DNA from: Lactiplantibacillus mudanjiangensis
GTDB taxonomy: Bacteria; Bacillota; Bacilli; Lactobacillales; Lactobacillaceae
Length of the DNA: 64,000 nucleotides
Assembly (NCBI RefSeq): GCF_005405385.1
Contig: NZ_BJDY01000004.1
Location: forward strand, 310,001 to 374,000
Direction of reading: 5' to 3'
The notes under the pieces are model-generated. The model searched no databases. It saw only the letters and a list, made by a program, of their open reading frames with translations, and was not told the origin of the DNA. Made by a program: the position numbers and the translations under genes. Positions 1-64,000 of the stretch are shown here, piece by piece; the stretch's first letter is position 1; each line of letters opens with the position of its first letter.

Positions 1-120
1 ATGAGCTGGTGTGGTGGACTGTGGCCACCAGTGGATTGTTAACCAAGCGGCGCCCCCCACGCCGATGAGTATAACTAAAAATAATCGTAAATGATAAAAT
101 TTTCGATGTTGATAATGCAT
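1..120 (-). CDS. N-terminus of an unidentified membrane-anchored protein (cut by window edge)
   Basis: The first 40 codons of a minus-strand gene run off the left edge. A G-rich ribosome site (GGGGGAG) lies five bases before an ATG at 120, and the frame is open to position 1. The peptide has a basic start (HRK, residues 5-7), a hydrophobic stretch at about residues 12-29, then WWPQSTTPAH, which looks like a signal anchor with the body of the protein outside the cell. It is divergent from the rluA-type gene at 219. I do not recognise the family from 40 residues. The competing plus-strand readings here are short and lack a ribosome site. Confidence 0.65.
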   Translation of the reverse strand, partial: MHYQHRKFYHLRLFLVILIGVGGAAWLTIHWWPQSTTPAH

Positions 121-218
121 GTAATCTCCCCCAAGGTCTTACAATATTAGCCCTACTATACCACGTCTGTACAAAAAAGAATGTTAAGATTTTGTCGCAT
201 TTTAAAGGAGCCGCAAAA

Positions 219-1100
219 ATGGAATTTAGATGGCAACACACGGGTGAACCCGTTTCAATGAAACGCTTTTTAACTAAACATGGGATCAGCATGCGGCTGA
301 TCAAGGCCATTAAGCATGGTGAGGGTGAGTTCCGGTTAGATGGGATTCCACACTTCGGTGAGATTACCGTGGAAAATGGTGATTATGCGGGTATTTGGTT
401 ACCAGCCGAAGGGGCTGACCCTGAAGTTGCCGTGAGTTCGGTGCCAATTACTGTGTTATATGAAGATGATCATTGGTTAGTGGTCAATAAACCAGCCGGC
501 TTAACGAGTGTGCCGGGTCCTACTAACCGTGAAGATACGTTGGTTAATCGGGTCAAAGGTTATTTGATGGCACAGCAAGCTGAAAATCAAAAGCCCCATT
601 TGATTACCCGATTGGATCGTGATACGAGTGGCTTAGTGCTGGTAGCCAAGCATCGAGTCGCGCAAAGTATGACAACTTGGGAACCTGTTGCTAAAACGTT
701 AAGAAAGACGTATTTAGCGTGGGTCGATGGGCAATTAACCCCAGCGCAAGGGACGATCACTGCGGCAATCGGGCGAGTCGGGACGAGTCCACGGCGTGAA
801 GTTACGCCAGCGGGTCAAGATGCCACTACTAAATATTGGGTTGAACAGACTTTTGCCACGGCCACGCAAGTCAAACTGGAGCTGGTTACTGGACGAACCC
901 ATCAAATTCGGGTACATCTAAGCCATTTGGGCCATCCGTTATTAGGCGATCAACTTTACGCGGGTCCGACGACGTTAATTCAACGGCAGGCGCTACATGC
1001 GGCGACATTGCAGTTCCATGATCCATTTACTGATCAGGATTTACAATGGCAAGCGCCACTACCTGAGGATTTAGAACAGTTAATTAATCAACTCAAATAA
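219..1100 (+). CDS. RluA-family 23S rRNA/tRNA pseudouridine synthase
   Basis: A pseudouridine synthase of the RluA/RluD family (293 aa), which isomerises uridine in rRNA or tRNA. The catalytic block RLDRDTSG is present near residue 140 and holds the active-site Asp. Downstream are the family blocks with GRTHQIRVHL and GHPLLGDQLY. The N-terminal part resembles a weak S4-like RNA-binding segment. I chose ATG 219 because AAAGGAG lies just upstream; a longer TTG start at 192 would put the ribosome site inside the gene. Which uridine it modifies cannot be told from sequence. A terminator follows and is shared with the convergent ArsR gene. Confidence 0.9.
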   Translation: MEFRWQHTGEPVSMKRFLTKHGISMRLIKAIKHGEGEFRLDGIPHFGEITVENGDYAGIWLPAEGADPEVAVSSVPITVLYEDDHWLVVNKPAGLTSVPGPTNREDTLVNRVKGYLMAQQAENQKPHLITRLDRDTSGLVLVAKHRVAQSMTTWEPVAKTLRKTYLAWVDGQLTPAQGTITAAIGRVGTSPRREVTPAGQDATTKYWVEQTFATATQVKLELVTGRTHQIRVHLSHLGHPLLGDQLYAGPTTLIQRQALHAATLQFHDPFTDQDLQWQAPLPEDLEQLINQLK

Positions 1101-1111
1101 AGTCTTAATCA

Positions 1112-1154
1112 AAAACCGGCGCCAATCCTCAAAAGTAGGATGGACGCCGGTTTT
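1112..1154. terminator. Bidirectional terminator between rluA-type gene and arsR-type gene
   Basis: Inverted arms AAAACCGGCG and CGCCGGTTTT flank a loop of about 23 bases. A/T runs on both sides let it serve both convergent genes. Confidence 0.8.
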
Positions 1155-1171
1155 GTTGATGTTAACGCCAC

Positions 1172-1498
1172 TTACTTCGGCTGACTAGCTTCGAAGTCGG
1201 TAGTTAACGTGGTAAAGGTTGATTGTAATTGTTTTAAGGGTTCCGCTAAGGTGAGATAATAAATATGTTCCACCCCGTTGCTACGCATATCAATGACCCC
1301 AGCTTCACGCATTAAACGTAAATGATGTGAGACAGCTGGACGTGAAATGTTCACTAAAGCAGTAATTGCGGTGACGTTTAAGCCATCGCCACTATTCCCC
1401 AAGGCAATAATAATTTGTCGCCGAATGGTTTCGGCAAAAATGCCAATGAGTTGTGCACTCTCTGTTAGTGCGGTTGCTGATTTTTGATAGTTCGCCAT
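1172..1498 (-). CDS. ArsR-family winged-helix transcriptional regulator
   Basis: A small regulator (108 aa) with an ArsR/SmtB winged helix. Residues around NVTAITALVNISRPAVSHHL form the DNA-reading helix, followed by the wing (LMREAGVIDMRSNGVEHIYYL). There are no cysteines and no metal-site motif, so metal sensing is not supported. I chose ATG 1498 (MANYQKS), preceded by AGG six bases upstream; the longer TTG start overlaps that ribosome site. A perfect inverted repeat 62 bp upstream (1560-1587) may be its operator. Target genes are unknown; the divergent flavodoxin-like gene at 1914 is a candidate. Confidence 0.85.
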   Translation of the reverse strand: MANYQKSATALTESAQLIGIFAETIRRQIIIALGNSGDGLNVTAITALVNISRPAVSHHLRLMREAGVIDMRSNGVEHIYYLTLAEPLKQLQSTFTTLTTDFEASQPK

Positions 1499-1913
1499 GA
1501 CTGACCTAAGTCCTTTCAAATTCAATTGGTTGGCTTGATCGGATGATGCGTCCCCTTGATATCAATCTGGCCGCCACCAGATTGATACTAACGTGATCAA
1601 AGCCTCAGTTGACAACTCCGCCTAAAACTAGGTGGCTGTGATACTATTAACTGGTACACAATTAGTTCAACGAATTGCTTCGAATGAGTGAAGCGTTTCG
1701 AGTAACTTGTTAGTCCGTAAGTTGTCTAACGGGCGGGGCCATGGGATGGTTAGAAGCTTGGCTCTTGTCCTATTAAAACAACTCTGTAATTAATTGTCAA
1801 TTGTTTCTCGTTTTAACTATTCATAATTATAGTACTTAACGATTGTGGTTAGTTTAGTAAGTGCTTTTTGAATAACAATGATCGTTAACTTAATTTGATT
1901 GGAGGAGATCTGA
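1499..1913. other. Intergenic region with an inverted repeat and possible structured leader
   Basis: No gene is seen. It holds an 11-bp perfect inverted repeat (1560-1570 and 1577-1587), then a stretch at 1650-1770 with several short hairpins: GCTTC..GAAGC near 1678-1695, and GTTAG..CTAAC near 1710-1735. It also includes the ribosome site GGAGGAGA of the next gene. The hairpin-rich part could be a leader of the flavodoxin-like gene, but I recognise no known riboswitch. Confidence 0.4.
1560..1587. promoter_or_regulatory. 11-bp perfect inverted repeat, candidate operator
   Basis: TATCAATCTGG and CCAGATTGATA are separated by six bases. There is no T-run, so it is unlikely to be a terminator. 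It lies upstream of the ArsR-family gene and is about the size of ArsR operators, but no binding is shown. Confidence 0.45.
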
Positions 1914-2678
1914 ATGTATGTGTTAGGACTCTTGGGATCGCAACGGCCAGATGGCGTTACGGCCCAAACGTTAAAGGCGGTTTTGAAAGGGGCCGCTAAA
2001 ACGGCAAAAGTTGAACTGATTAATCTAAATGACTATGTTATTTTACCAGATCAGCCTAGCCAACACAACTCAGACTTAGACTTGATAGAAAACAAGCTGT
2101 TAAAGGCAGATGTTTGGGTTTTGGCGGCGCCGACTTATTTAGGTGGTCTATCTGGGGTGATGAAGAATTTTTTAGATTGTATGCGGAATCGGATTGCGCG
2201 TTTTAATGCGGTTGGTGAGGCCGTCCCAGATCGGTTTAAGAATAAACACTATGTTACTGTGACGAATTGTTACGTTGGTAGCGTTGAAAATATGGTGACC
2301 GGTATGACGGATGCGGCCTTCAAAACGATGGATAAGTTTTTGACGATGGGCGGCCTGATTAAAATTCGTGAAATTGTGGTCACGAAGACTTTTGGCATGT
2401 CACAATTGTCAGCTAAAAAACAAAGTGAGTGTGAACGCGTTGGTCAAAAAGCGGTACAAAGAAAGGAGCGCGACGATAATACGATGAAACGCTATGTAGA
2501 ATTATTTTTAATGATTGCGGTGATGGCATTAATCACGATGGGGATTGAGGCTGGCATTGGTCAACTAATTCCGCTACAAAACTTTTGGGCTTATTATGGG
2601 GTGTTTGTCATTGTTTTCTATGTGCTGTTAGCCTCGATCCTACACTTTTTCACCGTGGTTAAACATCGGCGGCACTAG
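1914..2678 (+). CDS. Flavodoxin-like NAD(P)H-dependent FMN reductase with C-terminal membrane tail
   Basis: A 254-aa protein. Residues 1-180 match the flavodoxin-fold FMN reductase family: MYVLGLLGSQRPDG (phosphate loop), then WVLAAPTYLGGLSGVMKNFLDC, the family's PxYxxxxxxxLKxxxD block. Residues about 190-250 form an unusual extra part with two hydrophobic helices (VELFLMIAVMALITMGI and YYGVFVIVFYVLLASIL) and a basic end (KHRRH), so the enzyme is probably held at the inner face of the membrane. The start ATG has GGAGGAGA eight bases upstream. MsrA follows 72 bp later on the same strand, so a redox-repair operon is plausible. The substrate is not known. Confidence 0.8.
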   Translation: MYVLGLLGSQRPDGVTAQTLKAVLKGAAKTAKVELINLNDYVILPDQPSQHNSDLDLIENKLLKADVWVLAAPTYLGGLSGVMKNFLDCMRNRIARFNAVGEAVPDRFKNKHYVTVTNCYVGSVENMVTGMTDAAFKTMDKFLTMGGLIKIREIVVTKTFGMSQLSAKKQSECERVGQKAVQRKERDDNTMKRYVELFLMIAVMALITMGIEAGIGQLIPLQNFWAYYGVFVIVFYVLLASILHFFTVVKHRRH

Positions 2679-2750
2679 TTGTGAGCAAATGGATTGCCAC
2701 GGAAAAGCAGACGACGTAAGCTTAGAGAAAATCGGTGAGGAGGGGTCGTT

Positions 2751-3566
2751 ATGGCACTATCAATGGCTGAATTGACGCAACAAATAACCACTTTAATCTT
2801 AAATCCAGGGACGCGTGCTTGGGAACGACAATTATTAGTAGGTGCCAAGCAGCGGTTAACCCCAAATACCACAGCGGCTCGCGAGCTTTCTCGATTATTG
2901 GCTGACTTACGACCATTAGCACAACGGCAAAACTTAACGCCAGCAGTGGCTGACTTTTATCGGCAAATGACCGGGGAAACGGTCTTAGATTCGCGTGACT
3001 TAGTGGCGCAACACACGGCACCTGATCCACCATATCAAGAACGAGCGGTATTTGCTGGTGGCTGTTTTTGGTGTATGGTAGAACCGTTTGAAACACGCCC
3101 CGGGATCAACGCCGTCATTTCAGGTTATACGGGTGGCACGGTCGCACAGCCGACTTATGATCAAGTCATTAGTCAATCAACGGGCCATGTGGAAGCAGTT
3201 GAGATCTTGTTCGATACTCGTCAAGTGACTTATGCCGACTTATTGACGGTTTATTGGCAATTGATTGATCCAACCGATGATAGTGGGCAAGTGAATGATC
3301 GTGGTGAGTCTTATCGGCCAATTATTTTCGTGAATTCAGCGGCCCAACGTCAATTGGCGGAAGCGTCAAAACAACGGGTCATTGATCAGCGGCAATATCA
3401 AAAGCCAATTGTCGTGGCAATCGAACCGACAACGACGTTTTGGCCCGCTGAAAACTATCATCAACAGTTTTATCGGCAGCAACCTAAGCGTTACCAACGG
3501 CTAGAACGGGCGCGTCAACGGTATTTGCGCTGGCAACGTCTATGGGCCAAATGGCGACGAAAATAA
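2751..3566 (+). CDS. msrA: Peptide-methionine (S)-S-oxide reductase MsrA with N-terminal extension
   Basis: Reduces methionine-S-sulfoxide in proteins and free methionine. The catalytic motif GGCFWC is at residues 103-108 (C105 is the nucleophile), followed by SGYTGG, GHVEAVEI, DPTDDSGQVNDRGESYR and AENYHQQ. It is longer than usual (271 aa) because of about 97 helical residues before the catalytic domain. There is no cysteine after C108, so the C-terminal resolving cysteines of the E. coli enzyme are absent and recycling must use C108 or an outside thiol. The start ATG has GGAGGGG upstream. It ends just before a bidirectional terminator. Confidence 0.93.
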   Translation: MALSMAELTQQITTLILNPGTRAWERQLLVGAKQRLTPNTTAARELSRLLADLRPLAQRQNLTPAVADFYRQMTGETVLDSRDLVAQHTAPDPPYQERAVFAGGCFWCMVEPFETRPGINAVISGYTGGTVAQPTYDQVISQSTGHVEAVEILFDTRQVTYADLLTVYWQLIDPTDDSGQVNDRGESYRPIIFVNSAAQRQLAEASKQRVIDQRQYQKPIVVAIEPTTTFWPAENYHQQFYRQQPKRYQRLERARQRYLRWQRLWAKWRRK

Positions 3567-3567
3567 A

Positions 3568-3624
3568 AAAATAGCTGTGGTGACGGTTTAAGCGGATTGC
3601 TTGAATCGTCACCACAGCTATTTT
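3568..3624. terminator. Bidirectional terminator msrA / EAL gene
   Basis: An 18-bp perfect stem (AAAATAGCTGTGGTGACG at 3568-3585 and its complement at 3607-3624) lies between convergent genes, with A/T runs at both ends. Confidence 0.9.
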
Positions 3625-3628
3625 AAGC

Positions 3629-4357
3629 TTACATAGCTGCCTGATCTTGTGGTAATTTTAATAATTGTGGTTTACTAAAATAATAACCTTGTTTATACTT
3701 AATGCCTAACTTCTGACTAAGTACGTTGTCGGCGGCATTTTCCACACCTTCTAAAACTAAACGCAACCCATATTCTGTGCTCATGGCGCGCCAAAAACGG
3801 ACCTTTTGCTGGATCTTAGGATCATTGAAGGCCAACTTAAAGTTTTGCAAAGCAAACTTGAGTTCTGACACTAATGGGAGTAAAGTTTGAACATCATCAA
3901 AGTAGTTATCCCCAGTCCCAACATCGTCCAACGAAATTTGAATGCCTTGGTCAACTAATGATTGTAACAAGGGTAGCATTTCGGCTACTGGATATTGTTC
4001 AGGCCCATCGTCTTCAGTTAGTTCTACAACGAGTCGAGCAGGGTAAAGCTGTTGTTGACTTTTAATAATAGCGTCGACGATCGGTGTGGTCATCAGTTGT
4101 TCACGGTTAATGTTGACGGAACAGTAATTGACCTTTAGTGCCAAGACCCTGGTGGTTGCGATTAGTAATTCCGCGATAGTTTGCGCATCGATGGCAGCAA
4201 AATTAACAGGTGGCCGCCAGCCTTCAGGTGTCAGTTGTTTCATTAATAATTCATAACCCGTAATCGTTTTTGTCTTAGTATTGATTTGGGGCTGAACAAA
4301 ATAGCGATAAAATGGTTCCAAATAGTTTTCCTCCGAAAATAGTTGATGTTTATTCAT
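3629..4357 (-). CDS. Stand-alone EAL-domain protein (probable cyclic-di-GMP phosphodiesterase)
   Basis: A 242-aa protein that is almost entirely an EAL domain. Expected metal and substrate residues are visible: ExL as YELL (E36), the Asn in SVNIN, VELTEDD, LDDVGTGDNYF (DDFGTG in most homologues), LKF lysine, LEGVEN and QGYYFSKP. The canonical EAL tripeptide itself is replaced by ELL. ATG 4357 gives the natural domain start; a longer frame would overlap the divergent NADH oxidase. No GGDEF cyclase, PilZ protein or sensor domain is in the window, so its input and targets are unknown. Confidence 0.85.
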   Translation of the reverse strand: MNKHQLFSEENYLEPFYRYFVQPQINTKTKTITGYELLMKQLTPEGWRPPVNFAAIDAQTIAELLIATTRVLALKVNYCSVNINREQLMTTPIVDAIIKSQQQLYPARLVVELTEDDGPEQYPVAEMLPLLQSLVDQGIQISLDDVGTGDNYFDDVQTLLPLVSELKFALQNFKLAFNDPKIQQKVRFWRAMSTEYGLRLVLEGVENAADNVLSQKLGIKYKQGYYFSKPQLLKLPQDQAAM

Positions 4358-4415
4358 TAAAAGAACGGTATACTTATAATAAGTTAAGTATAGACAGAAA
4401 GAAAGGATTAATTTT

Positions 4416-5771
4416 ATGAAAGTTATTGTTGTTGGTTGTACGCACGCCGGAATTGCGGCCATCAAGCAGATCTTAAAAACTTATCCTGATGCAGAAATTA
4501 CTGCATATGAACGTCAAGCAAGTATTTCATACCTATCATGTGCCACCTATTTACATATTGAAGGAACCGTTGAAGACTTGTCGGCCGCATTGTATGCGGA
4601 ACCTGCGGATTTCGTCAAGCAGGGGGTCAACATGAAGGTTGAACATGATGTTATTCGTATTGATACTATGGCACATACGGTTCGTGTTCAAAATTTAGTG
4701 ACGCGAGAAATGTTCACTGATCATTATGATAAGTTGATCATGACTACCGGGTCAATTACCGCAATCCCAGCCATTACAGGGATTGAAAATCCTAAAGTCC
4801 TTTTATGTAAGACTTATGATCAAGCAAATAATTTATGTGAATCAACTATTGATGCGAAAAAAATCGCAATTATTGGTGGTGGCTATGTCGGTGTTGAACT
4901 AGCAGAAGGCTATGCGAATACGGGACGAGAAGTCGTGTTGATTCAGCAAACCGCGCATGTGTTGGACAAATACATTGAACCGTTAATTGCCAATCAGGTG
5001 ATGGATGTCTTAGCCGATCACGGTGTCAAAGTTGTGTTGAGTACGCAAGTGTCTGCTTTTGAGGATACCGAAGATGGATCGTTAATGGTTAGAACAAATT
5101 CCGGGGATTTTGAAGTGGATATGGCGGCGATGAGTGCTGGGATGATTCCGTATACCGATTTATTGGATGGTAAAGTGGATATGGCCGACAATGGGGCCAT
5201 CGTTGTTGATGATTATGCCCAAACTTCAGATCCTGATATTTTAGCCGCTGGCGATGCAGCACTTAGTCATTATAATCCGACCCGTGGCATGATCTATACA
5301 CCATTGGCTTCTCAAGCGGTACGCCAAGGTGCCTTGGCCGGAATTAATGTCGGTGAACGGCGGTTGCGGACATTAGGAACTCAGGCCACAACTGGGATGT
5401 TTGTTTTCAAACATACGATTGTGACAACTGGTTTAACGATGGCTGCAGCTCAGGACGCTAAATTGAATGCCGCGATGGCCGTTTATCAAGGTAATTACCG
5501 ACCAGAATTCATGCCAAATGCTTATCCGGTGACTGTCGTCTTAGTTTATGATCGTAATAACCGCCATATTTTAGGGGCGCAGTTAATGAGTCAACATGAT
5601 GTGTCACAAGCAGCTAATACAGTCTCCGCTTTAATTCAAACTGAAAGTACGATTGATCAACTCGCCTTCTTGGATATGTTATTTTCACCGAGTTTCAATC
5701 AGCCATTTAATTATTTGAATTTAGTTGCCCAAATCGCCGTCGAACAAGAACACGGTTATTTAAGAACTTAA
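4416..5771 (+). CDS. nox: NADH oxidase (water-forming type, CoA-disulfide-reductase family)
   Basis: A flavoprotein that oxidises NADH, probably reducing oxygen to water. The N-terminal FAD-binding block (VIVVGCTHAGIAA) is followed by a redox cysteine at residue 42 in YLSCATY, the position used by Nox and Npx enzymes. A second dinucleotide fold for NADH lies near residues 149-175 (IAIIGGGYVGVELAEGYA), and the FAD-ribityl block ILAAGDAA is near residue 270. Length 451 aa is normal. AAAGGA lies nine bases before ATG. It has its own strong terminator. Several Nox paralogues are usual in these bacteria, so the physiological role may differ from the main oxidase. Confidence 0.9.
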   Translation: MKVIVVGCTHAGIAAIKQILKTYPDAEITAYERQASISYLSCATYLHIEGTVEDLSAALYAEPADFVKQGVNMKVEHDVIRIDTMAHTVRVQNLVTREMFTDHYDKLIMTTGSITAIPAITGIENPKVLLCKTYDQANNLCESTIDAKKIAIIGGGYVGVELAEGYANTGREVVLIQQTAHVLDKYIEPLIANQVMDVLADHGVKVVLSTQVSAFEDTEDGSLMVRTNSGDFEVDMAAMSAGMIPYTDLLDGKVDMADNGAIVVDDYAQTSDPDILAAGDAALSHYNPTRGMIYTPLASQAVRQGALAGINVGERRLRTLGTQATTGMFVFKHTIVTTGLTMAAAQDAKLNAAMAVYQGNYRPEFMPNAYPVTVVLVYDRNNRHILGAQLMSQHDVSQAANTVSALIQTESTIDQLAFLDMLFSPSFNQPFNYLNLVAQIAVEQEHGYLRT

Positions 5772-5778
5772 TTCAGCA

Positions 5779-5820
5779 AAAAAGGCCTCAACTTGCGATT
5801 TTGCAAGTTGAGGCCTTTTT
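5779..5820 (+). terminator. Terminator of the NADH oxidase gene
   Basis: An 18-bp stem (5779-5796 and 5803-5820) with sequence AAGGCCTCAACTTGC and its complement ends in a T-run. The T-run overlaps the last bases of the small minus-strand gene at 5819. Confidence 0.92.
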
Positions 5821-5917
5821 AATGATGTTCATGGTGTGATTCGTGAACGCGTCCACCAATTAAAGTCGCCATAACCATACCTAAGAGTAAGCTGATACTG
5901 ATGAGTAAAATAGCCAT
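5819..5917 (-). CDS. 32-residue membrane peptide with histidine-rich tail
   Basis: A short open frame: about 20 hydrophobic residues (MAILLISISLLLGMVMATLI), then GGRVHESHHEHH and a stop. This is a single membrane helix with an acidic and histidine-rich tail that could bind a metal. GGGG lies about nine bases before ATG. The long 5' side (5918-6120) contains a good hairpin (ACCTAAAC..GTTTAGGT near 5971-5992). No family is recognised. Its composition (membrane helix plus a clean polar tail) is what argues it is real; independent support such as conservation or transcription is lacking. Confidence 0.5.
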   Translation of the reverse strand: MAILLISISLLLGMVMATLIGGRVHESHHEHH

Positions 5918-6144
5918 TAGTTTTCAACCCCATTTGTAGATTTTTACCTAACAATACTGGGTTAATGCTACCTAAACTAGCTCGTTTAGGTAAAAGTTGT
6001 GTCATGTTTTGGTAAAGCTATCAATCGATAGGAAAAACCAATCGATTCCGCGCCGTTACTGACTTAGTTGCATGTTAAGATGAAGTTAGCAATGATCGAA
6101 AGATATTTTAATTAGTAATAATCACTGAATAAAAATAGGCTAAC
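5918..6144. other. Intergenic region upstream of the small peptide gene
   Basis: No gene is seen. A hairpin (ACCTAAAC..GTTTAGGT) lies around 5971-5992, so a structured leader for the minus-strand peptide is possible. The folded repeat begins at 6145. Confidence 0.4.
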
Positions 6145-6550
6145 TTGCCACCTACCGTTCGCCCACATTGAGCCGGAACGCTGTGGACGGACCGGCTCAG
6201 CCAAAGGGCGGTCTGAGCCGTCGTTTTGAACCACCAAAACCGTGTTTCAAAAGCGCCAATCTCTAAGCGATAAATCGCTAAGAGATTCCCACGGCTGGGC
6301 TCAATGTGGACTCACTCTCGGTTATAGTGGTGATCACAAACTTAATTAACAACCACAAGATAACCGGAGTCAACCAGTGATGGCGTCGGCCGTGCAAACA
6401 GCGTTAGTCCGGGTGGTTTTTCCGGACTTTACGATGTGGACGACTTTTGAGACTAGCGGTTTGGGCTAGGCTTAAAAGCGAGGTGGAAGCCCGATTTTGG
6501 GCTGGAACCGGTCCCCACAGCCGACAGAATCACTGGCTGACGGAGGTGGC
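6145..6550 (+). repeat. Folded intergenic repeat, copy A (complete core)
   Basis: Core from TTGCCACCTACC to GGAGGTGGC. The left module is closed by CCACATTGAGCC with GGCTCAATGTGG and carries an internal AATCTCT..AGAGATT hairpin. The right module has GTCGGC/GCCGAC arms and a GTCCGG/CCGGAC stem. It lies between the peptide/nox region and the FMN-binding gene. The outer terminal repeats seen in copies D and I are not evident here. Confidence 0.9.
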
Positions 6551-6604
6551 CCGGCTATCTTTCAACTTTTAGTGAAATCAGTAAAAGACGAAGGGGGCTT
6601 TAAG

Positions 6605-6943
6605 ATGGCAACGTATAAACCAGGGGCCTATCACATTGTTGGTGATGGTTACTTGCATGATTTACCATTGACGATTTCATTTACTGCGGATCAACTTGTG
6701 GGGATCGAAGTGGCGCCGGAAACCAAGTTGCATGGTTTGGAAAAAGAGGCGATTCCACAAGTGGTAACACGGTTATTAATGGCTCAAACCGTTGATATTG
6801 ATGCCGTCACAGGGGCTACAGTAACGAGTGATGGCTTAGTTGATGCGGTCACCGATGTGATTGATGCGATGCCAACGACTGATCCGGATGGCCCCGCCCA
6901 TAATCTGCTTGCCCAGTATCGGCATATTGCAACATCAAAATAA
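6605..6943 (+). CDS. Small FMN-binding-domain protein
   Basis: A 112-aa protein that is a single FMN_bind domain, like the covalent-FMN domains of fumarate reductases and NqrC/RnfG. The flavinylation motif DAVTGATVT is at residues 66-74, with T74 the expected site for ApbE-type flavin transferase. No signal peptide or membrane helix is seen, so it should be cytoplasmic. AGGGGGC lies six bases before ATG 6605; a longer frame from 6497 would start inside the repeat and is rejected. No reductase or ApbE partner is adjacent. Confidence 0.8.
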   Translation: MATYKPGAYHIVGDGYLHDLPLTISFTADQLVGIEVAPETKLHGLEKEAIPQVVTRLLMAQTVDIDAVTGATVTSDGLVDAVTDVIDAMPTTDPDGPAHNLLAQYRHIATSK

Positions 6944-6948
6944 GTTTT

Positions 6949-7000
6949 AAAACGTTGTGTTGACTTTGACCGATTAGGTGAAGCCGGCGCAACGTTTTTA
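6949..7000 (+). terminator. Probable terminator after the FMN-binding gene
   Basis: AAAACGTTG and CAACGTTTT are separated by a long loop of about 32 bases and end in TTTTT. It is weaker than others because of the loop. An extended -10 (TG at 7004-7005, TATAAT at 7007-7012) follows, probably for the next gene. Confidence 0.5.
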
Positions 7001-7048
7001 GTTTGTTATAATAAGACTAATGACATTAGATTAGTGGAGGTGGCGAAT

Positions 7049-8059
7049 TTGCAAGTCGTGGGTTCATTATTATCGACAATTGGTTGGCTTGGTTTGGGAC
7101 TCATTGGGAGTTTACTAGGTGCGACTTTGATTTATGAGTTTGGTCAGTGGTTGGGCAGTCGCCTGACTGGTGGCCGTGTAGTTAAAATTGCCGGATATCG
7201 GTATCAATTGGTTCATTTTGACGGCCATTGGCGTTGGCAACGGCCCATCCATTCCGAACCGCATTTGGTCATTATGCCGCCAAGTGAGTCGGAACGCTTC
7301 AATTATGCGGCGATTTGTTTTAGCGGGGGCTTGTTTAATTTGTTAGCGGTGATTTTTAGTTTGGTCACGGTACAACAATTGGCTCATGGGTTTGATTTGT
7401 GGTTGATGATTGCGATTATTTGGATTTGGGTGAATACGTTAAAAGCGCTTCAATTGTTACCTTTCGTGTGGCGTGGCCGGGCAACCGCGGCCTTAGATTT
7501 TAAAACGGCCCGGGCAATTCCGGCTGGCACAACTGCAGCTTACGTGACCATGTTAGCTACAGCAACGATGGTAGAAACGGGCAGTGTTGCGTCGTTACCA
7601 GTTGACGCGATTCAGTTAGCACCAGGCAGCACGAGTCAGAATTATTTAATTGTCCGTCAAGCTTGGGTCACGCTGCAATGGGGCCAGCAACATGGCTTAC
7701 CGTTAGCTGAGTTGTTAACCGGACTAACGCGATTAACGCATAGTTTTAATGAATTGCCACCAGCGGATATGGCCGTGTACTTAGATGCGACACTCTATTG
7801 GCATCTGCTGGCAGAACAGGCCGATGCGCAGTTCATTGCCTGGGTCCAGGACCATGAGCTGCAACGCTTACGGCAACGTTATACGCCATTGACCCAGTTT
7901 AAGTTACGAGCAGTGTATCAATGGCGCGTCAGCCATCAAGCACCAACTGCTTTAGACACGATTGAGCAAGGGTTAAAATGGGCAAATCGTGAACATAATA
8001 CGACCGAAGTGATGTGGTTAAAGGATTTACAAACACAAATTGAACAGGCGGAAGCTTAG
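7049..8059 (+). CDS. Membrane protein related to M50 (site-2) metallopeptidases, active site lost
   Basis: A 336-aa protein with at least four hydrophobic segments in its first 150 residues. The segment LIYEFGQWLGSRLTGGRVV aligns by eye with the HExxH helix of M50-like membrane proteases of Firmicutes (HELGH..FGxLTGYxxV). Here both zinc histidines are replaced, giving Y29-E30-F-G-Q33. The next family landmarks are kept: a MPP turn (VIMPPSESERF) and a GGxxxNLL helix (SGGLFNLLAV). The C-terminal 190 residues look soluble and helical. Start TTG 7049 is seven bases after GGAGGTGG. It is probably a non-catalytic relative; the partner is unknown. Confidence 0.65.
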   Translation: MQVVGSLLSTIGWLGLGLIGSLLGATLIYEFGQWLGSRLTGGRVVKIAGYRYQLVHFDGHWRWQRPIHSEPHLVIMPPSESERFNYAAICFSGGLFNLLAVIFSLVTVQQLAHGFDLWLMIAIIWIWVNTLKALQLLPFVWRGRATAALDFKTARAIPAGTTAAYVTMLATATMVETGSVASLPVDAIQLAPGSTSQNYLIVRQAWVTLQWGQQHGLPLAELLTGLTRLTHSFNELPPADMAVYLDATLYWHLLAEQADAQFIAWVQDHELQRLRQRYTPLTQFKLRAVYQWRVSHQAPTALDTIEQGLKWANREHNTTEVMWLKDLQTQIEQAEA

Positions 8060-8144
8060 ATTCTGGTAAAGATTTAGTCCAAGTCACGTTATCTCGCGTG
8101 GTGCGTGCTAAGCTAGCACTAGTTTAAGTGAGAAAAGGGTGGAA

Positions 8145-9260
8145 ATGTTGCAGCAACGAATGAAACGATCGTGGGGTTTGTGGCTAACGATTGTGGTTGT
8201 CATTGTTGGCTTGATTGGTGTTGGTTTAACACGAAAAAATGCCGCTTGGTATCAACAAACGGTGGCACAAGTGACCAAAGTACAAGCCATTCAACACACG
8301 GCGACGACTGATGAATTTCAAAATAAAGATGTTGATGCCAGCCAATGGGTGACAATCAAGGTTTTAAATCATCAGCATCAAGGTCGAACGTATCGGATCA
8401 AAAATAGTTATACGAAATCGGGAGCGATGGATCAGGCCTACCGGGTAGGCGATCAAGTCTTTGTTCGTATCCCGAAGAGTGCTAGTCGAGCAGTCACGAT
8501 TCAAGGCTTGAAACGCGATACCGCGTTGGCTTTTGTCGCTTGGTTGGCGTTAGCATTACTGTTATTGATTATGCGTTTTAGCGGCTTGATGGCGTTACTG
8601 AGTGTGACGTTAAATGCAGTCTTGTTTTATGGCGCGATTCAAATTGATTTGATGACTAATGGTGGCCATTTATATACGTTATTTGGTGGGTTAGCCATTA
8701 TTTTTGCGGTTTTAACGTTATGGCTGGTGCTTGGTTTTTCTCGGCAGATGCTGGTGACGTTAGGAGCAACGGTTGCTGGGACCGGATTAGCTGTCATTAT
8801 TAGTTTAATTGTTTTTGCGGTGACTAAAGAACGTGGTGTCACTTATGAAGCGATGCAATACGTGACCCAAGTACCGCGACCATTATTTCTAGTAGAAACC
8901 GTGCTGGGATCATTAGGTGCGGTGATGGATGAATCGACCGATATTGTGGCTTCACTGTTCCAATTGCGTGAAGAACGACCAGATGTGACGGCGAATCAAA
9001 TCTTTAAATCTGGTTTAACGATTGGTCGGTCAATCATGGGACCATTAATTAATGTGTTATTCCTGATCTTTATGGCCGATACCTTTGCGATGACGCTATT
9101 GTACTTACGGAATGGCAACAATTGGGGCTATACTTTCTCGATGAATATGTCGTTAGGGATGGTTCAAAGTTTGATTTCAGGGATTGGCATTGTTTTAGCA
9201 ATTCCAGTTGCCAGCTGGTTAGCTAGTCGGTTGATGCCTAGAAAGGCGGCGCAAGCATGA
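8145..9260 (+). CDS. YibE/F-family membrane protein (first of pair)
   Basis: A 371-aa integral membrane protein of the YibE/F family. There is one helix at residues 11-30, an extracytoplasmic segment of about 90 residues, then a run of about seven helices. Conserved-looking stretches include VLGSLGAVMDESTDIVAS and GRSIMGPLINVLFLIFMAD. It overlaps the next gene by four bases (ATGA), so the pair is translationally coupled. Start ATG 8145 is six bases after AAAGG. The family's function is not established. Confidence 0.85.
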   Translation: MLQQRMKRSWGLWLTIVVVIVGLIGVGLTRKNAAWYQQTVAQVTKVQAIQHTATTDEFQNKDVDASQWVTIKVLNHQHQGRTYRIKNSYTKSGAMDQAYRVGDQVFVRIPKSASRAVTIQGLKRDTALAFVAWLALALLLLIMRFSGLMALLSVTLNAVLFYGAIQIDLMTNGGHLYTLFGGLAIIFAVLTLWLVLGFSRQMLVTLGATVAGTGLAVIISLIVFAVTKERGVTYEAMQYVTQVPRPLFLVETVLGSLGAVMDESTDIVASLFQLREERPDVTANQIFKSGLTIGRSIMGPLINVLFLIFMADTFAMTLLYLRNGNNWGYTFSMNMSLGMVQSLISGIGIVLAIPVASWLASRLMPRKAAQA

Positions 9261-10021
9261 GTACCATTAGTGTTTTAGGGCTCGTCTTGTTTGCGCTGAT
9301 GACGTTAATCGGTGGTAAAACAGGCGCCACGGCCTTTTTGAGTTTGATTTTTAACTTTGGGTTATTGTTCTTAGCGGTTGTCTTGATTTCGTGGGGATTT
9401 CCGGCAATGGGCGTGTCACTCGTCATTGGGACGATTATTTTGGCCTTTACAATTTTCTTTGGTGAGGAAAACGAGTTGGCGGCTAAAACGGCCTATATCG
9501 CGGCTCTAATCGTGATGGTTGGTCTTATTTTAGTGATTTTTCCAGTGGAGCACTGGATTATGGCACAAGGCTTTAGTTTGGAAGATAGTGAAGACTTAGA
9601 AGGGATGTCTTTAACGATTGGGGTATCCTTTGTTGGGGTCGCTGTGACGGAAGCTATTCTTAGTACATTAGGTGCGATTGCCGAGGCCAGCATTGCAATT
9701 GCGGCGGGGCTCAGTGAGATTATTGCGCAACATCCTAAAGTCATGACCAAGCGACTTTATCTAGATGGTATTAGCATTGGCAAACAGATCATTGGAACGA
9801 CATTTAATACGTTGTTTTTTGGCTTCTTTGGTGGCTTTTTAGCACTATTTATTTGGTTCTCCGGTCTGCATTATTCGTTTGGCAGTGTGATCAATAATAA
9901 AATTTTTGTTGCTGAAGTTTTGATGGTTTTGTTTGCCTTAATTGGGGTTATTCTAACGGTGCCAGTGACGACTTGGGTCATGACGTTAACCCATCGGCAA
10001 TCAATGAAGCATCCTGATTGA
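9257..10021 (+). CDS. YibE/F-family membrane protein (second of pair)
   Basis: A 254-aa membrane protein, about seven helices, homologous to the C-terminal half of its upstream neighbour: LSTLGAIAEASIAIAAGLSEI matches LGSLGAVMDESTDIVAS, and GISIGKQIIGTTFNTLFFGF matches GLTIGRSIMGPLINVLFL. The two proteins probably form a heteromeric membrane complex, which is inference from the four-base overlap and homology. No enzyme motif is visible. Confidence 0.85.
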   Translation: MSTISVLGLVLFALMTLIGGKTGATAFLSLIFNFGLLFLAVVLISWGFPAMGVSLVIGTIILAFTIFFGEENELAAKTAYIAALIVMVGLILVIFPVEHWIMAQGFSLEDSEDLEGMSLTIGVSFVGVAVTEAILSTLGAIAEASIAIAAGLSEIIAQHPKVMTKRLYLDGISIGKQIIGTTFNTLFFGFFGGFLALFIWFSGLHYSFGSVINNKIFVAEVLMVLFALIGVILTVPVTTWVMTLTHRQSMKHPD

Positions 10022-10078
10022 CGCGGCTTAGTGAATCTTGCTAAGCTGGATAGGAAGTTAATTAGAGGAGGAACGTGC

Positions 10079-10642
10079 ATGCAAATTAGATTAGCGCAAC
10101 CAACTGATGCGGCGCAAATTGCGCCATTAGTGGGGATGATTTATCGAGATATGGAAATGCCAGTACTGGCTAAGGTAAGTGACGCCGATTTGTTAGCCAT
10201 GCTCACAACGTTGTATCAACGGCCAGAAAACTTAACGGATTTGGCGCAAACGTTAGTAGCGGTTGATGACGACCAAGTGTTAGGGGTTGCTTTTGGTCAT
10301 CCGGCAGCCAATGAAGTCGCGGTTAATCAGCTATTGCGAGCCGTTTCGGCGGCTCAATCCGGTTTTGACGCCCCTCTTGAACTTGGTGGCGAAACGCAAC
10401 CTGGCGAATGGTATTTAAGCATGCTAGCCGTCAGCCCCAAAGCGCAGGGGAAAGGGATTGGCAGTCAACTCCTACAAGCTTTACCAGCTGTAGCTAAGGA
10501 TCAAGGACTCAGTCGACTGAGTTTGAATGTTGATGATGGCAATCCTAAGGCGGCCAAGTTATATCATCGGCAAGGGTTTGAAACGGTCGGTAAATTGGTG
10601 ATTGGCGTGCATCCGTATGCCCATATGGTTAAAAAGGTATAG
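10079..10642 (+). CDS. GNAT-family N-acetyltransferase
   Basis: A 187-aa acetyltransferase of the GNAT fold. The acetyl-CoA loop is MLAVSPKAQGKGIGSQLLQAL (Q/RxxGxG/A motif), followed by NVDDGNPKAAKLYHRQGFETVG, the usual family ending. GAGGAGG lies before ATG 10079; the GTG start 48 bases upstream has no ribosome site. The substrate cannot be predicted. It is probably co-transcribed with the YibE/F pair (57-bp gap) and is ended by a clear terminator. Confidence 0.88.
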   Translation: MQIRLAQPTDAAQIAPLVGMIYRDMEMPVLAKVSDADLLAMLTTLYQRPENLTDLAQTLVAVDDDQVLGVAFGHPAANEVAVNQLLRAVSAAQSGFDAPLELGGETQPGEWYLSMLAVSPKAQGKGIGSQLLQALPAVAKDQGLSRLSLNVDDGNPKAAKLYHRQGFETVGKLVIGVHPYAHMVKKV

Positions 10643-10649
10643 TTTAATT

Positions 10650-10679
10650 AGTCTAAGTCACGAGGCTTAGACTTTTTTT
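10650..10679 (+). terminator. Terminator after GNAT gene
   Basis: AGTCTAAG and CTTAGACT with an eight-base loop, followed by seven T. Confidence 0.9.
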
Positions 10680-10736
10680 GTGACTGGATAACAGGTAAAA
10701 TTAAGATATCAGTTTAGTTAGGGAGGCACATGAACC

Positions 10737-11408
10737 ATGCAAATCTATTTTGTGCGGCACGGTCGTACACAGTTTAATCTTGAACATCGTTTTCAAGGTG
10801 GCGATTCGGATTCGCCATTAGTGGAGAGTGGCATCTTGGGTGGTAAAGCGGCTGGAAAACGGCTACAAGCGGTCCAATTCGAGGCTGTTTATAGTAGTCC
10901 GCAAAAGCGAGCGTTTGATACGGCCCAATATATTGTTGAGGCTAATCAGTGGCAACCCGACATTCAAGTGGAACCACGACTACGAGAAATGCGGTTTGGC
11001 CGTTGGGACGGTTTGCTGGAAGCCGAGGCGGAACCGAAAACGCAAGTGGATATGTTGATCAATCATCCTGAGCGTTATCAACCAGAACTTGCTGGACAAG
11101 GGGAAACTTACGCGGACTTTGTTGCGCGCACAACCGCGGCGGTACACGATGCTGTAGCGCAAGCCGGTGTTCAAAGTGATAAGCCATTATTGATGGTATC
11201 GCATGGTTTAGTCACCACAATGACGATTAAGGCGTTACTAGGAATTCCGATTGCCCAATTCCGCAAGCCTTTATATCTTGATGGTCAATTAATGTCGACG
11301 ATCGGTCATGGCATTGTGGATAATGATAGCTTGACGATTCTAAAAACTGATGATAATCAAACCTTTAAAGTCAAAACTTGGAATGAGACCGATTATTTGG
11401 ATGCGTAG
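10737..11408 (+). CDS. Histidine phosphatase (phosphoglycerate-mutase-like) family protein
   Basis: A 223-aa enzyme of the histidine phosphatase superfamily. The phosphohistidine motif is VRHGRTQFN at residues 6-14, and the second histidine is in LMVSHGLVTTM near residue 155. Conserved Arg and Glu blocks are SSPQKRAFDTA and LREMRFGRWDG. This group includes GpmB-like phosphatases with varied substrates rather than the glycolytic mutase. AGGGAGGCAC lies before ATG. Repeat copy B follows 22 bp after the stop. Confidence 0.9.
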   Translation: MQIYFVRHGRTQFNLEHRFQGGDSDSPLVESGILGGKAAGKRLQAVQFEAVYSSPQKRAFDTAQYIVEANQWQPDIQVEPRLREMRFGRWDGLLEAEAEPKTQVDMLINHPERYQPELAGQGETYADFVARTTAAVHDAVAQAGVQSDKPLLMVSHGLVTTMTIKALLGIPIAQFRKPLYLDGQLMSTIGHGIVDNDSLTILKTDDNQTFKVKTWNETDYLDA

Positions 11409-11430
11409 TGTCTCGGTAATAGTGTTTTAT

Positions 11431-11831
11431 GCTACCTCCGCCAGCCAGTGATTATGCCGGCTGTGGGACCGGCTCCAGCCCAAAGTGCGGGCTTCCACCT
11501 CGCTTTTAAGCCTAGCCCAAACCGCTTGTCTCAAAAGGCGTCCACATCGTAAGCCCGGGAAAATCATCCGGACTAACGATGTTTTCACGGCCGGCGCCAT
11601 CACTGGTTGGCTCCGGCTATATCGTAAAATTAATCAATCTAGTAACTATCATAACCGAGAGTGAGCTCACATTGAGCCCAGCCGTGGGAATCTCTTAGCG
11701 ATTTATCGCTTAGAGATTGGCGCTTTTGAAACACGGGTTTGGTGGTTCAAAACGATGGTTCAGACCGCTTTTTGGCTGAACCGGTCCGCCCACAGCGTTC
11801 CGGCTCAATGTGGGCGAACGGTAGGTGGCAA
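11431..11831 (-). repeat. Folded intergenic repeat, copy B (complete core, inverted)
   Basis: Same element as copy A in the opposite orientation. It ends in GTAGGTGGCAAG and keeps both modules. The internal hairpin arms are AATCTCTTAGCG and CGCTTAGAGATT. It lies between convergent genes. Confidence 0.9.
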
Positions 11832-11857
11832 GTATAACTATTTTTAGTTTTAACAAG

Positions 11858-11899
11858 AAATGACACCAACCTGATCAGACGATCAAGTTGGTGTCATTT
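11858..11899 (-). terminator. Terminator of esterase operon
   Basis: AAATGACACCAACCTGATC and GATCAAGTTGGTGTCATTT form a stem next to T/A runs. It could also act on plus-strand transcripts leaving copy B. Confidence 0.88.
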
Positions 11900-11910
11900 T
11901 TGAGTGTTGC

Positions 11911-12936
11911 TTATAATAAGCTAACGAGGCGTTCAGTCATCATCGTAGCCACGTCGCGTGCTTGCCAGAAGCGATCAACATGTGGCGCAAAGGCGTGATT
12001 TTGGCCTTGATATTGGACAAAGGTTGTTTCAACATCAGCTTGTGCCAGTCGTTGCGCATAGACCCAAGCTTGTGGTCGGAAGGGGTCGAATTCCCCAATG
12101 AGAATCATCGTGGCAGGGCTAGTGGCTAGGTCGGCCTGATTAAGTGGTGAAATCAGTGGCGCACCTGATTCCCAGCCAGTTGGTAAGTAATAATTAGTCA
12201 TGATGGTATCTAATTGGCGGAATAGATCGTGATAGTTGTTTAAAATATCCTGTTGGGCTGGCATAATTGGAAAATTGTTCATGTCCCATAGCGCACCAGC
12301 ATGATCAGCACCGGGAGCCGTCACTGGATAAAGCAAGAGCTGTTGGTTAACGGCATTATTACCGAGTTGACGATTCAAGCTAGCTGCGGCAATCGCAATG
12401 TTAGCGCCAGCTGAATCTCCTGAGATCGCAATTTTGGCATTAGGGTGCTGCGCCACAACGGCTTGAATTACCGCTAACCCATCTAAAATGCCTTCGGGTG
12501 CCGGATGCTCGGGTGCTAAACCATAGTCGACATTTAAGACTTCACAGTGACTTTGATTAGCGATGAGCTTGAGTAACACGGTGTTGTTAGCTGGGACGCC
12601 ACCGTAAAAAGCACCACCATGCAAGTAGATTAATAGTTGTTCACCAATCACGGTCGTCGGGGTGAGCCAGTCAACGTTAACGGTGCGTCCAAGAGCTGTT
12701 AAGGACACTTGCCGACTAGTAACTGCATCGCCCACTGGATCAGCGATCGGCGCGTTGAGGCTACCTTCACGTAGACCATCTAAATCGGGATCGAGCGTGA
12801 CCGGTTCACTAAAAGGTGCTAAATCTTGCAAAACGAGCGGATCGAATTGTCCACTTTTAATGTTTTGGGCCCACGGTTTTGTAATTTTTGTGACTTGATT
12901 TAATTTAGTCGTTGTTTCATGAATAGTTGGCATCAT
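11911..12936 (-). CDS. Alpha/beta-hydrolase, HSL-type esterase
   Basis: A 341-aa serine hydrolase of the hormone-sensitive-lipase type. The oxyanion motif HGGAFYGG is near residue 111, the nucleophile elbow GDSAGANIA near 178, a catalytic Asp candidate in GEFDPFRP, and the His in GQNHAF. There is no signal peptide. It overlaps the upstream sugar-symporter gene by four bases, so the two are one operon; it may deacylate a sugar ester or glycoside imported by that symporter (inference). The start at 12936 follows AAAGGAGG. Confidence 0.88.
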   Translation of the reverse strand: MMPTIHETTTKLNQVTKITKPWAQNIKSGQFDPLVLQDLAPFSEPVTLDPDLDGLREGSLNAPIADPVGDAVTSRQVSLTALGRTVNVDWLTPTTVIGEQLLIYLHGGAFYGGVPANNTVLLKLIANQSHCEVLNVDYGLAPEHPAPEGILDGLAVIQAVVAQHPNAKIAISGDSAGANIAIAAASLNRQLGNNAVNQQLLLYPVTAPGADHAGALWDMNNFPIMPAQQDILNNYHDLFRQLDTIMTNYYLPTGWESGAPLISPLNQADLATSPATMILIGEFDPFRPQAWVYAQRLAQADVETTFVQYQGQNHAFAPHVDRFWQARDVATMMTERLVSLL

Positions 12937-14330
12937 CGGTTCGTCTCCTCCTTTAAGGTCTTGGCAGTTTTATCAGCCTTAGGTGCGGCTGGTTCATCGA
13001 CGAGTGTTTTTTCATCGAGTTTGTAGAATTGTAAGATTAAGAACATCCCTAAACCGAGAACGATTGGTAACCAGACAAAGGACCAGTTGATAGCGGTAAT
13101 GGCACTGCTAGCTTGCACATGAGCTTTGGCATTGAAACCGCCCCAGGCAAGCAATTGTCCGGATAAGAAACCACCAAGACCCATCCCTAATTTAGCACCG
13201 ATCATCGGTACAGCTGACAAGAAACCGGTTTCATTAAAACCAAGAATCTTATTGGAATAGTCGATCGTATCTGATAGCATCGCAAAAGCAATGGTAAAGG
13301 TGACCCCCATGGCAACCAGTGAGATCACCGCACCGGCAAAGAGGAAGAAGACACTGTTTGTCTTTTCAGCTAAAGGCAATAAGAGTTGACTGAAGATGAA
13401 AAGCACGAGTGAGGCTTGCATGATGTGCCGATTTTGAAAATGTTGTGAAAGGAATGGCACCGCTAAATTCCCAATAACTGAGACAAATGAAATCCCCAAA
13501 AAGGCTGCGGCTAAAGCTGGTTTGCCGTAAACATATTGAATAAAGAAGATAGCGGCTGAATTCCGCATAACCCAGAAAGTTTGGAGTAAGACGAAGGAGC
13601 AAGCTAAGATTAACCATGGCTTGTTACGTGCCGCACCTTTTAAAGATTGCCAGATGGACAACGATTTTGCGGGTTGTTCGGTAGTTGTTGCTGGTTCAAC
13701 GATGTTAGTTTCATGCAAATTAAAGAAGGCGAAGACGAAGAGGCCGATGATAACGACACCTAAAATAATGGCCCATTGTGCGAACCCTTTAGATTGATTG
13801 CCACCACCTAAAATTTTAACAACGGGTAAGGTTCCCAGACTGACGATCGTTGCACCAATGGTGGTCATGACCATCCGGGCACTAGCTAATTTAGTCCGTT
13901 CAACGCTATCAGCGGTTAAGCTTGGCAGAATCGAGGTAATCGGTGTATTGGCACCGGAATAAATTAAACTAAATAACACATAAATAACGGTAACAAAGAC
14001 GAGTTTTGACGTTTGACCACCCGCAAAAGTCGGGTTAATAAACAGAAACATGGCCAATAGTCCTAACGGAATTCCGAACCATAAAAAGTATGGTCGTGAT
14101 TGCCCCCAACGAGTGTGTGTATGGTCAATTAAGTAACCATAAATCAAGGCGTCAAACGCATCAATACACCGCACGACCAAGAATAACGTGGCAACGAATG
14201 CTGGCGAAATGCCAATAACCGTTGTGTAGAAAAACAACAGATACATACTAACCATTTGCCAGATCATGTTGCCAGCCATATCGGTTGACCCATAAGCAAT
14301 CCGGCGTTTCCAAATTGCAAACTGTTTCAT
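12933..14330 (-). CDS. GPH-family glycoside/sugar:cation symporter
   Basis: A 465-aa transporter with about 12 membrane helices, of the glycoside-pentoside-hexuronide group. Family landmarks are YGSTDMAGNMIWQM at the start and a loop 2-3 signature YGYLIDHTHTRWGQSRPY matching DxTxTRWGxxRPY. Start ATG 14330 follows GGGGGGATT; the longer frame is rejected because the ribosome site would be internal. It is coupled to the esterase, which suggests uptake of an acylated sugar or glycoside. No PTS-type IIA tail is visible. Substrate unknown. Confidence 0.88.
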   Translation of the reverse strand: MKQFAIWKRRIAYGSTDMAGNMIWQMVSMYLLFFYTTVIGISPAFVATLFLVVRCIDAFDALIYGYLIDHTHTRWGQSRPYFLWFGIPLGLLAMFLFINPTFAGGQTSKLVFVTVIYVLFSLIYSGANTPITSILPSLTADSVERTKLASARMVMTTIGATIVSLGTLPVVKILGGGNQSKGFAQWAIILGVVIIGLFVFAFFNLHETNIVEPATTTEQPAKSLSIWQSLKGAARNKPWLILACSFVLLQTFWVMRNSAAIFFIQYVYGKPALAAAFLGISFVSVIGNLAVPFLSQHFQNRHIMQASLVLFIFSQLLLPLAEKTNSVFFLFAGAVISLVAMGVTFTIAFAMLSDTIDYSNKILGFNETGFLSAVPMIGAKLGMGLGGFLSGQLLAWGGFNAKAHVQASSAITAINWSFVWLPIVLGLGMFLILQFYKLDEKTLVDEPAAPKADKTAKTLKEETNR

Positions 14331-14534
14331 TAATAATCCCCCCAAACTGACTATTGTTAAAACAAAAATTATTTCCTTTCAACAATTAAATTATAGGATT
14401 AGTTGAGGCCATTTATCGACTATTGTGAATAGTTAGGATAGTGACTAATCTAGCAGAGTGTTCCCTAAACCGGGTTGCGACTGAGCATAGCCTAGGCAAA
14501 CAATTGATCGTGGGTTTTCGATCAGTTGTCTGCC

Positions 14535-14633
14535 GTAGCTAAGCGGAGGTCGCAGGTTCAGGGGACACGTTTCGACTTCAATCCTTGGTTAGACGTAGCT
14601 AAGCGGAGATCACAGGCTTGAGGAGCACGTTTC
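14535..14633. repeat. Two 39-bp imperfect direct repeats, 60-bp period
   Basis: Copies at 14535-14573 and 14595-14633 both begin GTAGCTAAGCGGAG and end CACGTTTC, with some internal differences. Their spacing is exactly 60 bp from start to start. The purpose is unknown. Confidence 0.75.
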
Positions 14634-14678
14634 AAAGGCAAGGTGTATCAGGTTAGCTCCAATGAAAAGCATCAAACG

Positions 14679-14711
14679 CAAAAAAAGCGCCTAGGATTTT
14701 CTCCTAGACGC
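14679..14711 (-). terminator. murE terminator
   Basis: Read on the minus strand, GCGTCTAGGA and TCCTAGGCGC form a ten-bp stem (one mismatch) followed by a run of T. Confidence 0.88.
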
Positions 14712-14728
14712 TAGTTTATATGCACAAC

Positions 14729-16210
14729 CTAATCAATCGTTGGTTTTAACGCTAAAGCTTTAGCTGCTTCTTCACTGTCATCAAAGTGATGTTTGGTACG
14801 GCCGAGAATTTGATAATCTTCGTGGCCTTTACCAGCGATTAAGACGACATCGCCAGGTTGTGCTTGGTCGATGGCCTTGGCAATGGCTTCATGACGATCA
14901 ACATAAACTGGAACGTTGGCATCAGGCACACCGGCGACCATGTCTTGTAAGATCATGTCAGGGTCTTCAGTCCGCGGATTGTCAGAAGTGAAGATTGGCT
15001 TCGTGCTGTGTTCAACGGCAATTTTAGCCATCTTTGGTCGTTTGCCTTTATCACGGTCACCACCGCAACCAACCACACAATAAATATCTTGTTTAGCAAA
15101 GTCTTGAATGGTTTCCAAGGCGTTCAATAAGCCATCTGGCGTGTGTGAATAATCGACAATGACACTGACACCGGTATGTGAAGGCACCGCTTGGAAGCGA
15201 CCTTTAACCCCAGTGACTTTTTCAAGTGATTGAATGATTTGATCAGCGGGGATGCCACTTGCATAAGCCGCTGAAAAGGCAGCTAACATGTTATAGACAT
15301 TGAATTGGCCGATTAGTTTCATCGTGACATGGGTGACTTCACCGAAAACGGATAAATCAAATTCTGTCCCATGACTCTTGATTTGGACGTTTTGCGCGTT
15401 GATCATGGCATCTGGCTTTAACCCAAAAGTCAAAACATGTGCGGCTGTATATTGGGCAAATTCACGCCCAACAGGGTCATCGGTGTTTAAGACTGCAACC
15501 TTAGCCGTCCCATTAGCGTCGTATTTGTTCCCTAATTGGGCAAATAACATTGCTTTAGCTTCCGCATAACTGGCCATTGTTTTGTGGAAGTCTAAATGAT
15601 CTTGCGTCAAATTAGTAAAGACAGCAATATCATAGTCGATTCCCCAAACACGACCTAAGACTAGTGCGATTGAGGAGACTTCCATCGCAACCGTATCAAC
15701 ACCGGCATCGCGCATGGCGGCCAATGTCCGTTGCGTGGTGATTGAATCGGGTGTGGTATTAGCTGTAGGAAACTTTTCGTCTTTGATCTTCCGATACATT
15801 GTCCCGATCAAGCCAGTTGCTTGATTTTGATCCCGATAGATTTGTTCGATTAAATGGGTAACCGTGGTTTTACCGTTCGTTCCGGTAACGCCAATCATCC
15901 GCATTTTTTGACTAGGGGCACCATAGAAAACATCGGCTAAAATGGCCATTGCCCGTTCCGTGTTCGCGACATAAATCACGGGAACATCAACGTCAATTGG
16001 TTTTTGGGCGACAATGATTTTGGCACCAGCGGCAATCGCTTGTTGAACCCAATCATGACCATCCACGTGATAACCGACGACGGCGATAAACATCGCCCCA
16101 GGCTTAACTTCACGTGTATCCTGAGTCAGCATTGTGACGTCAAAATCTTCGGTGACGGCGGGGTCAACGCGTTTGAATTTTAAACTATTAATTAATTGAG
16201 TGACTTTCAT
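14729..16210 (-). CDS. murE: UDP-N-acetylmuramoyl-tripeptide synthetase MurE (meso-diaminopimelate type)
   Basis: Adds the third amino acid to UDP-MurNAc-L-Ala-D-Glu in peptidoglycan synthesis, in the cytoplasm. Mur-ligase blocks are present: the ATP loop GVTGTNGKTT, the TTPDSI substrate loop, EVSSIAL, FTNLTQDHLDFH, the lysine in YAEAKAMLF (site of carbamylation), and the C-terminal DNPRTEDP near residue 410. DNPR is the signature for meso-diaminopimelate; lysine-adding enzymes have a different tetrapeptide, so the wall is predicted to be DAP type. Start ATG 16210 follows AAAGGAC. Unlike many bacteria, it is not in a dcw cluster here. Confidence 0.93.
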   Translation of the reverse strand: MKVTQLINSLKFKRVDPAVTEDFDVTMLTQDTREVKPGAMFIAVVGYHVDGHDWVQQAIAAGAKIIVAQKPIDVDVPVIYVANTERAMAILADVFYGAPSQKMRMIGVTGTNGKTTVTHLIEQIYRDQNQATGLIGTMYRKIKDEKFPTANTTPDSITTQRTLAAMRDAGVDTVAMEVSSIALVLGRVWGIDYDIAVFTNLTQDHLDFHKTMASYAEAKAMLFAQLGNKYDANGTAKVAVLNTDDPVGREFAQYTAAHVLTFGLKPDAMINAQNVQIKSHGTEFDLSVFGEVTHVTMKLIGQFNVYNMLAAFSAAYASGIPADQIIQSLEKVTGVKGRFQAVPSHTGVSVIVDYSHTPDGLLNALETIQDFAKQDIYCVVGCGGDRDKGKRPKMAKIAVEHSTKPIFTSDNPRTEDPDMILQDMVAGVPDANVPVYVDRHEAIAKAIDQAQPGDVVLIAGKGHEDYQILGRTKHHFDDSEEAAKALALKPTID

Positions 16211-16326
16211 TAAATTAAACGTCCTTTTCATAAATGTCGTAATGAGTTACCTCTAGGATACATGCTATCGCTGTAAAAGTCACCTGTTGACGGTAAAATA
16301 GCCTGGTCCCTTAAGACAAAAATAAA

Positions 16327-16370
16327 ACGTGGGTTATCGGCGCTAAAAAAGCCAGCCGATAACCACACGT
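16327..16370 (-). terminator. Terminator after acyltransferase gene
   Basis: On the minus strand ACGTGTGGTTATCGGC pairs with GCCGATAACCCACGT across a loop of about 13 bases, then TTTTATTTTTG. It separates the acyltransferase transcript from murE, which should have its own promoter in 16211-16326. Confidence 0.85.
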
Positions 16371-17488
16371 TAATGTGCAGTTTGAGTCGTGAATAGGCGT
16401 TGTTTAACTGTCGACCAGGCAACATGAAACCCATAAGCGGAGGCAAAAGCTAACAGCCAAGTTAACACGTAACAGCCAATAATTTGTAGCCATGGGTGAC
16501 CAGTCAGTGATTGCCCACCAAGTCGCCATAGGGCTTGTAACCAAAAGACGTTGGCCAAGTAGGCGCGATAAGCGTAAGTGGCTAACCAGTGAACAACGGG
16601 TAACACCCGTGACTGTTGTCGAATCTGGTGCCAACCGATGATGGCGATAACGCTAATAATTAATAGCGCATATAGCGTCATCGATGGTTGATAGTAAGGC
16701 GCGTTGGCAAAACTTACCGGGGTGCCATGACTGAAAAGCTGTTGCGTGGTCCAACCGATCACGGCTAGTAATGCGAGCCCGATTAACCAACGACCACGAT
16801 GCAACCAACGCGCGAGCACATCTTGATAACACCAAGTAAGTACACCAAAGATGCCATAGATCACAAAGCTGATGAATAACCGGTCAAGTAAGTACCAATT
16901 TTGTGTTTGGGCACCGTGCCAGACGTTCGCATCGTAGAACCATAGCCAAGCCGCATAACCAACAATCGTTAGACCAGTGACTAGCCAAGCATGGCTAGGT
17001 TGATGGTTAACCCAGCGTGCCAACAACCAAAAACAAGGCATCAGCAGAATAAATTGGAGCATCATCGTGTTGTACCACAAGTGTGGGGCGGCATTTCCGT
17101 TGATGAATTGCCAGATAAACGAACCGACACTGTGATAAGTTGTGACTTGTTGGACGTTTGGAAAAATCAGCAAGTAGGCGAATGTCCACCAAATCGTTGG
17201 GACAAACAAAGCGGACCATTGTTGGTGTAAATGTTGTGGATAGTGTGAGACAGTTTGCGGATAACTGAGCCGCGTCGAAGTGTACAGAATCCCAAAAATA
17301 AAGGCCGGTGCCGTAAATTTGACGAGATCATAAAGAACTCCCATTCCAAGTTGTGTGGCTGTACTTGGTTGGGTACTTAAAACGAGTGCTAAAACGGACT
17401 GTAACATGACCGCCGTACAAGCACACATTTTAAGATAGTCGCCGAGGTCAGCGACACTGTTTTTAGGAATGGTGAATGGACGTTGCAT
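16370..17488 (-). CDS. Acyltransferase-3 family integral membrane protein
   Basis: A 372-aa protein with about ten hydrophobic helices, resembling acyltransferase 3 (OafA/YrhL, WecH) proteins that acetylate wall or surface glycans. The N-terminal part (YLKMCACTAVMLQSVLAL) occupies the place of the usual active-site RxxxH-containing helix, but the catalytic His is not evident, with Q at that position. It may therefore be a divergent or inactive member. There is a GGTGG site upstream of ATG. Its neighbour MurE fits a cell-envelope role. Confidence 0.7.
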   Translation of the reverse strand: MQRPFTIPKNSVADLGDYLKMCACTAVMLQSVLALVLSTQPSTATQLGMGVLYDLVKFTAPAFIFGILYTSTRLSYPQTVSHYPQHLHQQWSALFVPTIWWTFAYLLIFPNVQQVTTYHSVGSFIWQFINGNAAPHLWYNTMMLQFILLMPCFWLLARWVNHQPSHAWLVTGLTIVGYAAWLWFYDANVWHGAQTQNWYLLDRLFISFVIYGIFGVLTWCYQDVLARWLHRGRWLIGLALLAVIGWTTQQLFSHGTPVSFANAPYYQPSMTLYALLIISVIAIIGWHQIRQQSRVLPVVHWLATYAYRAYLANVFWLQALWRLGGQSLTGHPWLQIIGCYVLTWLLAFASAYGFHVAWSTVKQRLFTTQTAH

Positions 17489-17580
17489 TGAGAGGAACCA
17501 CCTTTAATTGAATTTGTGAGATCAATCAAGTGGTGATTTAACGCTTACAATCTAATCACTTTAATTTAGAAAATGCAAGT

Positions 17581-18456
17581 CTAAATTTTAAGGGCGGTCG
17601 TTTGATAGTTTAAAAATAATCGAATCAGTTCATTGCCAATTTCTCGTTGAATGTTGGTTTGCGATCTTTTGGGCGTGCTTAAATATAGCGTGCGTTCTAA
17701 CGGTTCAGGGGTTAAGCGGGCAATGTGCAATTGACGGCCTACTTTCTGCCAAGTCACGGCCGGAATAAAGCCAACGCCAACTCCAGCTTCTAGTAAGCCC
17801 CGCACGGTAGCCGGATCATCGGCCTCATACATAAAGTTCAACGGTTGATCGATCGCAGCAAAGTAGCGATCAATCGTTTGACGCAGTGGACTTTGTGGCG
17901 TTAAGCCAATCAATTGTTTAGTGGGCAAGTCTTTCATTTGAATGAAGCGTTTATTAGTTAGCGAAGCTGCTTGACCACCGACAAAAATTTCTTCTTTCAT
18001 CAAGGGAATACTGACAAAATCAGGGAGTAGTCGGCTAGTGATAATGAAGTCAGCATGTTGCAAATTGGTCGCCATCACAGAATGCTGTTTTAAGTTTAAG
18101 CGAACATTTGGAAACTTGGTTTGAATTGTCGTGACGATCTGGGGAATTAACGATGAGGCGACTTCTAACGTAATTTCTAATGGATAAACCGTCGTATCAA
18201 CGCCGCCGGCCACGGCTTGAATACCACGATTGAGGCTATCTAACACCTCGGTCACGTAACTATAGAAGAGTTCACCGGCCCGGTTTAACACAATAGTGCG
18301 GCCTTGACGGTCAAACAAAGCTACAGCGAGTTCGGTTTCCAATTGATGGATCATTTTACTGACGGCTGGTTGCGAGATATAGAGCTTTTCGGCGGCACGA
18401 GTGATGCTTTGTTCTTGGGCAACCACCGCGAAACACTTTAAATGCGTTAAGTTCAT
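17581..18456 (-). CDS. mdcR: LysR-family regulator of the malonate decarboxylase operon (MdcR-like)
   Basis: A 291-aa LysR-type regulator. The N-terminal winged helix has FAVVAQEQSITRAAEKLYISQPAVSKMIHQLE (residues about 8-40), followed by an effector domain from about 90. It is divergent from mdcH, the position usual for the activator of malonate genes. An imperfect inverted repeat in the gap (18526-18560) fits a LysR operator and a 14-bp palindrome lies near its own start (18480-18493). I chose ATG 18456 (MNLTHLKCF), nine bases after AGG. Malonate sensing is inference from position. Confidence 0.82.
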   Translation of the reverse strand: MNLTHLKCFAVVAQEQSITRAAEKLYISQPAVSKMIHQLETELAVALFDRQGRTIVLNRAGELFYSYVTEVLDSLNRGIQAVAGGVDTTVYPLEITLEVASSLIPQIVTTIQTKFPNVRLNLKQHSVMATNLQHADFIITSRLLPDFVSIPLMKEEIFVGGQAASLTNKRFIQMKDLPTKQLIGLTPQSPLRQTIDRYFAAIDQPLNFMYEADDPATVRGLLEAGVGVGFIPAVTWQKVGRQLHIARLTPEPLERTLYLSTPKRSQTNIQREIGNELIRLFLNYQTTALKI

Positions 18457-18479
18457 ATTTATTAGCCTGCTTCCATTCA

Positions 18480-18560
18480 TAACCAAATGGTTAATAGTCT
18501 TTTCGTTTTACTATTATACATTTATATTGATCACGCTTAAAGTAAAGTCGTGAGATCAAT
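18480..18560. promoter_or_regulatory. Divergent mdc control region with LysR-type operators
   Basis: Two inverted repeats. One is the palindrome TAACCA-AA-TGGTTA (18480-18493) close to the regulator's start. The other is ATTGATCACG (18526-18535) against CGTGAGATCAAT (18549-18560), whose arms match except for a two-base insertion. The second lies about 35 bp before mdcH, where a LysR activator would bind. Confidence 0.6.
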
Positions 18561-18592
18561 TCAGGATGGTTTAAATGAGAAGGTGATGGTTG

Positions 18593-19507
18593 ATGATGCA
18601 AACGTTATGGGTTTTTCCAGGCCAAGGGAGTCAACAGGCCGGCTTATTAGCGACGGTAAATCCGGCAATTTTAGCCCGAGTGACAGCCTTAACCGGCGTG
18701 ACGTTAAGTGATACGACTGTAGGTTATCAAGATCCGGTTCAAATTCAATTAAGTATTTTGAGTCGCCAGCTGGATCAATTAGCGCAATGCCAACAATTGG
18801 GATGGCAACCGCAAGCTGTGGCTGGACATTCGCTGGGCGTCTTTGCCGCAGCAGTGGCGGCTGGGAGTTTGACAGTTGATACCGCCATTCAATTGGTGGC
18901 AACACGGGCACAAGCGATGCGTTCGGCCTATCCGACTGGCTATGGTATGGGTGTCGTGGTTGGGTTAACACGAACTGAACTAGCGCCATTGGTTGCCAGT
19001 GTGCATACGGAGGCCACGCCGGTGTACTTATCCAATCAAAATACGCCATTACAAACAACCTTGTCTGGGGCATTACCAGCGATCCAGCAAGTGTTAACGC
19101 TGGCACTAGCGCAAGGGGCGCAACATGCGAAGCTGTTACACGTGCCGTCACCATCACATTCGCCATTGATGGCGGCTGTTGCCCAACAGTTAACAGCGAG
19201 GTTGGCTGATTGTGACGTGCAACGGCCGCGTTGTAGTTATCTAGCCAATTGGAATGGCCGGCGCACCTTAACAGCCGATGGTGTCCGTTATGATTTGGCG
19301 AACAATTTACGTTATCCCGTTTATTGGGCCACGATGATGGCGGTAGCCGAAGAGTTAGGGACGCAAGTAGCGATGGAATTTGCACCGGGGACGGTGTTTA
19401 CGAAACTTAGTCAAGCCCAACAACCGAATGTACGCACGATTGCTTTGGCACAACAATCAATTGATGATGCTGATTTTTTGTTAACAAAATGGAAAGAGGT
19501 TCTTTAA
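18593..19507 (+). CDS. mdcH: Malonate decarboxylase malonyl-CoA/ACP transacylase MdcH
   Basis: A 304-aa FabD-like acyltransferase that charges the Mdc acyl carrier protein with malonyl groups to start the cycle. FPGQGSQ is at residues 9-15, the nucleophile GHSLGVF near residue 85, and SPSHSPLM carries the catalytic His near 185. It leads the operon, one base-pair step before mdcA. AAGGTG lies before the ATG pair (18593/18596); a TTG at 18590 is less likely. Confidence 0.9.
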   Translation: MMQTLWVFPGQGSQQAGLLATVNPAILARVTALTGVTLSDTTVGYQDPVQIQLSILSRQLDQLAQCQQLGWQPQAVAGHSLGVFAAAVAAGSLTVDTAIQLVATRAQAMRSAYPTGYGMGVVVGLTRTELAPLVASVHTEATPVYLSNQNTPLQTTLSGALPAIQQVLTLALAQGAQHAKLLHVPSPSHSPLMAAVAQQLTARLADCDVQRPRCSYLANWNGRRTLTADGVRYDLANNLRYPVYWATMMAVAEELGTQVAMEFAPGTVFTKLSQAQQPNVRTIALAQQSIDDADFLLTKWKEVL

Positions 19508-21154
19508 ATGAGTGAAGTTGTTAAATCCTGGACGACCCGACGCGATGCAAAAGCCGCGCGGTTAACTGCCGCCCAGAGCTTATTAAATGGCAAGTTTGCC
19601 AAAACGCAAGATGCGCGAGCTGTTTTAGAAACATTAATTAAACCTGGTGATAAGGTCGTTTTGGAAGGCGACAATCAAAAACAAGCGAGCTTTTTATCGC
19701 AAACGTTAGCACAAGTTGATGCCGCGAAGGTTCATGACTTGCACATGATTATGTCGAGTATTTCGCGGCCTGAACATTTGGATATCTTTGAATTAGGGAT
19801 TGCCAACAAGATGGACTTTTCGTTTGCGGGTCCGCAGAGTACCCGAGTGTCACAAATGATTGCTGATGGGACGATGCAAGTTGGTGATATTCATACTTAC
19901 TTAGAATTATATGCTCGCTTGTATGTCGACTTGATTCCAAATGTCGTGCTAGTTGCGGCGGATAAAGTGGATCATGATGGGAATCTTTACACTGGAAATA
20001 ATACCGAAGAAACACCGGTGATTGTTGAATCGGCCGCGTTTAAAGATGGGATTGTCATTGTTCAAGCGAATGAAGTTGTCGATCAAGTGCCACGGGTCGA
20101 TATTCCTGGTGGCTGGGTTGATGTCGTGATTCCTGCCGATGAACCATATCAATTGGAACCCTTATTTACACGTGACCCCCAAAATATCACTGAATTACAA
20201 GTTTTGATGGGCATGATGGCCATTCGTGGGATTTATGAAAAGCACAATGTCCAATCTGTCAATCATGGGGTCGGTTTTAACACGGCGGCCATTGAATTAT
20301 TGTTACCAACCTATGGGGAACAACTTGGTTTGAAGGGCAAAATTGTGCCTAACTGGGAAGTTAACCCCACACCAACGCTGATTCCCGCAATCGAAAGTGG
20401 CTGGATTCAATCGATTCATAGCTTTGGTGGCGAAGTCGGGATGGAACAATACATTGCGGCTCGTCCCGATATTTTCTTTGTTGGCGCTGACGGTAGCATG
20501 CGGTCTAACCGGGCCTTTGGTCAAATGGCTGGGCAATATGCGTTAGATATGTTTGTGGGATCAACTTTACAGATTGATCAATTTGGGAATTCATCAACGG
20601 TGACTGAAGGTCGCTTGTCTGGTTTCGGGGGTGCGCCTAATATGGGGAGTAACCCAACTGGACGCCGGCACTCAACGCCTGCTTGGCAAAGCTTACGGCC
20701 TGATGATGATCCATTGGGTAAAGGGCAAAAACTAGTCGTGCAAATGGTCGAAACCTTTGGGGCGAATAAGAAACCCGTTTTTGTGGATCATTTGGATGCA
20801 GAAAAAGTCCAAAACGAAGCGAAACTACAAAATGTGCCAATTATGATTTATAGCGAAGATACAACCCATATTGTGACTGAAGAAGGGATTGCTTATCTTT
20901 ACAAGACCGACAGTATGGCTGAACGCCAAGCGGCCATTGAAGCCATTGCTGGGGTTACCCCAGTTGGGTTACGCAGCAATGCTAAACAATTAGCTGATTT
21001 ACGGGCACGCGGCATCGTGGCGTTGCCAGAAGATCTAGGCGTGAAGCGGAGTGCGGCCAAACGGTCCTTACTAGCAGCGCAAAATATGGATGACTTAATC
21101 AGTTGGTCCAAAGGGTTATACAATCCACCAGCTAAGTTCCGGAGCTGGTCATAA
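19508..21154 (+). CDS. mdcA: Malonate decarboxylase alpha subunit MdcA (acetyl-ACP:malonate ACP transferase)
   Basis: A 548-aa subunit that swaps the acetyl and malonyl groups on the carrier protein. Its two CoA-transferase-like halves and its length fit MdcA. Recognisable stretches are GDKVVLEGDNQKQASFLS, GNLYTGNNTEETPVIVES, and VGADGSMRSNRAFGQMAGQYA. The start follows AAAGAGG and directly abuts mdcH, so it is co-translated. Confidence 0.93.
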   Translation: MSEVVKSWTTRRDAKAARLTAAQSLLNGKFAKTQDARAVLETLIKPGDKVVLEGDNQKQASFLSQTLAQVDAAKVHDLHMIMSSISRPEHLDIFELGIANKMDFSFAGPQSTRVSQMIADGTMQVGDIHTYLELYARLYVDLIPNVVLVAADKVDHDGNLYTGNNTEETPVIVESAAFKDGIVIVQANEVVDQVPRVDIPGGWVDVVIPADEPYQLEPLFTRDPQNITELQVLMGMMAIRGIYEKHNVQSVNHGVGFNTAAIELLLPTYGEQLGLKGKIVPNWEVNPTPTLIPAIESGWIQSIHSFGGEVGMEQYIAARPDIFFVGADGSMRSNRAFGQMAGQYALDMFVGSTLQIDQFGNSSTVTEGRLSGFGGAPNMGSNPTGRRHSTPAWQSLRPDDDPLGKGQKLVVQMVETFGANKKPVFVDHLDAEKVQNEAKLQNVPIMIYSEDTTHIVTEEGIAYLYKTDSMAERQAAIEAIAGVTPVGLRSNAKQLADLRARGIVALPEDLGVKRSAAKRSLLAAQNMDDLISWSKGLYNPPAKFRSWS

Positions 21155-21177
21155 TTTTGAAAATGAGGTGAAAGTCG

Positions 21178-21996
21178 ATGTTGGCAATGACACCGCCATT
21201 AACGGCGTTAACTGTGGCAGCCCAAGCGGTAGCCGCATTGAAGTGGGAAGTTCGGTTTAGTCCGAAACCAGGACTGGTCGATGCACAATCTACGGGCGTG
21301 CATACCGATATGGATCTGGCGCTGTTTTTAAAATCAGCCATGAGTTTGCAGCCGGCTTTGACGTCGGCGGCCATTGCGAGTCATGAAGCACCGGTTGATC
21401 TAACGTTACGCGCACAACTAGGGTCGATTGGCCGTCAAGCGGAACAAGCCATGTTTGCGGCAACAAATGGTGTCAATACTCATAAAGGGGCGATTTGGAC
21501 GTTTAGTTTGCTTATCGCTGGTTTAATGGGTGATGAACAACCAACATTAACGACCGTGTTAACTCGCGCGCAAGCTTTGGCGCAATTGTCAGATCCTGGA
21601 TTACCAATGGTGACGGCTAAGAGTCATGGACAAGTCGTCCAACAACGTTATCGGTTGCCAGGGGCCAAAGGTGAAGCGCAAGCGGGATTTCCACATTTAC
21701 GGCAAGCACTAGCGATGGTTGAGGCCAATACGGGCGCTGATCGTTGGTATCGTGGGCTATTGAGTTTATTAGCAACGGTGGATGATACCAATATCGTTTA
21801 CCGGAGTGACTTAGCCACGTTGCGTGCCTTTCAAACCCAAGCGGCGCAGCTTTTAACTGACCCGCAACCGGTTCTTACGAATCCGGCGTATCAGCGGCTA
21901 TGTCAATTTGCCATCGATCGACGAATTTCACCCGGCGGTTCCGCAGACTTGTTTGCGGCTACTTATTTCTTAACGCAATTCGGTTTAACAAAGTGA
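21178..21996 (+). CDS. mdcB: Triphosphoribosyl-dephospho-CoA synthase MdcB
   Basis: Makes the 2'-(5''-triphosphoribosyl)-3'-dephospho-CoA precursor of the carrier protein's prosthetic group (CitG family). Family blocks seen are EVRFSPKPGLVDAQSTGVHTDMD, GVNTHKGAIWTFSL, DDTNIVYRS, and the terminal ISPGGSADLFAATYFL. 272 aa is normal. AATGAGGTG lies before ATG. Confidence 0.92.
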   Translation: MLAMTPPLTALTVAAQAVAALKWEVRFSPKPGLVDAQSTGVHTDMDLALFLKSAMSLQPALTSAAIASHEAPVDLTLRAQLGSIGRQAEQAMFAATNGVNTHKGAIWTFSLLIAGLMGDEQPTLTTVLTRAQALAQLSDPGLPMVTAKSHGQVVQQRYRLPGAKGEAQAGFPHLRQALAMVEANTGADRWYRGLLSLLATVDDTNIVYRSDLATLRAFQTQAAQLLTDPQPVLTNPAYQRLCQFAIDRRISPGGSADLFAATYFLTQFGLTK

Positions 21997-22004
21997 GGTA
22001 AATC

Positions 22005-22295
22005 ATGGAGAAATTAACATTTGAATTTAAAACGAGTCAACCCATTACGGCCCCTGTTCATGTCGGTGTGGTGGCTTCTGGGGACTTAGAAGTGATCTTA
22101 AAACCCATTACAACCAATCAAACGACGGTCGCCGTAGTGACCGGGAGTGATGGCTTTAAAACGGTTTGGGGCAACGTGTTAAATCGGTTCTTTGATCGGT
22201 ACCCGATTAGCGCGGCAATCGAAATCAATGATTTTGGGGCTACACCCGGCGTGGTTAACTTACGCTTAACACAAGCAATGGAGGCCTTAGCATGA
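22005..22295 (+). CDS. mdcC: Malonate decarboxylase acyl carrier protein MdcC
   Basis: A 96-aa carrier protein. The serine that takes the phosphoribosyl-dephospho-CoA arm is in VASGDLEVI (S26), as in the delta subunit of other malonate decarboxylases. It is unrelated to ordinary ACP. It overlaps the next gene by four bases (ATGA), so stoichiometry is probably set by coupling. Confidence 0.92.
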   Translation: MEKLTFEFKTSQPITAPVHVGVVASGDLEVILKPITTNQTTVAVVTGSDGFKTVWGNVLNRFFDRYPISAAIEINDFGATPGVVNLRLTQAMEALA

Positions 22296-23959
22296 AAGAT
22301 AGTTTCGTTGAATTAAGAGCGCGAGAACGCGCATTAGCGTTATTAGACGCTGGGACTGCTCGTGAATTAGTCGGTCCGTTTGATAACTTAATTTCACCAC
22401 ATTTGGAACCACAAGGCATTGTGCCTGAAAGTGACGATGGCGTCGTCTTAATGCGCGGTCAATTGAACGGTCAAGCTGCTTTAGTGGTTGCCATTGAAGG
22501 CGCTTTTCAAGGCGGTGGGATTGGTGAAGTTAGTGGTGCTAAAATTGTCGCTGCGTTAGAACAAGCTTTAGCTGATAATAAAGCTGGTAAAACCATTTAC
22601 CCAATCTTAGTTTTGGATACTGGTGGCGTGCGGTTACAAGAAGCCAACTATGGGTTATTATCCATCTCTGAAATTCAAAATACCGTCGTGGCCTTGAAGC
22701 AATACGTGCCGGTTATCGGGGTGATTCCGGGTCGAGTAGGATCATTCGGGGGCATGTCGATTACGGCTGCAACGTTGTCGTATTTGATTACGACGAAGAA
22801 AGCGCGTGTTGGTTTGAACGGTCCCGAAGTCATTGAACAAGAAGCCGGCGTACGTGAATTCGATAGCAGCGATAAAGATTTAATTTGGAATACGTTGGGA
22901 ACGACACAACGGGCGGCTACTGGAATTGTGGATGAAGTCGTGACTGACGATATTGCGACCATCAAAGCGGCGGTTAGTGCCGCGGTTGCGGAACGTAAAG
23001 ATAGCCATCGGACCGATAAAGCGGACTTTTACCTCTCTTTATTGGATCAATTAGATCTGGATCAACCATTGGATACGCAAACGTATCGTGATTTATACCA
23101 ACACGTGCAAATCACGAAGCATACGATTCCCGCTGCGGTTAGTGGCGATAACCCCGGGACCAAGAGTCGTGGTCGGTTGTGGTTTGAAGCCTTGACCGGC
23201 ATTAAAAATGCGGAAAGTTCAGTCCCAACAGTGTTACATGCGGATAAAGGTGGAAAAGCATTTATTGCGATTACAGCTGATGAACATAATCGATTCCCAC
23301 GAGTTCGTCATGGTGAAGTTGGCCTGCAAGAAGGCTTTAGCGTGGCCACGATTGTCAATGACATTGTGGCTGCTGATGCAGATAAAGCGACGAAACGGCC
23401 AATTGTGCTCATTGTCGATGTGCCTAGTCAAGCTTATGGTTATAAAGAAGAATTAATCGGGATTCACATGAGTTTAGCCGCGGCCGCGGTTGCTGAAGCT
23501 AAAGCACGGCAAGCCGGTCATCCGCTGATTGCCGTGGCAGCAGGTGATGCGGTTTCTGGTGGGTTCTTAGCCTTCGGGTTACAATCCAACCGATTGGTGG
23601 TTCTAGATGATGACTCGATCACGATTCAAGCGATGTCTAAAGCCAGTGCGGCTCGGATTACGCAACGGACGATTGCGGAATTAGAAGCGGCAACGGAACA
23701 TGTGCCAGCTATGGCTTATGATGTGAAAAACTATCAAAAACTTGGTGCGATGTATCAATTCGTTGAAGGCATCGATGCCTGGCAAGCCGATGATCAGTCA
23801 GTGGCTAAATTAGCTGGTATTATTGATGACGCGATTGCCAGCACGGTTGATCAACCAACCGACTTACATTTCCGTTATGAAACCGACATTGCTAAAGCGA
23901 GTGGCCGGGTTGCCACTCGTCGGGTTCGTCAAGCGGTCGCTGATCAATGGGCCAATTAG
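22292..23959 (+). CDS. Fused malonate decarboxylase beta and gamma subunits (MdcD-MdcE)
   Basis: A 555-aa protein that decarboxylates malonyl-ACP. Residues about 1-260 match MdcD (carboxyltransferase-like; GGGIGEVSGAKIV, LDTGGVRLQEANYGL, VGSFGGMS, LNGPEVIEQEAG). Residues about 280-530 match MdcE (RGRLWFEALTG, RHGEVGLQEG, DVPSQAYGYKEE, GDAVSGGFLAFGLQSNR). In Klebsiella and Pseudomonas these are separate genes; here they are one frame with a charged linker and no stop. It overlaps mdcG by 13 bases. Confidence 0.9.
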   Translation: MKDSFVELRARERALALLDAGTARELVGPFDNLISPHLEPQGIVPESDDGVVLMRGQLNGQAALVVAIEGAFQGGGIGEVSGAKIVAALEQALADNKAGKTIYPILVLDTGGVRLQEANYGLLSISEIQNTVVALKQYVPVIGVIPGRVGSFGGMSITAATLSYLITTKKARVGLNGPEVIEQEAGVREFDSSDKDLIWNTLGTTQRAATGIVDEVVTDDIATIKAAVSAAVAERKDSHRTDKADFYLSLLDQLDLDQPLDTQTYRDLYQHVQITKHTIPAAVSGDNPGTKSRGRLWFEALTGIKNAESSVPTVLHADKGGKAFIAITADEHNRFPRVRHGEVGLQEGFSVATIVNDIVAADADKATKRPIVLIVDVPSQAYGYKEELIGIHMSLAAAAVAEAKARQAGHPLIAVAAGDAVSGGFLAFGLQSNRLVVLDDDSITIQAMSKASAARITQRTIAELEAATEHVPAMAYDVKNYQKLGAMYQFVEGIDAWQADDQSVAKLAGIIDDAIASTVDQPTDLHFRYETDIAKASGRVATRRVRQAVADQWAN

Positions 23960-24597
23960 TTGCACCACATACATTACTGCGACTAACATCATCAGCAGTG
24001 TTTCATGGTGATGCCCCCGTTCCTGATTGGGTTAATGAGCGGTTAGCTGCGTGTCCAGTCGTAGTGGTTCGCCGTGGTCCACAGACTGACGATCGATTGC
24101 CAGTCGGTGTTCGTGGGCCTGAGCGACAACAACGTTGGGCGGGAGCGGTCGCGCTGACGGATGTGACAACGGTGATCACGCCAATGGATTTAGTGGTGAC
24201 ACGTGCGTGGCAAAACGTGAGTTCAATACGACAAGTTTTGCCGGCAATACAAGCTTTACCAAAGCTTGCACCAATATTAAATGCGATTAGTTGGGGAATT
24301 GGCGGTAGTGTTGGTTTTGAATTAGCAACCGGGCAACCAACGGCCAAGCCAACGAGTGATCTAGATTTGATTGTGCCACAGCTGACACCAATGTCGGTGA
24401 CGGCGGCACAGGAGCTACTAGCAAAATTAAACCAGTTTGGGGTGCATGTTGATTTACAAGTTGTCGCAGGGCAGAATGGCTTTTCATTGGAAGAGTATGC
24501 TCAACAACGTAGTGCAACCGTGATGCTAAAGACAATGACTGGTCCTAAGTTAGTGGCAGATCCCTGGCAAGCGGTTAATAATGGTGTCAGCCGGTGA
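23947..24597 (+). CDS. mdcG: Phosphoribosyl-dephospho-CoA transferase MdcG (holo-ACP synthase)
   Basis: Attaches the prosthetic group to S26 of MdcC using the product of MdcB. A nucleotidyltransferase-like motif is visible: WGIGGSVGFELATG followed by PTSDLDLIV (catalytic DxD) near residue 140. The ATG lies inside the end of mdcDE, so translation is coupled. It is the last gene of the operon; repeat copy C starts right after the stop. No malonate transporter (MdcF, MdcLM, MadLM) is in the cluster. Confidence 0.9.
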   Translation: MGQLVAPHTLLRLTSSAVFHGDAPVPDWVNERLAACPVVVVRRGPQTDDRLPVGVRGPERQQRWAGAVALTDVTTVITPMDLVVTRAWQNVSSIRQVLPAIQALPKLAPILNAISWGIGGSVGFELATGQPTAKPTSDLDLIVPQLTPMSVTAAQELLAKLNQFGVHVDLQVVAGQNGFSLEEYAQQRSATVMLKTMTGPKLVADPWQAVNNGVSR

Positions 24598-24600
24598 TAT

Positions 24601-24883
24601 TGTCTCCTCCGCCAGCCAGTGATTCTGCCGGCTGTGGGACCGGCTTCAGCCCAAAGTGCGGGCTTCCAACTCGCTTTTAAGCCTAGCCCAAACCGCTAGT
24701 CTTAAAAGTCGTCCACATCGTAAAGTCCGGTAAAATCATCCGGACTAACGATGTTTTCACGGCCGGCGCCATCACTGACTGGCTTCGGTTATATCGCAGA
24801 GACTAATTAATTAGTAATCACTATCATAACCGAGAGTGAGCCCACAGCGTTCCGGCTCAAGGTGAGCGAATGGCAGGTGGCAA
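24601..24883 (-). repeat. Folded intergenic repeat, copy C (internal deletion)
   Basis: The right module and linker are intact. Most of the left module is missing: GAGTGAGCCCACA is joined directly to GCGTTCCGGCTC. The junction falls on the short direct repeat CCCACA found at both ends of the missing part in complete copies. It starts three bases after the mdcG stop. Confidence 0.88.
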
Positions 24884-24901
24884 ATAAGACTATCTTTAAT
24901 T

Positions 24902-24930
24902 AAAAACGTCGCCAATTTGGTGGCGTTTTT
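24902..24930 (+). terminator. Probable terminator of the mdc operon
   Basis: AAAACGTCGCC and GGTGGCGTTTT with a short loop, followed by T. It lies after repeat copy C and just before the hydrolase ribosome site. Confidence 0.7.
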
Positions 24931-24955
24931 GCATTGCAAGAGAGGGGGAACTAAC

Positions 24956-25750
24956 GTGAATTTTGTAACGAGTGATGGTGTTCGCTTGGCCTACCAGGAG
25001 GCAGGTCAACCTACTTGGCCGGCGGTAGTGTTTGTTAATGGGTTTGGCGGTTATCAGGCAGTTTGGACTGCACAAATCGATTATTTAGTGGCGTTAAAGG
25101 TTCGAGTGATCACGTATGATCATCGAAATAGCGGGGCGTCACAGCACACGACACGTGGCTTGACCATTAATCGGTTGGCTCAGGATTTAGTTGAATTATG
25201 TCATCAGTGTCAGGTTACGCGGCCATTACTAGTCGGCCATTCGATGGGCGCCAGCGTCACTTGGGCGGCCTTGGCGCAGCAGCAACTGGCAATCCGGGCT
25301 ATTTTGAGTGTGGATCAATCACCCAAAATGTTGAATACACCCACTTGGCCATACGGCTTTCAGCAAGTGACGACGGCAACTTTAGCTAATGCTTTAAACC
25401 AGCGCCCAACAACTTCGGAAACATTACATGGCTTAGTGCCAATCGTGGCACAACCGTTAGTGAACGCCAAAGCGGCGCATCCCTTTGACAAACAGGCTAA
25501 CCAACCATTGTTGCGGGACCATTATCAACAAGATTGGCGGTCAACTTTAGTGGCTAGCACAGTGCCAGTAACCATGATTCAGGCGCAACAGAGTCCGTAT
25601 TATCAATCAGGTTATGGTGAGTGGTTGCACCAACAAAATCCACATGTTACGGCTGTGACCTTACCAGATTGCGGGCATGATCCGATGGCCGAGATTCCGG
25701 TGGGGTTTAATCAAACTCTACGGCATTTTGTATTAAAAACTAAAGGTTGA
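24956..25750 (+). CDS. Alpha/beta-hydrolase
   Basis: A 264-aa soluble hydrolase. The nucleophile elbow is GHSMGASVT near residue 96, oxyanion region VNGFGGYQAVW, catalytic His in CGHDPM. Starting at GTG 24956 gives a ribosome site AGGGGG seven bases away; the longer ATG frame starts inside the terminator. The last four codons (K-T-K-G) and the TGA come from the end of repeat copy D, so the C-terminus was set by the repeat's arrival (inference). Substrate unknown. Confidence 0.85.
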   Translation: MNFVTSDGVRLAYQEAGQPTWPAVVFVNGFGGYQAVWTAQIDYLVALKVRVITYDHRNSGASQHTTRGLTINRLAQDLVELCHQCQVTRPLLVGHSMGASVTWAALAQQQLAIRAILSVDQSPKMLNTPTWPYGFQQVTTATLANALNQRPTTSETLHGLVPIVAQPLVNAKAAHPFDKQANQPLLRDHYQQDWRSTLVASTVPVTMIQAQQSPYYQSGYGEWLHQQNPHVTAVTLPDCGHDPMAEIPVGFNQTLRHFVLKTKG

Positions 25751-26288
25751 AAGCTAGGTTTTAGAAATAATCGTTGATATGATAAGCATTCATCGATCAA
25801 AACTAGTCCTACTTGCCACCTACCGTTCGCCCACATTGAGTCGGAACGCTGTGGGTGGACCGGCTCAGCCAAAAGGCGGTCTGAACCGTCGTTTTGAACC
25901 GCAAAATCCGCGTTTCAAGAACGCCAGTCTCTAAGCGATAAATCGCTAAGAGCCTCCCACGGCTGGGCTCAATGTGAGCTCACTCTCAGTTATAATAGTG
26001 ATCCCTAATTAACTAGCATCCGCATGATAACCGGAGTCGGCCAGTGATGGCGCCGGCCGTGATAATATCGTTAGTCCGGATGCTTTTTTTCCGGACTTTA
26101 CGATGTGGACGACTTTTGAGACTAGCGGTTTGGGCTAGGCTCAAAAGCGAGGTTTCAGCCCACACTTTGGCTGAAACCGGTCCCCACAGCTGGCAGAATC
26201 ACTGGCTGGCGTAGGTGGCAAATTTAACCCAACTTAAGTCAATGTTGCTAAGGTTTCGACTAATACATTTAACTTTCAACCTTTAGTT
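25738..26288 (+). repeat. Folded intergenic repeat, copy D (full 551-bp form with terminal inverted repeats)
   Basis: AACTAAAGGTTGAAAG at 25738-25753 and its exact complement at 26273-26288 bound the element. The core is 25813-26221 (TTGCCACCTACC..GTAGGTGGCAA). Flanks between core and ends are shared with copy I (for example AATAATCGTTGATATG on the left, AACTTAAGTCAATG on the right). It has a perfect GGTTTCAGCC/GGCTGAAACC stem in the right module. No open frame is inside. Confidence 0.93.
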
Positions 26289-26302
26289 AAAAAATCGATA
26301 CT

Positions 26303-26345
26303 AAAAAAGTTGTGCCTGGGTAAGTATCCCAAGCACAACTTTTTT
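26303..26345. terminator. Terminator of the aspartate kinase gene
   Basis: AAAAAAGTTGTG..CCTGGG pairs with CCCAAGCACAACTTTTTT. It is flanked by A and T runs and serves the minus-strand operon and possibly plus-strand read-through. Confidence 0.9.
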
Positions 26346-26349
26346 GTGT

Positions 26350-27555
26350 TTATTTTTCGATGCCTAAAAATTCATCATGTAAGGCGTTCATGGCAACCTT
26401 TAGATCAGCTTCTTTAACGAGCACCCAAATCGTTGTGTAACTATCTGTCGATTGTAAGATGTCGATATGTTGTTGACTTAAGGCTGTCACGATCCGAGCG
26501 GTAACTCCCGGTGTTCCGGTGATTCCGGCCCCGACAACTGAGACTTTTGCACAATTGTCGATCATCGTGCAAGTGACCTGGGCCTTAGTTAATAAGGCCT
26601 TAGCCACTTTAGCATCGCCGTTAACCAAGTTAAAGACAACTTGGTGTTGGGTAATGTTAATGAAGTCCACACTCAACCCGTGTTGGGCCATTAATTGGAA
26701 GATTTCACTGGCACTTAATTTATCAGTCGGTACTGTGAACTGTGTCAAATCAGTTTGATGCGCAATCCCAGTGACCGTCCGATAATGTTCAATCTTGGTT
26801 GTCGCATGATCAGTCACTAAAGTCCCAAGTTCATCCGGTGCTTGATAAGTCGAGCGAATGCGCATTGGCACGTGGGCCTGTTCGGCAATTTCGACGGCAC
26901 GGGGATGAATGACCTTGGCCCCTTCATGTGCCATGTTAGCGAGTTCTTCATAGCTAATGGCCTCAATAAAGCGAGCATGGGTGACCAAACGAGGGTCAGC
27001 AGTCATCATACCGTTAACGTCGGTGAAAATATCCACACGTTTAGCTTTAAGTGCTGCCCCGAGAATGGCGGCCGATGTATCGGACCCCCCACGACCAATT
27101 GTCGTGATTTGACCAGCTTCAGTGGCGCCTTGGAACCCAGTAACGACCACGACATCAGCGTCTTCAAAAGCCGTTTGAATAGGTTTTGGATCGACTCGCA
27201 AGATTTTAGCGTTTTGAAAGTCATCATTGGTGACAATGCCAGCATCATGACCGGTAAGGGCTAAGACATTTAACCCTTGTTCACGAGCTAATTCGGTAAA
27301 GACCGCGGTTGAAATGGTTTCGCCAACGGAAACTAACATATCCAGTTCACGGTTGGTTAACCGACTATCCTCACCATGAACTAATCCGAGTAATGAATCA
27401 GTTGCGTAAGGGGCCCCTTTACGACCAATGGCCGAGACGACCACAATGACTTTGTCACCTTGATCAACGGCATATTGGACGTGACGCAAGGCTTGTTTAC
27501 GGGCATCGTCATCTTTGACCGAAGTGCCGCCAAATTTTTGTACAATAATTTCCAT
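26350..27555 (-). CDS. Aspartate kinase
   Basis: Phosphorylates L-aspartate, the first step to lysine, diaminopimelate, methionine and threonine. The N-terminal motif VQKFGGTSV (residues 5-13), SVGETIST, and TTIGRGGSDTSAAILGAAL are the kinase signatures. The C-terminal third holds two ACT regulatory domains (about residues 260-400). 401 aa fits the monofunctional class. It lies five bases after asnB, and its ribosome site GAGGAG is inside the asnB 3' end, so both aspartate-using genes form one operon. The paralogue type (lysine- or threonine-inhibited) cannot be told here. Confidence 0.93.
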   Translation of the reverse strand: MEIIVQKFGGTSVKDDDARKQALRHVQYAVDQGDKVIVVVSAIGRKGAPYATDSLLGLVHGEDSRLTNRELDMLVSVGETISTAVFTELAREQGLNVLALTGHDAGIVTNDDFQNAKILRVDPKPIQTAFEDADVVVVTGFQGATEAGQITTIGRGGSDTSAAILGAALKAKRVDIFTDVNGMMTADPRLVTHARFIEAISYEELANMAHEGAKVIHPRAVEIAEQAHVPMRIRSTYQAPDELGTLVTDHATTKIEHYRTVTGIAHQTDLTQFTVPTDKLSASEIFQLMAQHGLSVDFINITQHQVVFNLVNGDAKVAKALLTKAQVTCTMIDNCAKVSVVGAGITGTPGVTARIVTALSQQHIDILQSTDSYTTIWVLVKEADLKVAMNALHDEFLGIEK

Positions 27556-27560
27556 CAGGG

Positions 27561-29462
27561 TTACGACTCCTCAACTTGGTTGGCCAACGCATTTGCGGTT
27601 GGGCTATCCATTAAGTTATCAGCTTCAACGTAAATCTTATGCCACATCATAAAGGTTAAGACAGTCCATAATTTCCGTGAATTGTCACGAACGCCGTCAC
27701 GATGATCAGATAAGAGTTTCAAGAAATAGTCCTTGTTAAAGTACTGATCCGTTTGGGAGTCGTTGATGATTTTTTCGGCCCAGCCGTACATTTCATCTTT
27801 TAACCAGAATCGAATCGGCACTGGGAAGCCAAGCTTCTTACGGTGTAAGACGTGTTCTGGCACGACATCTTCAACGGCTTTACGCAAGATATACTTGGTG
27901 GTGCCGTGACTGATCCGTAAGTCAGCTGGAATTTCAGCGGCCAAATTGTAAACTTCGCGATCCACAAATGGGGTTCGGAGTTCCAAACTGTGGGCCATCG
28001 TGGTCCGATCAGCATTGTGCAACAAGTCACCATTCAACCAAGTATGCATATCAATGAACTGCATCCGACTGATTGGATCGTAGTCGACGGATTCATCGTA
28101 AAGTGGTTGTGTAATTGATTGGAATGGGTGATTGTGATTGTAGTCTTTAATGAAGGCTTGTTTTTCTTGTTCGCCAAAAATAAAGGCATTCCCAACGTAA
28201 CGATTTTCTAACGGTGTGGTTCCCCGTAAGAGGAAGGAACGTCCGCGCATCCCTTCAGGCATCATTAACGCAATGCGTTTCAACGCACCATTGATTGGTT
28301 TCGTATAACGGAAAGGTTTTAATGATTCAGGTTCGTGATAAATGGTGTAACCACCGAATAATTCATCGGCACCTTCACCAGTTAAGGCCACCTTGACGTG
28401 TTTCCGAGCTTCTTTAGCTAAGAAATACTGAGGAACAGCGGCCGGATCAGCCAACGGATCATCCATACTCCAAACGAAGTGTGGGAAGGCCTTCATAAAG
28501 GCTTCCGGTGTGATCGTCATGCTGTGGTTAGCAACACCGAGTTTTTCAGCCGTTTCTTGTGCAACGTCTAATTCGCTATAGCCTTCACGTTCAAAACCAA
28601 CGGAGATGGTTTCGAGGTTAGGGTTAAAGTTTTTAGCAATTGCCACAATAATAGAAGAATCAATCCCACCAGATAAGAAGGAACCGACTGGCACATCAGA
28701 ACGCATATGGATTTTAACGGAATCAAAGAGGGCGTCTTTGATCTTCTTAGCGTATTCTGCTTCGGTGCGTTGAACAGGATGAAATTCACGGTGATAGTAA
28801 CGATCAATCCGTGGGGCTTGGCCAAGTTTTTTGGTTAAAGAACAACCAGGGGCCAACATTTTAATTTCTTTCGTTAACGTTTCCGGTTCGGGCACGAATT
28901 GGAAGGTCATGTAATCTTGTAAGGCGTCCTTATCGAAGGTCTTATCCTTTAAGATCTTATAGATCGACTTACTTTCAGAGGCATAATAGAAATCGCCGTC
29001 ATGAATCGCATAGTAGAATGGTTTAATCCCAAATTGATCACGCGCTGCAAAGAAGGTTTGTTCTTGGGTATCCCAAATGACAAACGCAAACATCCCGCGT
29101 AAGTATTTTGTGGCTTGTTCATGGTATTTAGCATACATGCCCAAGATGACTTCAGAATCAGAATCCGTCTTGAATTCATAACCTTCTGCTTTAAGTTGTT
29201 CACGTAATTCAACGTAGTTATAGATTTCACCATTAAAGGTCATCCAGTAACGTTCATTTTCATATGACAGTGGTTGGTGTCCACCTTCTAAGTCAATGAT
29301 ACTTAGTCGACGGAACCCCATCGTAATATGATCATCATTAAAGTAGCCACTATCGTCAGGTCCCCGATGGACAATCATTTTTGTCATGTCGTGGATGGTT
29401 TGATCGTACGCCGCATTATCTGCTTTGGTCCGATCAGTTAAGCAACCAGCAAAACCGCACAT
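27561..29462 (-). CDS. asnB: Glutamine-hydrolysing asparagine synthase
   Basis: Makes asparagine from aspartate with glutamine as nitrogen donor. The N-terminal nucleophile Cys2 (MCGFAG) starts the glutaminase domain, with RRLSIIDLEGGHQPL and FNGEIYN. The PP-loop SFLSGGIDSS near residue 265 marks the synthetase domain, and GEGADELFGGY follows. 633 aa is normal for Gram-positive AsnB. It could also act on wall amidation, as AsnB-like proteins in this group amidate DAP; the aspartate kinase partner is compatible with either. No T-box was found upstream. Confidence 0.92.
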   Translation of the reverse strand: MCGFAGCLTDRTKADNAAYDQTIHDMTKMIVHRGPDDSGYFNDDHITMGFRRLSIIDLEGGHQPLSYENERYWMTFNGEIYNYVELREQLKAEGYEFKTDSDSEVILGMYAKYHEQATKYLRGMFAFVIWDTQEQTFFAARDQFGIKPFYYAIHDGDFYYASESKSIYKILKDKTFDKDALQDYMTFQFVPEPETLTKEIKMLAPGCSLTKKLGQAPRIDRYYHREFHPVQRTEAEYAKKIKDALFDSVKIHMRSDVPVGSFLSGGIDSSIIVAIAKNFNPNLETISVGFEREGYSELDVAQETAEKLGVANHSMTITPEAFMKAFPHFVWSMDDPLADPAAVPQYFLAKEARKHVKVALTGEGADELFGGYTIYHEPESLKPFRYTKPINGALKRIALMMPEGMRGRSFLLRGTTPLENRYVGNAFIFGEQEKQAFIKDYNHNHPFQSITQPLYDESVDYDPISRMQFIDMHTWLNGDLLHNADRTTMAHSLELRTPFVDREVYNLAAEIPADLRISHGTTKYILRKAVEDVVPEHVLHRKKLGFPVPIRFWLKDEMYGWAEKIINDSQTDQYFNKDYFLKLLSDHRDGVRDNSRKLWTVLTFMMWHKIYVEADNLMDSPTANALANQVEES

Positions 29463-29871
29463 GTAGGTTCATCTCTCATTCTTTATAGGTATAAGTTAAT
29501 TACAATTTCGATGCGTATGATTCGTTGCTAATTTAACTGATTAACGTTAGAAAGTAAAGTTATCCCATGTTTTATAATCATTTCTTACTGTTTCTCAATA
29601 AAAATTTGACTTAGAACCAAATTAATCTCGTTTTGGGTCGTTAAATTAGCTTGAAAATGAAAATCAATCGCATACTCCCACTATTATACTTGGTTTGACA
29701 TGGAAGATAAAGCTATCACAGGAATTCAAACGATTACAAAAGTAAAACAATTGTCATATAAGGATGACGCTTTCAGAAAATAAGCCCACTTATTCCAGCT
29801 TGAATGTTACAAAATATTACAAAAAGCCTCAAATATTACAAAATGACACCTAAATAGTAATAAAGTTGCTA
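29463..29871. other. Intergenic region between asnB and LysM gene
   Basis: No gene is seen. For the minus strand a TATAAT box lies at about 29683-29688 read in reverse. No T-box sequence (GGTGGTACCGCG) or riboswitch is visible. Near the plus-strand gene it holds three ATTACAAAA-type repeats (29804-29845). Confidence 0.5.
29804..29845. promoter_or_regulatory. Repeated TTACAAAA motifs, possible WalR-type sites
   Basis: TGTTACAAAATATTACAAAA is followed after nine bases by AATATTACAAAATG. Read in reverse these give TGTAAT/TGTAAC half-sites like those bound by WalR. Spacing of the pair is one base shorter than the B. subtilis consensus. They lie about 30 bp upstream of the LysM gene promoter. Confidence 0.4.
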
Positions 29872-29899
29872 TTGGTTTGTTACATCTGGCCGGTATACT
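29872..29899 (+). promoter_or_regulatory. Promoter of the LysM gene
   Basis: TTGGTT, 16-bp spacer, TATACT; about 80 bp before the start codon. Confidence 0.55.
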
Positions 29900-29983
29900 G
29901 AGTTCCTGTTGTTAAGCGCGGCGATCAATTGGTCACACCCGCTTTTGTTACTGGGATTGAAATAGGAGTGAAGAGAAGTTTTT

Positions 29984-30541
29984 ATGAAGATTAAGAGTTT
30001 AGTATTATCAACCGTTGCAGCTGCTGGATTATTAGTATTCGGGGCAGCCGCTGCTAACGCCGACACCGTTACCGTTAAAGCCGGCGATACGGTTAGTTCA
30101 ATTGCTAAGACCCACGACACCACGGTTAAGGCAATCGAAGCCGCTAACTCCTTAGACAACGTAAACTTGATTTTCGTTGGCCAAGAATTAGAAGTTAATG
30201 GTACCACGACCCAAACTTCAACAACGACTAGCAGTCAAGCCGCCGCAACGGCGACACCAGCTGCCAACACGACTACACAAACATCAACTAATACAGCAAG
30301 TACTAGCACGACTAGCTCATCAGACAGTAGTGCTAAAGCATGGATTGCCAACAAAGAATCTGGCGGTTCATACAGTGCCCGCAATGGTCAATACGTTGGG
30401 AAATACCAATTAAGTTCATCATACTTAAACGGCGATTACTCAGCTGCTAACCAAGAACGGGTCGCAAATAGCTATGTTGCTTCACGTTACGGCTCATGGG
30501 CTGCAGCACAAGCACATTGGCAAGCAAACGGCTGGTACTAA
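29984..30541 (+). CDS. Secreted LysM protein with Apf/transglycosylase-like C-terminus
   Basis: A 185-aa exported wall protein. The signal peptide ends at ANADT (residues 1-26). One LysM domain (VKAGDTVSSIAKTHDTTVKAIEAAN, about 28-72) binds peptidoglycan. A Thr/Ser/Ala-rich linker (about 75-120) is followed by AWIANKESGGSYSARNG, resembling Apf/Rpf-type transglycosylase domains with a candidate catalytic Glu in NKESGGS, and GWAAAQAHWQANGWY-like ending. The protein is a likely muramidase or aggregation-promoting-factor homologue. It is a single gene between a possible WalR region and a strong terminator. Confidence 0.88.
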   Translation: MKIKSLVLSTVAAAGLLVFGAAAANADTVTVKAGDTVSSIAKTHDTTVKAIEAANSLDNVNLIFVGQELEVNGTTTQTSTTTSSQAAATATPAANTTTQTSTNTASTSTTSSSDSSAKAWIANKESGGSYSARNGQYVGKYQLSSSYLNGDYSAANQERVANSYVASRYGSWAAAQAHWQANGWY

Positions 30542-30578
30542 AATCAGCATCAACTTTTAAAAATTAAACGCTAAGTCA

Positions 30579-30617
30579 AAAAAGATCAGTCACGATTTCG
30601 TGGCTGATCTTTTTTTG
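30579..30617 (+). terminator. Terminator of LysM gene
   Basis: AAAGATCAGTCACGA pairs with TCGTGGCTGATCTTT (one G-T pair), then seven T. It may also end minus-strand transcripts. Confidence 0.92.
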
Positions 30618-30652
30618 TCGTCAAATCATTTCTATATTATATAGTAGAAATC

Positions 30653-31090
30653 TTATTTTTTAAACGGATTTGGTAAGCCATTTGCAACCTTTTCAGCTTG
30701 AATGGCACTGAGCTCAGCATTAACGAACGTGACGGCCGCGGGGTGTTGATAAATGGCCAGTTTTAAATCGAGTTCTTGCAAGCTCTGTTGAATTTGTGCC
30801 TGTTGCGCTAAAACCGCTTGGCGATGTTCGCTTAATAGTTGTTGTCGCTGCGGAATCGTGGCGGGGCCTTGCATCACCTCAGTCATATACTGGCGAATTT
30901 TAGCTAACGGCATACCCGTTGTCTTTAAACAGGTAATGGTGTGAATGAGTTGTAAATCACCATCCGTAAATTCACGATAGCCGGCGGTATTACGACTCAC
31001 AAAGGGTAATAGGCCAGCTTGATCATAATAACGAAGGGTATAGATGGACAAGCCAGTCTTGGCAGCCACCTCTTTAATCGTATAAGTCAT
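30653..31090 (-). CDS. MerR-family regulator (divergent from aldehyde reductase)
   Basis: A 145-aa MerR regulator. The N-terminal winged helix is MTYTIKEVAAKTGLSIYTLRYYDQAGLLPF, then a dimer coiled coil (about 75-115). The effector part has a single Cys (C54) and no metal-binding cluster. It is divergent from the oxidoreductase at 31186, whose promoter has the 19-bp spacer and central palindrome typical of MerR targets; a second matching promoter precedes the gene at 32283. This group includes aldehyde-responsive AdhR-type regulators, which would fit the neighbour. Confidence 0.88.
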   Translation of the reverse strand: MTYTIKEVAAKTGLSIYTLRYYDQAGLLPFVSRNTAGYREFTDGDLQLIHTITCLKTTGMPLAKIRQYMTEVMQGPATIPQRQQLLSEHRQAVLAQQAQIQQSLQELDLKLAIYQHPAAVTFVNAELSAIQAEKVANGLPNPFKK

Positions 31091-31108
31091 CTTTTTTCCT
31101 CGATTCGC

Positions 31109-31139
31109 TTGCCCTTGAGTATACTCGAGGGTTTATGAT
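31109..31139 (+). promoter_or_regulatory. MerR-type promoter of the oxidoreductase gene
   Basis: TTGCCC (31109-31114), 19-bp spacer, TATGAT (31134-31139). The spacer holds CCTTGAG-TATA-CTCGAGG (31113-31130), an inverted repeat with one mismatch. The over-long spacer with a centred palindrome is the hallmark of MerR-activated promoters. Confidence 0.8.
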
Positions 31140-31185
31140 TAATCACATCTTAGATGATTAATAAAGAAAAGGCAAGGATTTAAAT

Positions 31186-32199
31186 ATGACACAACCATTA
31201 GTTTTAGTAACCGGTGGGACCGGTTTTTTAGCACAACACATTATTCAACAACTATTAATCGCCAATTACGCCGTTCGAGCAACGGTCCGTTCATTAACTA
31301 AAGGTCCGGCGCTACGTGCGAATTTTGCGAAACACAACGTTCCAAATCTAGACCAATTATCGTTTGTAACCGCGGATTTATTAAGCGATGATGGCTGGGC
31401 TGACGCGATGCAGGACGTGACGACTGTTATGAGTGTCGCAGCACCAGTCTTTGTTGATGGCGGGAGTGCTAGTACGTCTTTAAAGAAAACGGCTCAGACT
31501 GGGACGTTACGGATTTTACGAGCCGCTAAACAAGCGGGTGTTAAACGAGTTGTGATGACCGCTAATTTAGGAGCAGTTGGGTTTAGTCATTTTGATCAAA
31601 GTGACTGGGTAACTGAAACCGATTGGACTGATCCGGACCAGCCGGGATTATCGCCATATGAACAATCAAAATTACTGGCTGAACAGAGTGCTTGGCAGTC
31701 TGTGCAACAAGAGTCGGTACCGTTTACGTTAACAACAGTCAATGCTGGGGCAATGTTAGGACCGAGTTTAGATCAACATGTCACTGGGAGCTTTGGGCTG
31801 GTAGATCGACTGCTAAAAGGGCAACTCACACCAAATTTAGCCGTCAATGTAGTCGATGTTCGTGATGTCGCTACGTTGCATGTTCAAGCCATGGCTGATG
31901 CTGCTGCGGGAGAACGCTTTTTAGCGGTAGCGCCAACTAGTGTCACTATGCAACAGATTATCGCCTTGTTACAACGTGAACGGCCAGCATTAGCTGCGCG
32001 GCTACCAAAGTATTTACTGCCAAATTGGGTAGTTAATGGGCTGGCGCCATTTAATGCGACCGTTAAAGAAGCACAATTAATGATGCGACTCAATCATCGG
32101 GTTAGTACCGAAAAGGCTCAGCGCCTATTAGGTTGGCAGCCAGAATGGTCCGCAGAACAAGCAATTTTGGCGGCAACGGATCAATTAACTGAAAAATAG
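31186..32199 (+). CDS. NAD(P)-dependent aldehyde reductase, extended SDR (dihydroflavonol-reductase-like)
   Basis: A 337-aa extended short-chain dehydrogenase. The nucleotide-binding start is VLVTGGTGFLAQHIIQQLL, the catalytic pair is YEQSK (Y and K) near residue 163, and VVDVRDVATLHVQAM is the family's DVRD block. Members reduce aldehydes or ketones. It is probably induced by the divergent MerR protein. AAGGCAAGGA lies upstream of ATG. Confidence 0.88.
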   Translation: MTQPLVLVTGGTGFLAQHIIQQLLIANYAVRATVRSLTKGPALRANFAKHNVPNLDQLSFVTADLLSDDGWADAMQDVTTVMSVAAPVFVDGGSASTSLKKTAQTGTLRILRAAKQAGVKRVVMTANLGAVGFSHFDQSDWVTETDWTDPDQPGLSPYEQSKLLAEQSAWQSVQQESVPFTLTTVNAGAMLGPSLDQHVTGSFGLVDRLLKGQLTPNLAVNVVDVRDVATLHVQAMADAAAGERFLAVAPTSVTMQQIIALLQRERPALAARLPKYLLPNWVVNGLAPFNATVKEAQLMMRLNHRVSTEKAQRLLGWQPEWSAEQAILAATDQLTEK

Positions 32200-32210
32200 T
32201 CAAAAAGGTC

Positions 32211-32241
32211 TTGCCTTGAAGTAACTGTAAGGTTTTATGAT
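32211..32241 (+). promoter_or_regulatory. Second MerR-type promoter, matching the one at 31109
   Basis: TTGCCT (32211-32216), 19-bp spacer, TATGAT (32236-32241), with CCTTGAA..TGTAAGG at 32214-32232. Shared with 31109-31139: CTTGCC, TTGA, AAGG/GAGG and TTATGATnAAT. Confidence 0.75.
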
Positions 32242-32282
32242 GAATCCATACCGTGACTTAATAAGAAGGCAGGACTCAATAA

Positions 32283-32651
32283 ATGACAAATAAGGATGTA
32301 TTAGCTTTATATCGAACGTATAATCAAGCGATGGCCGCACGTGATGTTGTCACGCTAAATCACCTATTAACGCCGAGTTTTACTTTAACGCATATGACCG
32401 GGTATCAACAATCAAGAGCTGAGTGGTTATCTCAGATTAAAGATGGCACGATGGGGTATCAGGCGTCAAAGGAACATCATGTGACTATTGATCAAATTGA
32501 TACTGCACACTGGCATCTGGTGGGACAAAATTTAGTGACTGCCAGTGTGTATGGGGGTGCCGTGCAGGACTGGCCATTAACTAGTGAGATGCAACTCGCT
32601 GTCGTTAATGGGCAGCTTCAAATTTTAACGGCGGTTGTCACAACATATTAA
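32283..32651 (+). CDS. NTF2-like (SnoaL/DUF4440-type) small protein
   Basis: A 122-aa protein of the NTF2-like fold (LYRTYNQAMAARDVVTLNHLLTPSFTLTHMTG at the start, then SRAEWLSQIKDG). Such proteins are isomerases, detoxifying enzymes or ligand-binding accessory proteins. It lies downstream of the aldehyde reductase and has its own MerR-type promoter. The TAA stop is inside TTAACTAAAG, the end of repeat copy E. Confidence 0.8.
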   Translation: MTNKDVLALYRTYNQAMAARDVVTLNHLLTPSFTLTHMTGYQQSRAEWLSQIKDGTMGYQASKEHHVTIDQIDTAHWHLVGQNLVTASVYGGAVQDWPLTSEMQLAVVNGQLQILTAVVTTY

Positions 32652-33071
32652 CTAAAGCGTGATAACAATAATCATTGATTAATGGTCGATCGTTTTATCA
32701 TCTAACGTTCGCTCGTATTGAACCGGAATGCCGTTGGCGGAACGGTTTAACCCAAAAGTGATTTTGAACCATCAAACCCGTGTTTCAAAAGCTCTAAGCG
32801 ATAAATCGTTAAGAAAATTCCACGGCTGGACTCACTTTCGGTTATCATCGTGATCACTGATTCATTAATGACCGTAATCTAACCGGAGTCAGCCAGTGAT
32901 GGCGCCGACTGTGAAAACATCGTAAGTCCGGACGATTTTTCCGGGCTTACGATGTGGACGACTTTTGAGACTAGCGATTTTGGCTAGGCTCAAAAGCGAG
33001 GTGGAAGCCTGTACTTTGGCTGGAGCCGGTCCCACAGTCGGCAGAATCGCTGGCTGGCGTGGGTGGCTAAT
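32649..33071 (+). repeat. Folded intergenic repeat, copy E (diverged)
   Basis: The left end AACTAAAGCGTGATAAC resembles the terminal repeat of copies D and I. The core runs from about 32695 to 33071 with a decayed left module (part of the internal hairpin lost) and a well-kept right module, whose arms GCCGACTGTG and CACAGTCGGC differ from other copies but still pair. Confidence 0.85.
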
Positions 33072-33111
33072 TTAGGCCAGGCCCATACCAGTCATATTTT
33101 TAGGTATTAAA

Positions 33112-33161
33112 AAAGGACTTCCAAGTGACGGTGATTTTCATTGCCACCTTGGAGGTCCTTT
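33112..33161 (-). terminator. Terminator of azlCD
   Basis: AAAGGACTTCCAAG at 33112-33125 pairs with CTTGGAGGTCCTTT at 33148-33161 (one G-T), with inner GTG/CAC-type pairing and T/A runs. Confidence 0.88.
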
Positions 33162-33169
33162 AATTAATA

Positions 33170-33496
33170 TTATGCCCAACCAAGTAACCGAATCAAGGCC
33201 ATGGCAACAACACCGGTTATTACGACAGCAAGCAAGCTTTTCGTTAAAATCCCAGCACCGATTGCCGGGATCGAGGCATAGAGATTTGCCAGATTGACGG
33301 TTGGCCAATGACCAGCGTGATAAACCAATAAACTTTCAACGAAAATTGCGGTCATAATAGCAACGGGCACAAAGGATAAGAATTCAATTAACCATTTGGG
33401 AACCGTTAAGTTTTTAATGAGGACAAATGGGATGACCCGGGATAGCCAAGTCACTAAGCCACACCATAAAATCGTGCTTAAAATATAAGTTGTCAT
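33170..33496 (-). CDS. azlD: AzlD-family branched-chain amino acid exporter subunit
   Basis: A 108-aa protein with about four helices. The family block LSRVIPFVLIKN near residues 19-31 and LSFVPVAIMTAIF are kept. It works with AzlC as a two-part exporter for branched-chain amino acids. The genes overlap by four bases (ATGA). Confidence 0.9.
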   Translation of the reverse strand: MTTYILSTILWCGLVTWLSRVIPFVLIKNLTVPKWLIEFLSFVPVAIMTAIFVESLLVYHAGHWPTVNLANLYASIPAIGAGILTKSLLAVVITGVVAMALIRLLGWA

Positions 33497-34194
33497 TTAG
33501 GTGTCACCACCATTCCGAATCCACAACCGAGTAAGGTCGCGATTAGTAGCGCAATATTTCCCGGGAAAAACCGCATTAAGATCGTCATTAAAATAGCCAC
33601 AAATAGGACAACCAACAGCTGCGTTTGTAGTGATTTACTGCGATCGGTAATAATTTGTAGGTAAAGCAAGCCGATGAACATGCCGACAACGGCAAAATCT
33701 AACCCAAACTGGTTAGGATCGGTGATGAGCTGTCCGAGAACATCACCAATAACTGTTGCTACAGCCCAAATCGCATAGGCCAACAAATTAGCGCCATGCA
33801 GCCAACGAGGGGCTAATGTTTGTTTCGTTTGATTGAGCTTATTCATACTTAATGCAAAGGTTTCATCCGTTAGAAGACTGCCCAAGGCAACGTTGTCGAG
33901 TAAAGACGCTTTTTTGAAATATTGGGCAATTGACATGCTCATTAAAATCATGCGGGAGTTAATGAGAAAAGTTGAAAGAATAATAGCTGAAACGGGGCTC
34001 CCGGCTAACAGCATACTAATGATAATAAATTGGGCTGAGCCTGCATAGACCACGAGGGACATGATCAAGACGGCTAAGACGGAGAGGTGACTTGTATTGG
34101 CGACAATTCCCATAGCTAGGCCAACGCCAATGTAGCCAAAGAGCGTTGGTACAACGTCTTTAAGACCACTTTTAAAGGTTAATTCTGCGTTCAT
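33493..34194 (-). CDS. azlC: AzlC-family branched-chain amino acid exporter
   Basis: A 233-aa membrane protein with about seven helices. FKSGLKDVVPTLFGYIGVGLAMGI and VYAGSAQFIIISMLL are AzlC landmarks. Start ATG 34194 follows GAAAGGA; the longer frame is rejected. It probably exports leucine, isoleucine or valine with AzlD. A short MerR-like protein is encoded divergently. Confidence 0.9.
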   Translation of the reverse strand: MNAELTFKSGLKDVVPTLFGYIGVGLAMGIVANTSHLSVLAVLIMSLVVYAGSAQFIIISMLLAGSPVSAIILSTFLINSRMILMSMSIAQYFKKASLLDNVALGSLLTDETFALSMNKLNQTKQTLAPRWLHGANLLAYAIWAVATVIGDVLGQLITDPNQFGLDFAVVGMFIGLLYLQIITDRSKSLQTQLLVVLFVAILMTILMRFFPGNIALLIATLLGCGFGMVVTPK

Positions 34195-34374
34195 TTTTTC
34201 ATATCCTTTCTGAGTAAAACCAGTAATTACCAGTGTACGCTTATTGGTGAAAATAATGAAGATTTTTATCATTGCATTTTAATTTGGCGGCCATGAAATT
34301 ATTGCTTGCATTTATTGGAGGCTGGGCGTAACATAATCTCATTGATTTTGAGAAAGGACAAATGGTGAGAGAAA

Positions 34375-34593
34375 ATGACTCTGGAACAATTAGCAGCCCA
34401 AAGCGGGGTCGCTGCTGATAAGATCGTGGCTTACACGAAAGCAGGTTTATTACCTTGTAAAGATGAACATGCGACGTTTAGTGCCGACGATCAATATTGG
34501 CTAGATATGGTCAATTGCTTCTTAGAAAATGGCTCATCCGTTGAGGACTTAAAAGACTTGATGCCACTGTGTGAACAGTGTGCGGCCAGTTAA
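34375..34593 (+). CDS. Mini MerR-like helix-turn-helix protein (72 aa)
   Basis: It contains only the MerR-type reading head: TLEQLAAQSGVAADKIVAYTKAGLLP, then about 35 residues ending LCEQCAAS. The CxxC at the end could bind a metal or redox partner. There is no room for a normal dimer coiled coil and sensor domain. Its own ribosome site is modest (GGTGAGAG). It is divergent from azlC, so it may regulate that operon. Confidence 0.7.
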   Translation: MTLEQLAAQSGVAADKIVAYTKAGLLPCKDEHATFSADDQYWLDMVNCFLENGSSVEDLKDLMPLCEQCAAS

Positions 34594-34617
34594 GCTAACC
34601 GAGAATTATGATTTCAC

Positions 34618-34658
34618 ACGCAGGATTTTAGCAAGTTAGCTGAAATCCTGCGTTTTTT
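34618..34658 (+). terminator. Terminator after mini MerR gene
   Basis: ACGCAGGATTT and AAATCCTGCGT with a 14-base loop, then six T. Confidence 0.9.
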
Positions 34659-34763
34659 AGTAATTGTTAATGCTTAAAATAGGATCGGCACACTAATTTC
34701 GTGAATTGTGGCTAAAAGACTTGCTAGTGACGTAACGTCATTTGCTATAACTAGGTCAAGGAG

Positions 34764-35486
34764 GTGGCAGTTATCCCAAAATATACAACTGGCGAGTTGG
34801 CAAAACAGGCGCAAGTTTCAGTTCGAACGATTCAGTATTATGCCCAACGCGGTTTATTAATTCCGATCGAACTGGGCGCGAATGATCATCGATATTATGA
34901 TCAGGCAGCGTTAGATCAATTGAAGCTGATTATCTTGTTAAAGCAGTTAGGCTTGTCACTAACCATGATCAAACAAGTGTTAACTAGCGAAGAGGCACCG
35001 GCCGTTTTAGATTTGCTATTGGTGCAACAAGCGGCTAAGCTGGCTGATCAACTGACAACGACTAAAGCACAATTAGCGCAGATTGAAGCGTTACGACCGA
35101 CACTGCCAACGTTAACCACTTTGTCATTTGACGCCTTGCATGGGGTAACACAGCTTATGAAACAGTCACAATCGTTACACGTGGTCCATCGTAACTTGTT
35201 GCTTTGGGGCGGATTATTAGATCTAGTTGAAATCGGCACCTTGATTTGGGGACTATGGCGCGGCCAATGGTGGCCATTTGTTATTGGCATGGGCTTAGTG
35301 GTCATTGGTGCTGGTGTCCTTAGTTGGCGGTATTTTCAACAGGTTGCTTATCGTTGCCCGCATTGTCAGCAACAGTTTTCACCGACGTTTCGGCAAGCTT
35401 TTTTTGCTCGACATACCGCTAAAACGCGATATTTGATGTGTCCACATTGCCAGGTCAAACATTTCTGTGTCGAAGTTAGTCGGTAA
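34764..35486 (+). CDS. MerR-family regulator with two membrane helices and a zinc ribbon
   Basis: A 240-aa chimera-like protein. MerR winged helix (YTTGELAKQAQVSVRTIQYYAQRGLLIP), coiled coil about residues 80-120, two membrane helices (about 145-185), and a C-terminal treble CPHC..CPHC zinc ribbon (about 199-235). DNA binding at the membrane with a metal or redox finger is the predicted arrangement. The start is uncertain: GTG 34764 overlaps the strong AAGGAGG, whereas ATC 34773 is eight bases from it and would begin MPKYTTGEL, the usual family start. The 34764 coordinate is therefore provisional. Confidence 0.75.
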   Translation: MAVIPKYTTGELAKQAQVSVRTIQYYAQRGLLIPIELGANDHRYYDQAALDQLKLIILLKQLGLSLTMIKQVLTSEEAPAVLDLLLVQQAAKLADQLTTTKAQLAQIEALRPTLPTLTTLSFDALHGVTQLMKQSQSLHVVHRNLLLWGGLLDLVEIGTLIWGLWRGQWWPFVIGMGLVVIGAGVLSWRYFQQVAYRCPHCQQQFSPTFRQAFFARHTAKTRYLMCPHCQVKHFCVEVSR

Positions 35487-35500
35487 CTGATGACAAACAA

Positions 35501-35538
35501 AAAGGCCCCGTTCGCAGTGAGTTGCGAACGGGGCCTTT
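35501..35538 (-). terminator. Terminator between MerR and DUF4811 genes
   Basis: A 16-bp perfect stem (AAAGGCCCCGTTCGCA and complement). Its T-run is on the minus side, so it mainly ends the DUF4811 transcript; it may stall plus-strand transcription too. Confidence 0.88.
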
Positions 35539-35560
35539 GACGTTAGGTCACACAGTGGGG

Positions 35561-36283
35561 CTATTTGGTACTTTTGGCTTCTTGGATCATGCTAGCCATA
35601 GCTTGAGCTTGATACTTAGCTGCAGCGGCTTTTTCCAATTTGGCTAACTGAGCCTTAGTCATATTCGGGTTTTTGGTCATCGCGACTTTAACTTCATTAG
35701 CGACATAGACCTTAGCTCGAGACTTTAAGGTTGCTTGTTGTTGCTTAACCAATTGGCTGAGTTTCTTGGCTTGGGTCGTACTTAGGACGATCCAGGTCTT
35801 TTTGACGTAGAACGTATTTTGCCGCTTTACCAATTCGTGGTTGTTATCGGCAATGCCAAACCAGAACTTCATCGCATTGCTCCGGTAAGTCCAACGAGTG
35901 GTTTTAGTCACCAACTTGGTGGTACCAGTCGTTTTCTTCACTTGGTTCGAAGTTTTAACACTAGCAGCGGTATGACTCACTTTTTTCTGACTAGCAGTTT
36001 GCTTATAAATGTAAACGCGATGTTTATCAGCGGTACCAACAGATTGGTACAAGAGTAAATCCATGGCTTTAGAACTACCAGCCGAAGCTAAAGTCGTGGT
36101 TTTAGTCGTGGTGACTTTTTCCATACCAAAGTGTTGGCTATCGTTAGCAACGACGGCTACTAGTGAACCGACCAAGGCCACACCAAAGATCGCGGTTAAA
36201 ACCAAACGAGTCGTGGAAGACTTCATATAAACGAAGGTTAGGAATAACGCAATCGTACTAATTACTAATAAAACGAGAATCAT
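35561..36283 (-). CDS. DUF4811-type membrane-anchored protein
   Basis: A 240-aa protein with two N-terminal helices (about residues 1-20 and 27-48), then a Thr/Ser/Lys-rich outer part ending in a charged helical tail (AKLEKAAAAKYQAQAMASMIQEAKS). It resembles the DUF4811 proteins of lactobacilli that sit with drug exporters. Its ATG overlaps the stop of the DHA2 pump gene, so the two are coupled and the protein may be an accessory of that pump. Confidence 0.75.
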   Translation of the reverse strand: MILVLLVISTIALFLTFVYMKSSTTRLVLTAIFGVALVGSLVAVVANDSQHFGMEKVTTTKTTTLASAGSSKAMDLLLYQSVGTADKHRVYIYKQTASQKKVSHTAASVKTSNQVKKTTGTTKLVTKTTRWTYRSNAMKFWFGIADNNHELVKRQNTFYVKKTWIVLSTTQAKKLSQLVKQQQATLKSRAKVYVANEVKVAMTKNPNMTKAQLAKLEKAAAAKYQAQAMASMIQEAKSTK

Positions 36284-37755
36284 TAGTCATTGACCTCCTT
36301 CGTCACTGGTTTAACAGAATGTGCTTTGCCTTTCATGAAGAAGGCCACGACTAAACCAACTAAACAGAATGCTACGGCTACATAGAAAGCCGCATGATAA
36401 CCGTTTAAAGTGGCATTAAAGTAACTGTTTTGATAGCCTAGTGGGTTGCTCTTAATTAAATGATGAGCAGGTTTTTGGGCGGCAGTCACGTTGGATAAGA
36501 CGGAGGTCAAAATCGCCGTCCCAATTGAACTTGCAATCTGGCGAGTGGTGTTGTTGACGGCAGTCCCATGACCCATCATGTCAACAGGTAAGGCATTCAT
36601 CCCAGCGGTTGTTGCTGGCATCATGACCATTGAAATCCCAAACATCCGTAATGCGTATAAGACCACGATATAAATCGTTGCAGTATTCCGGGTGATAAAG
36701 ATAAATGGAATGGTCCCGGCAGTTAAGAGGAACATCCCCAAAATAGCTAAGCGTTTAGCACCAAAGCGGTCAAAGGCCCGGCCAGTAATTGGACTCATAA
36801 TCCCCATCATCAATGCACCGGCCAATAAGGTTAAGCCAGAATGGAACGCCGAGAAACCATGAATGATTTGCAAGTACAATGGAATAACCATTTCAGCACC
36901 GACCATGGCCATGTTGGTGACTGAACTCAAAATGGCAGCAACGGTAAATTCAGCATGTTTGAACACGCGGAATTCCAAAAATGGTTTTTCCATCGTTAAT
37001 TGACGCCAAACAAAGAGGGCAATAAAGACGACTCCAATGATTAAGGTGCTTAAAACTTTAACGGAAGTCCAACCATCGTCACCGACTGATGAGAATCCGT
37101 ATAGTAAACTCCCGAAGCCAAGTGTTGACATGGCTAATGAAAGAAAGTCTAGTTTTGGTTTTGAGGTTTCAAGAACGTTAGCCATAAAGAAGAACCCGGC
37201 GATTAAGACGATGGCGACGATCGGAATGATCATCCCAAATAAGTCTCGCCAGCTCATGTTATCAATGACCCAACCAGAAAGGGTCGGACCGATAGCCGGC
37301 GCGAGCCCGATGACAATCCCAGCCATCCCCATGGCAGCCCCACGTTTGTCAGCGGGGAAGATGGTTAACATAATCGTTTGAAGTAGTGGCATGGTGACCC
37401 CAACCCCAACGGCTTGGATTAACCGACCAGTGAGTAATAATTGGAAGTTGGGTGCCGTAAAGCAAATAATTGTTCCAATTTCGAAAATGGTCATCGCAGA
37501 TAAGTACAACCATTTGGTACTGAACCGGGTACTGAGCCAAGCACTCACAGGAATCATGATCCCGTTAACGAGTAAGAAGCCAGTGGTTAACCACTGAACA
37601 GTTGACGTGGTGATATCGAAGGCCTTCATTAAAGTTGGGAAGGCGGTCGTTAAAATCGTTTGATTGAGAACTGTACAGAACGTCCCGATTAATAAAATGG
37701 CAATAAGCAAGCCGCGTTTGTAGGGCTTGCCGTTAGTATCAACAGCAGTTGACAA
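36283..37755 (-). CDS. DHA2-family (EmrB/QacA-type) multidrug MFS transporter
   Basis: A 490-aa exporter with about 14 helices. Landmarks are LNQTILTTAFPTLMKAFDITTSTVQWLTTGFLL (motif D1 region), WLSTRFSTKWLY (motif A, here degenerate), and GPTLSGWVID (motif C). It is driven by a strong promoter facing the divergent MerR gene (37885). Confidence 0.9.
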   Translation of the reverse strand: MSTAVDTNGKPYKRGLLIAILLIGTFCTVLNQTILTTAFPTLMKAFDITTSTVQWLTTGFLLVNGIMIPVSAWLSTRFSTKWLYLSAMTIFEIGTIICFTAPNFQLLLTGRLIQAVGVGVTMPLLQTIMLTIFPADKRGAAMGMAGIVIGLAPAIGPTLSGWVIDNMSWRDLFGMIIPIVAIVLIAGFFFMANVLETSKPKLDFLSLAMSTLGFGSLLYGFSSVGDDGWTSVKVLSTLIIGVVFIALFVWRQLTMEKPFLEFRVFKHAEFTVAAILSSVTNMAMVGAEMVIPLYLQIIHGFSAFHSGLTLLAGALMMGIMSPITGRAFDRFGAKRLAILGMFLLTAGTIPFIFITRNTATIYIVVLYALRMFGISMVMMPATTAGMNALPVDMMGHGTAVNNTTRQIASSIGTAILTSVLSNVTAAQKPAHHLIKSNPLGYQNSYFNATLNGYHAAFYVAVAFCLVGLVVAFFMKGKAHSVKPVTKEVND

Positions 37756-37789
37756 GTAAATCCCTTCTCTCTAAAAAACTACGTTGTCT

Positions 37790-37851
37790 AATATAATCGG
37801 ATTTTATACTTTTGTCAACAAACTTGACACGAACGTTAAAAATTATATACT
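37790..37851. promoter_or_regulatory. Divergent promoters of the MFS pump and MerR gene with a shared palindrome
   Basis: Minus: TTGACA at 37813-37818 (read in reverse), 17 bp, TATATT at 37790-37795. Plus: TTGACA (37824-37829), 16 bp, TATACT (37846-37851). The two -35 boxes form TGTCAA-CAAAC-TTGACA, an inverted repeat that one regulator dimer could cover to shut both promoters. Confidence 0.85.
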
Positions 37852-37884
37852 TAATATTGGAAATTGAAGAAAAGAGGCTATTTC

Positions 37885-38358
37885 GTGAATAATCAAAACG
37901 AGCTGTTTTTTAAAAACTTTAAAGCGCAACTTAATAAACATCAATTTACGGTCGGTATCAGTGACTTAGCCAAGACGACTGGTGTCTCGCAAACGCAGCT
38001 GCGTTATTGGGAACAAAAAAATTACATTCAAAGTGTAAAAACGAGTGAAAAAAATACGACCCACCGATTTTCTTATGGGACATTAATGCGAGTGCATTTT
38101 ATTAAAGCAATGTTGGATGAAGGCTTTACGTTAGCCGCGGCCGCTAAAATGGCCAGTGAACGTAGCAATCAAATGGAAATGATGCGGATTTTTGTGATGA
38201 ATGCGTTTCAAGGAATTGAAGAATTGGAAGGTCATCATATGATTAACCTGGGTTATTTTGATGAAGCCCATACCCAAGTACTCTATTGCTATATTGCGGA
38301 TGATGAGGTTCATTATCGGGTCTTACCGGAAAATAAGTCAACGGACGGTGCCTTCTAG
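37885..38358 (+). CDS. MerR-family regulator of the divergent multidrug pump
   Basis: A 157-aa regulator. The winged helix VGISDLAKTTGVSQTQLRYWEQKNYIQ (about 25-52) is followed by a helical segment and a C-terminal part (YFDEAHTQVLYCYIADDEVHYRVLP) with no family match I can name. GTG 37885 is seven bases after AAGAGG. It is the likely controller of the pump through the shared palindrome at 37813-37829. A stand-alone RNA gene begins 36 bp after its stop. Confidence 0.82.
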   Translation: MNNQNELFFKNFKAQLNKHQFTVGISDLAKTTGVSQTQLRYWEQKNYIQSVKTSEKNTTHRFSYGTLMRVHFIKAMLDEGFTLAAAAKMASERSNQMEMMRIFVMNAFQGIEELEGHHMINLGYFDEAHTQVLYCYIADDEVHYRVLPENKSTDGAF

Positions 38359-38359
38359 C

Positions 38360-38388
38360 TTGTGAAACCGATTAATTAATGGTAAATT
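38360..38388 (+). promoter_or_regulatory. Promoter of the structured RNA
   Basis: TTGTGA (38360-38365), 17-bp spacer, TAAATT (38383-38388). The predicted start, about 38395, coincides with the first base of the closing stem. Confidence 0.55.
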
Positions 38389-38394
38389 TAAGGC

Positions 38395-38677
38395 GGTAAG
38401 AATCGGTCAATCATTCGGACAATCAAGTTTTCCGCTTGCCAATCGATCTTATGGCTGGATTGGCAGTTGTGTCATGTTGGTCGTGTTTTGACGTTTAACT
38501 TTGCAAAAGGATTTACAACAGAGCGCGAACAGGCGCTGAGAGATGCCTGGTGTTATCATCAGGTAGTGATCGTGCATAAAACAACGTGTAATTGGATTCT
38601 AGAAGTAGTGTTCAATTGTCCGGTGATGATCCTTACCAGTAGGGCCCAAGTGATGCGGGAAAGCTTGGGCCTTTTTT
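38395..38677 (+). ncRNA. Candidate stand-alone structured RNA of about 280 nt
   Basis: GGTAAG (38395-38400) pairs with CTTACC (38632-38637), and ATCATTCGGACAAT (about 38410-38423) with ATTGTCCG..ATGAT (38615-38629), giving a long closing stem. Inside is a hairpin GCCAATC/GATTGGC (38438-38444 and 38458-38464) and a CAGGC..GCCTG stem. A strong terminator ends it at 38677. No good frame or downstream gene is present; the repeat F follows. The shape recalls 6S RNA (long closing stem with an open centre) but it is longer and I cannot confirm the family. Confidence 0.55.
38642..38677 (+). terminator. Terminator of the structured RNA
   Basis: GGCCCAAG and CTTGGGCC around a 13-base loop, then six T. 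Confidence 0.9.
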
Positions 38678-38702
38678 CTGTAGTGATTAAAATTGGATTG
38701 GC

Positions 38703-38976
38703 TTGCTACCTGCCGTTCGCCCACTTTGAGCCGAAACGCTGTGGGCGGACCGGATCAGCCAAAAAGCGGTCTGAACCGTCGTTTTGAACCGCAAAATCCG
38801 CGTTTCAAAAGCGCCTAGCTCTAAGCGATAAATCGCTAAGAACTCCCCCGGCTGGGCTCAATGTGGACGACTTTTGAGACTAGTGGTTTTCTAGGCTTAA
38901 AAGCGAGACGGAAGCCCGTACTTTGGCTGCAGTCGGTCCCACAGCCGGCAGAATCATTGACTGGCGTAGGTGACTA
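38703..38976 (+). repeat. Folded intergenic repeat, copy F (internal deletion)
   Basis: The left module is kept. The linker and the first half of the right module are gone: CTCAATGTGGAC runs straight into GACTTTTGAGACTAG. The breakpoint is the direct repeat ATGTGGAC found twice in complete copies. Confidence 0.88.
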
Positions 38977-38993
38977 ATAGGTAGTAACAAAAA

Positions 38994-39019
38994 AGGACCG
39001 TGACGTTAGCCACAGTCCT
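38994..39019 (-). terminator. Terminator of the 114-aa gene
   Basis: AGGACCGTG and CACAGTCCT around an eight-base loop with A-run (T on the minus strand). Confidence 0.82.
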
Positions 39020-39031
39020 GGTTAATTAAAG

Positions 39032-39376
39032 TTAGGCGGTTGCGAGTTGTGAGAAGTGGTTGGCATACCAAGTTGCCCAAGGTTGAGCCGGGTTGCCAGT
39101 TTCAAAGTAGGCTTGATCAAGCCGAGCGATTAGATTGACGTAGTCTTGGTACGAAAAGTTAATACTGTCGGCCAAGCGTTGCGCCTTTGTCATAAAACGC
39201 GATAAGACCATGTGATCATTGATATCAGTCATATAAGTAACCACGTCAAAATTGGACATTAACTCCAGGTTATTGGCGTCAAAAAGTTGTTGATAAAAGG
39301 TTGCAAAAGTTTTAACAGCATTGTGTTGCAACGTCTCGGGTAGTTCAGTAATAGATAATTGTGCATCATTAGTCAC
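39032..39376 (-). CDS. Hypothetical 114-aa helical protein
   Basis: I do not recognise a family. The protein is soluble, acidic-neutral and helical (LPETLQHNAVKTFATFYQQLF, SYQDYVNLIARLDQAYFETG). GTG 39376 is nine bases after GGAGG; an ATG is not in a better place. It has its own terminator and stands alone between the repeat and the metal regulator gene. Confidence 0.75.
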   Translation of the reverse strand: MTNDAQLSITELPETLQHNAVKTFATFYQQLFDANNLELMSNFDVVTYMTDINDHMVLSRFMTKAQRLADSINFSYQDYVNLIARLDQAYFETGNPAQPWATWYANHFSQLATA

Positions 39377-39621
39377 GATGCGGTGCCTCCTTAGTATTGC
39401 ACGTAAATCAGTAAAAAGTTGATTAGATTTAAAACGGTTACAACTAAAAGTAGCCGTCTTGCGCTACAATTTAATTATGGCACGATGTTAGGTCACCCGC
39501 AAGCGATTTGGCAGGTGCGGTTACTGAATTAATGATAGTGGCAAAAAAATGATAATTGTAGTACGATGGATTAACTATCAGTAATGGATGAACGAAAAAT
39601 TAGTTGAGGTGAAGGATATTC

Positions 39622-40269
39622 ATGACCCCCATGAAGGAAGATTATTTAAAAATTATTTTCGAGCTTGGCGGTACAAAGAAAAAGGTGTCCAATAAGCAGA
39701 TTGCATTGAGTTTGGACATCGCAGCAGGTTCCGTAACGGAAATGGTGGGTAAGCTGGTTCAAGAAGGCTTGGCCAAGCATACACCATACGCAGGAATTTC
39801 ACTGACCAAAAAAGGAATTCGTTATGCGGAAACTTTAGTTCGGAAACATCGTATTTGGGAAGATTTTTTAGTTGATAAGCTCGACTATGCTTTACCAGAT
39901 GTGCATACTGAAGCTGAAGTTTTGGAACATGTAACGAGTGAACGGTTAATTGATTCATTAGAAGCTTATCTAGGGTATCCAGAACATTGCCCCCATGGTG
40001 GGACGATTCCAGATAAAGATGGGCACTATGAAGAAGACGGTCATTTGCCATTAGCGGATGCTGAAGATGGTAGTGAAGTGGTCATTGAACGGTTTATTGA
40101 TAATCATGATTTATTGGTTTACTTAGACGATATTAGTTTGAAGGTTGGTCAAGCCGTACAAATCATTAAGCATGATCCGTTTGAAGGACCAATCACGATT
40201 AAGGTCCAAGCAACGGGCCAACAAATTCCGGTTAGCTATAAAGCTGCTCACAATATTTTTGTGGATTAG
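39622..40269 (+). CDS. mntR: DtxR/MntR-family metal-dependent regulator
   Basis: A 215-aa regulator. The winged helix is MKEDYLKIIFELGGTKKKVSNKQIALSLDIAAGSVTEMVGKLVQEGLA; the metal and dimer domain has LEHVTSERLIDSLEAYLGYPEHCPHGGTIPD (E and H ligands near residues 95-120). A C-terminal SH3-like extension is seen (about 140-215), so it is the longer DtxR/IdeR-type rather than B. subtilis MntR length. Manganese is the likely metal in a lactobacillus (inference). GAGGTGAAGGA lies before ATG. Confidence 0.85.
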   Translation: MTPMKEDYLKIIFELGGTKKKVSNKQIALSLDIAAGSVTEMVGKLVQEGLAKHTPYAGISLTKKGIRYAETLVRKHRIWEDFLVDKLDYALPDVHTEAEVLEHVTSERLIDSLEAYLGYPEHCPHGGTIPDKDGHYEEDGHLPLADAEDGSEVVIERFIDNHDLLVYLDDISLKVGQAVQIIKHDPFEGPITIKVQATGQQIPVSYKAAHNIFVD

Positions 40270-40272
40270 GTC

Positions 40273-40326
40273 GAAAGGTTCAGTAGGTCCCGAACAAAAT
40301 AATGGTTGGACCAAGGAACCTTTCTG
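40273..40326 (+). terminator. Terminator of the metal regulator gene
   Basis: CGAAAGGTTC and GGAACCTTTC arms with an inner TAGGTCC/GGACCAA pairing, then TGATTTTT. Confidence 0.75.
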
Positions 40327-40393
40327 ATTTTTAATGGCGTGATAAAGAATTTTCGGGAATTCATGTGTTTGGGTGTCTTTTTCGAAAGTAGTA

Positions 40394-40402
40394 TGCTACA
40401 AT
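40394..40402 (+). promoter_or_regulatory. Extended -10 promoter of the cold-shock gene, long 5' leader
   Basis: TGC-TACAAT gives a start near 40409 and a leader of about 115 bases, as usual for cold-shock mRNAs. Confidence 0.5.
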
Positions 40403-40524
40403 TACTCTTGTAGCTTGGTTAGGTAATCTTGGTCAGATCGTTTCAATAAACTATCCCCATTTGCACCGAATCATGATTTACATTAATTTATATGTGCAAA
40501 AAAGCACTAGGAGGATTTTTTATT

Positions 40525-40725
40525 ATGGAACATGGAACAGTTAAATGGTTTAACGCCGATAAGGGTTTTGGTTTTATCACTCGCGAAAACGGTAGCGATG
40601 TATTCGTACATTTCTCAGCTATCCAAGAAGACGGCTTCAAGACTCTTGAAGAAGGCCAAGCTGTAGCATTCGACGTTGAAGAAAGCGATCGTGGCCCACA
40701 AGCAGTTAACGTTACTAAAGACTAA
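40525..40725 (+). CDS. CspA-family cold-shock protein
   Basis: A 66-aa single OB-fold RNA chaperone. RNP1 KGFGFITRE and RNP2 DVFVHFSAI are intact. CTAGGAGGATT lies before ATG; a longer frame starting at 40492 is not supported. These genomes have several csp paralogues, so I give no symbol. Confidence 0.95.
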
Positions 40726-40743
40726 TTAACAGCTTAAACGGCT

Positions 40744-40809
40744 AATTTCTAATTCGTTAGAAATTATTTAGACCGATTAACGAAAGTAATTTCGTTAATC
40801 GGTTTTTTT
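40744..40809 (+). terminator. Double hairpin and terminator after the cold-shock gene
   Basis: AATTTCTAA-TTCG-TTAGAAATT, a stem capped by a UUCG loop, is followed by CCGATTAACGAAA/TTTCGTTAATCGG (40773-40785 and 40790-40802) and seven T. Confidence 0.9.
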
Positions 40810-40894
40810 GTCGTTTTTTTAAGTGAAAAGACTAGGCTTAACGTCACTTTTAGCTTAAAGTTAACATAGATCACGTGATTGAAGAGGTGTTAGT

Positions 40895-41641
40895 ATGTTA
40901 ACCACAGATGAGTTGATCATTGCGACGTGCTTAAAAGCTGGCCAGATTATGGTGGAGAACGGTTCTGAAATTTCACGAGTGGATGATACCATGAGTCGGA
41001 TTGCGCAAAATGCAGGCGTGACCGGTGCGAATACGTATGTGACGATTACTGGCGTTATGATGTCGATTCAAGGACGCAATGCTACACAAATTGCGGCGAT
41101 TAAACAACGGACCATTGATTTGGAAAAGGTCGCGCAAGTCAATCAATTGTCGCGATCTTTTGCGGTGCACGAAATTGATTTGCCAACGTTGCATGCCCAA
41201 TTGGCGCAAGTCGATCAAGCAACGCGGTCATTTCCACTGTGGTTACAATTAGTGGGAGCCGCTTTAGTTAGTGGGCCGTTGATGATTATGTTTCGCCATG
41301 AAGTCGTCAATACTTGGCCAACCGTGGCGATTGGGACGTTGGGTTATCTCGTTTTTTATTTGTTGAATCGTTATTTAAAAATTAAATTTTTAAGTGAATT
41401 AGTGGCGGCTTTAGTCATTGGAATTATGGCCGAATGGGCCGTCCAGATCGGTTGGGGGACTAATATTAATGACATTATTATTGGTTCGTTAATGCCACTC
41501 GTGCCGGGGGTGCCATTAACCAACGCGGTTCGCGATATTTTGGCAGGCAATTTTGTTAGTGGTCCGGCCCGCGCAGTTGAAGCATTAATCAGTGCGGCAG
41601 CGTTGGGCTTTGGAATCGCCGTGGTGATTACGCTGTTTTAG
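40895..41641 (+). CDS. ThrE-like exporter, N-terminal half (YjjP-type)
   Basis: A 248-aa protein with a soluble N-terminal domain (about 1-115, LKAGQIMVENGSEISRVDDTM) and five helices. It matches the N-terminal half of ThrE, a threonine/serine exporter. The other half is encoded by the next gene, 12 bp downstream, so both subunits should assemble together (YjjP/YjjB-like). Confidence 0.88.
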   Translation: MLTTDELIIATCLKAGQIMVENGSEISRVDDTMSRIAQNAGVTGANTYVTITGVMMSIQGRNATQIAAIKQRTIDLEKVAQVNQLSRSFAVHEIDLPTLHAQLAQVDQATRSFPLWLQLVGAALVSGPLMIMFRHEVVNTWPTVAIGTLGYLVFYLLNRYLKIKFLSELVAALVIGIMAEWAVQIGWGTNINDIIIGSLMPLVPGVPLTNAVRDILAGNFVSGPARAVEALISAAALGFGIAVVITLF

Positions 41642-41653
41642 GAGGTGGCAAAG

Positions 41654-42112
41654 ATGTTGACAATGCTTGGACAACTGGCTTTAGCCTATGTGGCTGTGTT
41701 AGGTTTTGGCTTAATTATTAATATTCCGCGCCGCGCACTAAATGTAGCTGGATGGATCGGGACCTTGACGTGGGGCTGTTATTTAATTGTCCAGTCATTT
41801 GATGGTGGGGTCGTGTTGGGCAGTTTAATTGGGTCAATTGGGATTGGCGTGCTCGGCAACTTAGCGGCTCATTATAAAAAGATGCCTTCGATTATTTTTA
41901 ACATTCCTAGTCTAGTGTCATTTGTCCCCGGCAGTCAGGCTTACCAGATGGTTCGTACCTTTGCGGTTGGCCGTTATCTAACTGCGGTAGGGTTTATGTT
42001 ACAAGTGGTGATGATCACAGGCGCAATTGCGTTAGGCTTTTTGTTAGCTGAACTGATCAACCGCTTAATCACTTTTTGTTTGCAACAATGGGGACGACTT
42101 CGTCAAATTTAG
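41654..42112 (+). CDS. ThrE-like exporter, C-terminal half (YjjB-type)
   Basis: A 152-aa membrane protein with about four helices (GFGLIINIPRRALNVAGWIGTL; VSFVPGSQAYQMVRTFAVG). Start ATG 41654 is five bases after GGAGGTGG, which overlaps the upstream stop. The split ThrE arrangement is common in Gram-positives. Confidence 0.87.
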   Translation: MLTMLGQLALAYVAVLGFGLIINIPRRALNVAGWIGTLTWGCYLIVQSFDGGVVLGSLIGSIGIGVLGNLAAHYKKMPSIIFNIPSLVSFVPGSQAYQMVRTFAVGRYLTAVGFMLQVVMITGAIALGFLLAELINRLITFCLQQWGRLRQI

Positions 42113-42120
42113 GGAAAATA

Positions 42121-42155
42121 AAAAGCTTCGGAAATTAAATTTCCGAGGCTTTTTT
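42121..42155. terminator. Terminator between ThrE-like and LCP genes
   Basis: AGCTTCGGAAATT and AATTTCCGAGGCT pair (one mismatch), with T/A runs on both sides of the convergent pair. Confidence 0.85.
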
Positions 42156-42169
42156 GCTGATCAAACAGC

Positions 42170-43183
42170 TTATTTATTGGCGTACTTCTCACCAGTTGTG
42201 GCGGCCTTTAAGTTTAAAGACTTCCGTAAAACGTTGGTGACACGTTGTTTTTCAGTTTGTGAAACCACTTCGAAGGATTGACCATCAATCATTTTACCAG
42301 TCCCTTGAGCGTGGTCAGAAACGATATTCTTAGTAGCGCCACGATAACTTGTGACGATACTAGTCAAGTTACTAAAGGTTAAGTCAGTCCGAGTTTGTTT
42401 AGCCAATGACTTCAAGAAGCCTTGCTTCATTAAGTTAGTGGCATTGGTACCTTCACTAATAATTGCTGTAATCAATTGTCGTTGTCGTTGTTGACGACCA
42501 TAATCACCTAATGGATCATCGTGCCTCATTCTTGCATAAGCTAATGCTTTATCACCATTCATATGTGTTTTTACACCTTTGGTAAAATGGTAGTTACCGA
42601 AAGTAAAGGTCCGGATAGGAGTGATATCAACACCACCGACTTCATCAACGACTTTCTTCATGCCACCCATGTTGATTAATGCGTAATAATCAATCGGCAC
42701 ATTTAACCATTTTTGAACGGTCTTGATGGTGGTTCCGGCACTACCGTAAGCATAAGCCGCATTTAACTTAGCTGGAAAATCTTGTTCGAAACCAGAAATG
42801 GCTACTTCTGAATCTCGAGGGAGACTCATTAAGGTCGTGGTTTTGGTTTTAGGATTAATCGTGGCGATAATAATGGTATCGGTCCGGCCTTTGTAGCTCC
42901 GACCTAATGCCCCAGTATCCGTCCCCAGTAAAAGAATTGAGACGGGCTTTTTCCCATTTAACACGGCGTCAGTATTCCGTGATTTTTTAATCCCGCTACT
43001 TTGATAAACGATTTTAGCAGCGTTTTTGGCGTTTAAATACGTCCGCGCGGCAAACGCACCAACCCCAACTAGCAAAACGGCAATCACAATTAAAATAACA
43101 TTGCGAACCGTGTGCTTTTTCTTGGGACCCTGATTGTCGGGACCTTCCTGATGCATTTGTGACCTGCTTGGCATATCTTCCAT
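42170..43183 (-). CDS. LytR-CpsA-Psr (LCP) family wall-polymer ligase
   Basis: A 337-aa protein, cytoplasmic tail, one membrane helix (about residues 25-45), then an outer LCP domain that attaches teichoic acids or polysaccharides to peptidoglycan. Motifs: LLLGTDTG, GRTDTIIIATINP, LMSLPRDSEV, DYYALINMGGM, MNGDKALAYARMRHDDPLGDYGRQQRQR. GGAGG lies nine bases before ATG 43183. Confidence 0.92.
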   Translation of the reverse strand: MEDMPSRSQMHQEGPDNQGPKKKHTVRNVILIVIAVLLVGVGAFAARTYLNAKNAAKIVYQSSGIKKSRNTDAVLNGKKPVSILLLGTDTGALGRSYKGRTDTIIIATINPKTKTTTLMSLPRDSEVAISGFEQDFPAKLNAAYAYGSAGTTIKTVQKWLNVPIDYYALINMGGMKKVVDEVGGVDITPIRTFTFGNYHFTKGVKTHMNGDKALAYARMRHDDPLGDYGRQQRQRQLITAIISEGTNATNLMKQGFLKSLAKQTRTDLTFSNLTSIVTSYRGATKNIVSDHAQGTGKMIDGQSFEVVSQTEKQRVTNVLRKSLNLKAATTGEKYANK

Positions 43184-43189
43184 GAACAT

Positions 43190-43449
43190 TTTCCTCCATT
43201 GGTTATGTAAAGATTACCCATAGTTTAGCATTTTTCCCCATTAACGGAAACTTAATTTAATTCCCCAAAGTGGCCAAAAGCTTCTAAGGCAGTTCTAATC
43301 ATAACCGTTTTATCGTCAAAAAGCGGCAAAAAGTTGATTTCTTTGTGATATTTTAATGTTAAGTTACGAATTAGCTGCGAAGCTGCGGTTTATTTTCGGG
43401 ATATGGTATAATTTTCCTAATTGCTAAATTAATGGGGGTTCTTGTCTTG
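43190..43449. promoter_or_regulatory. Divergent promoter region of LCP and PAP2 genes
   Basis: For the PAP2 gene, an extended -10 (TG at 43404-43405, TATAAT at 43407-43412). No clear -35 is visible. The rest of the region holds no gene. Confidence 0.5.
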
Positions 43450-44112
43450 ATGATCGATAAGTCGCGTAGTCGGCCGGTCAAGTTTGTGATTGCGGTTATC
43501 TTGTTCGCTTACTTAAGTTACTTTATTAGCGCGGGCGCAATCGGGATTGATTTGTTAGATGCAGGGGTGACATCTGTTGTCACCATGTCAACCAACGGCT
43601 TCTTTACGGGGCTGTTTACCGTGATCTCTTGGCTAGCATCGCCAGGACGTGATATTTTGTGGATGATTATCCTAGCATTCTTGCTATATGGCTTCAAATA
43701 CAAAATTCAAGCGTTTTGGGCGTTAGCCTTACTCGCGGGTGGCAATATTTTAGCGTTTGTTTTTAAGCACTTGGTTGCTCGGGCACGGCCAATTGGTCAT
43801 TTAGCCCAAGATACTGGCTATAGTTATCCGAGTGGTCATGTCTTAGGGACCTTTATGTTGGTGATGGTCATTACGATTTTTATCGTGCCGGAGTTACCAA
43901 ATTATCGGTTAGCTGATACGCTCGAAGCGGTTAGCGTGATCTGGCTAGTCTTAGTGATGCTGTCACGAGTTTACTTACAAGCACATTACCCGACGGATAC
44001 GCTGGGGGCGGTCTTACTCGGTTGGTGGTGGCTAGAAGTGATGGAATGGCTTTACGTGTTATATGCACGTAAATTATTGAAGTGGCAATTATTTTATCGC
44101 TCATATTTGTAA
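43450..44112 (+). CDS. PAP2-family membrane phosphatase
   Basis: A 220-aa membrane protein with about six helices. The three catalytic PAP2 blocks are visible: KHLVARARP, YSYPSGHV and SRVYLQAHYPTD. Likely substrates are undecaprenyl- or phosphatidyl-phosphates. The start is ATG 43450 or TTG 43447; the G-rich site GGGGGTT lies upstream. Confidence 0.9.
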   Translation: MIDKSRSRPVKFVIAVILFAYLSYFISAGAIGIDLLDAGVTSVVTMSTNGFFTGLFTVISWLASPGRDILWMIILAFLLYGFKYKIQAFWALALLAGGNILAFVFKHLVARARPIGHLAQDTGYSYPSGHVLGTFMLVMVITIFIVPELPNYRLADTLEAVSVIWLVLVMLSRVYLQAHYPTDTLGAVLLGWWWLEVMEWLYVLYARKLLKWQLFYRSYL

Positions 44113-44115
44113 GCT

Positions 44116-44154
44116 AAAAAAGTCGTTACTGAATATTCAGTAGCGACTTTTTTT
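44116..44154. terminator. Terminator between PAP2 and esterase genes
   Basis: AAAGTCGTTACTGAA and TTCAGTAGCGACTTT with a two-base loop and T-run. Confidence 0.9.
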
Positions 44155-44170
44155 GTTGTGCAGTTGAAAG

Positions 44171-44974
44171 TTAATCAGTAGCCTTTTGAGCCTGTAACCA
44201 TTCCAAGGCTAGTGATAACCAGTGAGCAACATGTGGCTGGTTGGCATCTGGTTTCCAAGCGGTTTGCGCATTAGCTAGGGCTAAGCCATGTGGGCCGTGT
44301 TGGAATAAATGAAGCTCGTAGTCAATGTTAGCCGTTGCTAACGCATTGGCATAAGCCAAGCTATTTTTGGCTGGAACTACGGGATCATCGGTCGTTGCCC
44401 AAATAAATGTCGGCCGGTTGTTTTTGTTAACGTGCTGCTCGGCGGCTAAAACGTCGGGGTCATCAGTCCATTGTGCCAGTGTTGCTTCAGTCGTTGGAAA
44501 TCCAAGGAGCGGGCTAATCACTGGATAGCTCAAAATAACGTTGGCAAGTTTTAAATCCGCTGAATCAACTTGAAGTTGGGTGGCGACTTGATCATGCCAA
44601 TAGTCATTATATAAGGCAACGACGTGTCCACCAGCACTAAATCCAGCCGCGGTGATCTGGTTAGGATCAATGTGCCAGTCAAGCGCATGTTGATGTAGCG
44701 TTTTAATGGCAAGACCTAGTTCGTAAACTGGATGAAGATGTAGCGGTTGGAAGTCACTAATAAATGAATAATTTAAATAGAAGGCTTGAAATCCATGGCC
44801 AGCAAAAGCGAGTGCCAAACTTTCAGCTTGTTCGATAGGTATATGCGTATAAGAACCACCGGGAACGATAACGATTACGGGCAAGTGGGTTAGGTTGGCT
44901 CGTTGATCAGGGTCGCGCAGTAAACCGACTAAATTAACATTGGGATCGGCTAATTTTTCTTGTATGACTTGCAT
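44171..44974 (-). CDS. Alpha/beta-hydrolase (xylan/feruloyl-esterase-like)
   Basis: A 267-aa esterase of the BD-FAE/Axe type. Oxyanion region VIVPGGSYTHIP (residues about 33-44), nucleophile GFSAGGHVVALY near 117, Asp in TDDPVVP, His in QHGPHGLALA near 233. No signal peptide, so it acts on imported or intracellular esters. GAGGTGATTGC lies before ATG. Confidence 0.88.
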   Translation of the reverse strand: MQVIQEKLADPNVNLVGLLRDPDQRANLTHLPVIVIVPGGSYTHIPIEQAESLALAFAGHGFQAFYLNYSFISDFQPLHLHPVYELGLAIKTLHQHALDWHIDPNQITAAGFSAGGHVVALYNDYWHDQVATQLQVDSADLKLANVILSYPVISPLLGFPTTEATLAQWTDDPDVLAAEQHVNKNNRPTFIWATTDDPVVPAKNSLAYANALATANIDYELHLFQHGPHGLALANAQTAWKPDANQPHVAHWLSLALEWLQAQKATD

Positions 44975-45038
44975 GCAATCACCTCTATTGATATTGTTGA
45001 TATAGATATTATAGCGCTAAGCAAGAGGGGGGACCAAA

Positions 45039-45590
45039 ATGCAGTTGGTAACAACGACAGCACAAAAAGAAGCACTACAGTTACGCCCATTTACGCCGGC
45101 CGACGTGACAGATTATTTTGAGTTAGTCCAAAATAATGACATCGCGGCCAGCGCTGGTTTTACCCCGATCAATGAGTTGATGGCCGCCCAATACTTATTA
45201 AGTCGGCAATTGAACCAGCCGCAAGTGTTTGCGCTGGTGTTAGTGGCAACTGGAAAAGTTATCGGGAGTGTCGGGTTATACGAACGGATGAATCATCGTG
45301 GCGAACCGGCTCCCCAACAAATGGATCTTGGCTATATGCTGAATGAAGCTTATTGGCGTCGCGGCTACATGAGTGCGGCTGTACAATTAATCAAACGTTA
45401 TGCGTTTCAAACATTAACGTTACGTCGCTTAACGGCCAGTTGTTTAGCACCCAATGTTGCATCGAGACTGATTTTGGAGCACGCCGGTTTTCAACAATAT
45501 GATCAAGTCACGCATCCACAGTACGCCCAATTTGGCGCGGGACAAACGGAACTCTTTTTTGAGTGTCTACCTAATAAAGGAGATGACTAG
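45039..45590 (+). CDS. RimJ/RimL-type GNAT acetyltransferase
   Basis: A 183-aa acetyltransferase. LRPFTPADVTDYFEL starts the family; DLGYMLNEAYWRRGYMSAAVQ is the acetyl-CoA loop; ASCLAPNVASRLILEHAGFQ closes the fold. The next gene starts one base after its stop, so the two are coupled. Confidence 0.87.
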   Translation: MQLVTTTAQKEALQLRPFTPADVTDYFELVQNNDIAASAGFTPINELMAAQYLLSRQLNQPQVFALVLVATGKVIGSVGLYERMNHRGEPAPQQMDLGYMLNEAYWRRGYMSAAVQLIKRYAFQTLTLRRLTASCLAPNVASRLILEHAGFQQYDQVTHPQYAQFGAGQTELFFECLPNKGDD

Positions 45591-45591
45591 C

Positions 45592-46116
45592 ATGCAGCTC
45601 GCTAAATCATTTGAACAAGCGGCCTGTATTTTAGTACTGTTGGCAACCCAACGGCCAGATGTACCTTTAACTTCGGCGGCAATTCATGCGCGAATTGGTG
45701 GCTCAGAAACTTATTTGCGAAAAATCATGCATAAATTGGTGTTGGGGCAGTTGGTAGCATCGACGAGTGGTAATAATGGTGGCATGCAACTGGCACGGTC
45801 GGCCGCCGCGATTACGATTGCTGATGTTGTCGTTGCGATTGAAGGCCCTGTACATACTTTTCCTGATCGCGGGTATTTTGATCAAGTTTTTAATGATGTT
45901 GAACCGGTTGCCGATGCTGGGACTCAAGTGGTGAATGATATCTTTGCCCAGGCTGATCAACGCTGGTTGGCTTTTTTAGCACAACAGAAATTAGCGACAT
46001 TAATCAAGGAATTATTAGCGGTACCGCAGATTCCCGTCTTAGACTGGAACAATCAAACCGAGGATAAAATGCAGGTTTTAAACCGATTATTGACCCGTTT
46101 ACGTCAGACTAAGTGA
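45592..46116 (+). CDS. Rrf2-family transcriptional regulator
   Basis: A 174-aa Rrf2 regulator. The winged helix (LTSAAIHARIGGSETYLRKIMHKLVLGQLVASTSGNNGGMQLAR) is clear. The cysteine trio used for Fe-S clusters in IscR/NsrR is missing; only C12 is present. AAAGGAGATGA lies before ATG. Its target may include the upstream GNAT gene. Confidence 0.87.
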   Translation: MQLAKSFEQAACILVLLATQRPDVPLTSAAIHARIGGSETYLRKIMHKLVLGQLVASTSGNNGGMQLARSAAAITIADVVVAIEGPVHTFPDRGYFDQVFNDVEPVADAGTQVVNDIFAQADQRWLAFLAQQKLATLIKELLAVPQIPVLDWNNQTEDKMQVLNRLLTRLRQTK

Positions 46117-46302
46117 GCAGACCTACAAAGTTGTTGAAAAATGTATGCGTTTTCGATATTTTTGAGCAGTCAAACCGGATTAGACCGCGATTGGCCGCTG
46201 GTAGTCGTGATATAAACTTTTTTCACAAGGTGCTAAAGCCTGTTATCACGGCTGTTTCTATGGTATTATTACATTAATTTTTCACAAACAGGAGCGAAAC
46301 AA

Positions 46303-47985
46303 ATGGCAGACAAAAAATATTATGGTGCCGACGCAATTGTCGACAGCCTTGCAAATCATGGTGTCAAATACGCGTTCGGAATTCCGGGTGCCAAGATCGA
46401 TCGAGTCTTTGAACGGCTTGAACATCCCGTTAATCCTAAGGCGCCTAAGTTGGTCGTTACGCGGCATGAACAAAATGCGGCGTTTATTGCGGCTGGAATT
46501 GGTCGGATTACTGGCAAGCCTGGTGTCGTTTTAACGACATCTGGTCCTGGTGCAAGTAATTTAGCGACTGGGTTAGTTACGGCTACGGCTGAAGGTGATC
46601 CGGTCTTAGCGATTTCAGGTCAAGTTCAACGAGCTGACTTATTACGTTTGACCCATCAAAGCATGGATAACGCGGCGTTGTTTGAACCCATAACGAAGTA
46701 TAGTGCTGAAGTGCAAGAACCAGAAAATGTTTCTGAAGTGATTGCTAACGCCTATCAGGAAGCTTCTGCTGCTAAGCAAGGGGCAAGTTTTGTCAGTGTG
46801 CCACAAGATGTGACGGATTCAATCGTGCATACACCGGTCTTACCACCAATTCAGGCACCTAAACTTGGACCAGCTAGCCCGGTTGAAGCCACATTATTGG
46901 CTCAAAAGATCAAAGCGGCCAAGTTACCGGTCTTATTAGTTGGGATGCGGGCGTCATCACCTGAAGTCACCAAAGCCATTCGGAACTTAGTAACCGCAGC
47001 CAACTTGCCGGTTGTCGAAACATTCCAAGCAGCGGGGGTTATTTCACGTGATCTTGAAGCCAAGCATTTCTTTGGCCGCGTCGGATTATTCCGCAATCAA
47101 CCAGGGGACATGTTATTAAAGAAATCTGATTTAGTGATTGCGGTTGGTTATGATCCAATCGAATACGAACCACGGAACTGGAACGCCGAAGGTAAGTCAC
47201 GGATCGTGGTCATTGATGCCATGCGAGCAGAATTAGATCACAACTTCCAACCTGAAACGGAATTGGTCGGTGATATTGCCCAAACGCTTGATTTCTTGTT
47301 ACCATATATGCAAGGGTATGATATTAGTGACACGGCTAAGACTTATTTGAGTGACTTACAAGAACGGCTTCAAACCCGTGATTTTGTGCCTAATATTGAT
47401 AAAGACTCACATCTTAATCATCCATTGTCGGTGATTGCGGCTTTGCAACAACGAGTGACGGATGAGATGACTGTGACGGTTGACGTCGGTAGTTTCTATA
47501 TTTGGATGGCCCGGCATTTCCGGAGTTATGAACCACGGCACTTGTTATTCAGTAATGGGATGCAAACGCTTGGGGTTGCATTGCCTTGGGCGATTGCGGC
47601 CGCATTAGTTCGACCAAACACGCAAATCGTGTCAGTTGCCGGTGATGGGGGCTTCCTCTTCTCAGGTCAAGAACTTGAAACAGCGGTTCGTTTGAATTTA
47701 AATATCGTCCAATTGGTTTGGAACGATGGTAATTACGACATGGTTAAATTCCAAGAAGAAATGAAATACGGACAAGATGCCGCGGTTCACTTTGGGCCAG
47801 TTGATTTCGTGAAGTACGCCGAAAGTTTTGGTGCGACGGGGTTACGTGTCGATCAACCAGGCAACTTAGAAGCCGTCTTAGACAAAGCCTTTGCCACTAA
47901 TGGGCCAGTAGTAGTGGATATTCCAATCGATTACTCTGATAATCAGGCACTCGGCCAAACGATGTTACCTGATCAATTTTATTAA
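46303..47985 (+). CDS. alsS: Catabolic acetolactate synthase
   Basis: Condenses two pyruvates to 2-acetolactate. The TPP-dependent three-domain architecture is complete: [15 protein letters not shown] with the activating E56, [39 protein letters not shown], and the TPP-Mg block [24 protein letters not shown]. The C-terminus lacks the extended acetohydroxyacid synthase motifs, and no ilvN partner is present, supporting the catabolic type. AGGAGCG lies before ATG. aldB follows in 23 bp. Confidence 0.93.
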
Positions 47986-48008
47986 AATGATCAAAGAAGG
48001 CTAACATA

Positions 48009-48653
48009 ATGGCAACAATAGCATTGTATCAACACAGTACGATAACGGCGTTAAAGGCGGGCGTGACCGCTGGAAACGTTGCGCTCAGGACATTATTAAA
48101 ACACGGTGACACAGGAATTGGTGCTACCGATCAACATGATGGTGACTTGACGATTTTAGCGGGGCACGCTTATCAGTCGCAAGCTAATGGCAAAACGCAT
48201 GAACTAACGCCAACATCGCAAGTCCCGTTCGCGATGTTGCATGAGGCTCAGCCGACAATTGAACAAACTTTTGAAAATGTGGATTATCGCGTCTTTCAGC
48301 AACAACTTTTGGCGTTATATCCCTATCAAAACTTGTTAGTTGCGTTACAGGTCAGTGGGACCTTTACGACGATGCAATTAGCGGTGCACCGATTAGTGCC
48401 AGCGGCGGATCAAAGTCAGTATCGGTCATTTACTGCCCATAACGTGACTGGCACGTTAGTCGGGTATTATGTACCGACCGTTTATCATGGCCTCACTCAA
48501 ACGGGGTTTCACTGGCACTTCCTAAATAATGAACGAACGTTAGGTGGACATGTGACCGCCTATCGAATCGATACTGGCGTAGTACAGTTGCAAGCGTTGT
48601 CTAGCTTACAAGTGGTCGTGCCGAGTCACGATCCAGCTTTTTTAAATCAATAA
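48009..48653 (+). CDS. aldB: Acetolactate decarboxylase
   Basis: Turns 2-acetolactate into acetoin, completing the pH-sparing, NADH-flexible pyruvate sink with AlsS. The family pattern YQHSTITAL, DGDLTILAGHAY, VSGTF and the zinc ligands H168 and H170 (GFHWHF) with H181 (GGHV) are present. It is short for the family (214 aa). GAAGG lies upstream of ATG. Confidence 0.92.
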   Translation: MATIALYQHSTITALKAGVTAGNVALRTLLKHGDTGIGATDQHDGDLTILAGHAYQSQANGKTHELTPTSQVPFAMLHEAQPTIEQTFENVDYRVFQQQLLALYPYQNLLVALQVSGTFTTMQLAVHRLVPAADQSQYRSFTAHNVTGTLVGYYVPTVYHGLTQTGFHWHFLNNERTLGGHVTAYRIDTGVVQLQALSSLQVVVPSHDPAFLNQ

Positions 48654-48718
48654 CCATGAATCCTATATGATATGACGGCGGGTACCTCACTAGAATTGAC
48701 TTAAGTCATGCTAAATTG

Positions 48719-49122
48719 ATCACCTACGCCAGCCAGCGATTCTGCCGGCTGTGGGGACCGGTTCCAGCCAAAGTGCGGGCTTCCACCTCGCTTTTGAGCC
48801 TAGCCAAAACCACTAGTCTCAAAAGTCGTCCATATCGTAAAGTCCGGGGAAATCACCCGAACTAACGATATTTTCACGGCCGGCGCCATCACTGGCTGGC
48901 TCCGGTTATATCGCAAATGTTAAATAGTTTTGTGATCACAAATATAACCGAGAGTGAGCCCACATTGAGCCCAGCCGTGGGAGCTCTTAGCGATTTATCG
49001 CTTAGAGCTTGGCGTTTTTGAAACACGGGTTTTGTGGTTCAAAACGACGGTTCAGACCGCTCTGTGGCTGAACCGGTCCGCCCACAGTGTTTCGGCTCAA
49101 GGTGGGCGAACGGTAGGTGGCA
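48719..49122 (-). repeat. Folded intergenic repeat, copy G (complete core, inverted)
   Basis: Both modules are present. The internal hairpin has AGCTC/GAGCT base pairs, a version not seen elsewhere. Left-flank sequence ATTGACTTAAG and right-flank AACGATTATTGCTAA match flanks of D and I, so the original longer element extended to about 48699-49175. Confidence 0.9.
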
Positions 49123-49191
49123 AGTAAGGCCTATTTGGGGATTTATTAACGATTATTGCTAAGAAGTGGTTTCTAGATCAACAATAAGTGG

Positions 49192-49220
49192 TTGTCAAAT
49201 TGAATACGGTTTTGTATAAT
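49192..49220 (+). promoter_or_regulatory. lysP promoter
   Basis: TTGTCA, 17-bp spacer, TATAAT. It begins about 20 bp after the recognisable end of the repeat's flank. Confidence 0.85.
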
Positions 49221-49229
49221 GATTGAGTA

Positions 49230-49485
49230 TATCGAAAGAAGAGGACGCGACTAACAATAGTAGTTCAACCAAGACGGGTAATCGTCAGGGCGGTTGAATG
49301 AACGGGGCAGTCGCCGAAATCGCGCTAGCGTTTACCAGCTAGCCGGTTGGGCCTTGGTTGAATAAATCAAGGACTGTCGCAACTCAGGAGCGAGTTGCGG
49401 GGCGCTATCGACGATGAAATCAGCATTTTAGTAATCAATCTGATTAAAGTCTTTTTGCGCAGTTTGCAAAAAGGCTTTTTATTTT
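49230..49485 (+). ncRNA. Lysine riboswitch (L-box) with terminator
   Basis: Conserved L-box landmarks in order: AGAGGACGCG, AACAATAGTAGTT, GGGTAATCGTC, GGCAGTCGCCGAAAT, CGGTTGGGC, GGACTGTCGC, GCGGGGCGCTATC. The expression platform is a terminator, AGTCTTTTTGC against GCAAAAAGGCT then TTTTTATTTT (49448-49485). Lysine binding should stop transcription before lysP. Confidence 0.93.
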
Positions 49486-49553
49486 GGCTACGGATCACTG
49501 AATCGGTGTGAACACTTTTAGATATAAATTAGGGTTTTGGAGGTTGCCAACAT

Positions 49554-51002
49554 ATGGCAGAAGAACAAACACATGAAGTGAAGCGGTCACTACAGACGCG
49601 CCATCTCTCCATGATTGCATTAGGTGGTAGTATCGGAACCGGGTTGTTCGTGGCATCTGGTTCTGCAATTTCAACCGCAGGGCCTGGTGGGGCTTTGCTG
49701 GCTTACGTCGGTATCGGGATTATGGTTTATTTCTTAATGACCAGTCTTGGTGAAATGGCCACGTACTTACCGGTTTCTGGATCATTTTCAACGTATTCCA
49801 CGCGTTTTGTCGATCCGGCTTTAGGATTTGCGATGGGCTGGAATTATTGGTTTAACTGGGCAATTACTTTAGCGGTCGATATCAGTACGGCGGCAATTGT
49901 TATGCAATTTTGGTTGCCGTCAGTTCCCGGCTGGGTCTTTAGTCTGATTGCTTTAATCTTAATCTTTATGATTAATGCCTTGTCAGTCCGATCATTCGGG
50001 GAAACTGAGTATTGGTTGTCTTTGATTAAAGTTGTGACGGTGCTCATCTTTTTAGTTGTCGGGGTCTTAACAATTTTCGGGATTATGGGTGGTCATGCGA
50101 CTGGTCTTAGTAATTTCACCACTGGTAAGGCACCATTTGTTGGTGGAATTCCAACAATCTTAAGCGTCTTCGTGGTTGCCGGGTTCTCATTTCAAGGGAC
50201 CGAGTTAATCGGGATCACCGCGGGTGAATCAGCGACACCGGAAAAGAGTATTCCAGCAGCGATTAAACAAGTTTTTTGGCGGATTCTCTTATTTTATATC
50301 TTGGCCATTTTCGTGATCGCAGCGATCATTCCTTATACGTCGAAAGACTTACTAGGGTCATCAGCTAGCGATATTGCAATTAGTCCCTTTACGTTAGTCT
50401 TCAAACGGGCTGGTTTAGCGGCAGCGGCTAGTGTGATGAATGCGGTGATCTTAACGTCTGTCTTATCAGCGGCCAATTCAGGGATGTATGCTTCGACACG
50501 GATGCTTTATTCCTTATCCTTACAAGGCTATGCACCAAAGACGTTTGGTCGTGTTAACCGTCGTGGGATTCCAATTATGGCGTTACTTGGCACAACGTTT
50601 ATCGGCTTGTTAACTTTCTTATCGAGCATGTTTGGGGATCGAATTTATATTTTCTTGGTTTCAGCCAGTGGGTTAACTGGGTTCATCGCTTGGCTTGGTA
50701 TTGCGATCTCACATCTACGTTTCCGACAAGCTTTTGTCAAGCAAGGTCACGATTTGAGTGAGTTGCGATACCATGCTAAATGGTTCCCATTCGGGCCAAT
50801 TTTTGCATTCTTACTCTGTGTGATTGTGATTATTGGGCAAGATTTGCATTCTTTTGCCACTTGGGATTGGCAAGCAATCGGCGTGACTTACATGAGTATC
50901 CCATTGTTTATTGTGCTATTTGTCTATTATAAGGTTCGACATCATACGAAGTTGATTCCGTTAGATAAAGTTGATTTATCGAAAAAACATTTAGATGATT
51001 GA
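49554..51002 (+). CDS. lysP: Lysine-specific amino acid permease
   Basis: A 482-aa APC-superfamily transporter with 12 helices. SMIALGGSIGTGLFVASGSAISTAGPGGALLAY and GTELIGITAGESATPEKSIP are AAT-family signatures. The lysine riboswitch in the leader makes lysine the substrate. GGAGG lies before ATG. The TGA stop is one base before decayed terminal-repeat sequence of copy H. Confidence 0.93.
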   Translation: MAEEQTHEVKRSLQTRHLSMIALGGSIGTGLFVASGSAISTAGPGGALLAYVGIGIMVYFLMTSLGEMATYLPVSGSFSTYSTRFVDPALGFAMGWNYWFNWAITLAVDISTAAIVMQFWLPSVPGWVFSLIALILIFMINALSVRSFGETEYWLSLIKVVTVLIFLVVGVLTIFGIMGGHATGLSNFTTGKAPFVGGIPTILSVFVVAGFSFQGTELIGITAGESATPEKSIPAAIKQVFWRILLFYILAIFVIAAIIPYTSKDLLGSSASDIAISPFTLVFKRAGLAAAASVMNAVILTSVLSAANSGMYASTRMLYSLSLQGYAPKTFGRVNRRGIPIMALLGTTFIGLLTFLSSMFGDRIYIFLVSASGLTGFIAWLGIAISHLRFRQAFVKQGHDLSELRYHAKWFPFGPIFAFLLCVIVIIGQDLHSFATWDWQAIGVTYMSIPLFIVLFVYYKVRHHTKLIPLDKVDLSKKHLDD

Positions 51003-51499
51003 TTAGCTAAATGTTGAGAGCTAATTATGGTGGACTGGATTGGATAAAGTAGTCACCTACGTCAGCCAGTGATTCTGCCGGCTGTGGGACCGGCTCCAGC
51101 CAAAATGCGGGCTTCCACCTCGCTTTTGAGTCTAGCCAAACCCGCTAGTCTTAAAAGTCGTCCACATCGTAAAGTCCGGCAAAACCGTCCGGACTAACGA
51201 TGTTTTCACGGCCGGCGCCATCACTGGCTGACTCCGGTTATATTAATCAATCTAGTAATCACTAATATAACCGAGAGTGAGTCCACATTGAGCCCAGCCG
51301 TGGGAGGCTCTTAGCGATTTATCGCTTAGAGCCTGGCGCTTTTGAAACACGGGCTTGGTGGTTCAAAACGATGGTTCAGACCGCTGTTTGGCTGAACCGG
51401 TCCACCCACAGCGTTCCGGCTCAATGTGGGCGAACGGTAGGTGGTAAGTCCAGTCACTTTTAATTAGTACTAAAAAGTAATTTTCAACCCTTAGTAATT
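51003..51499 (-). repeat. Folded intergenic repeat, copy H (complete core, decayed ends, inverted)
   Basis: Core about 51051-51446. The internal hairpin is perfectly paired with AGG/CCT at its base. Outer ends resemble the 16-bp terminal repeat: TAGCTAAATGTTGAGAG at 51004 and TTTTCAACCCTTAGT at 51481. It follows lysP and lies in the same orientation as copy G, 2.3 kb away. Confidence 0.9.
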
Positions 51500-51503
51500 G
51501 GTT

Positions 51504-51537
51504 AAAACGATCGACAAAACGTTGTCGGTCGTTTTTT
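51504..51537 (+). terminator. Terminator downstream of lysP
   Basis: AACGATCGACAA and TTGTCGGTCGTT around a short loop, then T-run. It lies after copy H. Confidence 0.85.
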
Positions 51538-51579
51538 GTTTGGTGTATGCTGGAAGCTAATTTAAGTTGAGAAGGTTTA

Positions 51580-52098
51580 ATGATGAAGAAATCGGCAATA
51601 ATGGTTATTGATGTACAGCAGGGGTCAAAATGGTTAGCTCAACATGTGTTTAAACAGATTGCACCGATTGACTTTAAAACGTTGGTGGCTCGTAATCAAG
51701 CGTTAATCGCACATGCCAGTGATGCTGGTATACCCGTGATTATGGTGACGATGCAGCCCCGTTTATTACCTCGTCAGGGACAACAATGATTTTCACGATC
51801 AATTTTAACCACCACGACTTTTAAGCAGGTGAGTTATTTTAATAAAACAAAGCCAAGCGCTTTTAGTAACGCTGATTTGGCTCCGTTTTTAAGACAAAAC
51901 CAAATCCAACGGTTAGCAGTGACCGGATTCACACTCGATAATGGTATTCGTAAAACAGTGGCTGATGCTGCTAAAATTGGGATTGAAACGGTAATCCTAA
52001 AAGATGTCGTGGTGGCACGCAATTCGACTACTTTTCAAATGGTTTTACCGCAGTTTGCGCAGGTGAGTCGAATGGCCGATTTTTTAGCAGCGGATTGA
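51580..52098 (+). pseudogene. Isochorismatase-like hydrolase broken by one in-frame TGA
   Basis: Codons 1-69 (MMKKSAIMVIDVQQG..) and the rest (FNKTKPSAFSNADL..GIRKTVADAAKIGIETVIL..) are in the same frame; only a TGA at 51787-51789 separates them. Together they make about 172 codons, the normal size of a cysteine-hydrolase family protein with Asp in VIDVQ and Lys in FNKTKPS. The catalytic Cys is also gone: the usual VCVxxT region reads NGIRKT. Loss of function is therefore likely even with read-through. A good ribosome site GAGAAGG precedes the ATG. Confidence 0.8.
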
Positions 52099-52211
52099 CG
52101 TTTACGCTTTAATGTTACAAAATACTTAAGATATCCCTAAATATTTGGCGTTACGTTAATTTAGATGTGGGGATCATAGTATGCTGAAATTGAAAGGCAG
52201 AGAGCGTGCAT

Positions 52212-52982
52212 ATGATGAGAAAGAGTGTTTTAACTGGGTTGGCCATGGTCGGCCTAGTCGGATTATTAAGTGGGTGTGCGACTTCCGATGCTAGCAGTAA
52301 GGCTAGTTCATCGAGTAGCGCCCAAACGACCAAGACGGTTAGCAAGCGGCAGAAATTGATTAATGCCTTGCCCAAAGGTGTTAAAAGTACTGATGCAGAT
52401 TTAATTGTGGTCAATAAGTGGCATAAGCACAATGAATTGAGTTTCAGCAAATCCACGGTAAGCGGCATTACTGTGCGATCTTCGATTGTTAAGCCGTTGA
52501 CCGCATTTTTAAATGGAGCAACGAAGGCCGGTTATCCGGCGACTTTGGTTTCAGGTTATCGATCAGTACAGTATCAAAAAGAAGTTTGGGCTGAATCGAT
52601 TGAAACTTACGAAGGCCAGGGTAAGACTGAGAAGCAAGCTTTAAAGCTAACTAAAGAATATGTTGCAGTTCCGCGTGGGAGTGAACATCAAACGGGATTA
52701 GCAGCGGATATTATGAATACGACATGGTTTGATGCTCACAACAGCCAGTTATTGTCGTCGTCAGATAAAGCTAAAGGTCAACAATGGTTGATCAAACATG
52801 CCCCAGATTATGGGTTTGTTTTACGCTTTACGAAGACCGGTACTAAGTCAACAGGGATTGATTATGAATCATGGCATTTCCGGTATGTTGGTAAAAAGAG
52901 TGCGGCCTTTATGACGAAACACAACTTAACGTTGGAACAATACGTTTCCTTATTAAAGTCACGTGAGGCGGCTAAAAAGTAA
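52212..52982 (+). CDS. VanY-type D-alanyl-D-alanine carboxypeptidase lipoprotein
   Basis: A 256-aa wall enzyme, lipobox LLSGC with C22 as lipid site, Ser-rich linker to about 40, then an M15B domain. Zinc ligands are in SEHQTGLAADIM and SWHFRYVG (E/H), and SGYRSVQYQKEVW is the family's substrate Arg block. It trims the terminal D-Ala from pentapeptides. A TGTTACAAAATA motif 95 bp upstream resembles the motif before the LysM gene. Start chosen at ATG 52212. Confidence 0.9.
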   Translation: MMRKSVLTGLAMVGLVGLLSGCATSDASSKASSSSSAQTTKTVSKRQKLINALPKGVKSTDADLIVVNKWHKHNELSFSKSTVSGITVRSSIVKPLTAFLNGATKAGYPATLVSGYRSVQYQKEVWAESIETYEGQGKTEKQALKLTKEYVAVPRGSEHQTGLAADIMNTTWFDAHNSQLLSSSDKAKGQQWLIKHAPDYGFVLRFTKTGTKSTGIDYESWHFRYVGKKSAAFMTKHNLTLEQYVSLLKSREAAKK

Positions 52983-52996
52983 TTTTTAACCAGATA

Positions 52997-53025
52997 TTGC
53001 ATTTTAGCTGGTGGGTGCGTACAAT
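52997..53025 (+). promoter_or_regulatory. Promoter of the deoxynucleoside kinase gene
   Basis: TTGCAT, 17-bp spacer, TACAAT. Confidence 0.75.
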
Positions 53026-53084
53026 ATGTAGTGTTGCTTTAATAATACCGTTGAAATATGTACGTTTAAAAGGAGAGAACCCCC

Positions 53085-53720
53085 ATGCTTGTAATGTCAG
53101 GAACAATTGGTGCTGGTAAAACGAGTTTGACCCATTTGGTTGCCGAACATTTTGGATCTCAAGCGTTTTATGAATCCGTCGATGACAATCCAATTTTGCC
53201 GTTATTTTATAAGGACCCTAAGAAATATGCTTTCTTACTCCAAATCTATTTCTTGAACAAACGACTTGATAGTATCAAGTCAACGTTTGGGAATGACTTA
53301 GACGTGTTAGACCGGTCGATCTTTGAAGATTCACTGTTATTCCATTTAAATGGTGATTTGGGTCGGGCTACGAGTACTGAAGTAGATATCTACGATTCTT
53401 TATTAACTAACATGATGCAAGAATTGCCTGAAGCTGAGCATCAAAAGAGTCCAGACTTACTAATCCATATCAACATCTCGTTTGACACGATGTTGCAACG
53501 GATTCAAAAGCGGGGCCGGTCATTTGAACAAATTGACCAAGATCCAGCGTTATATAAATACTATCAAACGTTAAATGATCGGTATACAGATTGGTATGCC
53601 AATTATGACCATAGTCCTAAGATGCAAATCGATGGCGATGAATTAGATTTCGTTGCTGATCCTGCAGCCCGGGCAACGGTTATTCAAATGATTGATGAAA
53701 AAGTAAAAAGTCTAGGCTAG
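53085..53720 (+). CDS. Deoxynucleoside kinase (dGK/dAK type)
   Basis: A 211-aa salvage kinase. P-loop GTIGAGKTS (residues 6-14), substrate ESVDDNP, catalytic DRSIFED, and lid RIQKRGRSFEQ. Lactobacilli use paired dAK/dGK genes; only one is here. AAAGGAGAG lies before ATG. The serS T-box follows with its own promoter. Confidence 0.92.
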   Translation: MLVMSGTIGAGKTSLTHLVAEHFGSQAFYESVDDNPILPLFYKDPKKYAFLLQIYFLNKRLDSIKSTFGNDLDVLDRSIFEDSLLFHLNGDLGRATSTEVDIYDSLLTNMMQELPEAEHQKSPDLLIHINISFDTMLQRIQKRGRSFEQIDQDPALYKYYQTLNDRYTDWYANYDHSPKMQIDGDELDFVADPAARATVIQMIDEKVKSLG

Positions 53721-53749
53721 TTGCCTTTTGAGGGAACATGCCTTATAGT
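53721..53749 (+). promoter_or_regulatory. serS promoter
   Basis: TTGCCT, 17-bp spacer, TATAGT; it starts one base after the kinase stop. Confidence 0.7.
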
Positions 53750-53755
53750 TATAGC

Positions 53756-53972
53756 AGAATATAAAACACGGCGCGTTTCAAGTAGACAGTCAGAGAACCG
53801 GTGGTTGGTGTGAACCGGGTGTCGAAACTCCGACGCGACAATGTGGGCAGGTAATACTGCACGGCCGAGCCGTTATCCGTTTTAAGGGTGGGATTTTTAT
53901 AATCCTGAACTTGGGTGGTACCGCGAATCACAGTCTCTTCGTCCCAATTATGGGAGGAGAGACTGTTTTTTT
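53756..53972 (+). ncRNA. T-box leader of serS
   Basis: T-box core TGGGTGGTACCGCG at 53912-53925. The terminator ACAGTCTCTTC..GGAGAGACTGT and T-run lie at 53930-53972. A specifier candidate is TCC (Ser) at 53829-53831, in ACTCCGACG. Uncharged tRNA-Ser should stabilise the antiterminator and raise serS. Confidence 0.9.
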
Positions 53973-53996
53973 GACCAAATTCAAGGAGGAATCCAC

Positions 53997-55274
53997 ATGT
54001 TAGATGTTAAAATGATTCGGCAACAACCAGATTTTGTAAAAGAACAATTGGGTCATCGTGGGGTCGCTGCGGAACAAATCGATGATTTAATCAAGGCCGA
54101 TGCTGATCGTCGTGACTTGATCTTAAAGAGTGAACAATTAAAATCAACCCGGAACCAAGTTTCAGGTGAAATTTCACAGTTGAAACGTAACAAGGAAGAT
54201 GCCAGTGCTCAAATTGCTGAAATGCAAAAGGTCAGTGCTGAAATCAAGCAATTGGATGAAGATCGGCGTAAAGCTGATGCGCAAGTGCAAGATTTAGCGG
54301 CACATCTACCAAATATGCCACATCCAGATGTTCCGGTTAGTTTGAAAGAAGAAGACGCAGTTGAATTGCGTCGGATCGGGACACCTCGTGAATTCGATTT
54401 TGAACCAAAAGCTCACTGGGAACTTGGCGAAGACTTAGGTATCTTAGATTTTGAACGTGGTGCCAAGGTTTCTGGTAGTCGCTTCTTATACTATGTCGGT
54501 GATGGGGCCAAGTTAGAACGAGCCGTCTACAACTTCTTCTTGGATCAACATGAAGCAGAAGGCTACACTGAAGTCTTACCGCCATACATGGTAACTGATG
54601 AATCAATGTACGGTACGGGCCAATTTCCTAAGTTTAAAGACGATGCATTCCGCATTAAGACGCAAGATTTAAGCTTAATTCCAACGGCTGAAGTGCCATT
54701 GGTCAACTATTATCGTGATGAAGTCATTCCCGCTGAAAAATTACCTGTTTACTTCACTGCACTAAGTCCAGCTTTCCGGGAAGAAGCCGGGAGTGCTGGT
54801 CGTGATACTAAAGGGTTAATTCGTTTACATCAATTTAATAAGGTTGAAATGGTTAAGTTCACGAAACCCGAAGACTCATGGGATGAACTTGAAAAGCTAA
54901 CCAACAATGCGGAATCATTATTGAAGAAGCTTGGATTGGCTTACCATGTCATTACCTTAACCACTGGTGATATGAGTTTTACCGCGGCGATGACGCATGA
55001 CTTGGAAGTTTGGTTCCCAGAACAAAACAAGTACCGTGAAATTTCAAGTTGTTCAAACTGTACTGATTTCCAAGCACGACGGGCCCATATCCAATATCGT
55101 GATGACGATGGCAAGTTACAATTCGTCCACACGTTAAATGGGAGTGGCTTAGCTGTTGGTCGGACGGTTGCCGCAATTATGGAAAACTACCAAAACGCTG
55201 ATGGCAGCATTACGATTCCAGATGTCTTAGTGCCATACATGCACGGCAAGACTAAAATTGAAAAACAAGCTTAA
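53997..55274 (+). CDS. serS: Seryl-tRNA synthetase
   Basis: A 425-aa class II synthetase. Long N-terminal coiled-coil tRNA arm (about 25-110), motif 2 ([15 protein letters not shown]), motif 3 ([18 protein letters not shown]). It charges tRNA-Ser; the T-box leader senses the same tRNA. AAGGAGG lies before ATG. Confidence 0.97.
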
Positions 55275-55290
55275 TTCTAAATTAGGTATG

Positions 55291-55323
55291 AAGGCGTTAG
55301 TCAGCGATGGCTAACGCCTTTTC
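55291..55323 (+). terminator. serS terminator
   Basis: AAGGCGTTAG and CTAACGCCTT around a ten-base loop, then T. Confidence 0.88.
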
Positions 55324-55339
55324 TGTTGGTTGCGCGTAA

Positions 55340-55440
55340 AATAGCCACCGAAGTCGGCCATCACTGACTTCGGTTAGTTTGTGGATACAAATTGTTCTAG
55401 CGATATAGCCGCAGAGAGTGAGGCCAGGGTGAGAACTGGT
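55340..55440 (-). repeat. Folded intergenic repeat, copy J (remnant)
   Basis: CGGCCATCACTGACTTCGGTTA..ATAGCCGCAGAGAGTGAGGCCA corresponds to the middle of an inverted copy (linker and neighbouring arms); both outer parts are missing. It is degraded and only recognised by comparison with C, G and H. Confidence 0.6.
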
Positions 55441-55655
55441 GATTAATGATAGGATATGAGTATAATTGCATATCTTAATCAATCGACTAACTAGTCGTCA
55501 GTGCGTGGATTTAGTGGGTAATAGGAAACACAAGTAAGGATTAATGGCTAATTTAATCGGCGGTGATGCAAAGACTAGAATGCTGTCAAATCAGGCATTG
55601 ATTACTGTTACAATGAAAGTATCTGAATTAATTCAACTTTTTTTCAAAAAAAGGT
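55441..55655. other. Intergenic spacer between copy J and the tRNA promoters
   Basis: No gene is seen. There are small palindromes (CGACTA-AC-TAGTCG at 55484-55497; GATATG..CATATC nearby). Confidence 0.5.
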
Positions 55656-55683
55656 TTGCTTAATGCGATTCCAGTGCTATAAT
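55656..55683 (+). promoter_or_regulatory. Upstream tRNA-cluster promoter
   Basis: TTGCTT, 16-bp spacer, TATAAT, with an extended TGC before -10. Confidence 0.7.
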
Positions 55684-55754
55684 ATTTCTTGTCGGAAAAA
55701 TAGACGATTTCATTCATTGAAAAAGAATATTTATCCAAAAAAATTAAAAATATG

Positions 55755-55783
55755 TTGACAATTATTCATCACCATGATAAAGT
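55755..55783 (+). promoter_or_regulatory. Downstream tRNA-cluster promoter
   Basis: TTGACA, 17-bp spacer, TAAAGT. With the upstream one it gives a tandem pair. Confidence 0.75.
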
Positions 55784-55851
55784 TAAATAGTTGTCAAAAG
55801 GCATAACGAGTAAGGCTGTTAGCGACAACAGGCATGCATGATTAAGATCAT

Positions 55852-55933
55852 GCGGGTGTGGCGGAACTGGCAGACGCGCTAGATTTAGGTTCTAGTGTCT
55901 TACGACGTGGGGGTTCGAGTCCCTTCACCCGCA
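55852..55933 (+). tRNA. tRNA-Leu (TAG)
   Basis: GCGGGTG acceptor arm with its complement, long variable arm, TTCGAGT loop; anticodon loop TTTAGGT gives TAG. No CCA is encoded. Confidence 0.97.
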
Positions 55934-55940
55934 CTTACAT

Positions 55941-56013
55941 GCCGACTTAGCTCAGTTGGCAGAGCATCTCACTAGTAATGAGGAGGTCGGAGGTTCGAAT
56001 CCTCTAGTCGGCA
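55941..56013 (+). tRNA. tRNA-Thr (AGT)
   Basis: Cloverleaf complete; anticodon loop CTAGTAA gives AGT, expected to be read as IGU after deamination. Confidence 0.93.
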
Positions 56014-56035
56014 TTTACAATTGAATAATACATTT

Positions 56036-56107
56036 GCGGAAGTAGTTCAGTGGTAGAACATCACCTTGCCATGGTGGGGGTCGCGGGTTCGAATCCCGTC
56101 TTCCGCT
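56036..56107 (+). tRNA. tRNA-Gly (GCC)
   Basis: Acceptor GCGGAAG/CTTCCGC with U at 73; anticodon loop TTGCCAT. Confidence 0.97.
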
Positions 56108-56115
56108 TTTAATTT

Positions 56116-56201
56116 GCCGGGGTGGCGGAATTGGCAGACGCACAGGACTTAAAATCCTGCGGTTAGTGATAACCGTACCGGTTCGATCCCGGTCCTCGGC
56201 A
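56116..56201 (+). tRNA. tRNA-Leu (TAA)
   Basis: Acceptor GCCGGGG/CCTCGGC, long variable arm, anticodon loop CTTAAAA. Confidence 0.97.
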
Positions 56202-56210
56202 TTTTAATTT

Positions 56211-56284
56211 GCACCCATAGCGCAACTGGATAGAGTGTCTGACTACGAATCAGAAGGTTGTAGGTTCGACTCCTACTGGGTGCA
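56211..56284 (+). tRNA. tRNA-Arg (ACG)
   Basis: Acceptor GCACCCA/TGGGTGC, anticodon loop CTACGAA. Confidence 0.97.
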
Positions 56285-56292
56285 TTAAGTAT

Positions 56293-56366
56293 CGGGAAAT
56301 AGCTCAGCTTGGTAGAGCACCTGGTTTGGGACCAGGGGGTCGCAGGTTCGAATCCTGTTTTCCCGA
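56293..56366 (+). tRNA. tRNA-Pro (TGG)
   Basis: Acceptor CGGGAAA/TTTCCCG, anticodon loop TTTGGGA. Confidence 0.97.
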
Positions 56367-56378
56367 TCGATTACGAAC

Positions 56379-56406
56379 AGTCTTAGTTATTATAACTAGG
56401 GCTTTT
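56379..56406 (+). terminator. Terminator after the six-tRNA group
   Basis: AGTTAT and ATAACT around a weak stem, then GCTTTTT. It separates the last tRNA from the first six. Confidence 0.65.
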
Positions 56407-56421
56407 TGTTTAAATTTTTAA

Positions 56422-56495
56422 CGGGAAGTAGCTCAGCTTGGTAGAGCACTACGTTCGGGACGTAGGGGTCGCAGGTTCAAATCCTGTTTTCCCGA
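56422..56495 (+). tRNA. tRNA-Pro (CGG)
   Basis: Very similar to the previous tRNA-Pro but with anticodon loop TTCGGGA (CGG); its acceptor has one G-T pair. It probably arose by duplication. No clear promoter of its own is seen. Confidence 0.95.
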
Positions 56496-56512
56496 TCGAT
56501 AGTAACCGTTGA

Positions 56513-56538
56513 CGCGATCATTGTGATCGCGTTTTTTT
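56513..56538 (+). terminator. Terminator of the tRNA cluster
   Basis: CGCGATCA and TGATCGCG around a three-base loop, then seven T. Confidence 0.92.
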
Positions 56539-56552
56539 GTGCCGTTTGCTAA

Positions 56553-56652
56553 GTGGCCGATAAAATTAACTCGAATAAAGTCAGCCAATAAGCCATTGCT
56601 TGGTTCAATCAATTGAAAGCCAGCTATGAGCGTGCTATGCTGGAACAACCGT
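56553..56652 (+). other. Possible coding remnant before ctsR
   Basis: One frame reads VADKINSNKVSQ, a stop, then AIAWFNQLKASYERAMLEQP and a stop. The second part looks protein-like but there is no start or ribosome site. It may be the end of a decayed gene. Low confidence. Confidence 0.25.
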
Positions 56653-56690
56653 AAGGAAGCGGGTTATCGCTAGTCCTTGGGTGAAATTCT

Positions 56691-56738
56691 TTGCATTTTC
56701 GAATTATCCTCGTATAATGAAAGTCAATATTAGTCAAA
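56691..56738 (+). promoter_or_regulatory. ctsR-clpC promoter with CtsR operator
   Basis: TTGCAT (56691), 16-bp spacer, TATAAT (56713-56718). A tandem heptad AGTCAAT-ATT-AGTCAAA at 56722-56738 matches the CtsR box (RGTCAAA-N3-RGTCAAA) with one difference, so the repressor should sit just after the -10. Confidence 0.85.
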
Positions 56739-56760
56739 GATAATGTAAAGGGTGATACAG

Positions 56761-57228
56761 ATGCAAAGTCAAAATATCTCCGATATCATCGAAAAATATT
56801 TAAAAAGTATTTTGGCGGACGCTGAACACGTTGAAATTCGTCGTTCTGAAATTGCGGATCTCTTCAATGTGGTGCCTTCCCAAATTAACTATGTGATTAA
56901 AACCCGGTTTACCATTCAAAATGGTTACTTAGTTGAAAGTAAACGTGGCGGTGGGGGTTATATTCGGATTGAAAAAGTTAATTTGCTAGATGACGCTGAC
57001 GTGCTGGACACCCTCATTCAAGTGATTGGGGATGCCATTACCCAGCGGGATGCTTACGCCGTTGTTCAGAGTCTTTATGAAGATGGAGTGTTAAACCGTC
57101 GAGAAGCACAATTAATTTTAGTTGCTACGGATCGAAATACCCTCGGGGTCGACGATCATGATTTAGAAAACAGCTTGCGCGCGCGAATCATTGTTGGCAT
57201 TTTAAATCATTTACGCTACGAAAGCTAA
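56761..57228 (+). CDS. ctsR: Class III heat-shock repressor CtsR
   Basis: A 155-aa repressor of clp genes. The winged helix (HVEIRRSEIADLFNVVPSQINYVIKTRFT) and the glycine-rich wing RGGGGYIRI, the heat-sensing loop, are present. ATG 56761 is nine bases after AAAGGG; GTG 56752 overlaps that site. It is followed by clpC in the usual order, though mcsA and mcsB are absent, as usual in lactobacilli. Confidence 0.95.
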   Translation: MQSQNISDIIEKYLKSILADAEHVEIRRSEIADLFNVVPSQINYVIKTRFTIQNGYLVESKRGGGGYIRIEKVNLLDDADVLDTLIQVIGDAITQRDAYAVVQSLYEDGVLNRREAQLILVATDRNTLGVDDHDLENSLRARIIVGILNHLRYES

Positions 57229-57247
57229 AGAAAGCGAGGAATCGCAC

Positions 57248-59755
57248 ATGGATAACTTATTTACCCCGAGTGCCAAAAGTGTCTTAGTTTTGGCCCAAGA
57301 GCAGGCCAAGTACTTTAAACATCAAGCAGTTGGCACGGAACATTTATTATTAGCCCTCGCCATTGAGAAAAATGGGATTGCCAATAAGGTTTTACAGCAA
57401 TACGCCGTGACTGAAGACGATATTCGCGAAGAAATCGAACGATTTACTGGTTATGGGACGTTGAGTAATGTTGGCAAGGATACGTATTTGCCATATTCAC
57501 CAAAGGCCAAAGAAATTTTATCAATCGCGGGTGATGAAGCCAAACGGTTAGGTGCTAACAAGATTGGTACTGAACATTTATTATTGGCAATGCTATCTGA
57601 TGAAAGCATTTTGTCCTCGCGGATTTTAATGAATTTAAACTTAGATTTGGGTCAAACTCGCAAAGTGGTTTTACGTAAACTTGGGGTGAGTGACGCGATG
57701 AATAAACGCAATAAAGGCACGCAACCAAATCGGGCTAAATCTGCTGAAGGCACGCCAACGCTAGATTCATTGGCGCGGGATTTGACGCAACTAGCCAGTG
57801 AAAAAGCAATGGATCCAGTGGTTGGTCGTTCTAAAGAAGTGAAACGGGTCATTCAGATCTTGTCACGTCGGACGAAGAACAATCCTGTCTTGATCGGTGA
57901 ACCAGGTGTCGGTAAAACGGCGATTGCTGAAGGGCTTGCCCAAAAGATTGTTGCCGGTGATGTGCCAAGCGATATGGCCGACAAACGTTTGATGATGTTA
58001 GATATGGGATCATTAGTTGCTGGGACCAAGTATCGTGGTGAATTCGAAGATCGTTTGAAGAAAGTGATCGATGAAATTTACAATGATGGTCATGTCATTC
58101 TCTTTATTGATGAATTGCATACGTTGATTGGTGCCGGTGGTGCTGAAGGGGCGATTGATGCGTCAAACATCTTGAAGCCAGCTTTAGCCCGTGGTGAACT
58201 CCAAACCATTGGGGCAACCACGTTAAATGAGTACCAAAAGTATATTGAATCTGACGCAGCTTTAGAACGACGCTTTGCGACGGTAATGGTTGAAGAACCA
58301 ACGCCAGATGAAGCGGTAGAAATTTTAACTGGTTTACGGCCTCGTTATGAAGCACATCATCATGTGACGATTACTGACGAAGCAGTTGAACAGGCGGTAA
58401 TCTTGTCGAATCGCTACATTAGTGATCGATTCTTACCAGATAAAGCCATTGATTTAATGGATGAAGCGGGTGCTAAGGTTCGTATTGATCAAATGGATCA
58501 ACCTAACAAGTTGTCTAAGAATATGGACAAGTTAGCAACGTTACGCCAGGAAAAAGAAACGGCGATTGAAGATCAAGATTTCGAACAGGCGGCTGAAATT
58601 CGTCAACAAGAAATGCGTTTGAAGCAACGTTTAGATAAGTTGCAAGCTGCACATGATGCCGAAGCTGAAGCGGGCGATGCGCCACAATACAGTTTACAGG
58701 TGACGGGCGAAGATATTGCCCAAGTCGTGGCTGAATGGACGGGTGTGCCACTAACCCAGTTACAAAAATCTGAAAGTGATCGCTTAGTGAACTTAGAAAA
58801 GATTTTACATGAACGGGTTGTTGGTCAACCTGAAGCCGTTTCGGCGGTTTCACGGGCGATTCGACGGGCGCGTAGTGGCTTGAAAGATCCAAGTCGGCCA
58901 ATCGGGTCATTCATGTTCCTTGGCCCAACTGGGGTCGGGAAGACTGAATTAGCTAAGGCGTTAGCTGAAGCGATGTTTGGGTCTGAAGACAACATGATTC
59001 GGATTGATATGTCTGAATACATGGAACGCTACTCAACGAGTCGCTTGATCGGATCGGCACCTGGTTATGTTGGTTACGACGAAGGTGGCCAATTGACTGA
59101 AAAGGTTCGGCAAAAACCTTACTCAGTCGTTCTCTTCGATGAAGTTGAAAAAGCGCATCCAGATGTCTTTAACATCTTGTTACAAGTCTTAGATGATGGT
59201 TACTTAACAGATTCCAAGGGTCGCAAAGTCGACTTCCGGAATACGATTTTAATCATGACGTCTAACCTGGGTGCAACGACCTTACGTGATGAAAAATCGG
59301 TTGGGTTCGGTGCTACTGATCAAGCAAACAATTACCAAGCTGTTTCGGCAACCATTCATGCGGAATTGCGTAAAGCGTTCCGTCCTGAATTCTTGAACCG
59401 AATTGATGAAACCATTGTCTTCCATTCATTAGATAAGGAAGAATTACATGCGATTGTCAAATTGATGGCGAAAGAAATTGTTGATCGGGTTGCTGAGCAA
59501 GGTATCAAGGTTAAGATTACACCGGCCGCCATTGATGTGGTTGCTAAAGCCGGTTTTGACCCTGAATATGGGGCACGACCAATCCGTCGAGCCTTGCAGA
59601 CAGAAGTTGAAGATCGCTTGAGCGAATCCTTGTTAACTGGTGAGATCAAAGTTGACGATCAAGTCACGATTGGTGCCAGCAAGGGTGTCATTACCATTAA
59701 TGTTAAGAATCAACCAGAAGCTTCGGATGGCCGTTCGACGGTTTCATCGAAGTAA
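57248..59755 (+). CDS. clpC: ClpC AAA+ ATPase
   Basis: An 835-aa unfoldase that feeds ClpP. Two Clp-N repeats (about 1-145), first Walker A GEPGVGKT near 217, UVR/M-domain about 430-465 ([21 protein letters not shown]), second Walker A GPTGVGKT near 559, and the ClpP-binding tripeptide VGF in KSVGFGA near 685. It is in the CtsR operon. GAGGAATCGC lies before ATG. A terminator follows and the repeat I starts 50 bp on. Confidence 0.97.
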
Positions 59756-59766
59756 TTGAAATAACG

Positions 59767-59801
59767 AAGCACTTGGGGATGATCCTCAAGTGCTTTTTTT
59801 T
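59767..59801 (+). terminator. clpC terminator
   Basis: AGCACTTGGGGAT and ATCCTCAAGTGCT (one mismatch), then eight T. It lies just before copy I. Confidence 0.92.
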
Positions 59802-59806
59802 GTTAA

Positions 59807-60357
59807 AACCTAAAGGCTGAAAGCAACCTTTTTAGCAATAATCGTTGATATGATAAGCATCCATCGATCAAAACTAGTCATACTTGTCACCTACCGTTCG
59901 CCCACATTGAGCCGGAACGCTGTGGGCGGACCGGTTCAGCTAAAAAGCGGTCTGAACCGTCGTTTTGAGTCACTCAAATCGTGTCTCAAAAGCGCCGTTC
60001 TCTAAGCGATAAATCGCTAAGAGAACCCCACGGCTGGGCTCAATGTGTGCTCACTCTCGGTTATAATAGTGATTGCTAATTGATTAGTCTCTGCGATACA
60101 ACCGGAGCCAGTCAGTGATGGCGCCGGCCGTGAAAATATCGTTAGTCCGGGTGATTTCCCCGGACTTTATGATATGGACGACTTTTGAGACTAGCGGTTT
60201 GGGCTAGGCTTAAAAGCGAGGTGGCAGCCCGTACTTTGGCTGGAACCGGTCCCCACAGCCGGCAGAATCGCTGGCTGGCGTAGGTGACAAATTTAATCCA
60301 ACTTAAGTCAATGTAGGTAAGATTTCGACCACTATATTTAACTTTCAACCTTTAGTT
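59807..60357 (+). repeat. Folded intergenic repeat, copy I (full 551-bp form with terminal inverted repeats)
   Basis: Left end ACCTAAAGGCTGAAAG and right end CTTTCAACCTTTAGTT (60342-60357) match the terminal repeats of copy D with small changes. The core is 59884-60290. Flank segments on both sides are shared with D. The internal hairpin has GTT/AAC at its base. It lies between clpC and the TetR gene. Confidence 0.93.
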
Positions 60358-60445
60358 AAAACTATTTTGTAAGCGCTACTCGCGTTGCTGCGCTAAATGG
60401 TGTAAATTATAATTAGGAGCAGTATTATGGAAAGAAGATGATTTT

Positions 60446-61057
60446 ATGGCAACCCGTGCCGAACAACTAGCCAAGACGCATCAAGCTATTTTGGATGCCG
60501 CCCGCGAGTTATTTTTAAAGGGTGGGTATGCGGCAACCAGCACACGTGACATTGCTAAAGCCGTGGGGATTACGCAACCAGCTTTATATCATCACTTTGC
60601 CGATAAAGAAGTGATTTTTTTAGCCGTGATTACCACGGTCGGGGCAGAAATCAAAACCGGCATGCAAGAAATTTTGGCTGATCAAACATCATCGCCACTC
60701 GATCAATTAACGACGATTTCGATGCTGTTGACACATAAGCATCCCGCAGATATCTTTACGTTAATTCACACGAGTTTTAAGACGTTGTCGCCGGCCAATA
60801 TTCGTCAATTGGGTGGTGTCTTCATGCAAGACTATGTGCAACCGCTACAAGCCTTTTTTGCTCGGGCTGATTTACCGCTGCAACCGGGAGTGACGCCGGC
60901 GATGGCCGCAAACTTTTATTTGACGAGTTTGAGTCCTTTATTCAATCGGTTCCATCAAATTGGGGATCCACATGCCGATGAACGGGCGCAGGTGCAAACG
61001 TTATTGAAATTGATTTTATACGGGGTGGCGCAAGCCCCTACAACCACTGAAAATTAA
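60446..61057 (+). CDS. TetR-family regulator
   Basis: A 203-aa regulator. The TetR reading head AARELFLKGGYAATSTRDIAKAVGITQPALYHHFADKEVIF occupies residues about 17-60. The C-terminal ligand domain is divergent. It stands alone between clpC and rpoB. No efflux gene is adjacent, so the target is unknown. It has AGAAGATG upstream of ATG. Confidence 0.88.
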   Translation: MATRAEQLAKTHQAILDAARELFLKGGYAATSTRDIAKAVGITQPALYHHFADKEVIFLAVITTVGAEIKTGMQEILADQTSSPLDQLTTISMLLTHKHPADIFTLIHTSFKTLSPANIRQLGGVFMQDYVQPLQAFFARADLPLQPGVTPAMAANFYLTSLSPLFNRFHQIGDPHADERAQVQTLLKLILYGVAQAPTTTEN

Positions 61058-61068
61058 AAGGTTCATAG

Positions 61069-61097
61069 TTGACACGCCTGGCTGTATGTTGTATAGT
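61069..61097 (+). promoter_or_regulatory. rpoB promoter
   Basis: TTGACA, 17-bp spacer, TATAGT: near-consensus. Transcription should start near 61104, leaving a leader of about 205 bases. Confidence 0.85.
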
Positions 61098-61103
61098 ATA
61101 GCT

Positions 61104-61307
61104 TGTCTGTAACTGTGAACTCAAACAAATGCGCAATCTATTGTCTGCGCGATTTGTTAATATAAATCCAAAAATAGTCCAACTTAAATGACTATTTTTG
61201 GTTTTTTTATGCCTAAAATTCGGGTAAATGTGCATTTGTAATACAAATGTAATATTTAAATACCTGAATTTGGGGGAGTTCCAGAATAATAAGAAGGGGT
61301 GAACAAC
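61104..61307 (+). ncRNA. rpoB leader RNA with attenuator-like terminator
   Basis: First hairpin: CAAATGCGCA against TGCGCGATTTG (about 61125-61156). Second: CCAAAAATAGTC (61168-61179) and GACTATTTTTGG (61190-61201) followed by seven T, a textbook intrinsic terminator. Third: AAATTCGGGTA and TACCTGAATTT with an inner ATTTGT/ACAAAT. This fits the Lacto-rpoB leader motif described for Lactobacillales, though I cannot run the model. Confidence 0.8.
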
Positions 61308-64000
61308 TTGGCCGGACATTTAGTTAAATACGGTAAACACCGTACCCGTAGAAGTTATGCACGTATCAAGGAAGTTCTTGATTTGCCTAACTTGATCGAA
61401 ATCCAATCTGATTCTTATCAGTGGTTCTTGGACGAAGGTCTCCGGGAAATGTTTGAAGATATTTTGCCAATCGACGATTTTGCAGGGAAACTTTCACTTG
61501 AATTTGTCGACTATCAACTATTAGAACCAAAGTACACCGTCGAAGAAGCTCGTGAACATGATGCCAACTACTCAGCACCATTGCATGTGACCTTACGCTT
61601 GACGAACCATGAAACTGGTGAAATCAAATCGCAAGATGTTTTCTTCGGTGATTTTCCATTAATGACGGAACAAGGGACCTTTATTATTAATGGTGCCGAA
61701 CGGGTCATTGTTTCACAATTGGTTCGTTCACCCGGTGTTTACTTTAATGAAGAATTAGATAAAAACGGTCGTCCTAGCTATGGCACCACGGTTATTCCTA
61801 ACCGAGGGGCTTGGTTAGAACTTGAAACGGATGCTAAAGGCATTTCTTATGTCCGTATTGACCGGACACGGAAGATTCCATTAACGGAATTGGTCCGGGC
61901 CTTAGGTTATGGTTCTGATGATGACATCATTGATATGTTGGGTGAAACTGACAGCTTGATGTTAACGTTGGAAAAAGATGTGCATAAGAACACTGACGAT
62001 TCACGTGTCGAAGAATCCTTAAAGGACATCTACGAACGGCTACGTCCTGGTGAACCTAAGACCGCTGATAGCTCACGGAGCTTATTAACGGCACGGTTCT
62101 TTGATCCTAAACGTTATGACTTTGCCCCAGTTGGACGCTACAAAGTTAACAAGAAGTTAAGCATGAAGACCCGTTTAATGGATCAAACCTTAGCTGAAAC
62201 GTTAGCTGACCCTGATACTGGTGAAGTTATCGCGCAAAAGGGTGACGTGATCGATAAGAACGTCATGGCTAAATTAGCGCCTTACTTGGAACGTGATGAC
62301 TTCAAGACGGTGACATACACACCTTCTGATGAAGCTGTTGTCACGAACCCAATGGTCTTACAAGTGGTTAAAGTTTATTCCGTTAACGATCCTGAAAAGG
62401 TTGTTAATGTGATTGGTAATGCCAACATTGATATTAAGTACAAGCATATCTTGCCTGCTGATATTATTGCTTCCATTAACTACTTCTTTGATTTACGCGA
62501 AGGCCTTGGCTCAACTGATGATATTGATCACTTGGGTAACCGTCGGATTCGTTCTGTCGGTGAATTGTTGCAAAACCAATTCCGGATCGGGTTATCTCGG
62601 ATGGAACGGGTAGTTCGTGAACGGATGTCAATTCAAGACGCCGCAACCGTAACGCCACAACAATTGATCAATATTCGGCCAGTTGTTGCCTCAATTAAAG
62701 AATTCTTTGGGTCTTCACAATTGTCTCAATTCATGGATCAAACGAACCCATTGGGTGAATTAACCCATAAGCGGCGTTTATCAGCCTTAGGGCCTGGTGG
62801 TTTGACTCGTGATCGGGCCGGTTATGAAGTTCGAGATGTGCACTATACCCACTACGGTCGGATGTGCCCAATCGAAACGCCTGAAGGTCCTAACATCGGT
62901 TTGATTAACAGTTTGTCATCTTATGCCAAGGTTAACCGTTATGGTTTCATCGAAACGCCTTATCGTCGTGTCGATTGGACCACTCATAAGGTTACCAACA
63001 AGATTGACTATTTAGCAGCCGACGAAGAAGATCAATTTGTAATTGCCCAAGCCAACTCCCCATTAAACGATGACGGTTCATTCGTCGAAGATACTGTTTT
63101 AGCGCGGGATAAGGAAGAAAACTTGGAAACGTCCATCGAAAATGTCGATTACATGGACGTTTCACCAAAACAAGTTGTTGCCGTTGCCACGGCATGTATT
63201 CCTTTCTTGGAAAATGATGATTCTAACCGGGCCTTGATGGGTGCCAACATGCAACGTCAAGCGGTGCCGTTAGTTGATCCACATGCCCCATTAATTGGGA
63301 CTGGGATTGAATATAAAGCGGCCCATGACTCGGGGATTGCCTTAATTAACCGGCATGAAGGAACAGTTGAATACGTTGATGCACGAGAAATTCGTGTTCG
63401 TCGTGACGATGGTTCTTTAGATACCTACAAATTAATGAAATTCCGTCGTTCTAATGGTGGTAAGAACTACAACCAACGGCCAATCGTTAAAGTTGGCGAC
63501 CGGGTTGATAACGACGAAGTCTTAGCCGATGGTCCAGCAATGGAAGCTGGGGAATTAGCCTTAGGGCAAAACCCATTAGTTGCGTTCATGACTTGGAACG
63601 GTTATAACTTCGAAGATGCCATCATTATTAATGAACGTTTGGTTCGTGAAGATGTTTATACGTCAATTCATATTGAAGAATATGAATCAGAAGCACGTGA
63701 TACCAAACTTGGACCTGAAGAAATGACTCGTGAAATTCCTAACGTTGGGGAAGACGCTTTGAAGAACCTCGACGAAGATGGGATTATCCGCGTGGGTGCC
63801 GAAGTTAAGGATGGCGACATCTTAGTTGGTAAAGTAACGCCTAAAGGGGTTACCGAATTATCAGCCGAAGAACGTTTGCTCCATGCTATTTTCGGTGAAA
63901 AAGCGCGTGAAGTTCGTGATACGTCACTCCGTGTACCTCATGGTGGCGGCGGGATCATCCAAGATGTTAAGATCTTTACTCGTGAAAACGGGGATGAATT
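61308..64000 (+). CDS. rpoB: RNA polymerase beta subunit (cut by right edge)
   Basis: TTG 61308 ([20 protein letters not shown]) is seven bases after AAGGGG. About 897 codons are in the window, open to the last base; the full gene is about 1,200 codons. Landmarks include [19 protein letters not shown], the rifampicin region [17 protein letters not shown] and [23 protein letters not shown] and [12 protein letters not shown]. rpoC is expected next. The frame has no stop inside the window. Confidence 0.97.

What the first reader, a model, noticed from the sequence alone, without database searches (positions are those of the whole stretch)
6145..60357. Ten copies of a large folded intergenic repeat in 64 kb
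About 400-bp elements recur at 6145, 11431, 24601, 25738, 32649, 38703, 48719, 51003, 55340 (remnant) and 59807, in both orientations, always between genes. Each core starts TTGCCACCTACC and ends GTAGGTGGCAA, so the ends are inverted repeats, and each has two modules that could fold into separate multi-stem structures joined by CGGTTAT/ATAACCG. No open frame is conserved. This density is high for a non-coding element, and I know of no named family that fits. It could be a mobile element, a structured RNA, a nucleoid or gene-boundary element, or some mix.
Basis: partly seen in the sequence, partly recalled or inferred. Interest (0 to 1): 0.9.

Follow-up and report, generated by a model that had tools for sequence, protein, structure and literature searches.

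The report
Structured mini-transposons crowding lactobacilli genomes
The repeats are small gene-free transposable elements, found at about 140 or more places in this lactic-acid bacterium's genome, and most carry two mirror-image stretches that fold into the same four-stem shape, a shape kept in several genera of lactobacilli for reasons not yet known.

Summary
The repeats are real: 9 homologous copies in the window. The claimed tenth (55340) is not one. Full-length copies are ~545 nt, bounded by 14-bp terminal inverted repeats (TIRs; CTAAAGGTTGAAAG / CTTTCAACCTTTAG, 132 genome hits versus 0 for a reversed control). Exact 7-9 bp target duplications flank 21 of 29 TIR-bounded elements. Near-identical TIRs bound insertion sequences of 1460-1567 bp in five related genomes, three with an intact IS4-family transposase; ends, size and duplications suggest the ISPepr1 subgroup. 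A transposase search found none in the window's genome. So the element is a MITE, now probably immobile.

The unusual part is the interior: two ~185-nt inverted modules, each folding as P1{P1a[P2,P3],P4}. A covariance model finds the module in 99 of 397 Lactobacillaceae genomes (10 of 40 genera); in a sample of the order only one further genome matched. No Rfam family fits. Covariation is very strong (48 of 52 pairs change on both sides), yet G·U and A·C cells are about equally common (250 and 213; 25 and 0 in a small tRNA control). That favours a fold constrained or maintained as DNA over an RNA, though a modest leading-strand excess remains unexplained. My searches found no description in print.

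The parts
6145..6572 (+). Copy 1: module A 6162-6304 (+), module B 6380-6539 (-), right TIR 6559-6572 (1 mismatch); no left TIR found at <=3 mismatches
11431..11831 (-). Copy 2: modules 11442-11600 (+) and 11672-11814 (-); no TIR found
24601..24883 (-). Copy 3: one full module 24613-24772 (+), the other half truncated; no TIR found
25740..26286 (+). Copy 4, full length: TIR 25740-25753, module A 25830-25972 (+), module B 26047-26208 (-), TIR 26273-26286, 7-bp target duplication TTAAAAA
32649..33075 (+). Copy 5: module B 32899-33056 (-); module A degraded (weak hit 32760-32792); no TIR found
38703..38980 (+). Copy 6: central deletion, modules 38720-38866 (+) and 38842-38963 (-) overlap; no TIR found
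48719..49123 (-). Copy 7: modules 48730-48889 (+) and 48965-49106 (-); no TIR found
51007..51494 (-). Copy 8: TIRs 51007-51020 and 51481-51494 (2 mismatches each), modules 51063-51221 (+) and 51288-51430 (-); no exact target duplication
59810..60355 (+). Copy 9, full length: TIR 59810-59823 (1 mismatch), module A 59901-60043 (+), module B 60118-60277 (-), TIR 60342-60355, 7-bp target duplication TTAAAAC
55340..55650 (.). Claimed remnant: NOT part of the family

Best explanation
Each repeat is a non-autonomous transposable element (MITE). Inferred mechanism: an IS4-family transposase of ISPepr1 type binds the 14-bp TIRs, cuts the element out and inserts it into AT-rich DNA at gene ends, duplicating mostly 7-8 bp of target. 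Shown here: TIRs, target duplications, and autonomous relatives with near-identical TIRs in sister species. Not shown: transposition itself; no such transposase was found in the window's genome, so the copies are probably fossils. The interior of intact copies is a pair of inverted, homologous ~185-nt modules, each held to the same four-helix fold in several genera. Because pairing is kept without clear preference for either strand, I infer that the fold acts as, or is maintained as, DNA (a cruciform, or a hairpin in single-stranded DNA at replication forks). That some loop bases are read by a protein is the most speculative step.
For: TIRs: 132 hits at <=1 mismatch versus 0 for the reversed pattern. 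Target duplications: 21 of 29 TIR-bounded elements have an exact 7, 8 or 9-bp direct repeat (9, 10 and 2); exact 8-bp matches are 0.12% of crossed flank pairs (no crossed control for 7 and 9 bp). Empty-site reading at copy 4 gives an ORF ending ...VLKNRY instead of ...VLKTKG. Partners: five TIR-bounded elements of 1460-1567 bp in sister genomes, TIR mismatches 0-1 per end, two (L197, L201) with 7-bp direct repeats; open frames of 459-466 aa in three, matching NCBIfam NF049925 IS4 transposase at 435-481 bits, cut-off 250. Ends (7 of 8 consensus positions), size and duplication length fit ISPepr1 in Table 1 of PMC2266710 (passages seen). Beside one conserved gene, 18 of 20 relatives have no module within ~1.5 kb of the site of copy 4. 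Context: 27 of 28 elements lie downstream of at least one neighbouring gene, 1 in a divergent gap; 22 of 28 have a T5 or A5 run within 40 nt versus 27% of control positions. Fold: covariation score 0.541 versus 0.164 shuffled and <=0.112 slid. DNA level: G·U share of G·U plus A·C 0.54, bootstrap 0.49-0.59.
Against: No transposition was observed. The autonomous IS loci carry no module (0 hits in 7 loci), so the transposase does not explain the module. Of 9 window copies only 3 keep both TIRs. Outside Lactiplantibacillus the TIR is rare near modules: Companilactobacillus 1 and 2 of 36 (up, down), g16/Levilactobacillus 1 and 0 of 47; one Companilactobacillus-group genome has 7 and 9 of 40 at <=3 mismatches, controls 2 and 1. 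Within g16, homology mostly stops at the module or module pair (510 aligned pairs, median 167 nt), so the module may also move or be homogenised on its own. Three T·G columns (120 G·U cells) hint that the motif strand is the folded one. In one complete genome 94 of 150 listed modules lie on the strand with positive GC skew. Unpaired columns are as a class no better conserved than paired ones (mean 0.66 and 0.67), and the P2 loop was part of the search pattern that supplied the model, so its conservation is partly by selection.
Confidence: 0.68

Rival explanations
1. The module is a functional structured RNA (small RNA, 3'-UTR element or bidirectional terminator) carried by a MITE. The convergent pair would ensure that transcription entering from either side meets a sense module first.
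For: Very strong covariation; RNA folding z -7.0 for one module; position right after stop codons and terminators; the outer modules of convergent pairs are in sense on entry; 94 of 150 modules on the GC-skew leading strand of one genome.
Against: G·U and A·C about equally common (250 and 213; 130 and 206 without three columns), versus 25 and 0 in 15 tRNAs. In one genome, single modules between tandem genes are sense 8 and antisense 9 times. No Rfam relative. No transcription data were available.
Confidence: 0.18
2. No function: the hairpins are kept perfect by template-switch correction of quasi-palindromes at replication forks. The covariation is a mutational by-product.
For: Strand symmetry and few wobble intermediates; many pairs show all four Watson-Crick types; unpaired columns as a class are no better conserved than paired ones (0.66 and 0.67).
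Against: Seven of 49 unpaired columns are kept at 0.9 or more, five of them outside the pattern used for the search, and the order of helices persists in several genera, which correction of stems does not explain.
Confidence: 0.3
3. REP/BIME-like repeats moved by a Y1 (HUH/RAYT) transposase acting on single-stranded hairpins.
For: Inverted pairs of folded repeats at gene ends in hundreds of copies; module alone repeated in some genera.
Against: Y1 transposases (PF01797) are present in both genomes of the genus without a module (G018, G019) and not found in module-rich G001, G004, G009, G011 and G020. The own elements have TIRs and target duplications, which REPs lack (recalled).
Confidence: 0.03

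Closest known systems
IS4 family, ISPepr1 subgroup insertion sequences (PMC2266710, passages seen)
   Same: Terminal bases (7 of 8 stated positions), 7-8 bp duplications in 19 of the 21 exact cases, AT-rich sites; partners with an IS4 transposase, four of five within 1500-1600 bp
   Different: The element itself has no transposase and carries folded modules that the IS loci lack; no transposase tree was made, so the subgroup rests on ends and size
Bacterial MITEs as reviewed in PMC10969869 (passages seen)
   Same: Short, TIR-bounded, duplicating, many copies, intergenic
   Different: Interior of two inverted four-helix modules shared across genera; a word search of the review finds neither 'Lactobacill' nor 'IS4'
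REP/BIME elements (features recalled)
   Same: Inverted pairs of folded repeats at gene ends, hundreds of copies
   Different: ~185 nt with four helices, no Y1 association, TIRs and duplications present
BOX, RUP, Correia elements (recalled; BOX and RUP are named in a passage of PMC10969869)
   Same: Modular, mobile, able to fold
   Different: No sequence relation tested; different hosts and architecture

Membership tests
MITE | Terminal inverted repeats | tested here: met
   132 hits versus 0 control; 3 of 9 window copies keep both TIRs
MITE | Target-site duplication | tested here: met
   21 of 29 exact 7-9 bp
MITE | No transposase gene inside | tested here: met
   no ORF >=90 aa wholly inside any window copy
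MITE | TIRs shared with an autonomous IS | tested here: met
   in sister species; no match in own genome to a 131-aa piece of the transposase
MITE | Moves when transposase is supplied | not testable with these tools
   -
IS4 / ISPepr1-type ends | Ends YT-AA-YTT---A | tested here: met
   CTAAAGGTTGAAA fits 7 of 8 stated positions; position 7 is G, not Y
IS4 / ISPepr1-type ends | Direct repeats of 7-8 bp | tested here: met
   19 of 29 exact at 7 or 8 bp, 2 at 9, 8 inexact
IS4 / ISPepr1-type ends | IS4 transposase in the partner IS | tested here: met
   YREK-like stretch Y-GR-R-WQI-E-..K read, motif spacing recalled
IS4 / ISPepr1-type ends | Transposase groups with the ISPepr1 subgroup | not tested
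   no tree was built
Structured RNA family | G·U favoured over A·C in helices | tested here: not met
   small and biased tRNA control
Structured RNA family | Match to a described family | tested here: not met
Structured RNA family | Transcribed as a discrete RNA | not testable with these tools
REP/BIME | Co-occurrence with Y1/RAYT transposase | tested here: not met

The most novel reading that the evidence does not exclude
The ~185-nt module is an old, independent structured-DNA element of lactobacilli. Its four-helix fold is read by a dedicated protein as single-stranded or cruciform DNA; it spreads as solo modules or convergent pairs in several genera, with a lean towards one replication strand, and was captured between ISPepr1-type TIRs in Lactiplantibacillus, where it multiplied to hundreds of copies.
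Probability: 0.22. Interest if true: 0.85.

Novelty: new variant of a known kind. Interest (0 to 1): 0.6.

Why it matters
It is an abundant repeat (283 motif hits in 3.29 Mb; the nine copies cover about 6% of the window by approximate extents), it occurs in 10 of 40 sampled genera of a family important in food, and I found no description of it. It also offers a natural case in which strong covariation, usually read as a sign of a functional RNA, comes with a strand-symmetric signature that points to DNA. That bears on how covariation-based RNA discovery should be filtered.

Tried and rejected
Rfam at gathering score and at E <= 1: nothing relevant. Plasmid and phage collections: no match. RAYT/Y1 driver: rejected by distribution in the genus. 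Module as part of the autonomous IS: no hit in 7 loci. Sense orientation with genes: no bias for 27 single modules of one genome; one of them, L306, has a divergent neighbour about 1.2 kb away. Empty sites in relatives: genes are ~76-81% identical and I did not align the intergenic regions; only presence or absence was read, at one site. Literature: eight keyword searches listed no paper whose title or shown abstract describes this element; PMC2267715, PMC10969869 and PMC2266710 were seen only as passages. Rows dropped: one search scored only elements with both TIRs at <=2 mismatches in 36 sources (29); one search used 28 of those (window copy 51007 left out); one search scored 37 of 40 loci; A2 kept the best 150 of 164 matches (140 distinct). 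The tRNA control is small and biased, because ARAGORN selects paired stems.
Full report
OBSERVATION. Repeat finding and alignment show nine homologous copies in both orientations. The tenth place, 55340, has no model hit, and its best matches to other copies are 19 and 32 nt at E 0.034. The end motif (<= 2 mismatches) has 13 window matches, 10 in the elements; shuffles give a mean of 4.25 and a maximum of 10. The P2-loop pattern has 283 matches against 7 for the reversed pattern, the highest count in the 21 genomes of the genus searched. The model lists 150 modules, its cap, at 140 separate places.

TRUE ENDS. The motif TTGCCACCTACC is internal. Intact copies end in CTAAAGGTTGAAAG and its complement, about 545 nt apart. 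This 14-mer has 132 genome hits at <=1 mismatch against 0 for the reversed control. Of 29 distinct elements with both TIRs, 21 have exact direct repeats of 7 (9), 8 (10) or 9 (2) bp; for 8 bp, crossed flank pairs match exactly in 0.12% of cases (no crossed control for 7 and 9 bp). Shorter elements of 201-439 nt share the TIRs. At copy 4 the TIR supplies the stop codon of an alpha/beta-hydrolase ORF; the joined flanks would end in NRY instead of TKG.

THE PARTNER. In five sister genomes TIRs with 0-1 mismatches per end bound elements of 1460, 1509, 1559, 1565 and 1567 bp; two of them show 7-bp direct repeats. Three have open frames of 459-466 aa; the one in G017 is broken and was searched in pieces. 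The three proteins match NCBIfam IS4_4 (NF049925) at 435-481 bits and Pfam DDE domains. Table 1 of PMC2266710 (passages seen) gives ISPepr1 ends YT-AA-YTT---A, 1500-1600 bp, repeats of 7-8 bp and, in the text, AT-rich targets; seven of eight end positions fit. No transposase tree was made. The transposase search, with a 131-aa piece, finds 6 of 21 genomes and not the window's own.

THE MODULES. Intact elements hold two inverted copies of one module. The fold is P1 closing P1a, which encloses P2 and P3, followed by P4. P2 ends in CAGCC-AAAGTRC-GG-T-CTG, with a bulged T, and P3 in a loop like CCGATAAACCACG. Both modules of copy 9 fold far better than shuffles as DNA (z -4.8 and -6.8), and module B also as RNA (z -7.0). 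Model R1 (51 sequences, 153 positions, 52 pairs) finds 16 modules in the window, modules in 19 of 21 genus genomes, in 99 of 397 sampled Lactobacillaceae genomes and 10 of 40 genera, and in 10 of 295 sampled genomes of the order, nine of this family and one of another (how many of the 295 lie outside the family is not shown). Pairs are convergent: 16 of 18 neighbours within 1.2 kb in two genomes, the other two being tandem and about 1 kb apart.

COVARIATION AND STRAND. On 140 distinct modules, 87.7% of cells form standard pairs, 48 of 52 pairs change on both sides, and the covariation score is 0.541 against 0.164 (shuffled) and at most 0.112 (slid). The alignment was fitted to the model, which leans towards the structure. 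G·U cells number 250 and A·C cells 213; without three T·G-rich columns, 130 and 206. Pairs with more G·U, more A·C and ties number 21, 24 and 7. Fifteen tRNAs from the same loci have 25 G·U and 0 A·C, a small and biased control. Seven of 49 unpaired and 26 of 104 paired columns are conserved at 0.9 or more; the class means are 0.66 and 0.67, so loops as a class do not stand out, and the P2 loop was part of the pattern that supplied the model. My inference is that pairing matters about equally for both strands, as expected for DNA or for palindrome correction.

CONTEXT. For 28 TIR-bounded elements, neighbouring genes are convergent in 14, tandem in 13 and divergent in 1. A T5 or A5 run lies within 40 nt in 22 of 28, versus 27% of 9000 (non-independent) intergenic positions; AT is 73% against 62%. 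In one complete genome (G328), 27 of 40 sampled modules had no detected partner, and their orientation to called neighbouring genes is even (++ 8, -- 9, +- 6, -+ 4). Yet in that genome 94 of 150 listed modules lie on the strand with positive GC skew, a moderate excess that I cannot explain. Of 20 relatives, one (G017) has a weak module match (37.7 bits) about 120 nt past the orthologue of the gene beside copy 4, not compared further; another (G005) has one about 750 nt away; 18 have none.

AGAINST MY READING. The TIR (<=2 mismatches) is found near modules in the group of mainly Lactiplantibacillus loci (11 of 51 on each side) and in the window (7 of 16), controls 0-1, but hardly in Companilactobacillus and g16/Levilactobacillus, although one Companilactobacillus-group genome shows decayed TIRs. 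In g16, copies share mostly ~170-200 or ~390 nt, not TIR-bounded units. So the MITE explains the window's copies well, but not by itself the module's spread across genera. The identity of g16 was not verified; g4 is Companilactobacillus by a shared contig.

VERDICT. A MITE family with IS4/ISPepr1-type ends and a folded interior shared across genera, undescribed as far as I searched. The transposon part is well supported; the reason for the fold is open, with a DNA-level role or upkeep more likely than an RNA.

Noticed in passing
window 49231-49415: Lysine riboswitch upstream of an amino acid permease gene (49554-51002); the pair is bracketed by two elements (48719 and 51007).
   Followed up: no
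window 14517-14633: Two 57-nt direct repeats 60 nt apart, 74% identical, outside the element family; by eye a similar phrase stands near an element of another species (L102).
   Followed up: no
G328 (complete Companilactobacillus-group genome): Module orientation follows GC skew: 94 of 150 listed modules on the strand with positive skew.
   Followed up: partly
G000:C3:13162-13315 and C3:504464-504617: The two best model scores in the own genome (122.7 and 108.4 bits) stand above the window copies; perhaps a second subfamily, not compared.
   Followed up: no
L069, L074, L081, L083: Short forms (201-439 nt) with the same TIRs, by eye internal deletions of the 545-nt element.
   Followed up: partly
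L050: The IS carries a GC-rich hairpin just inside its left TIR, possibly shielding the transposase from read-through (interpretation recalled).
   Followed up: no
G420:C5:98803-98941: The only module match outside Lactobacillaceae among the 295 sampled genomes of the order (E 1.4e-8), perhaps a transfer.
   Followed up: no
window 55852-56495: Array of seven tRNA genes beside the place wrongly called a remnant.
   Followed up: no
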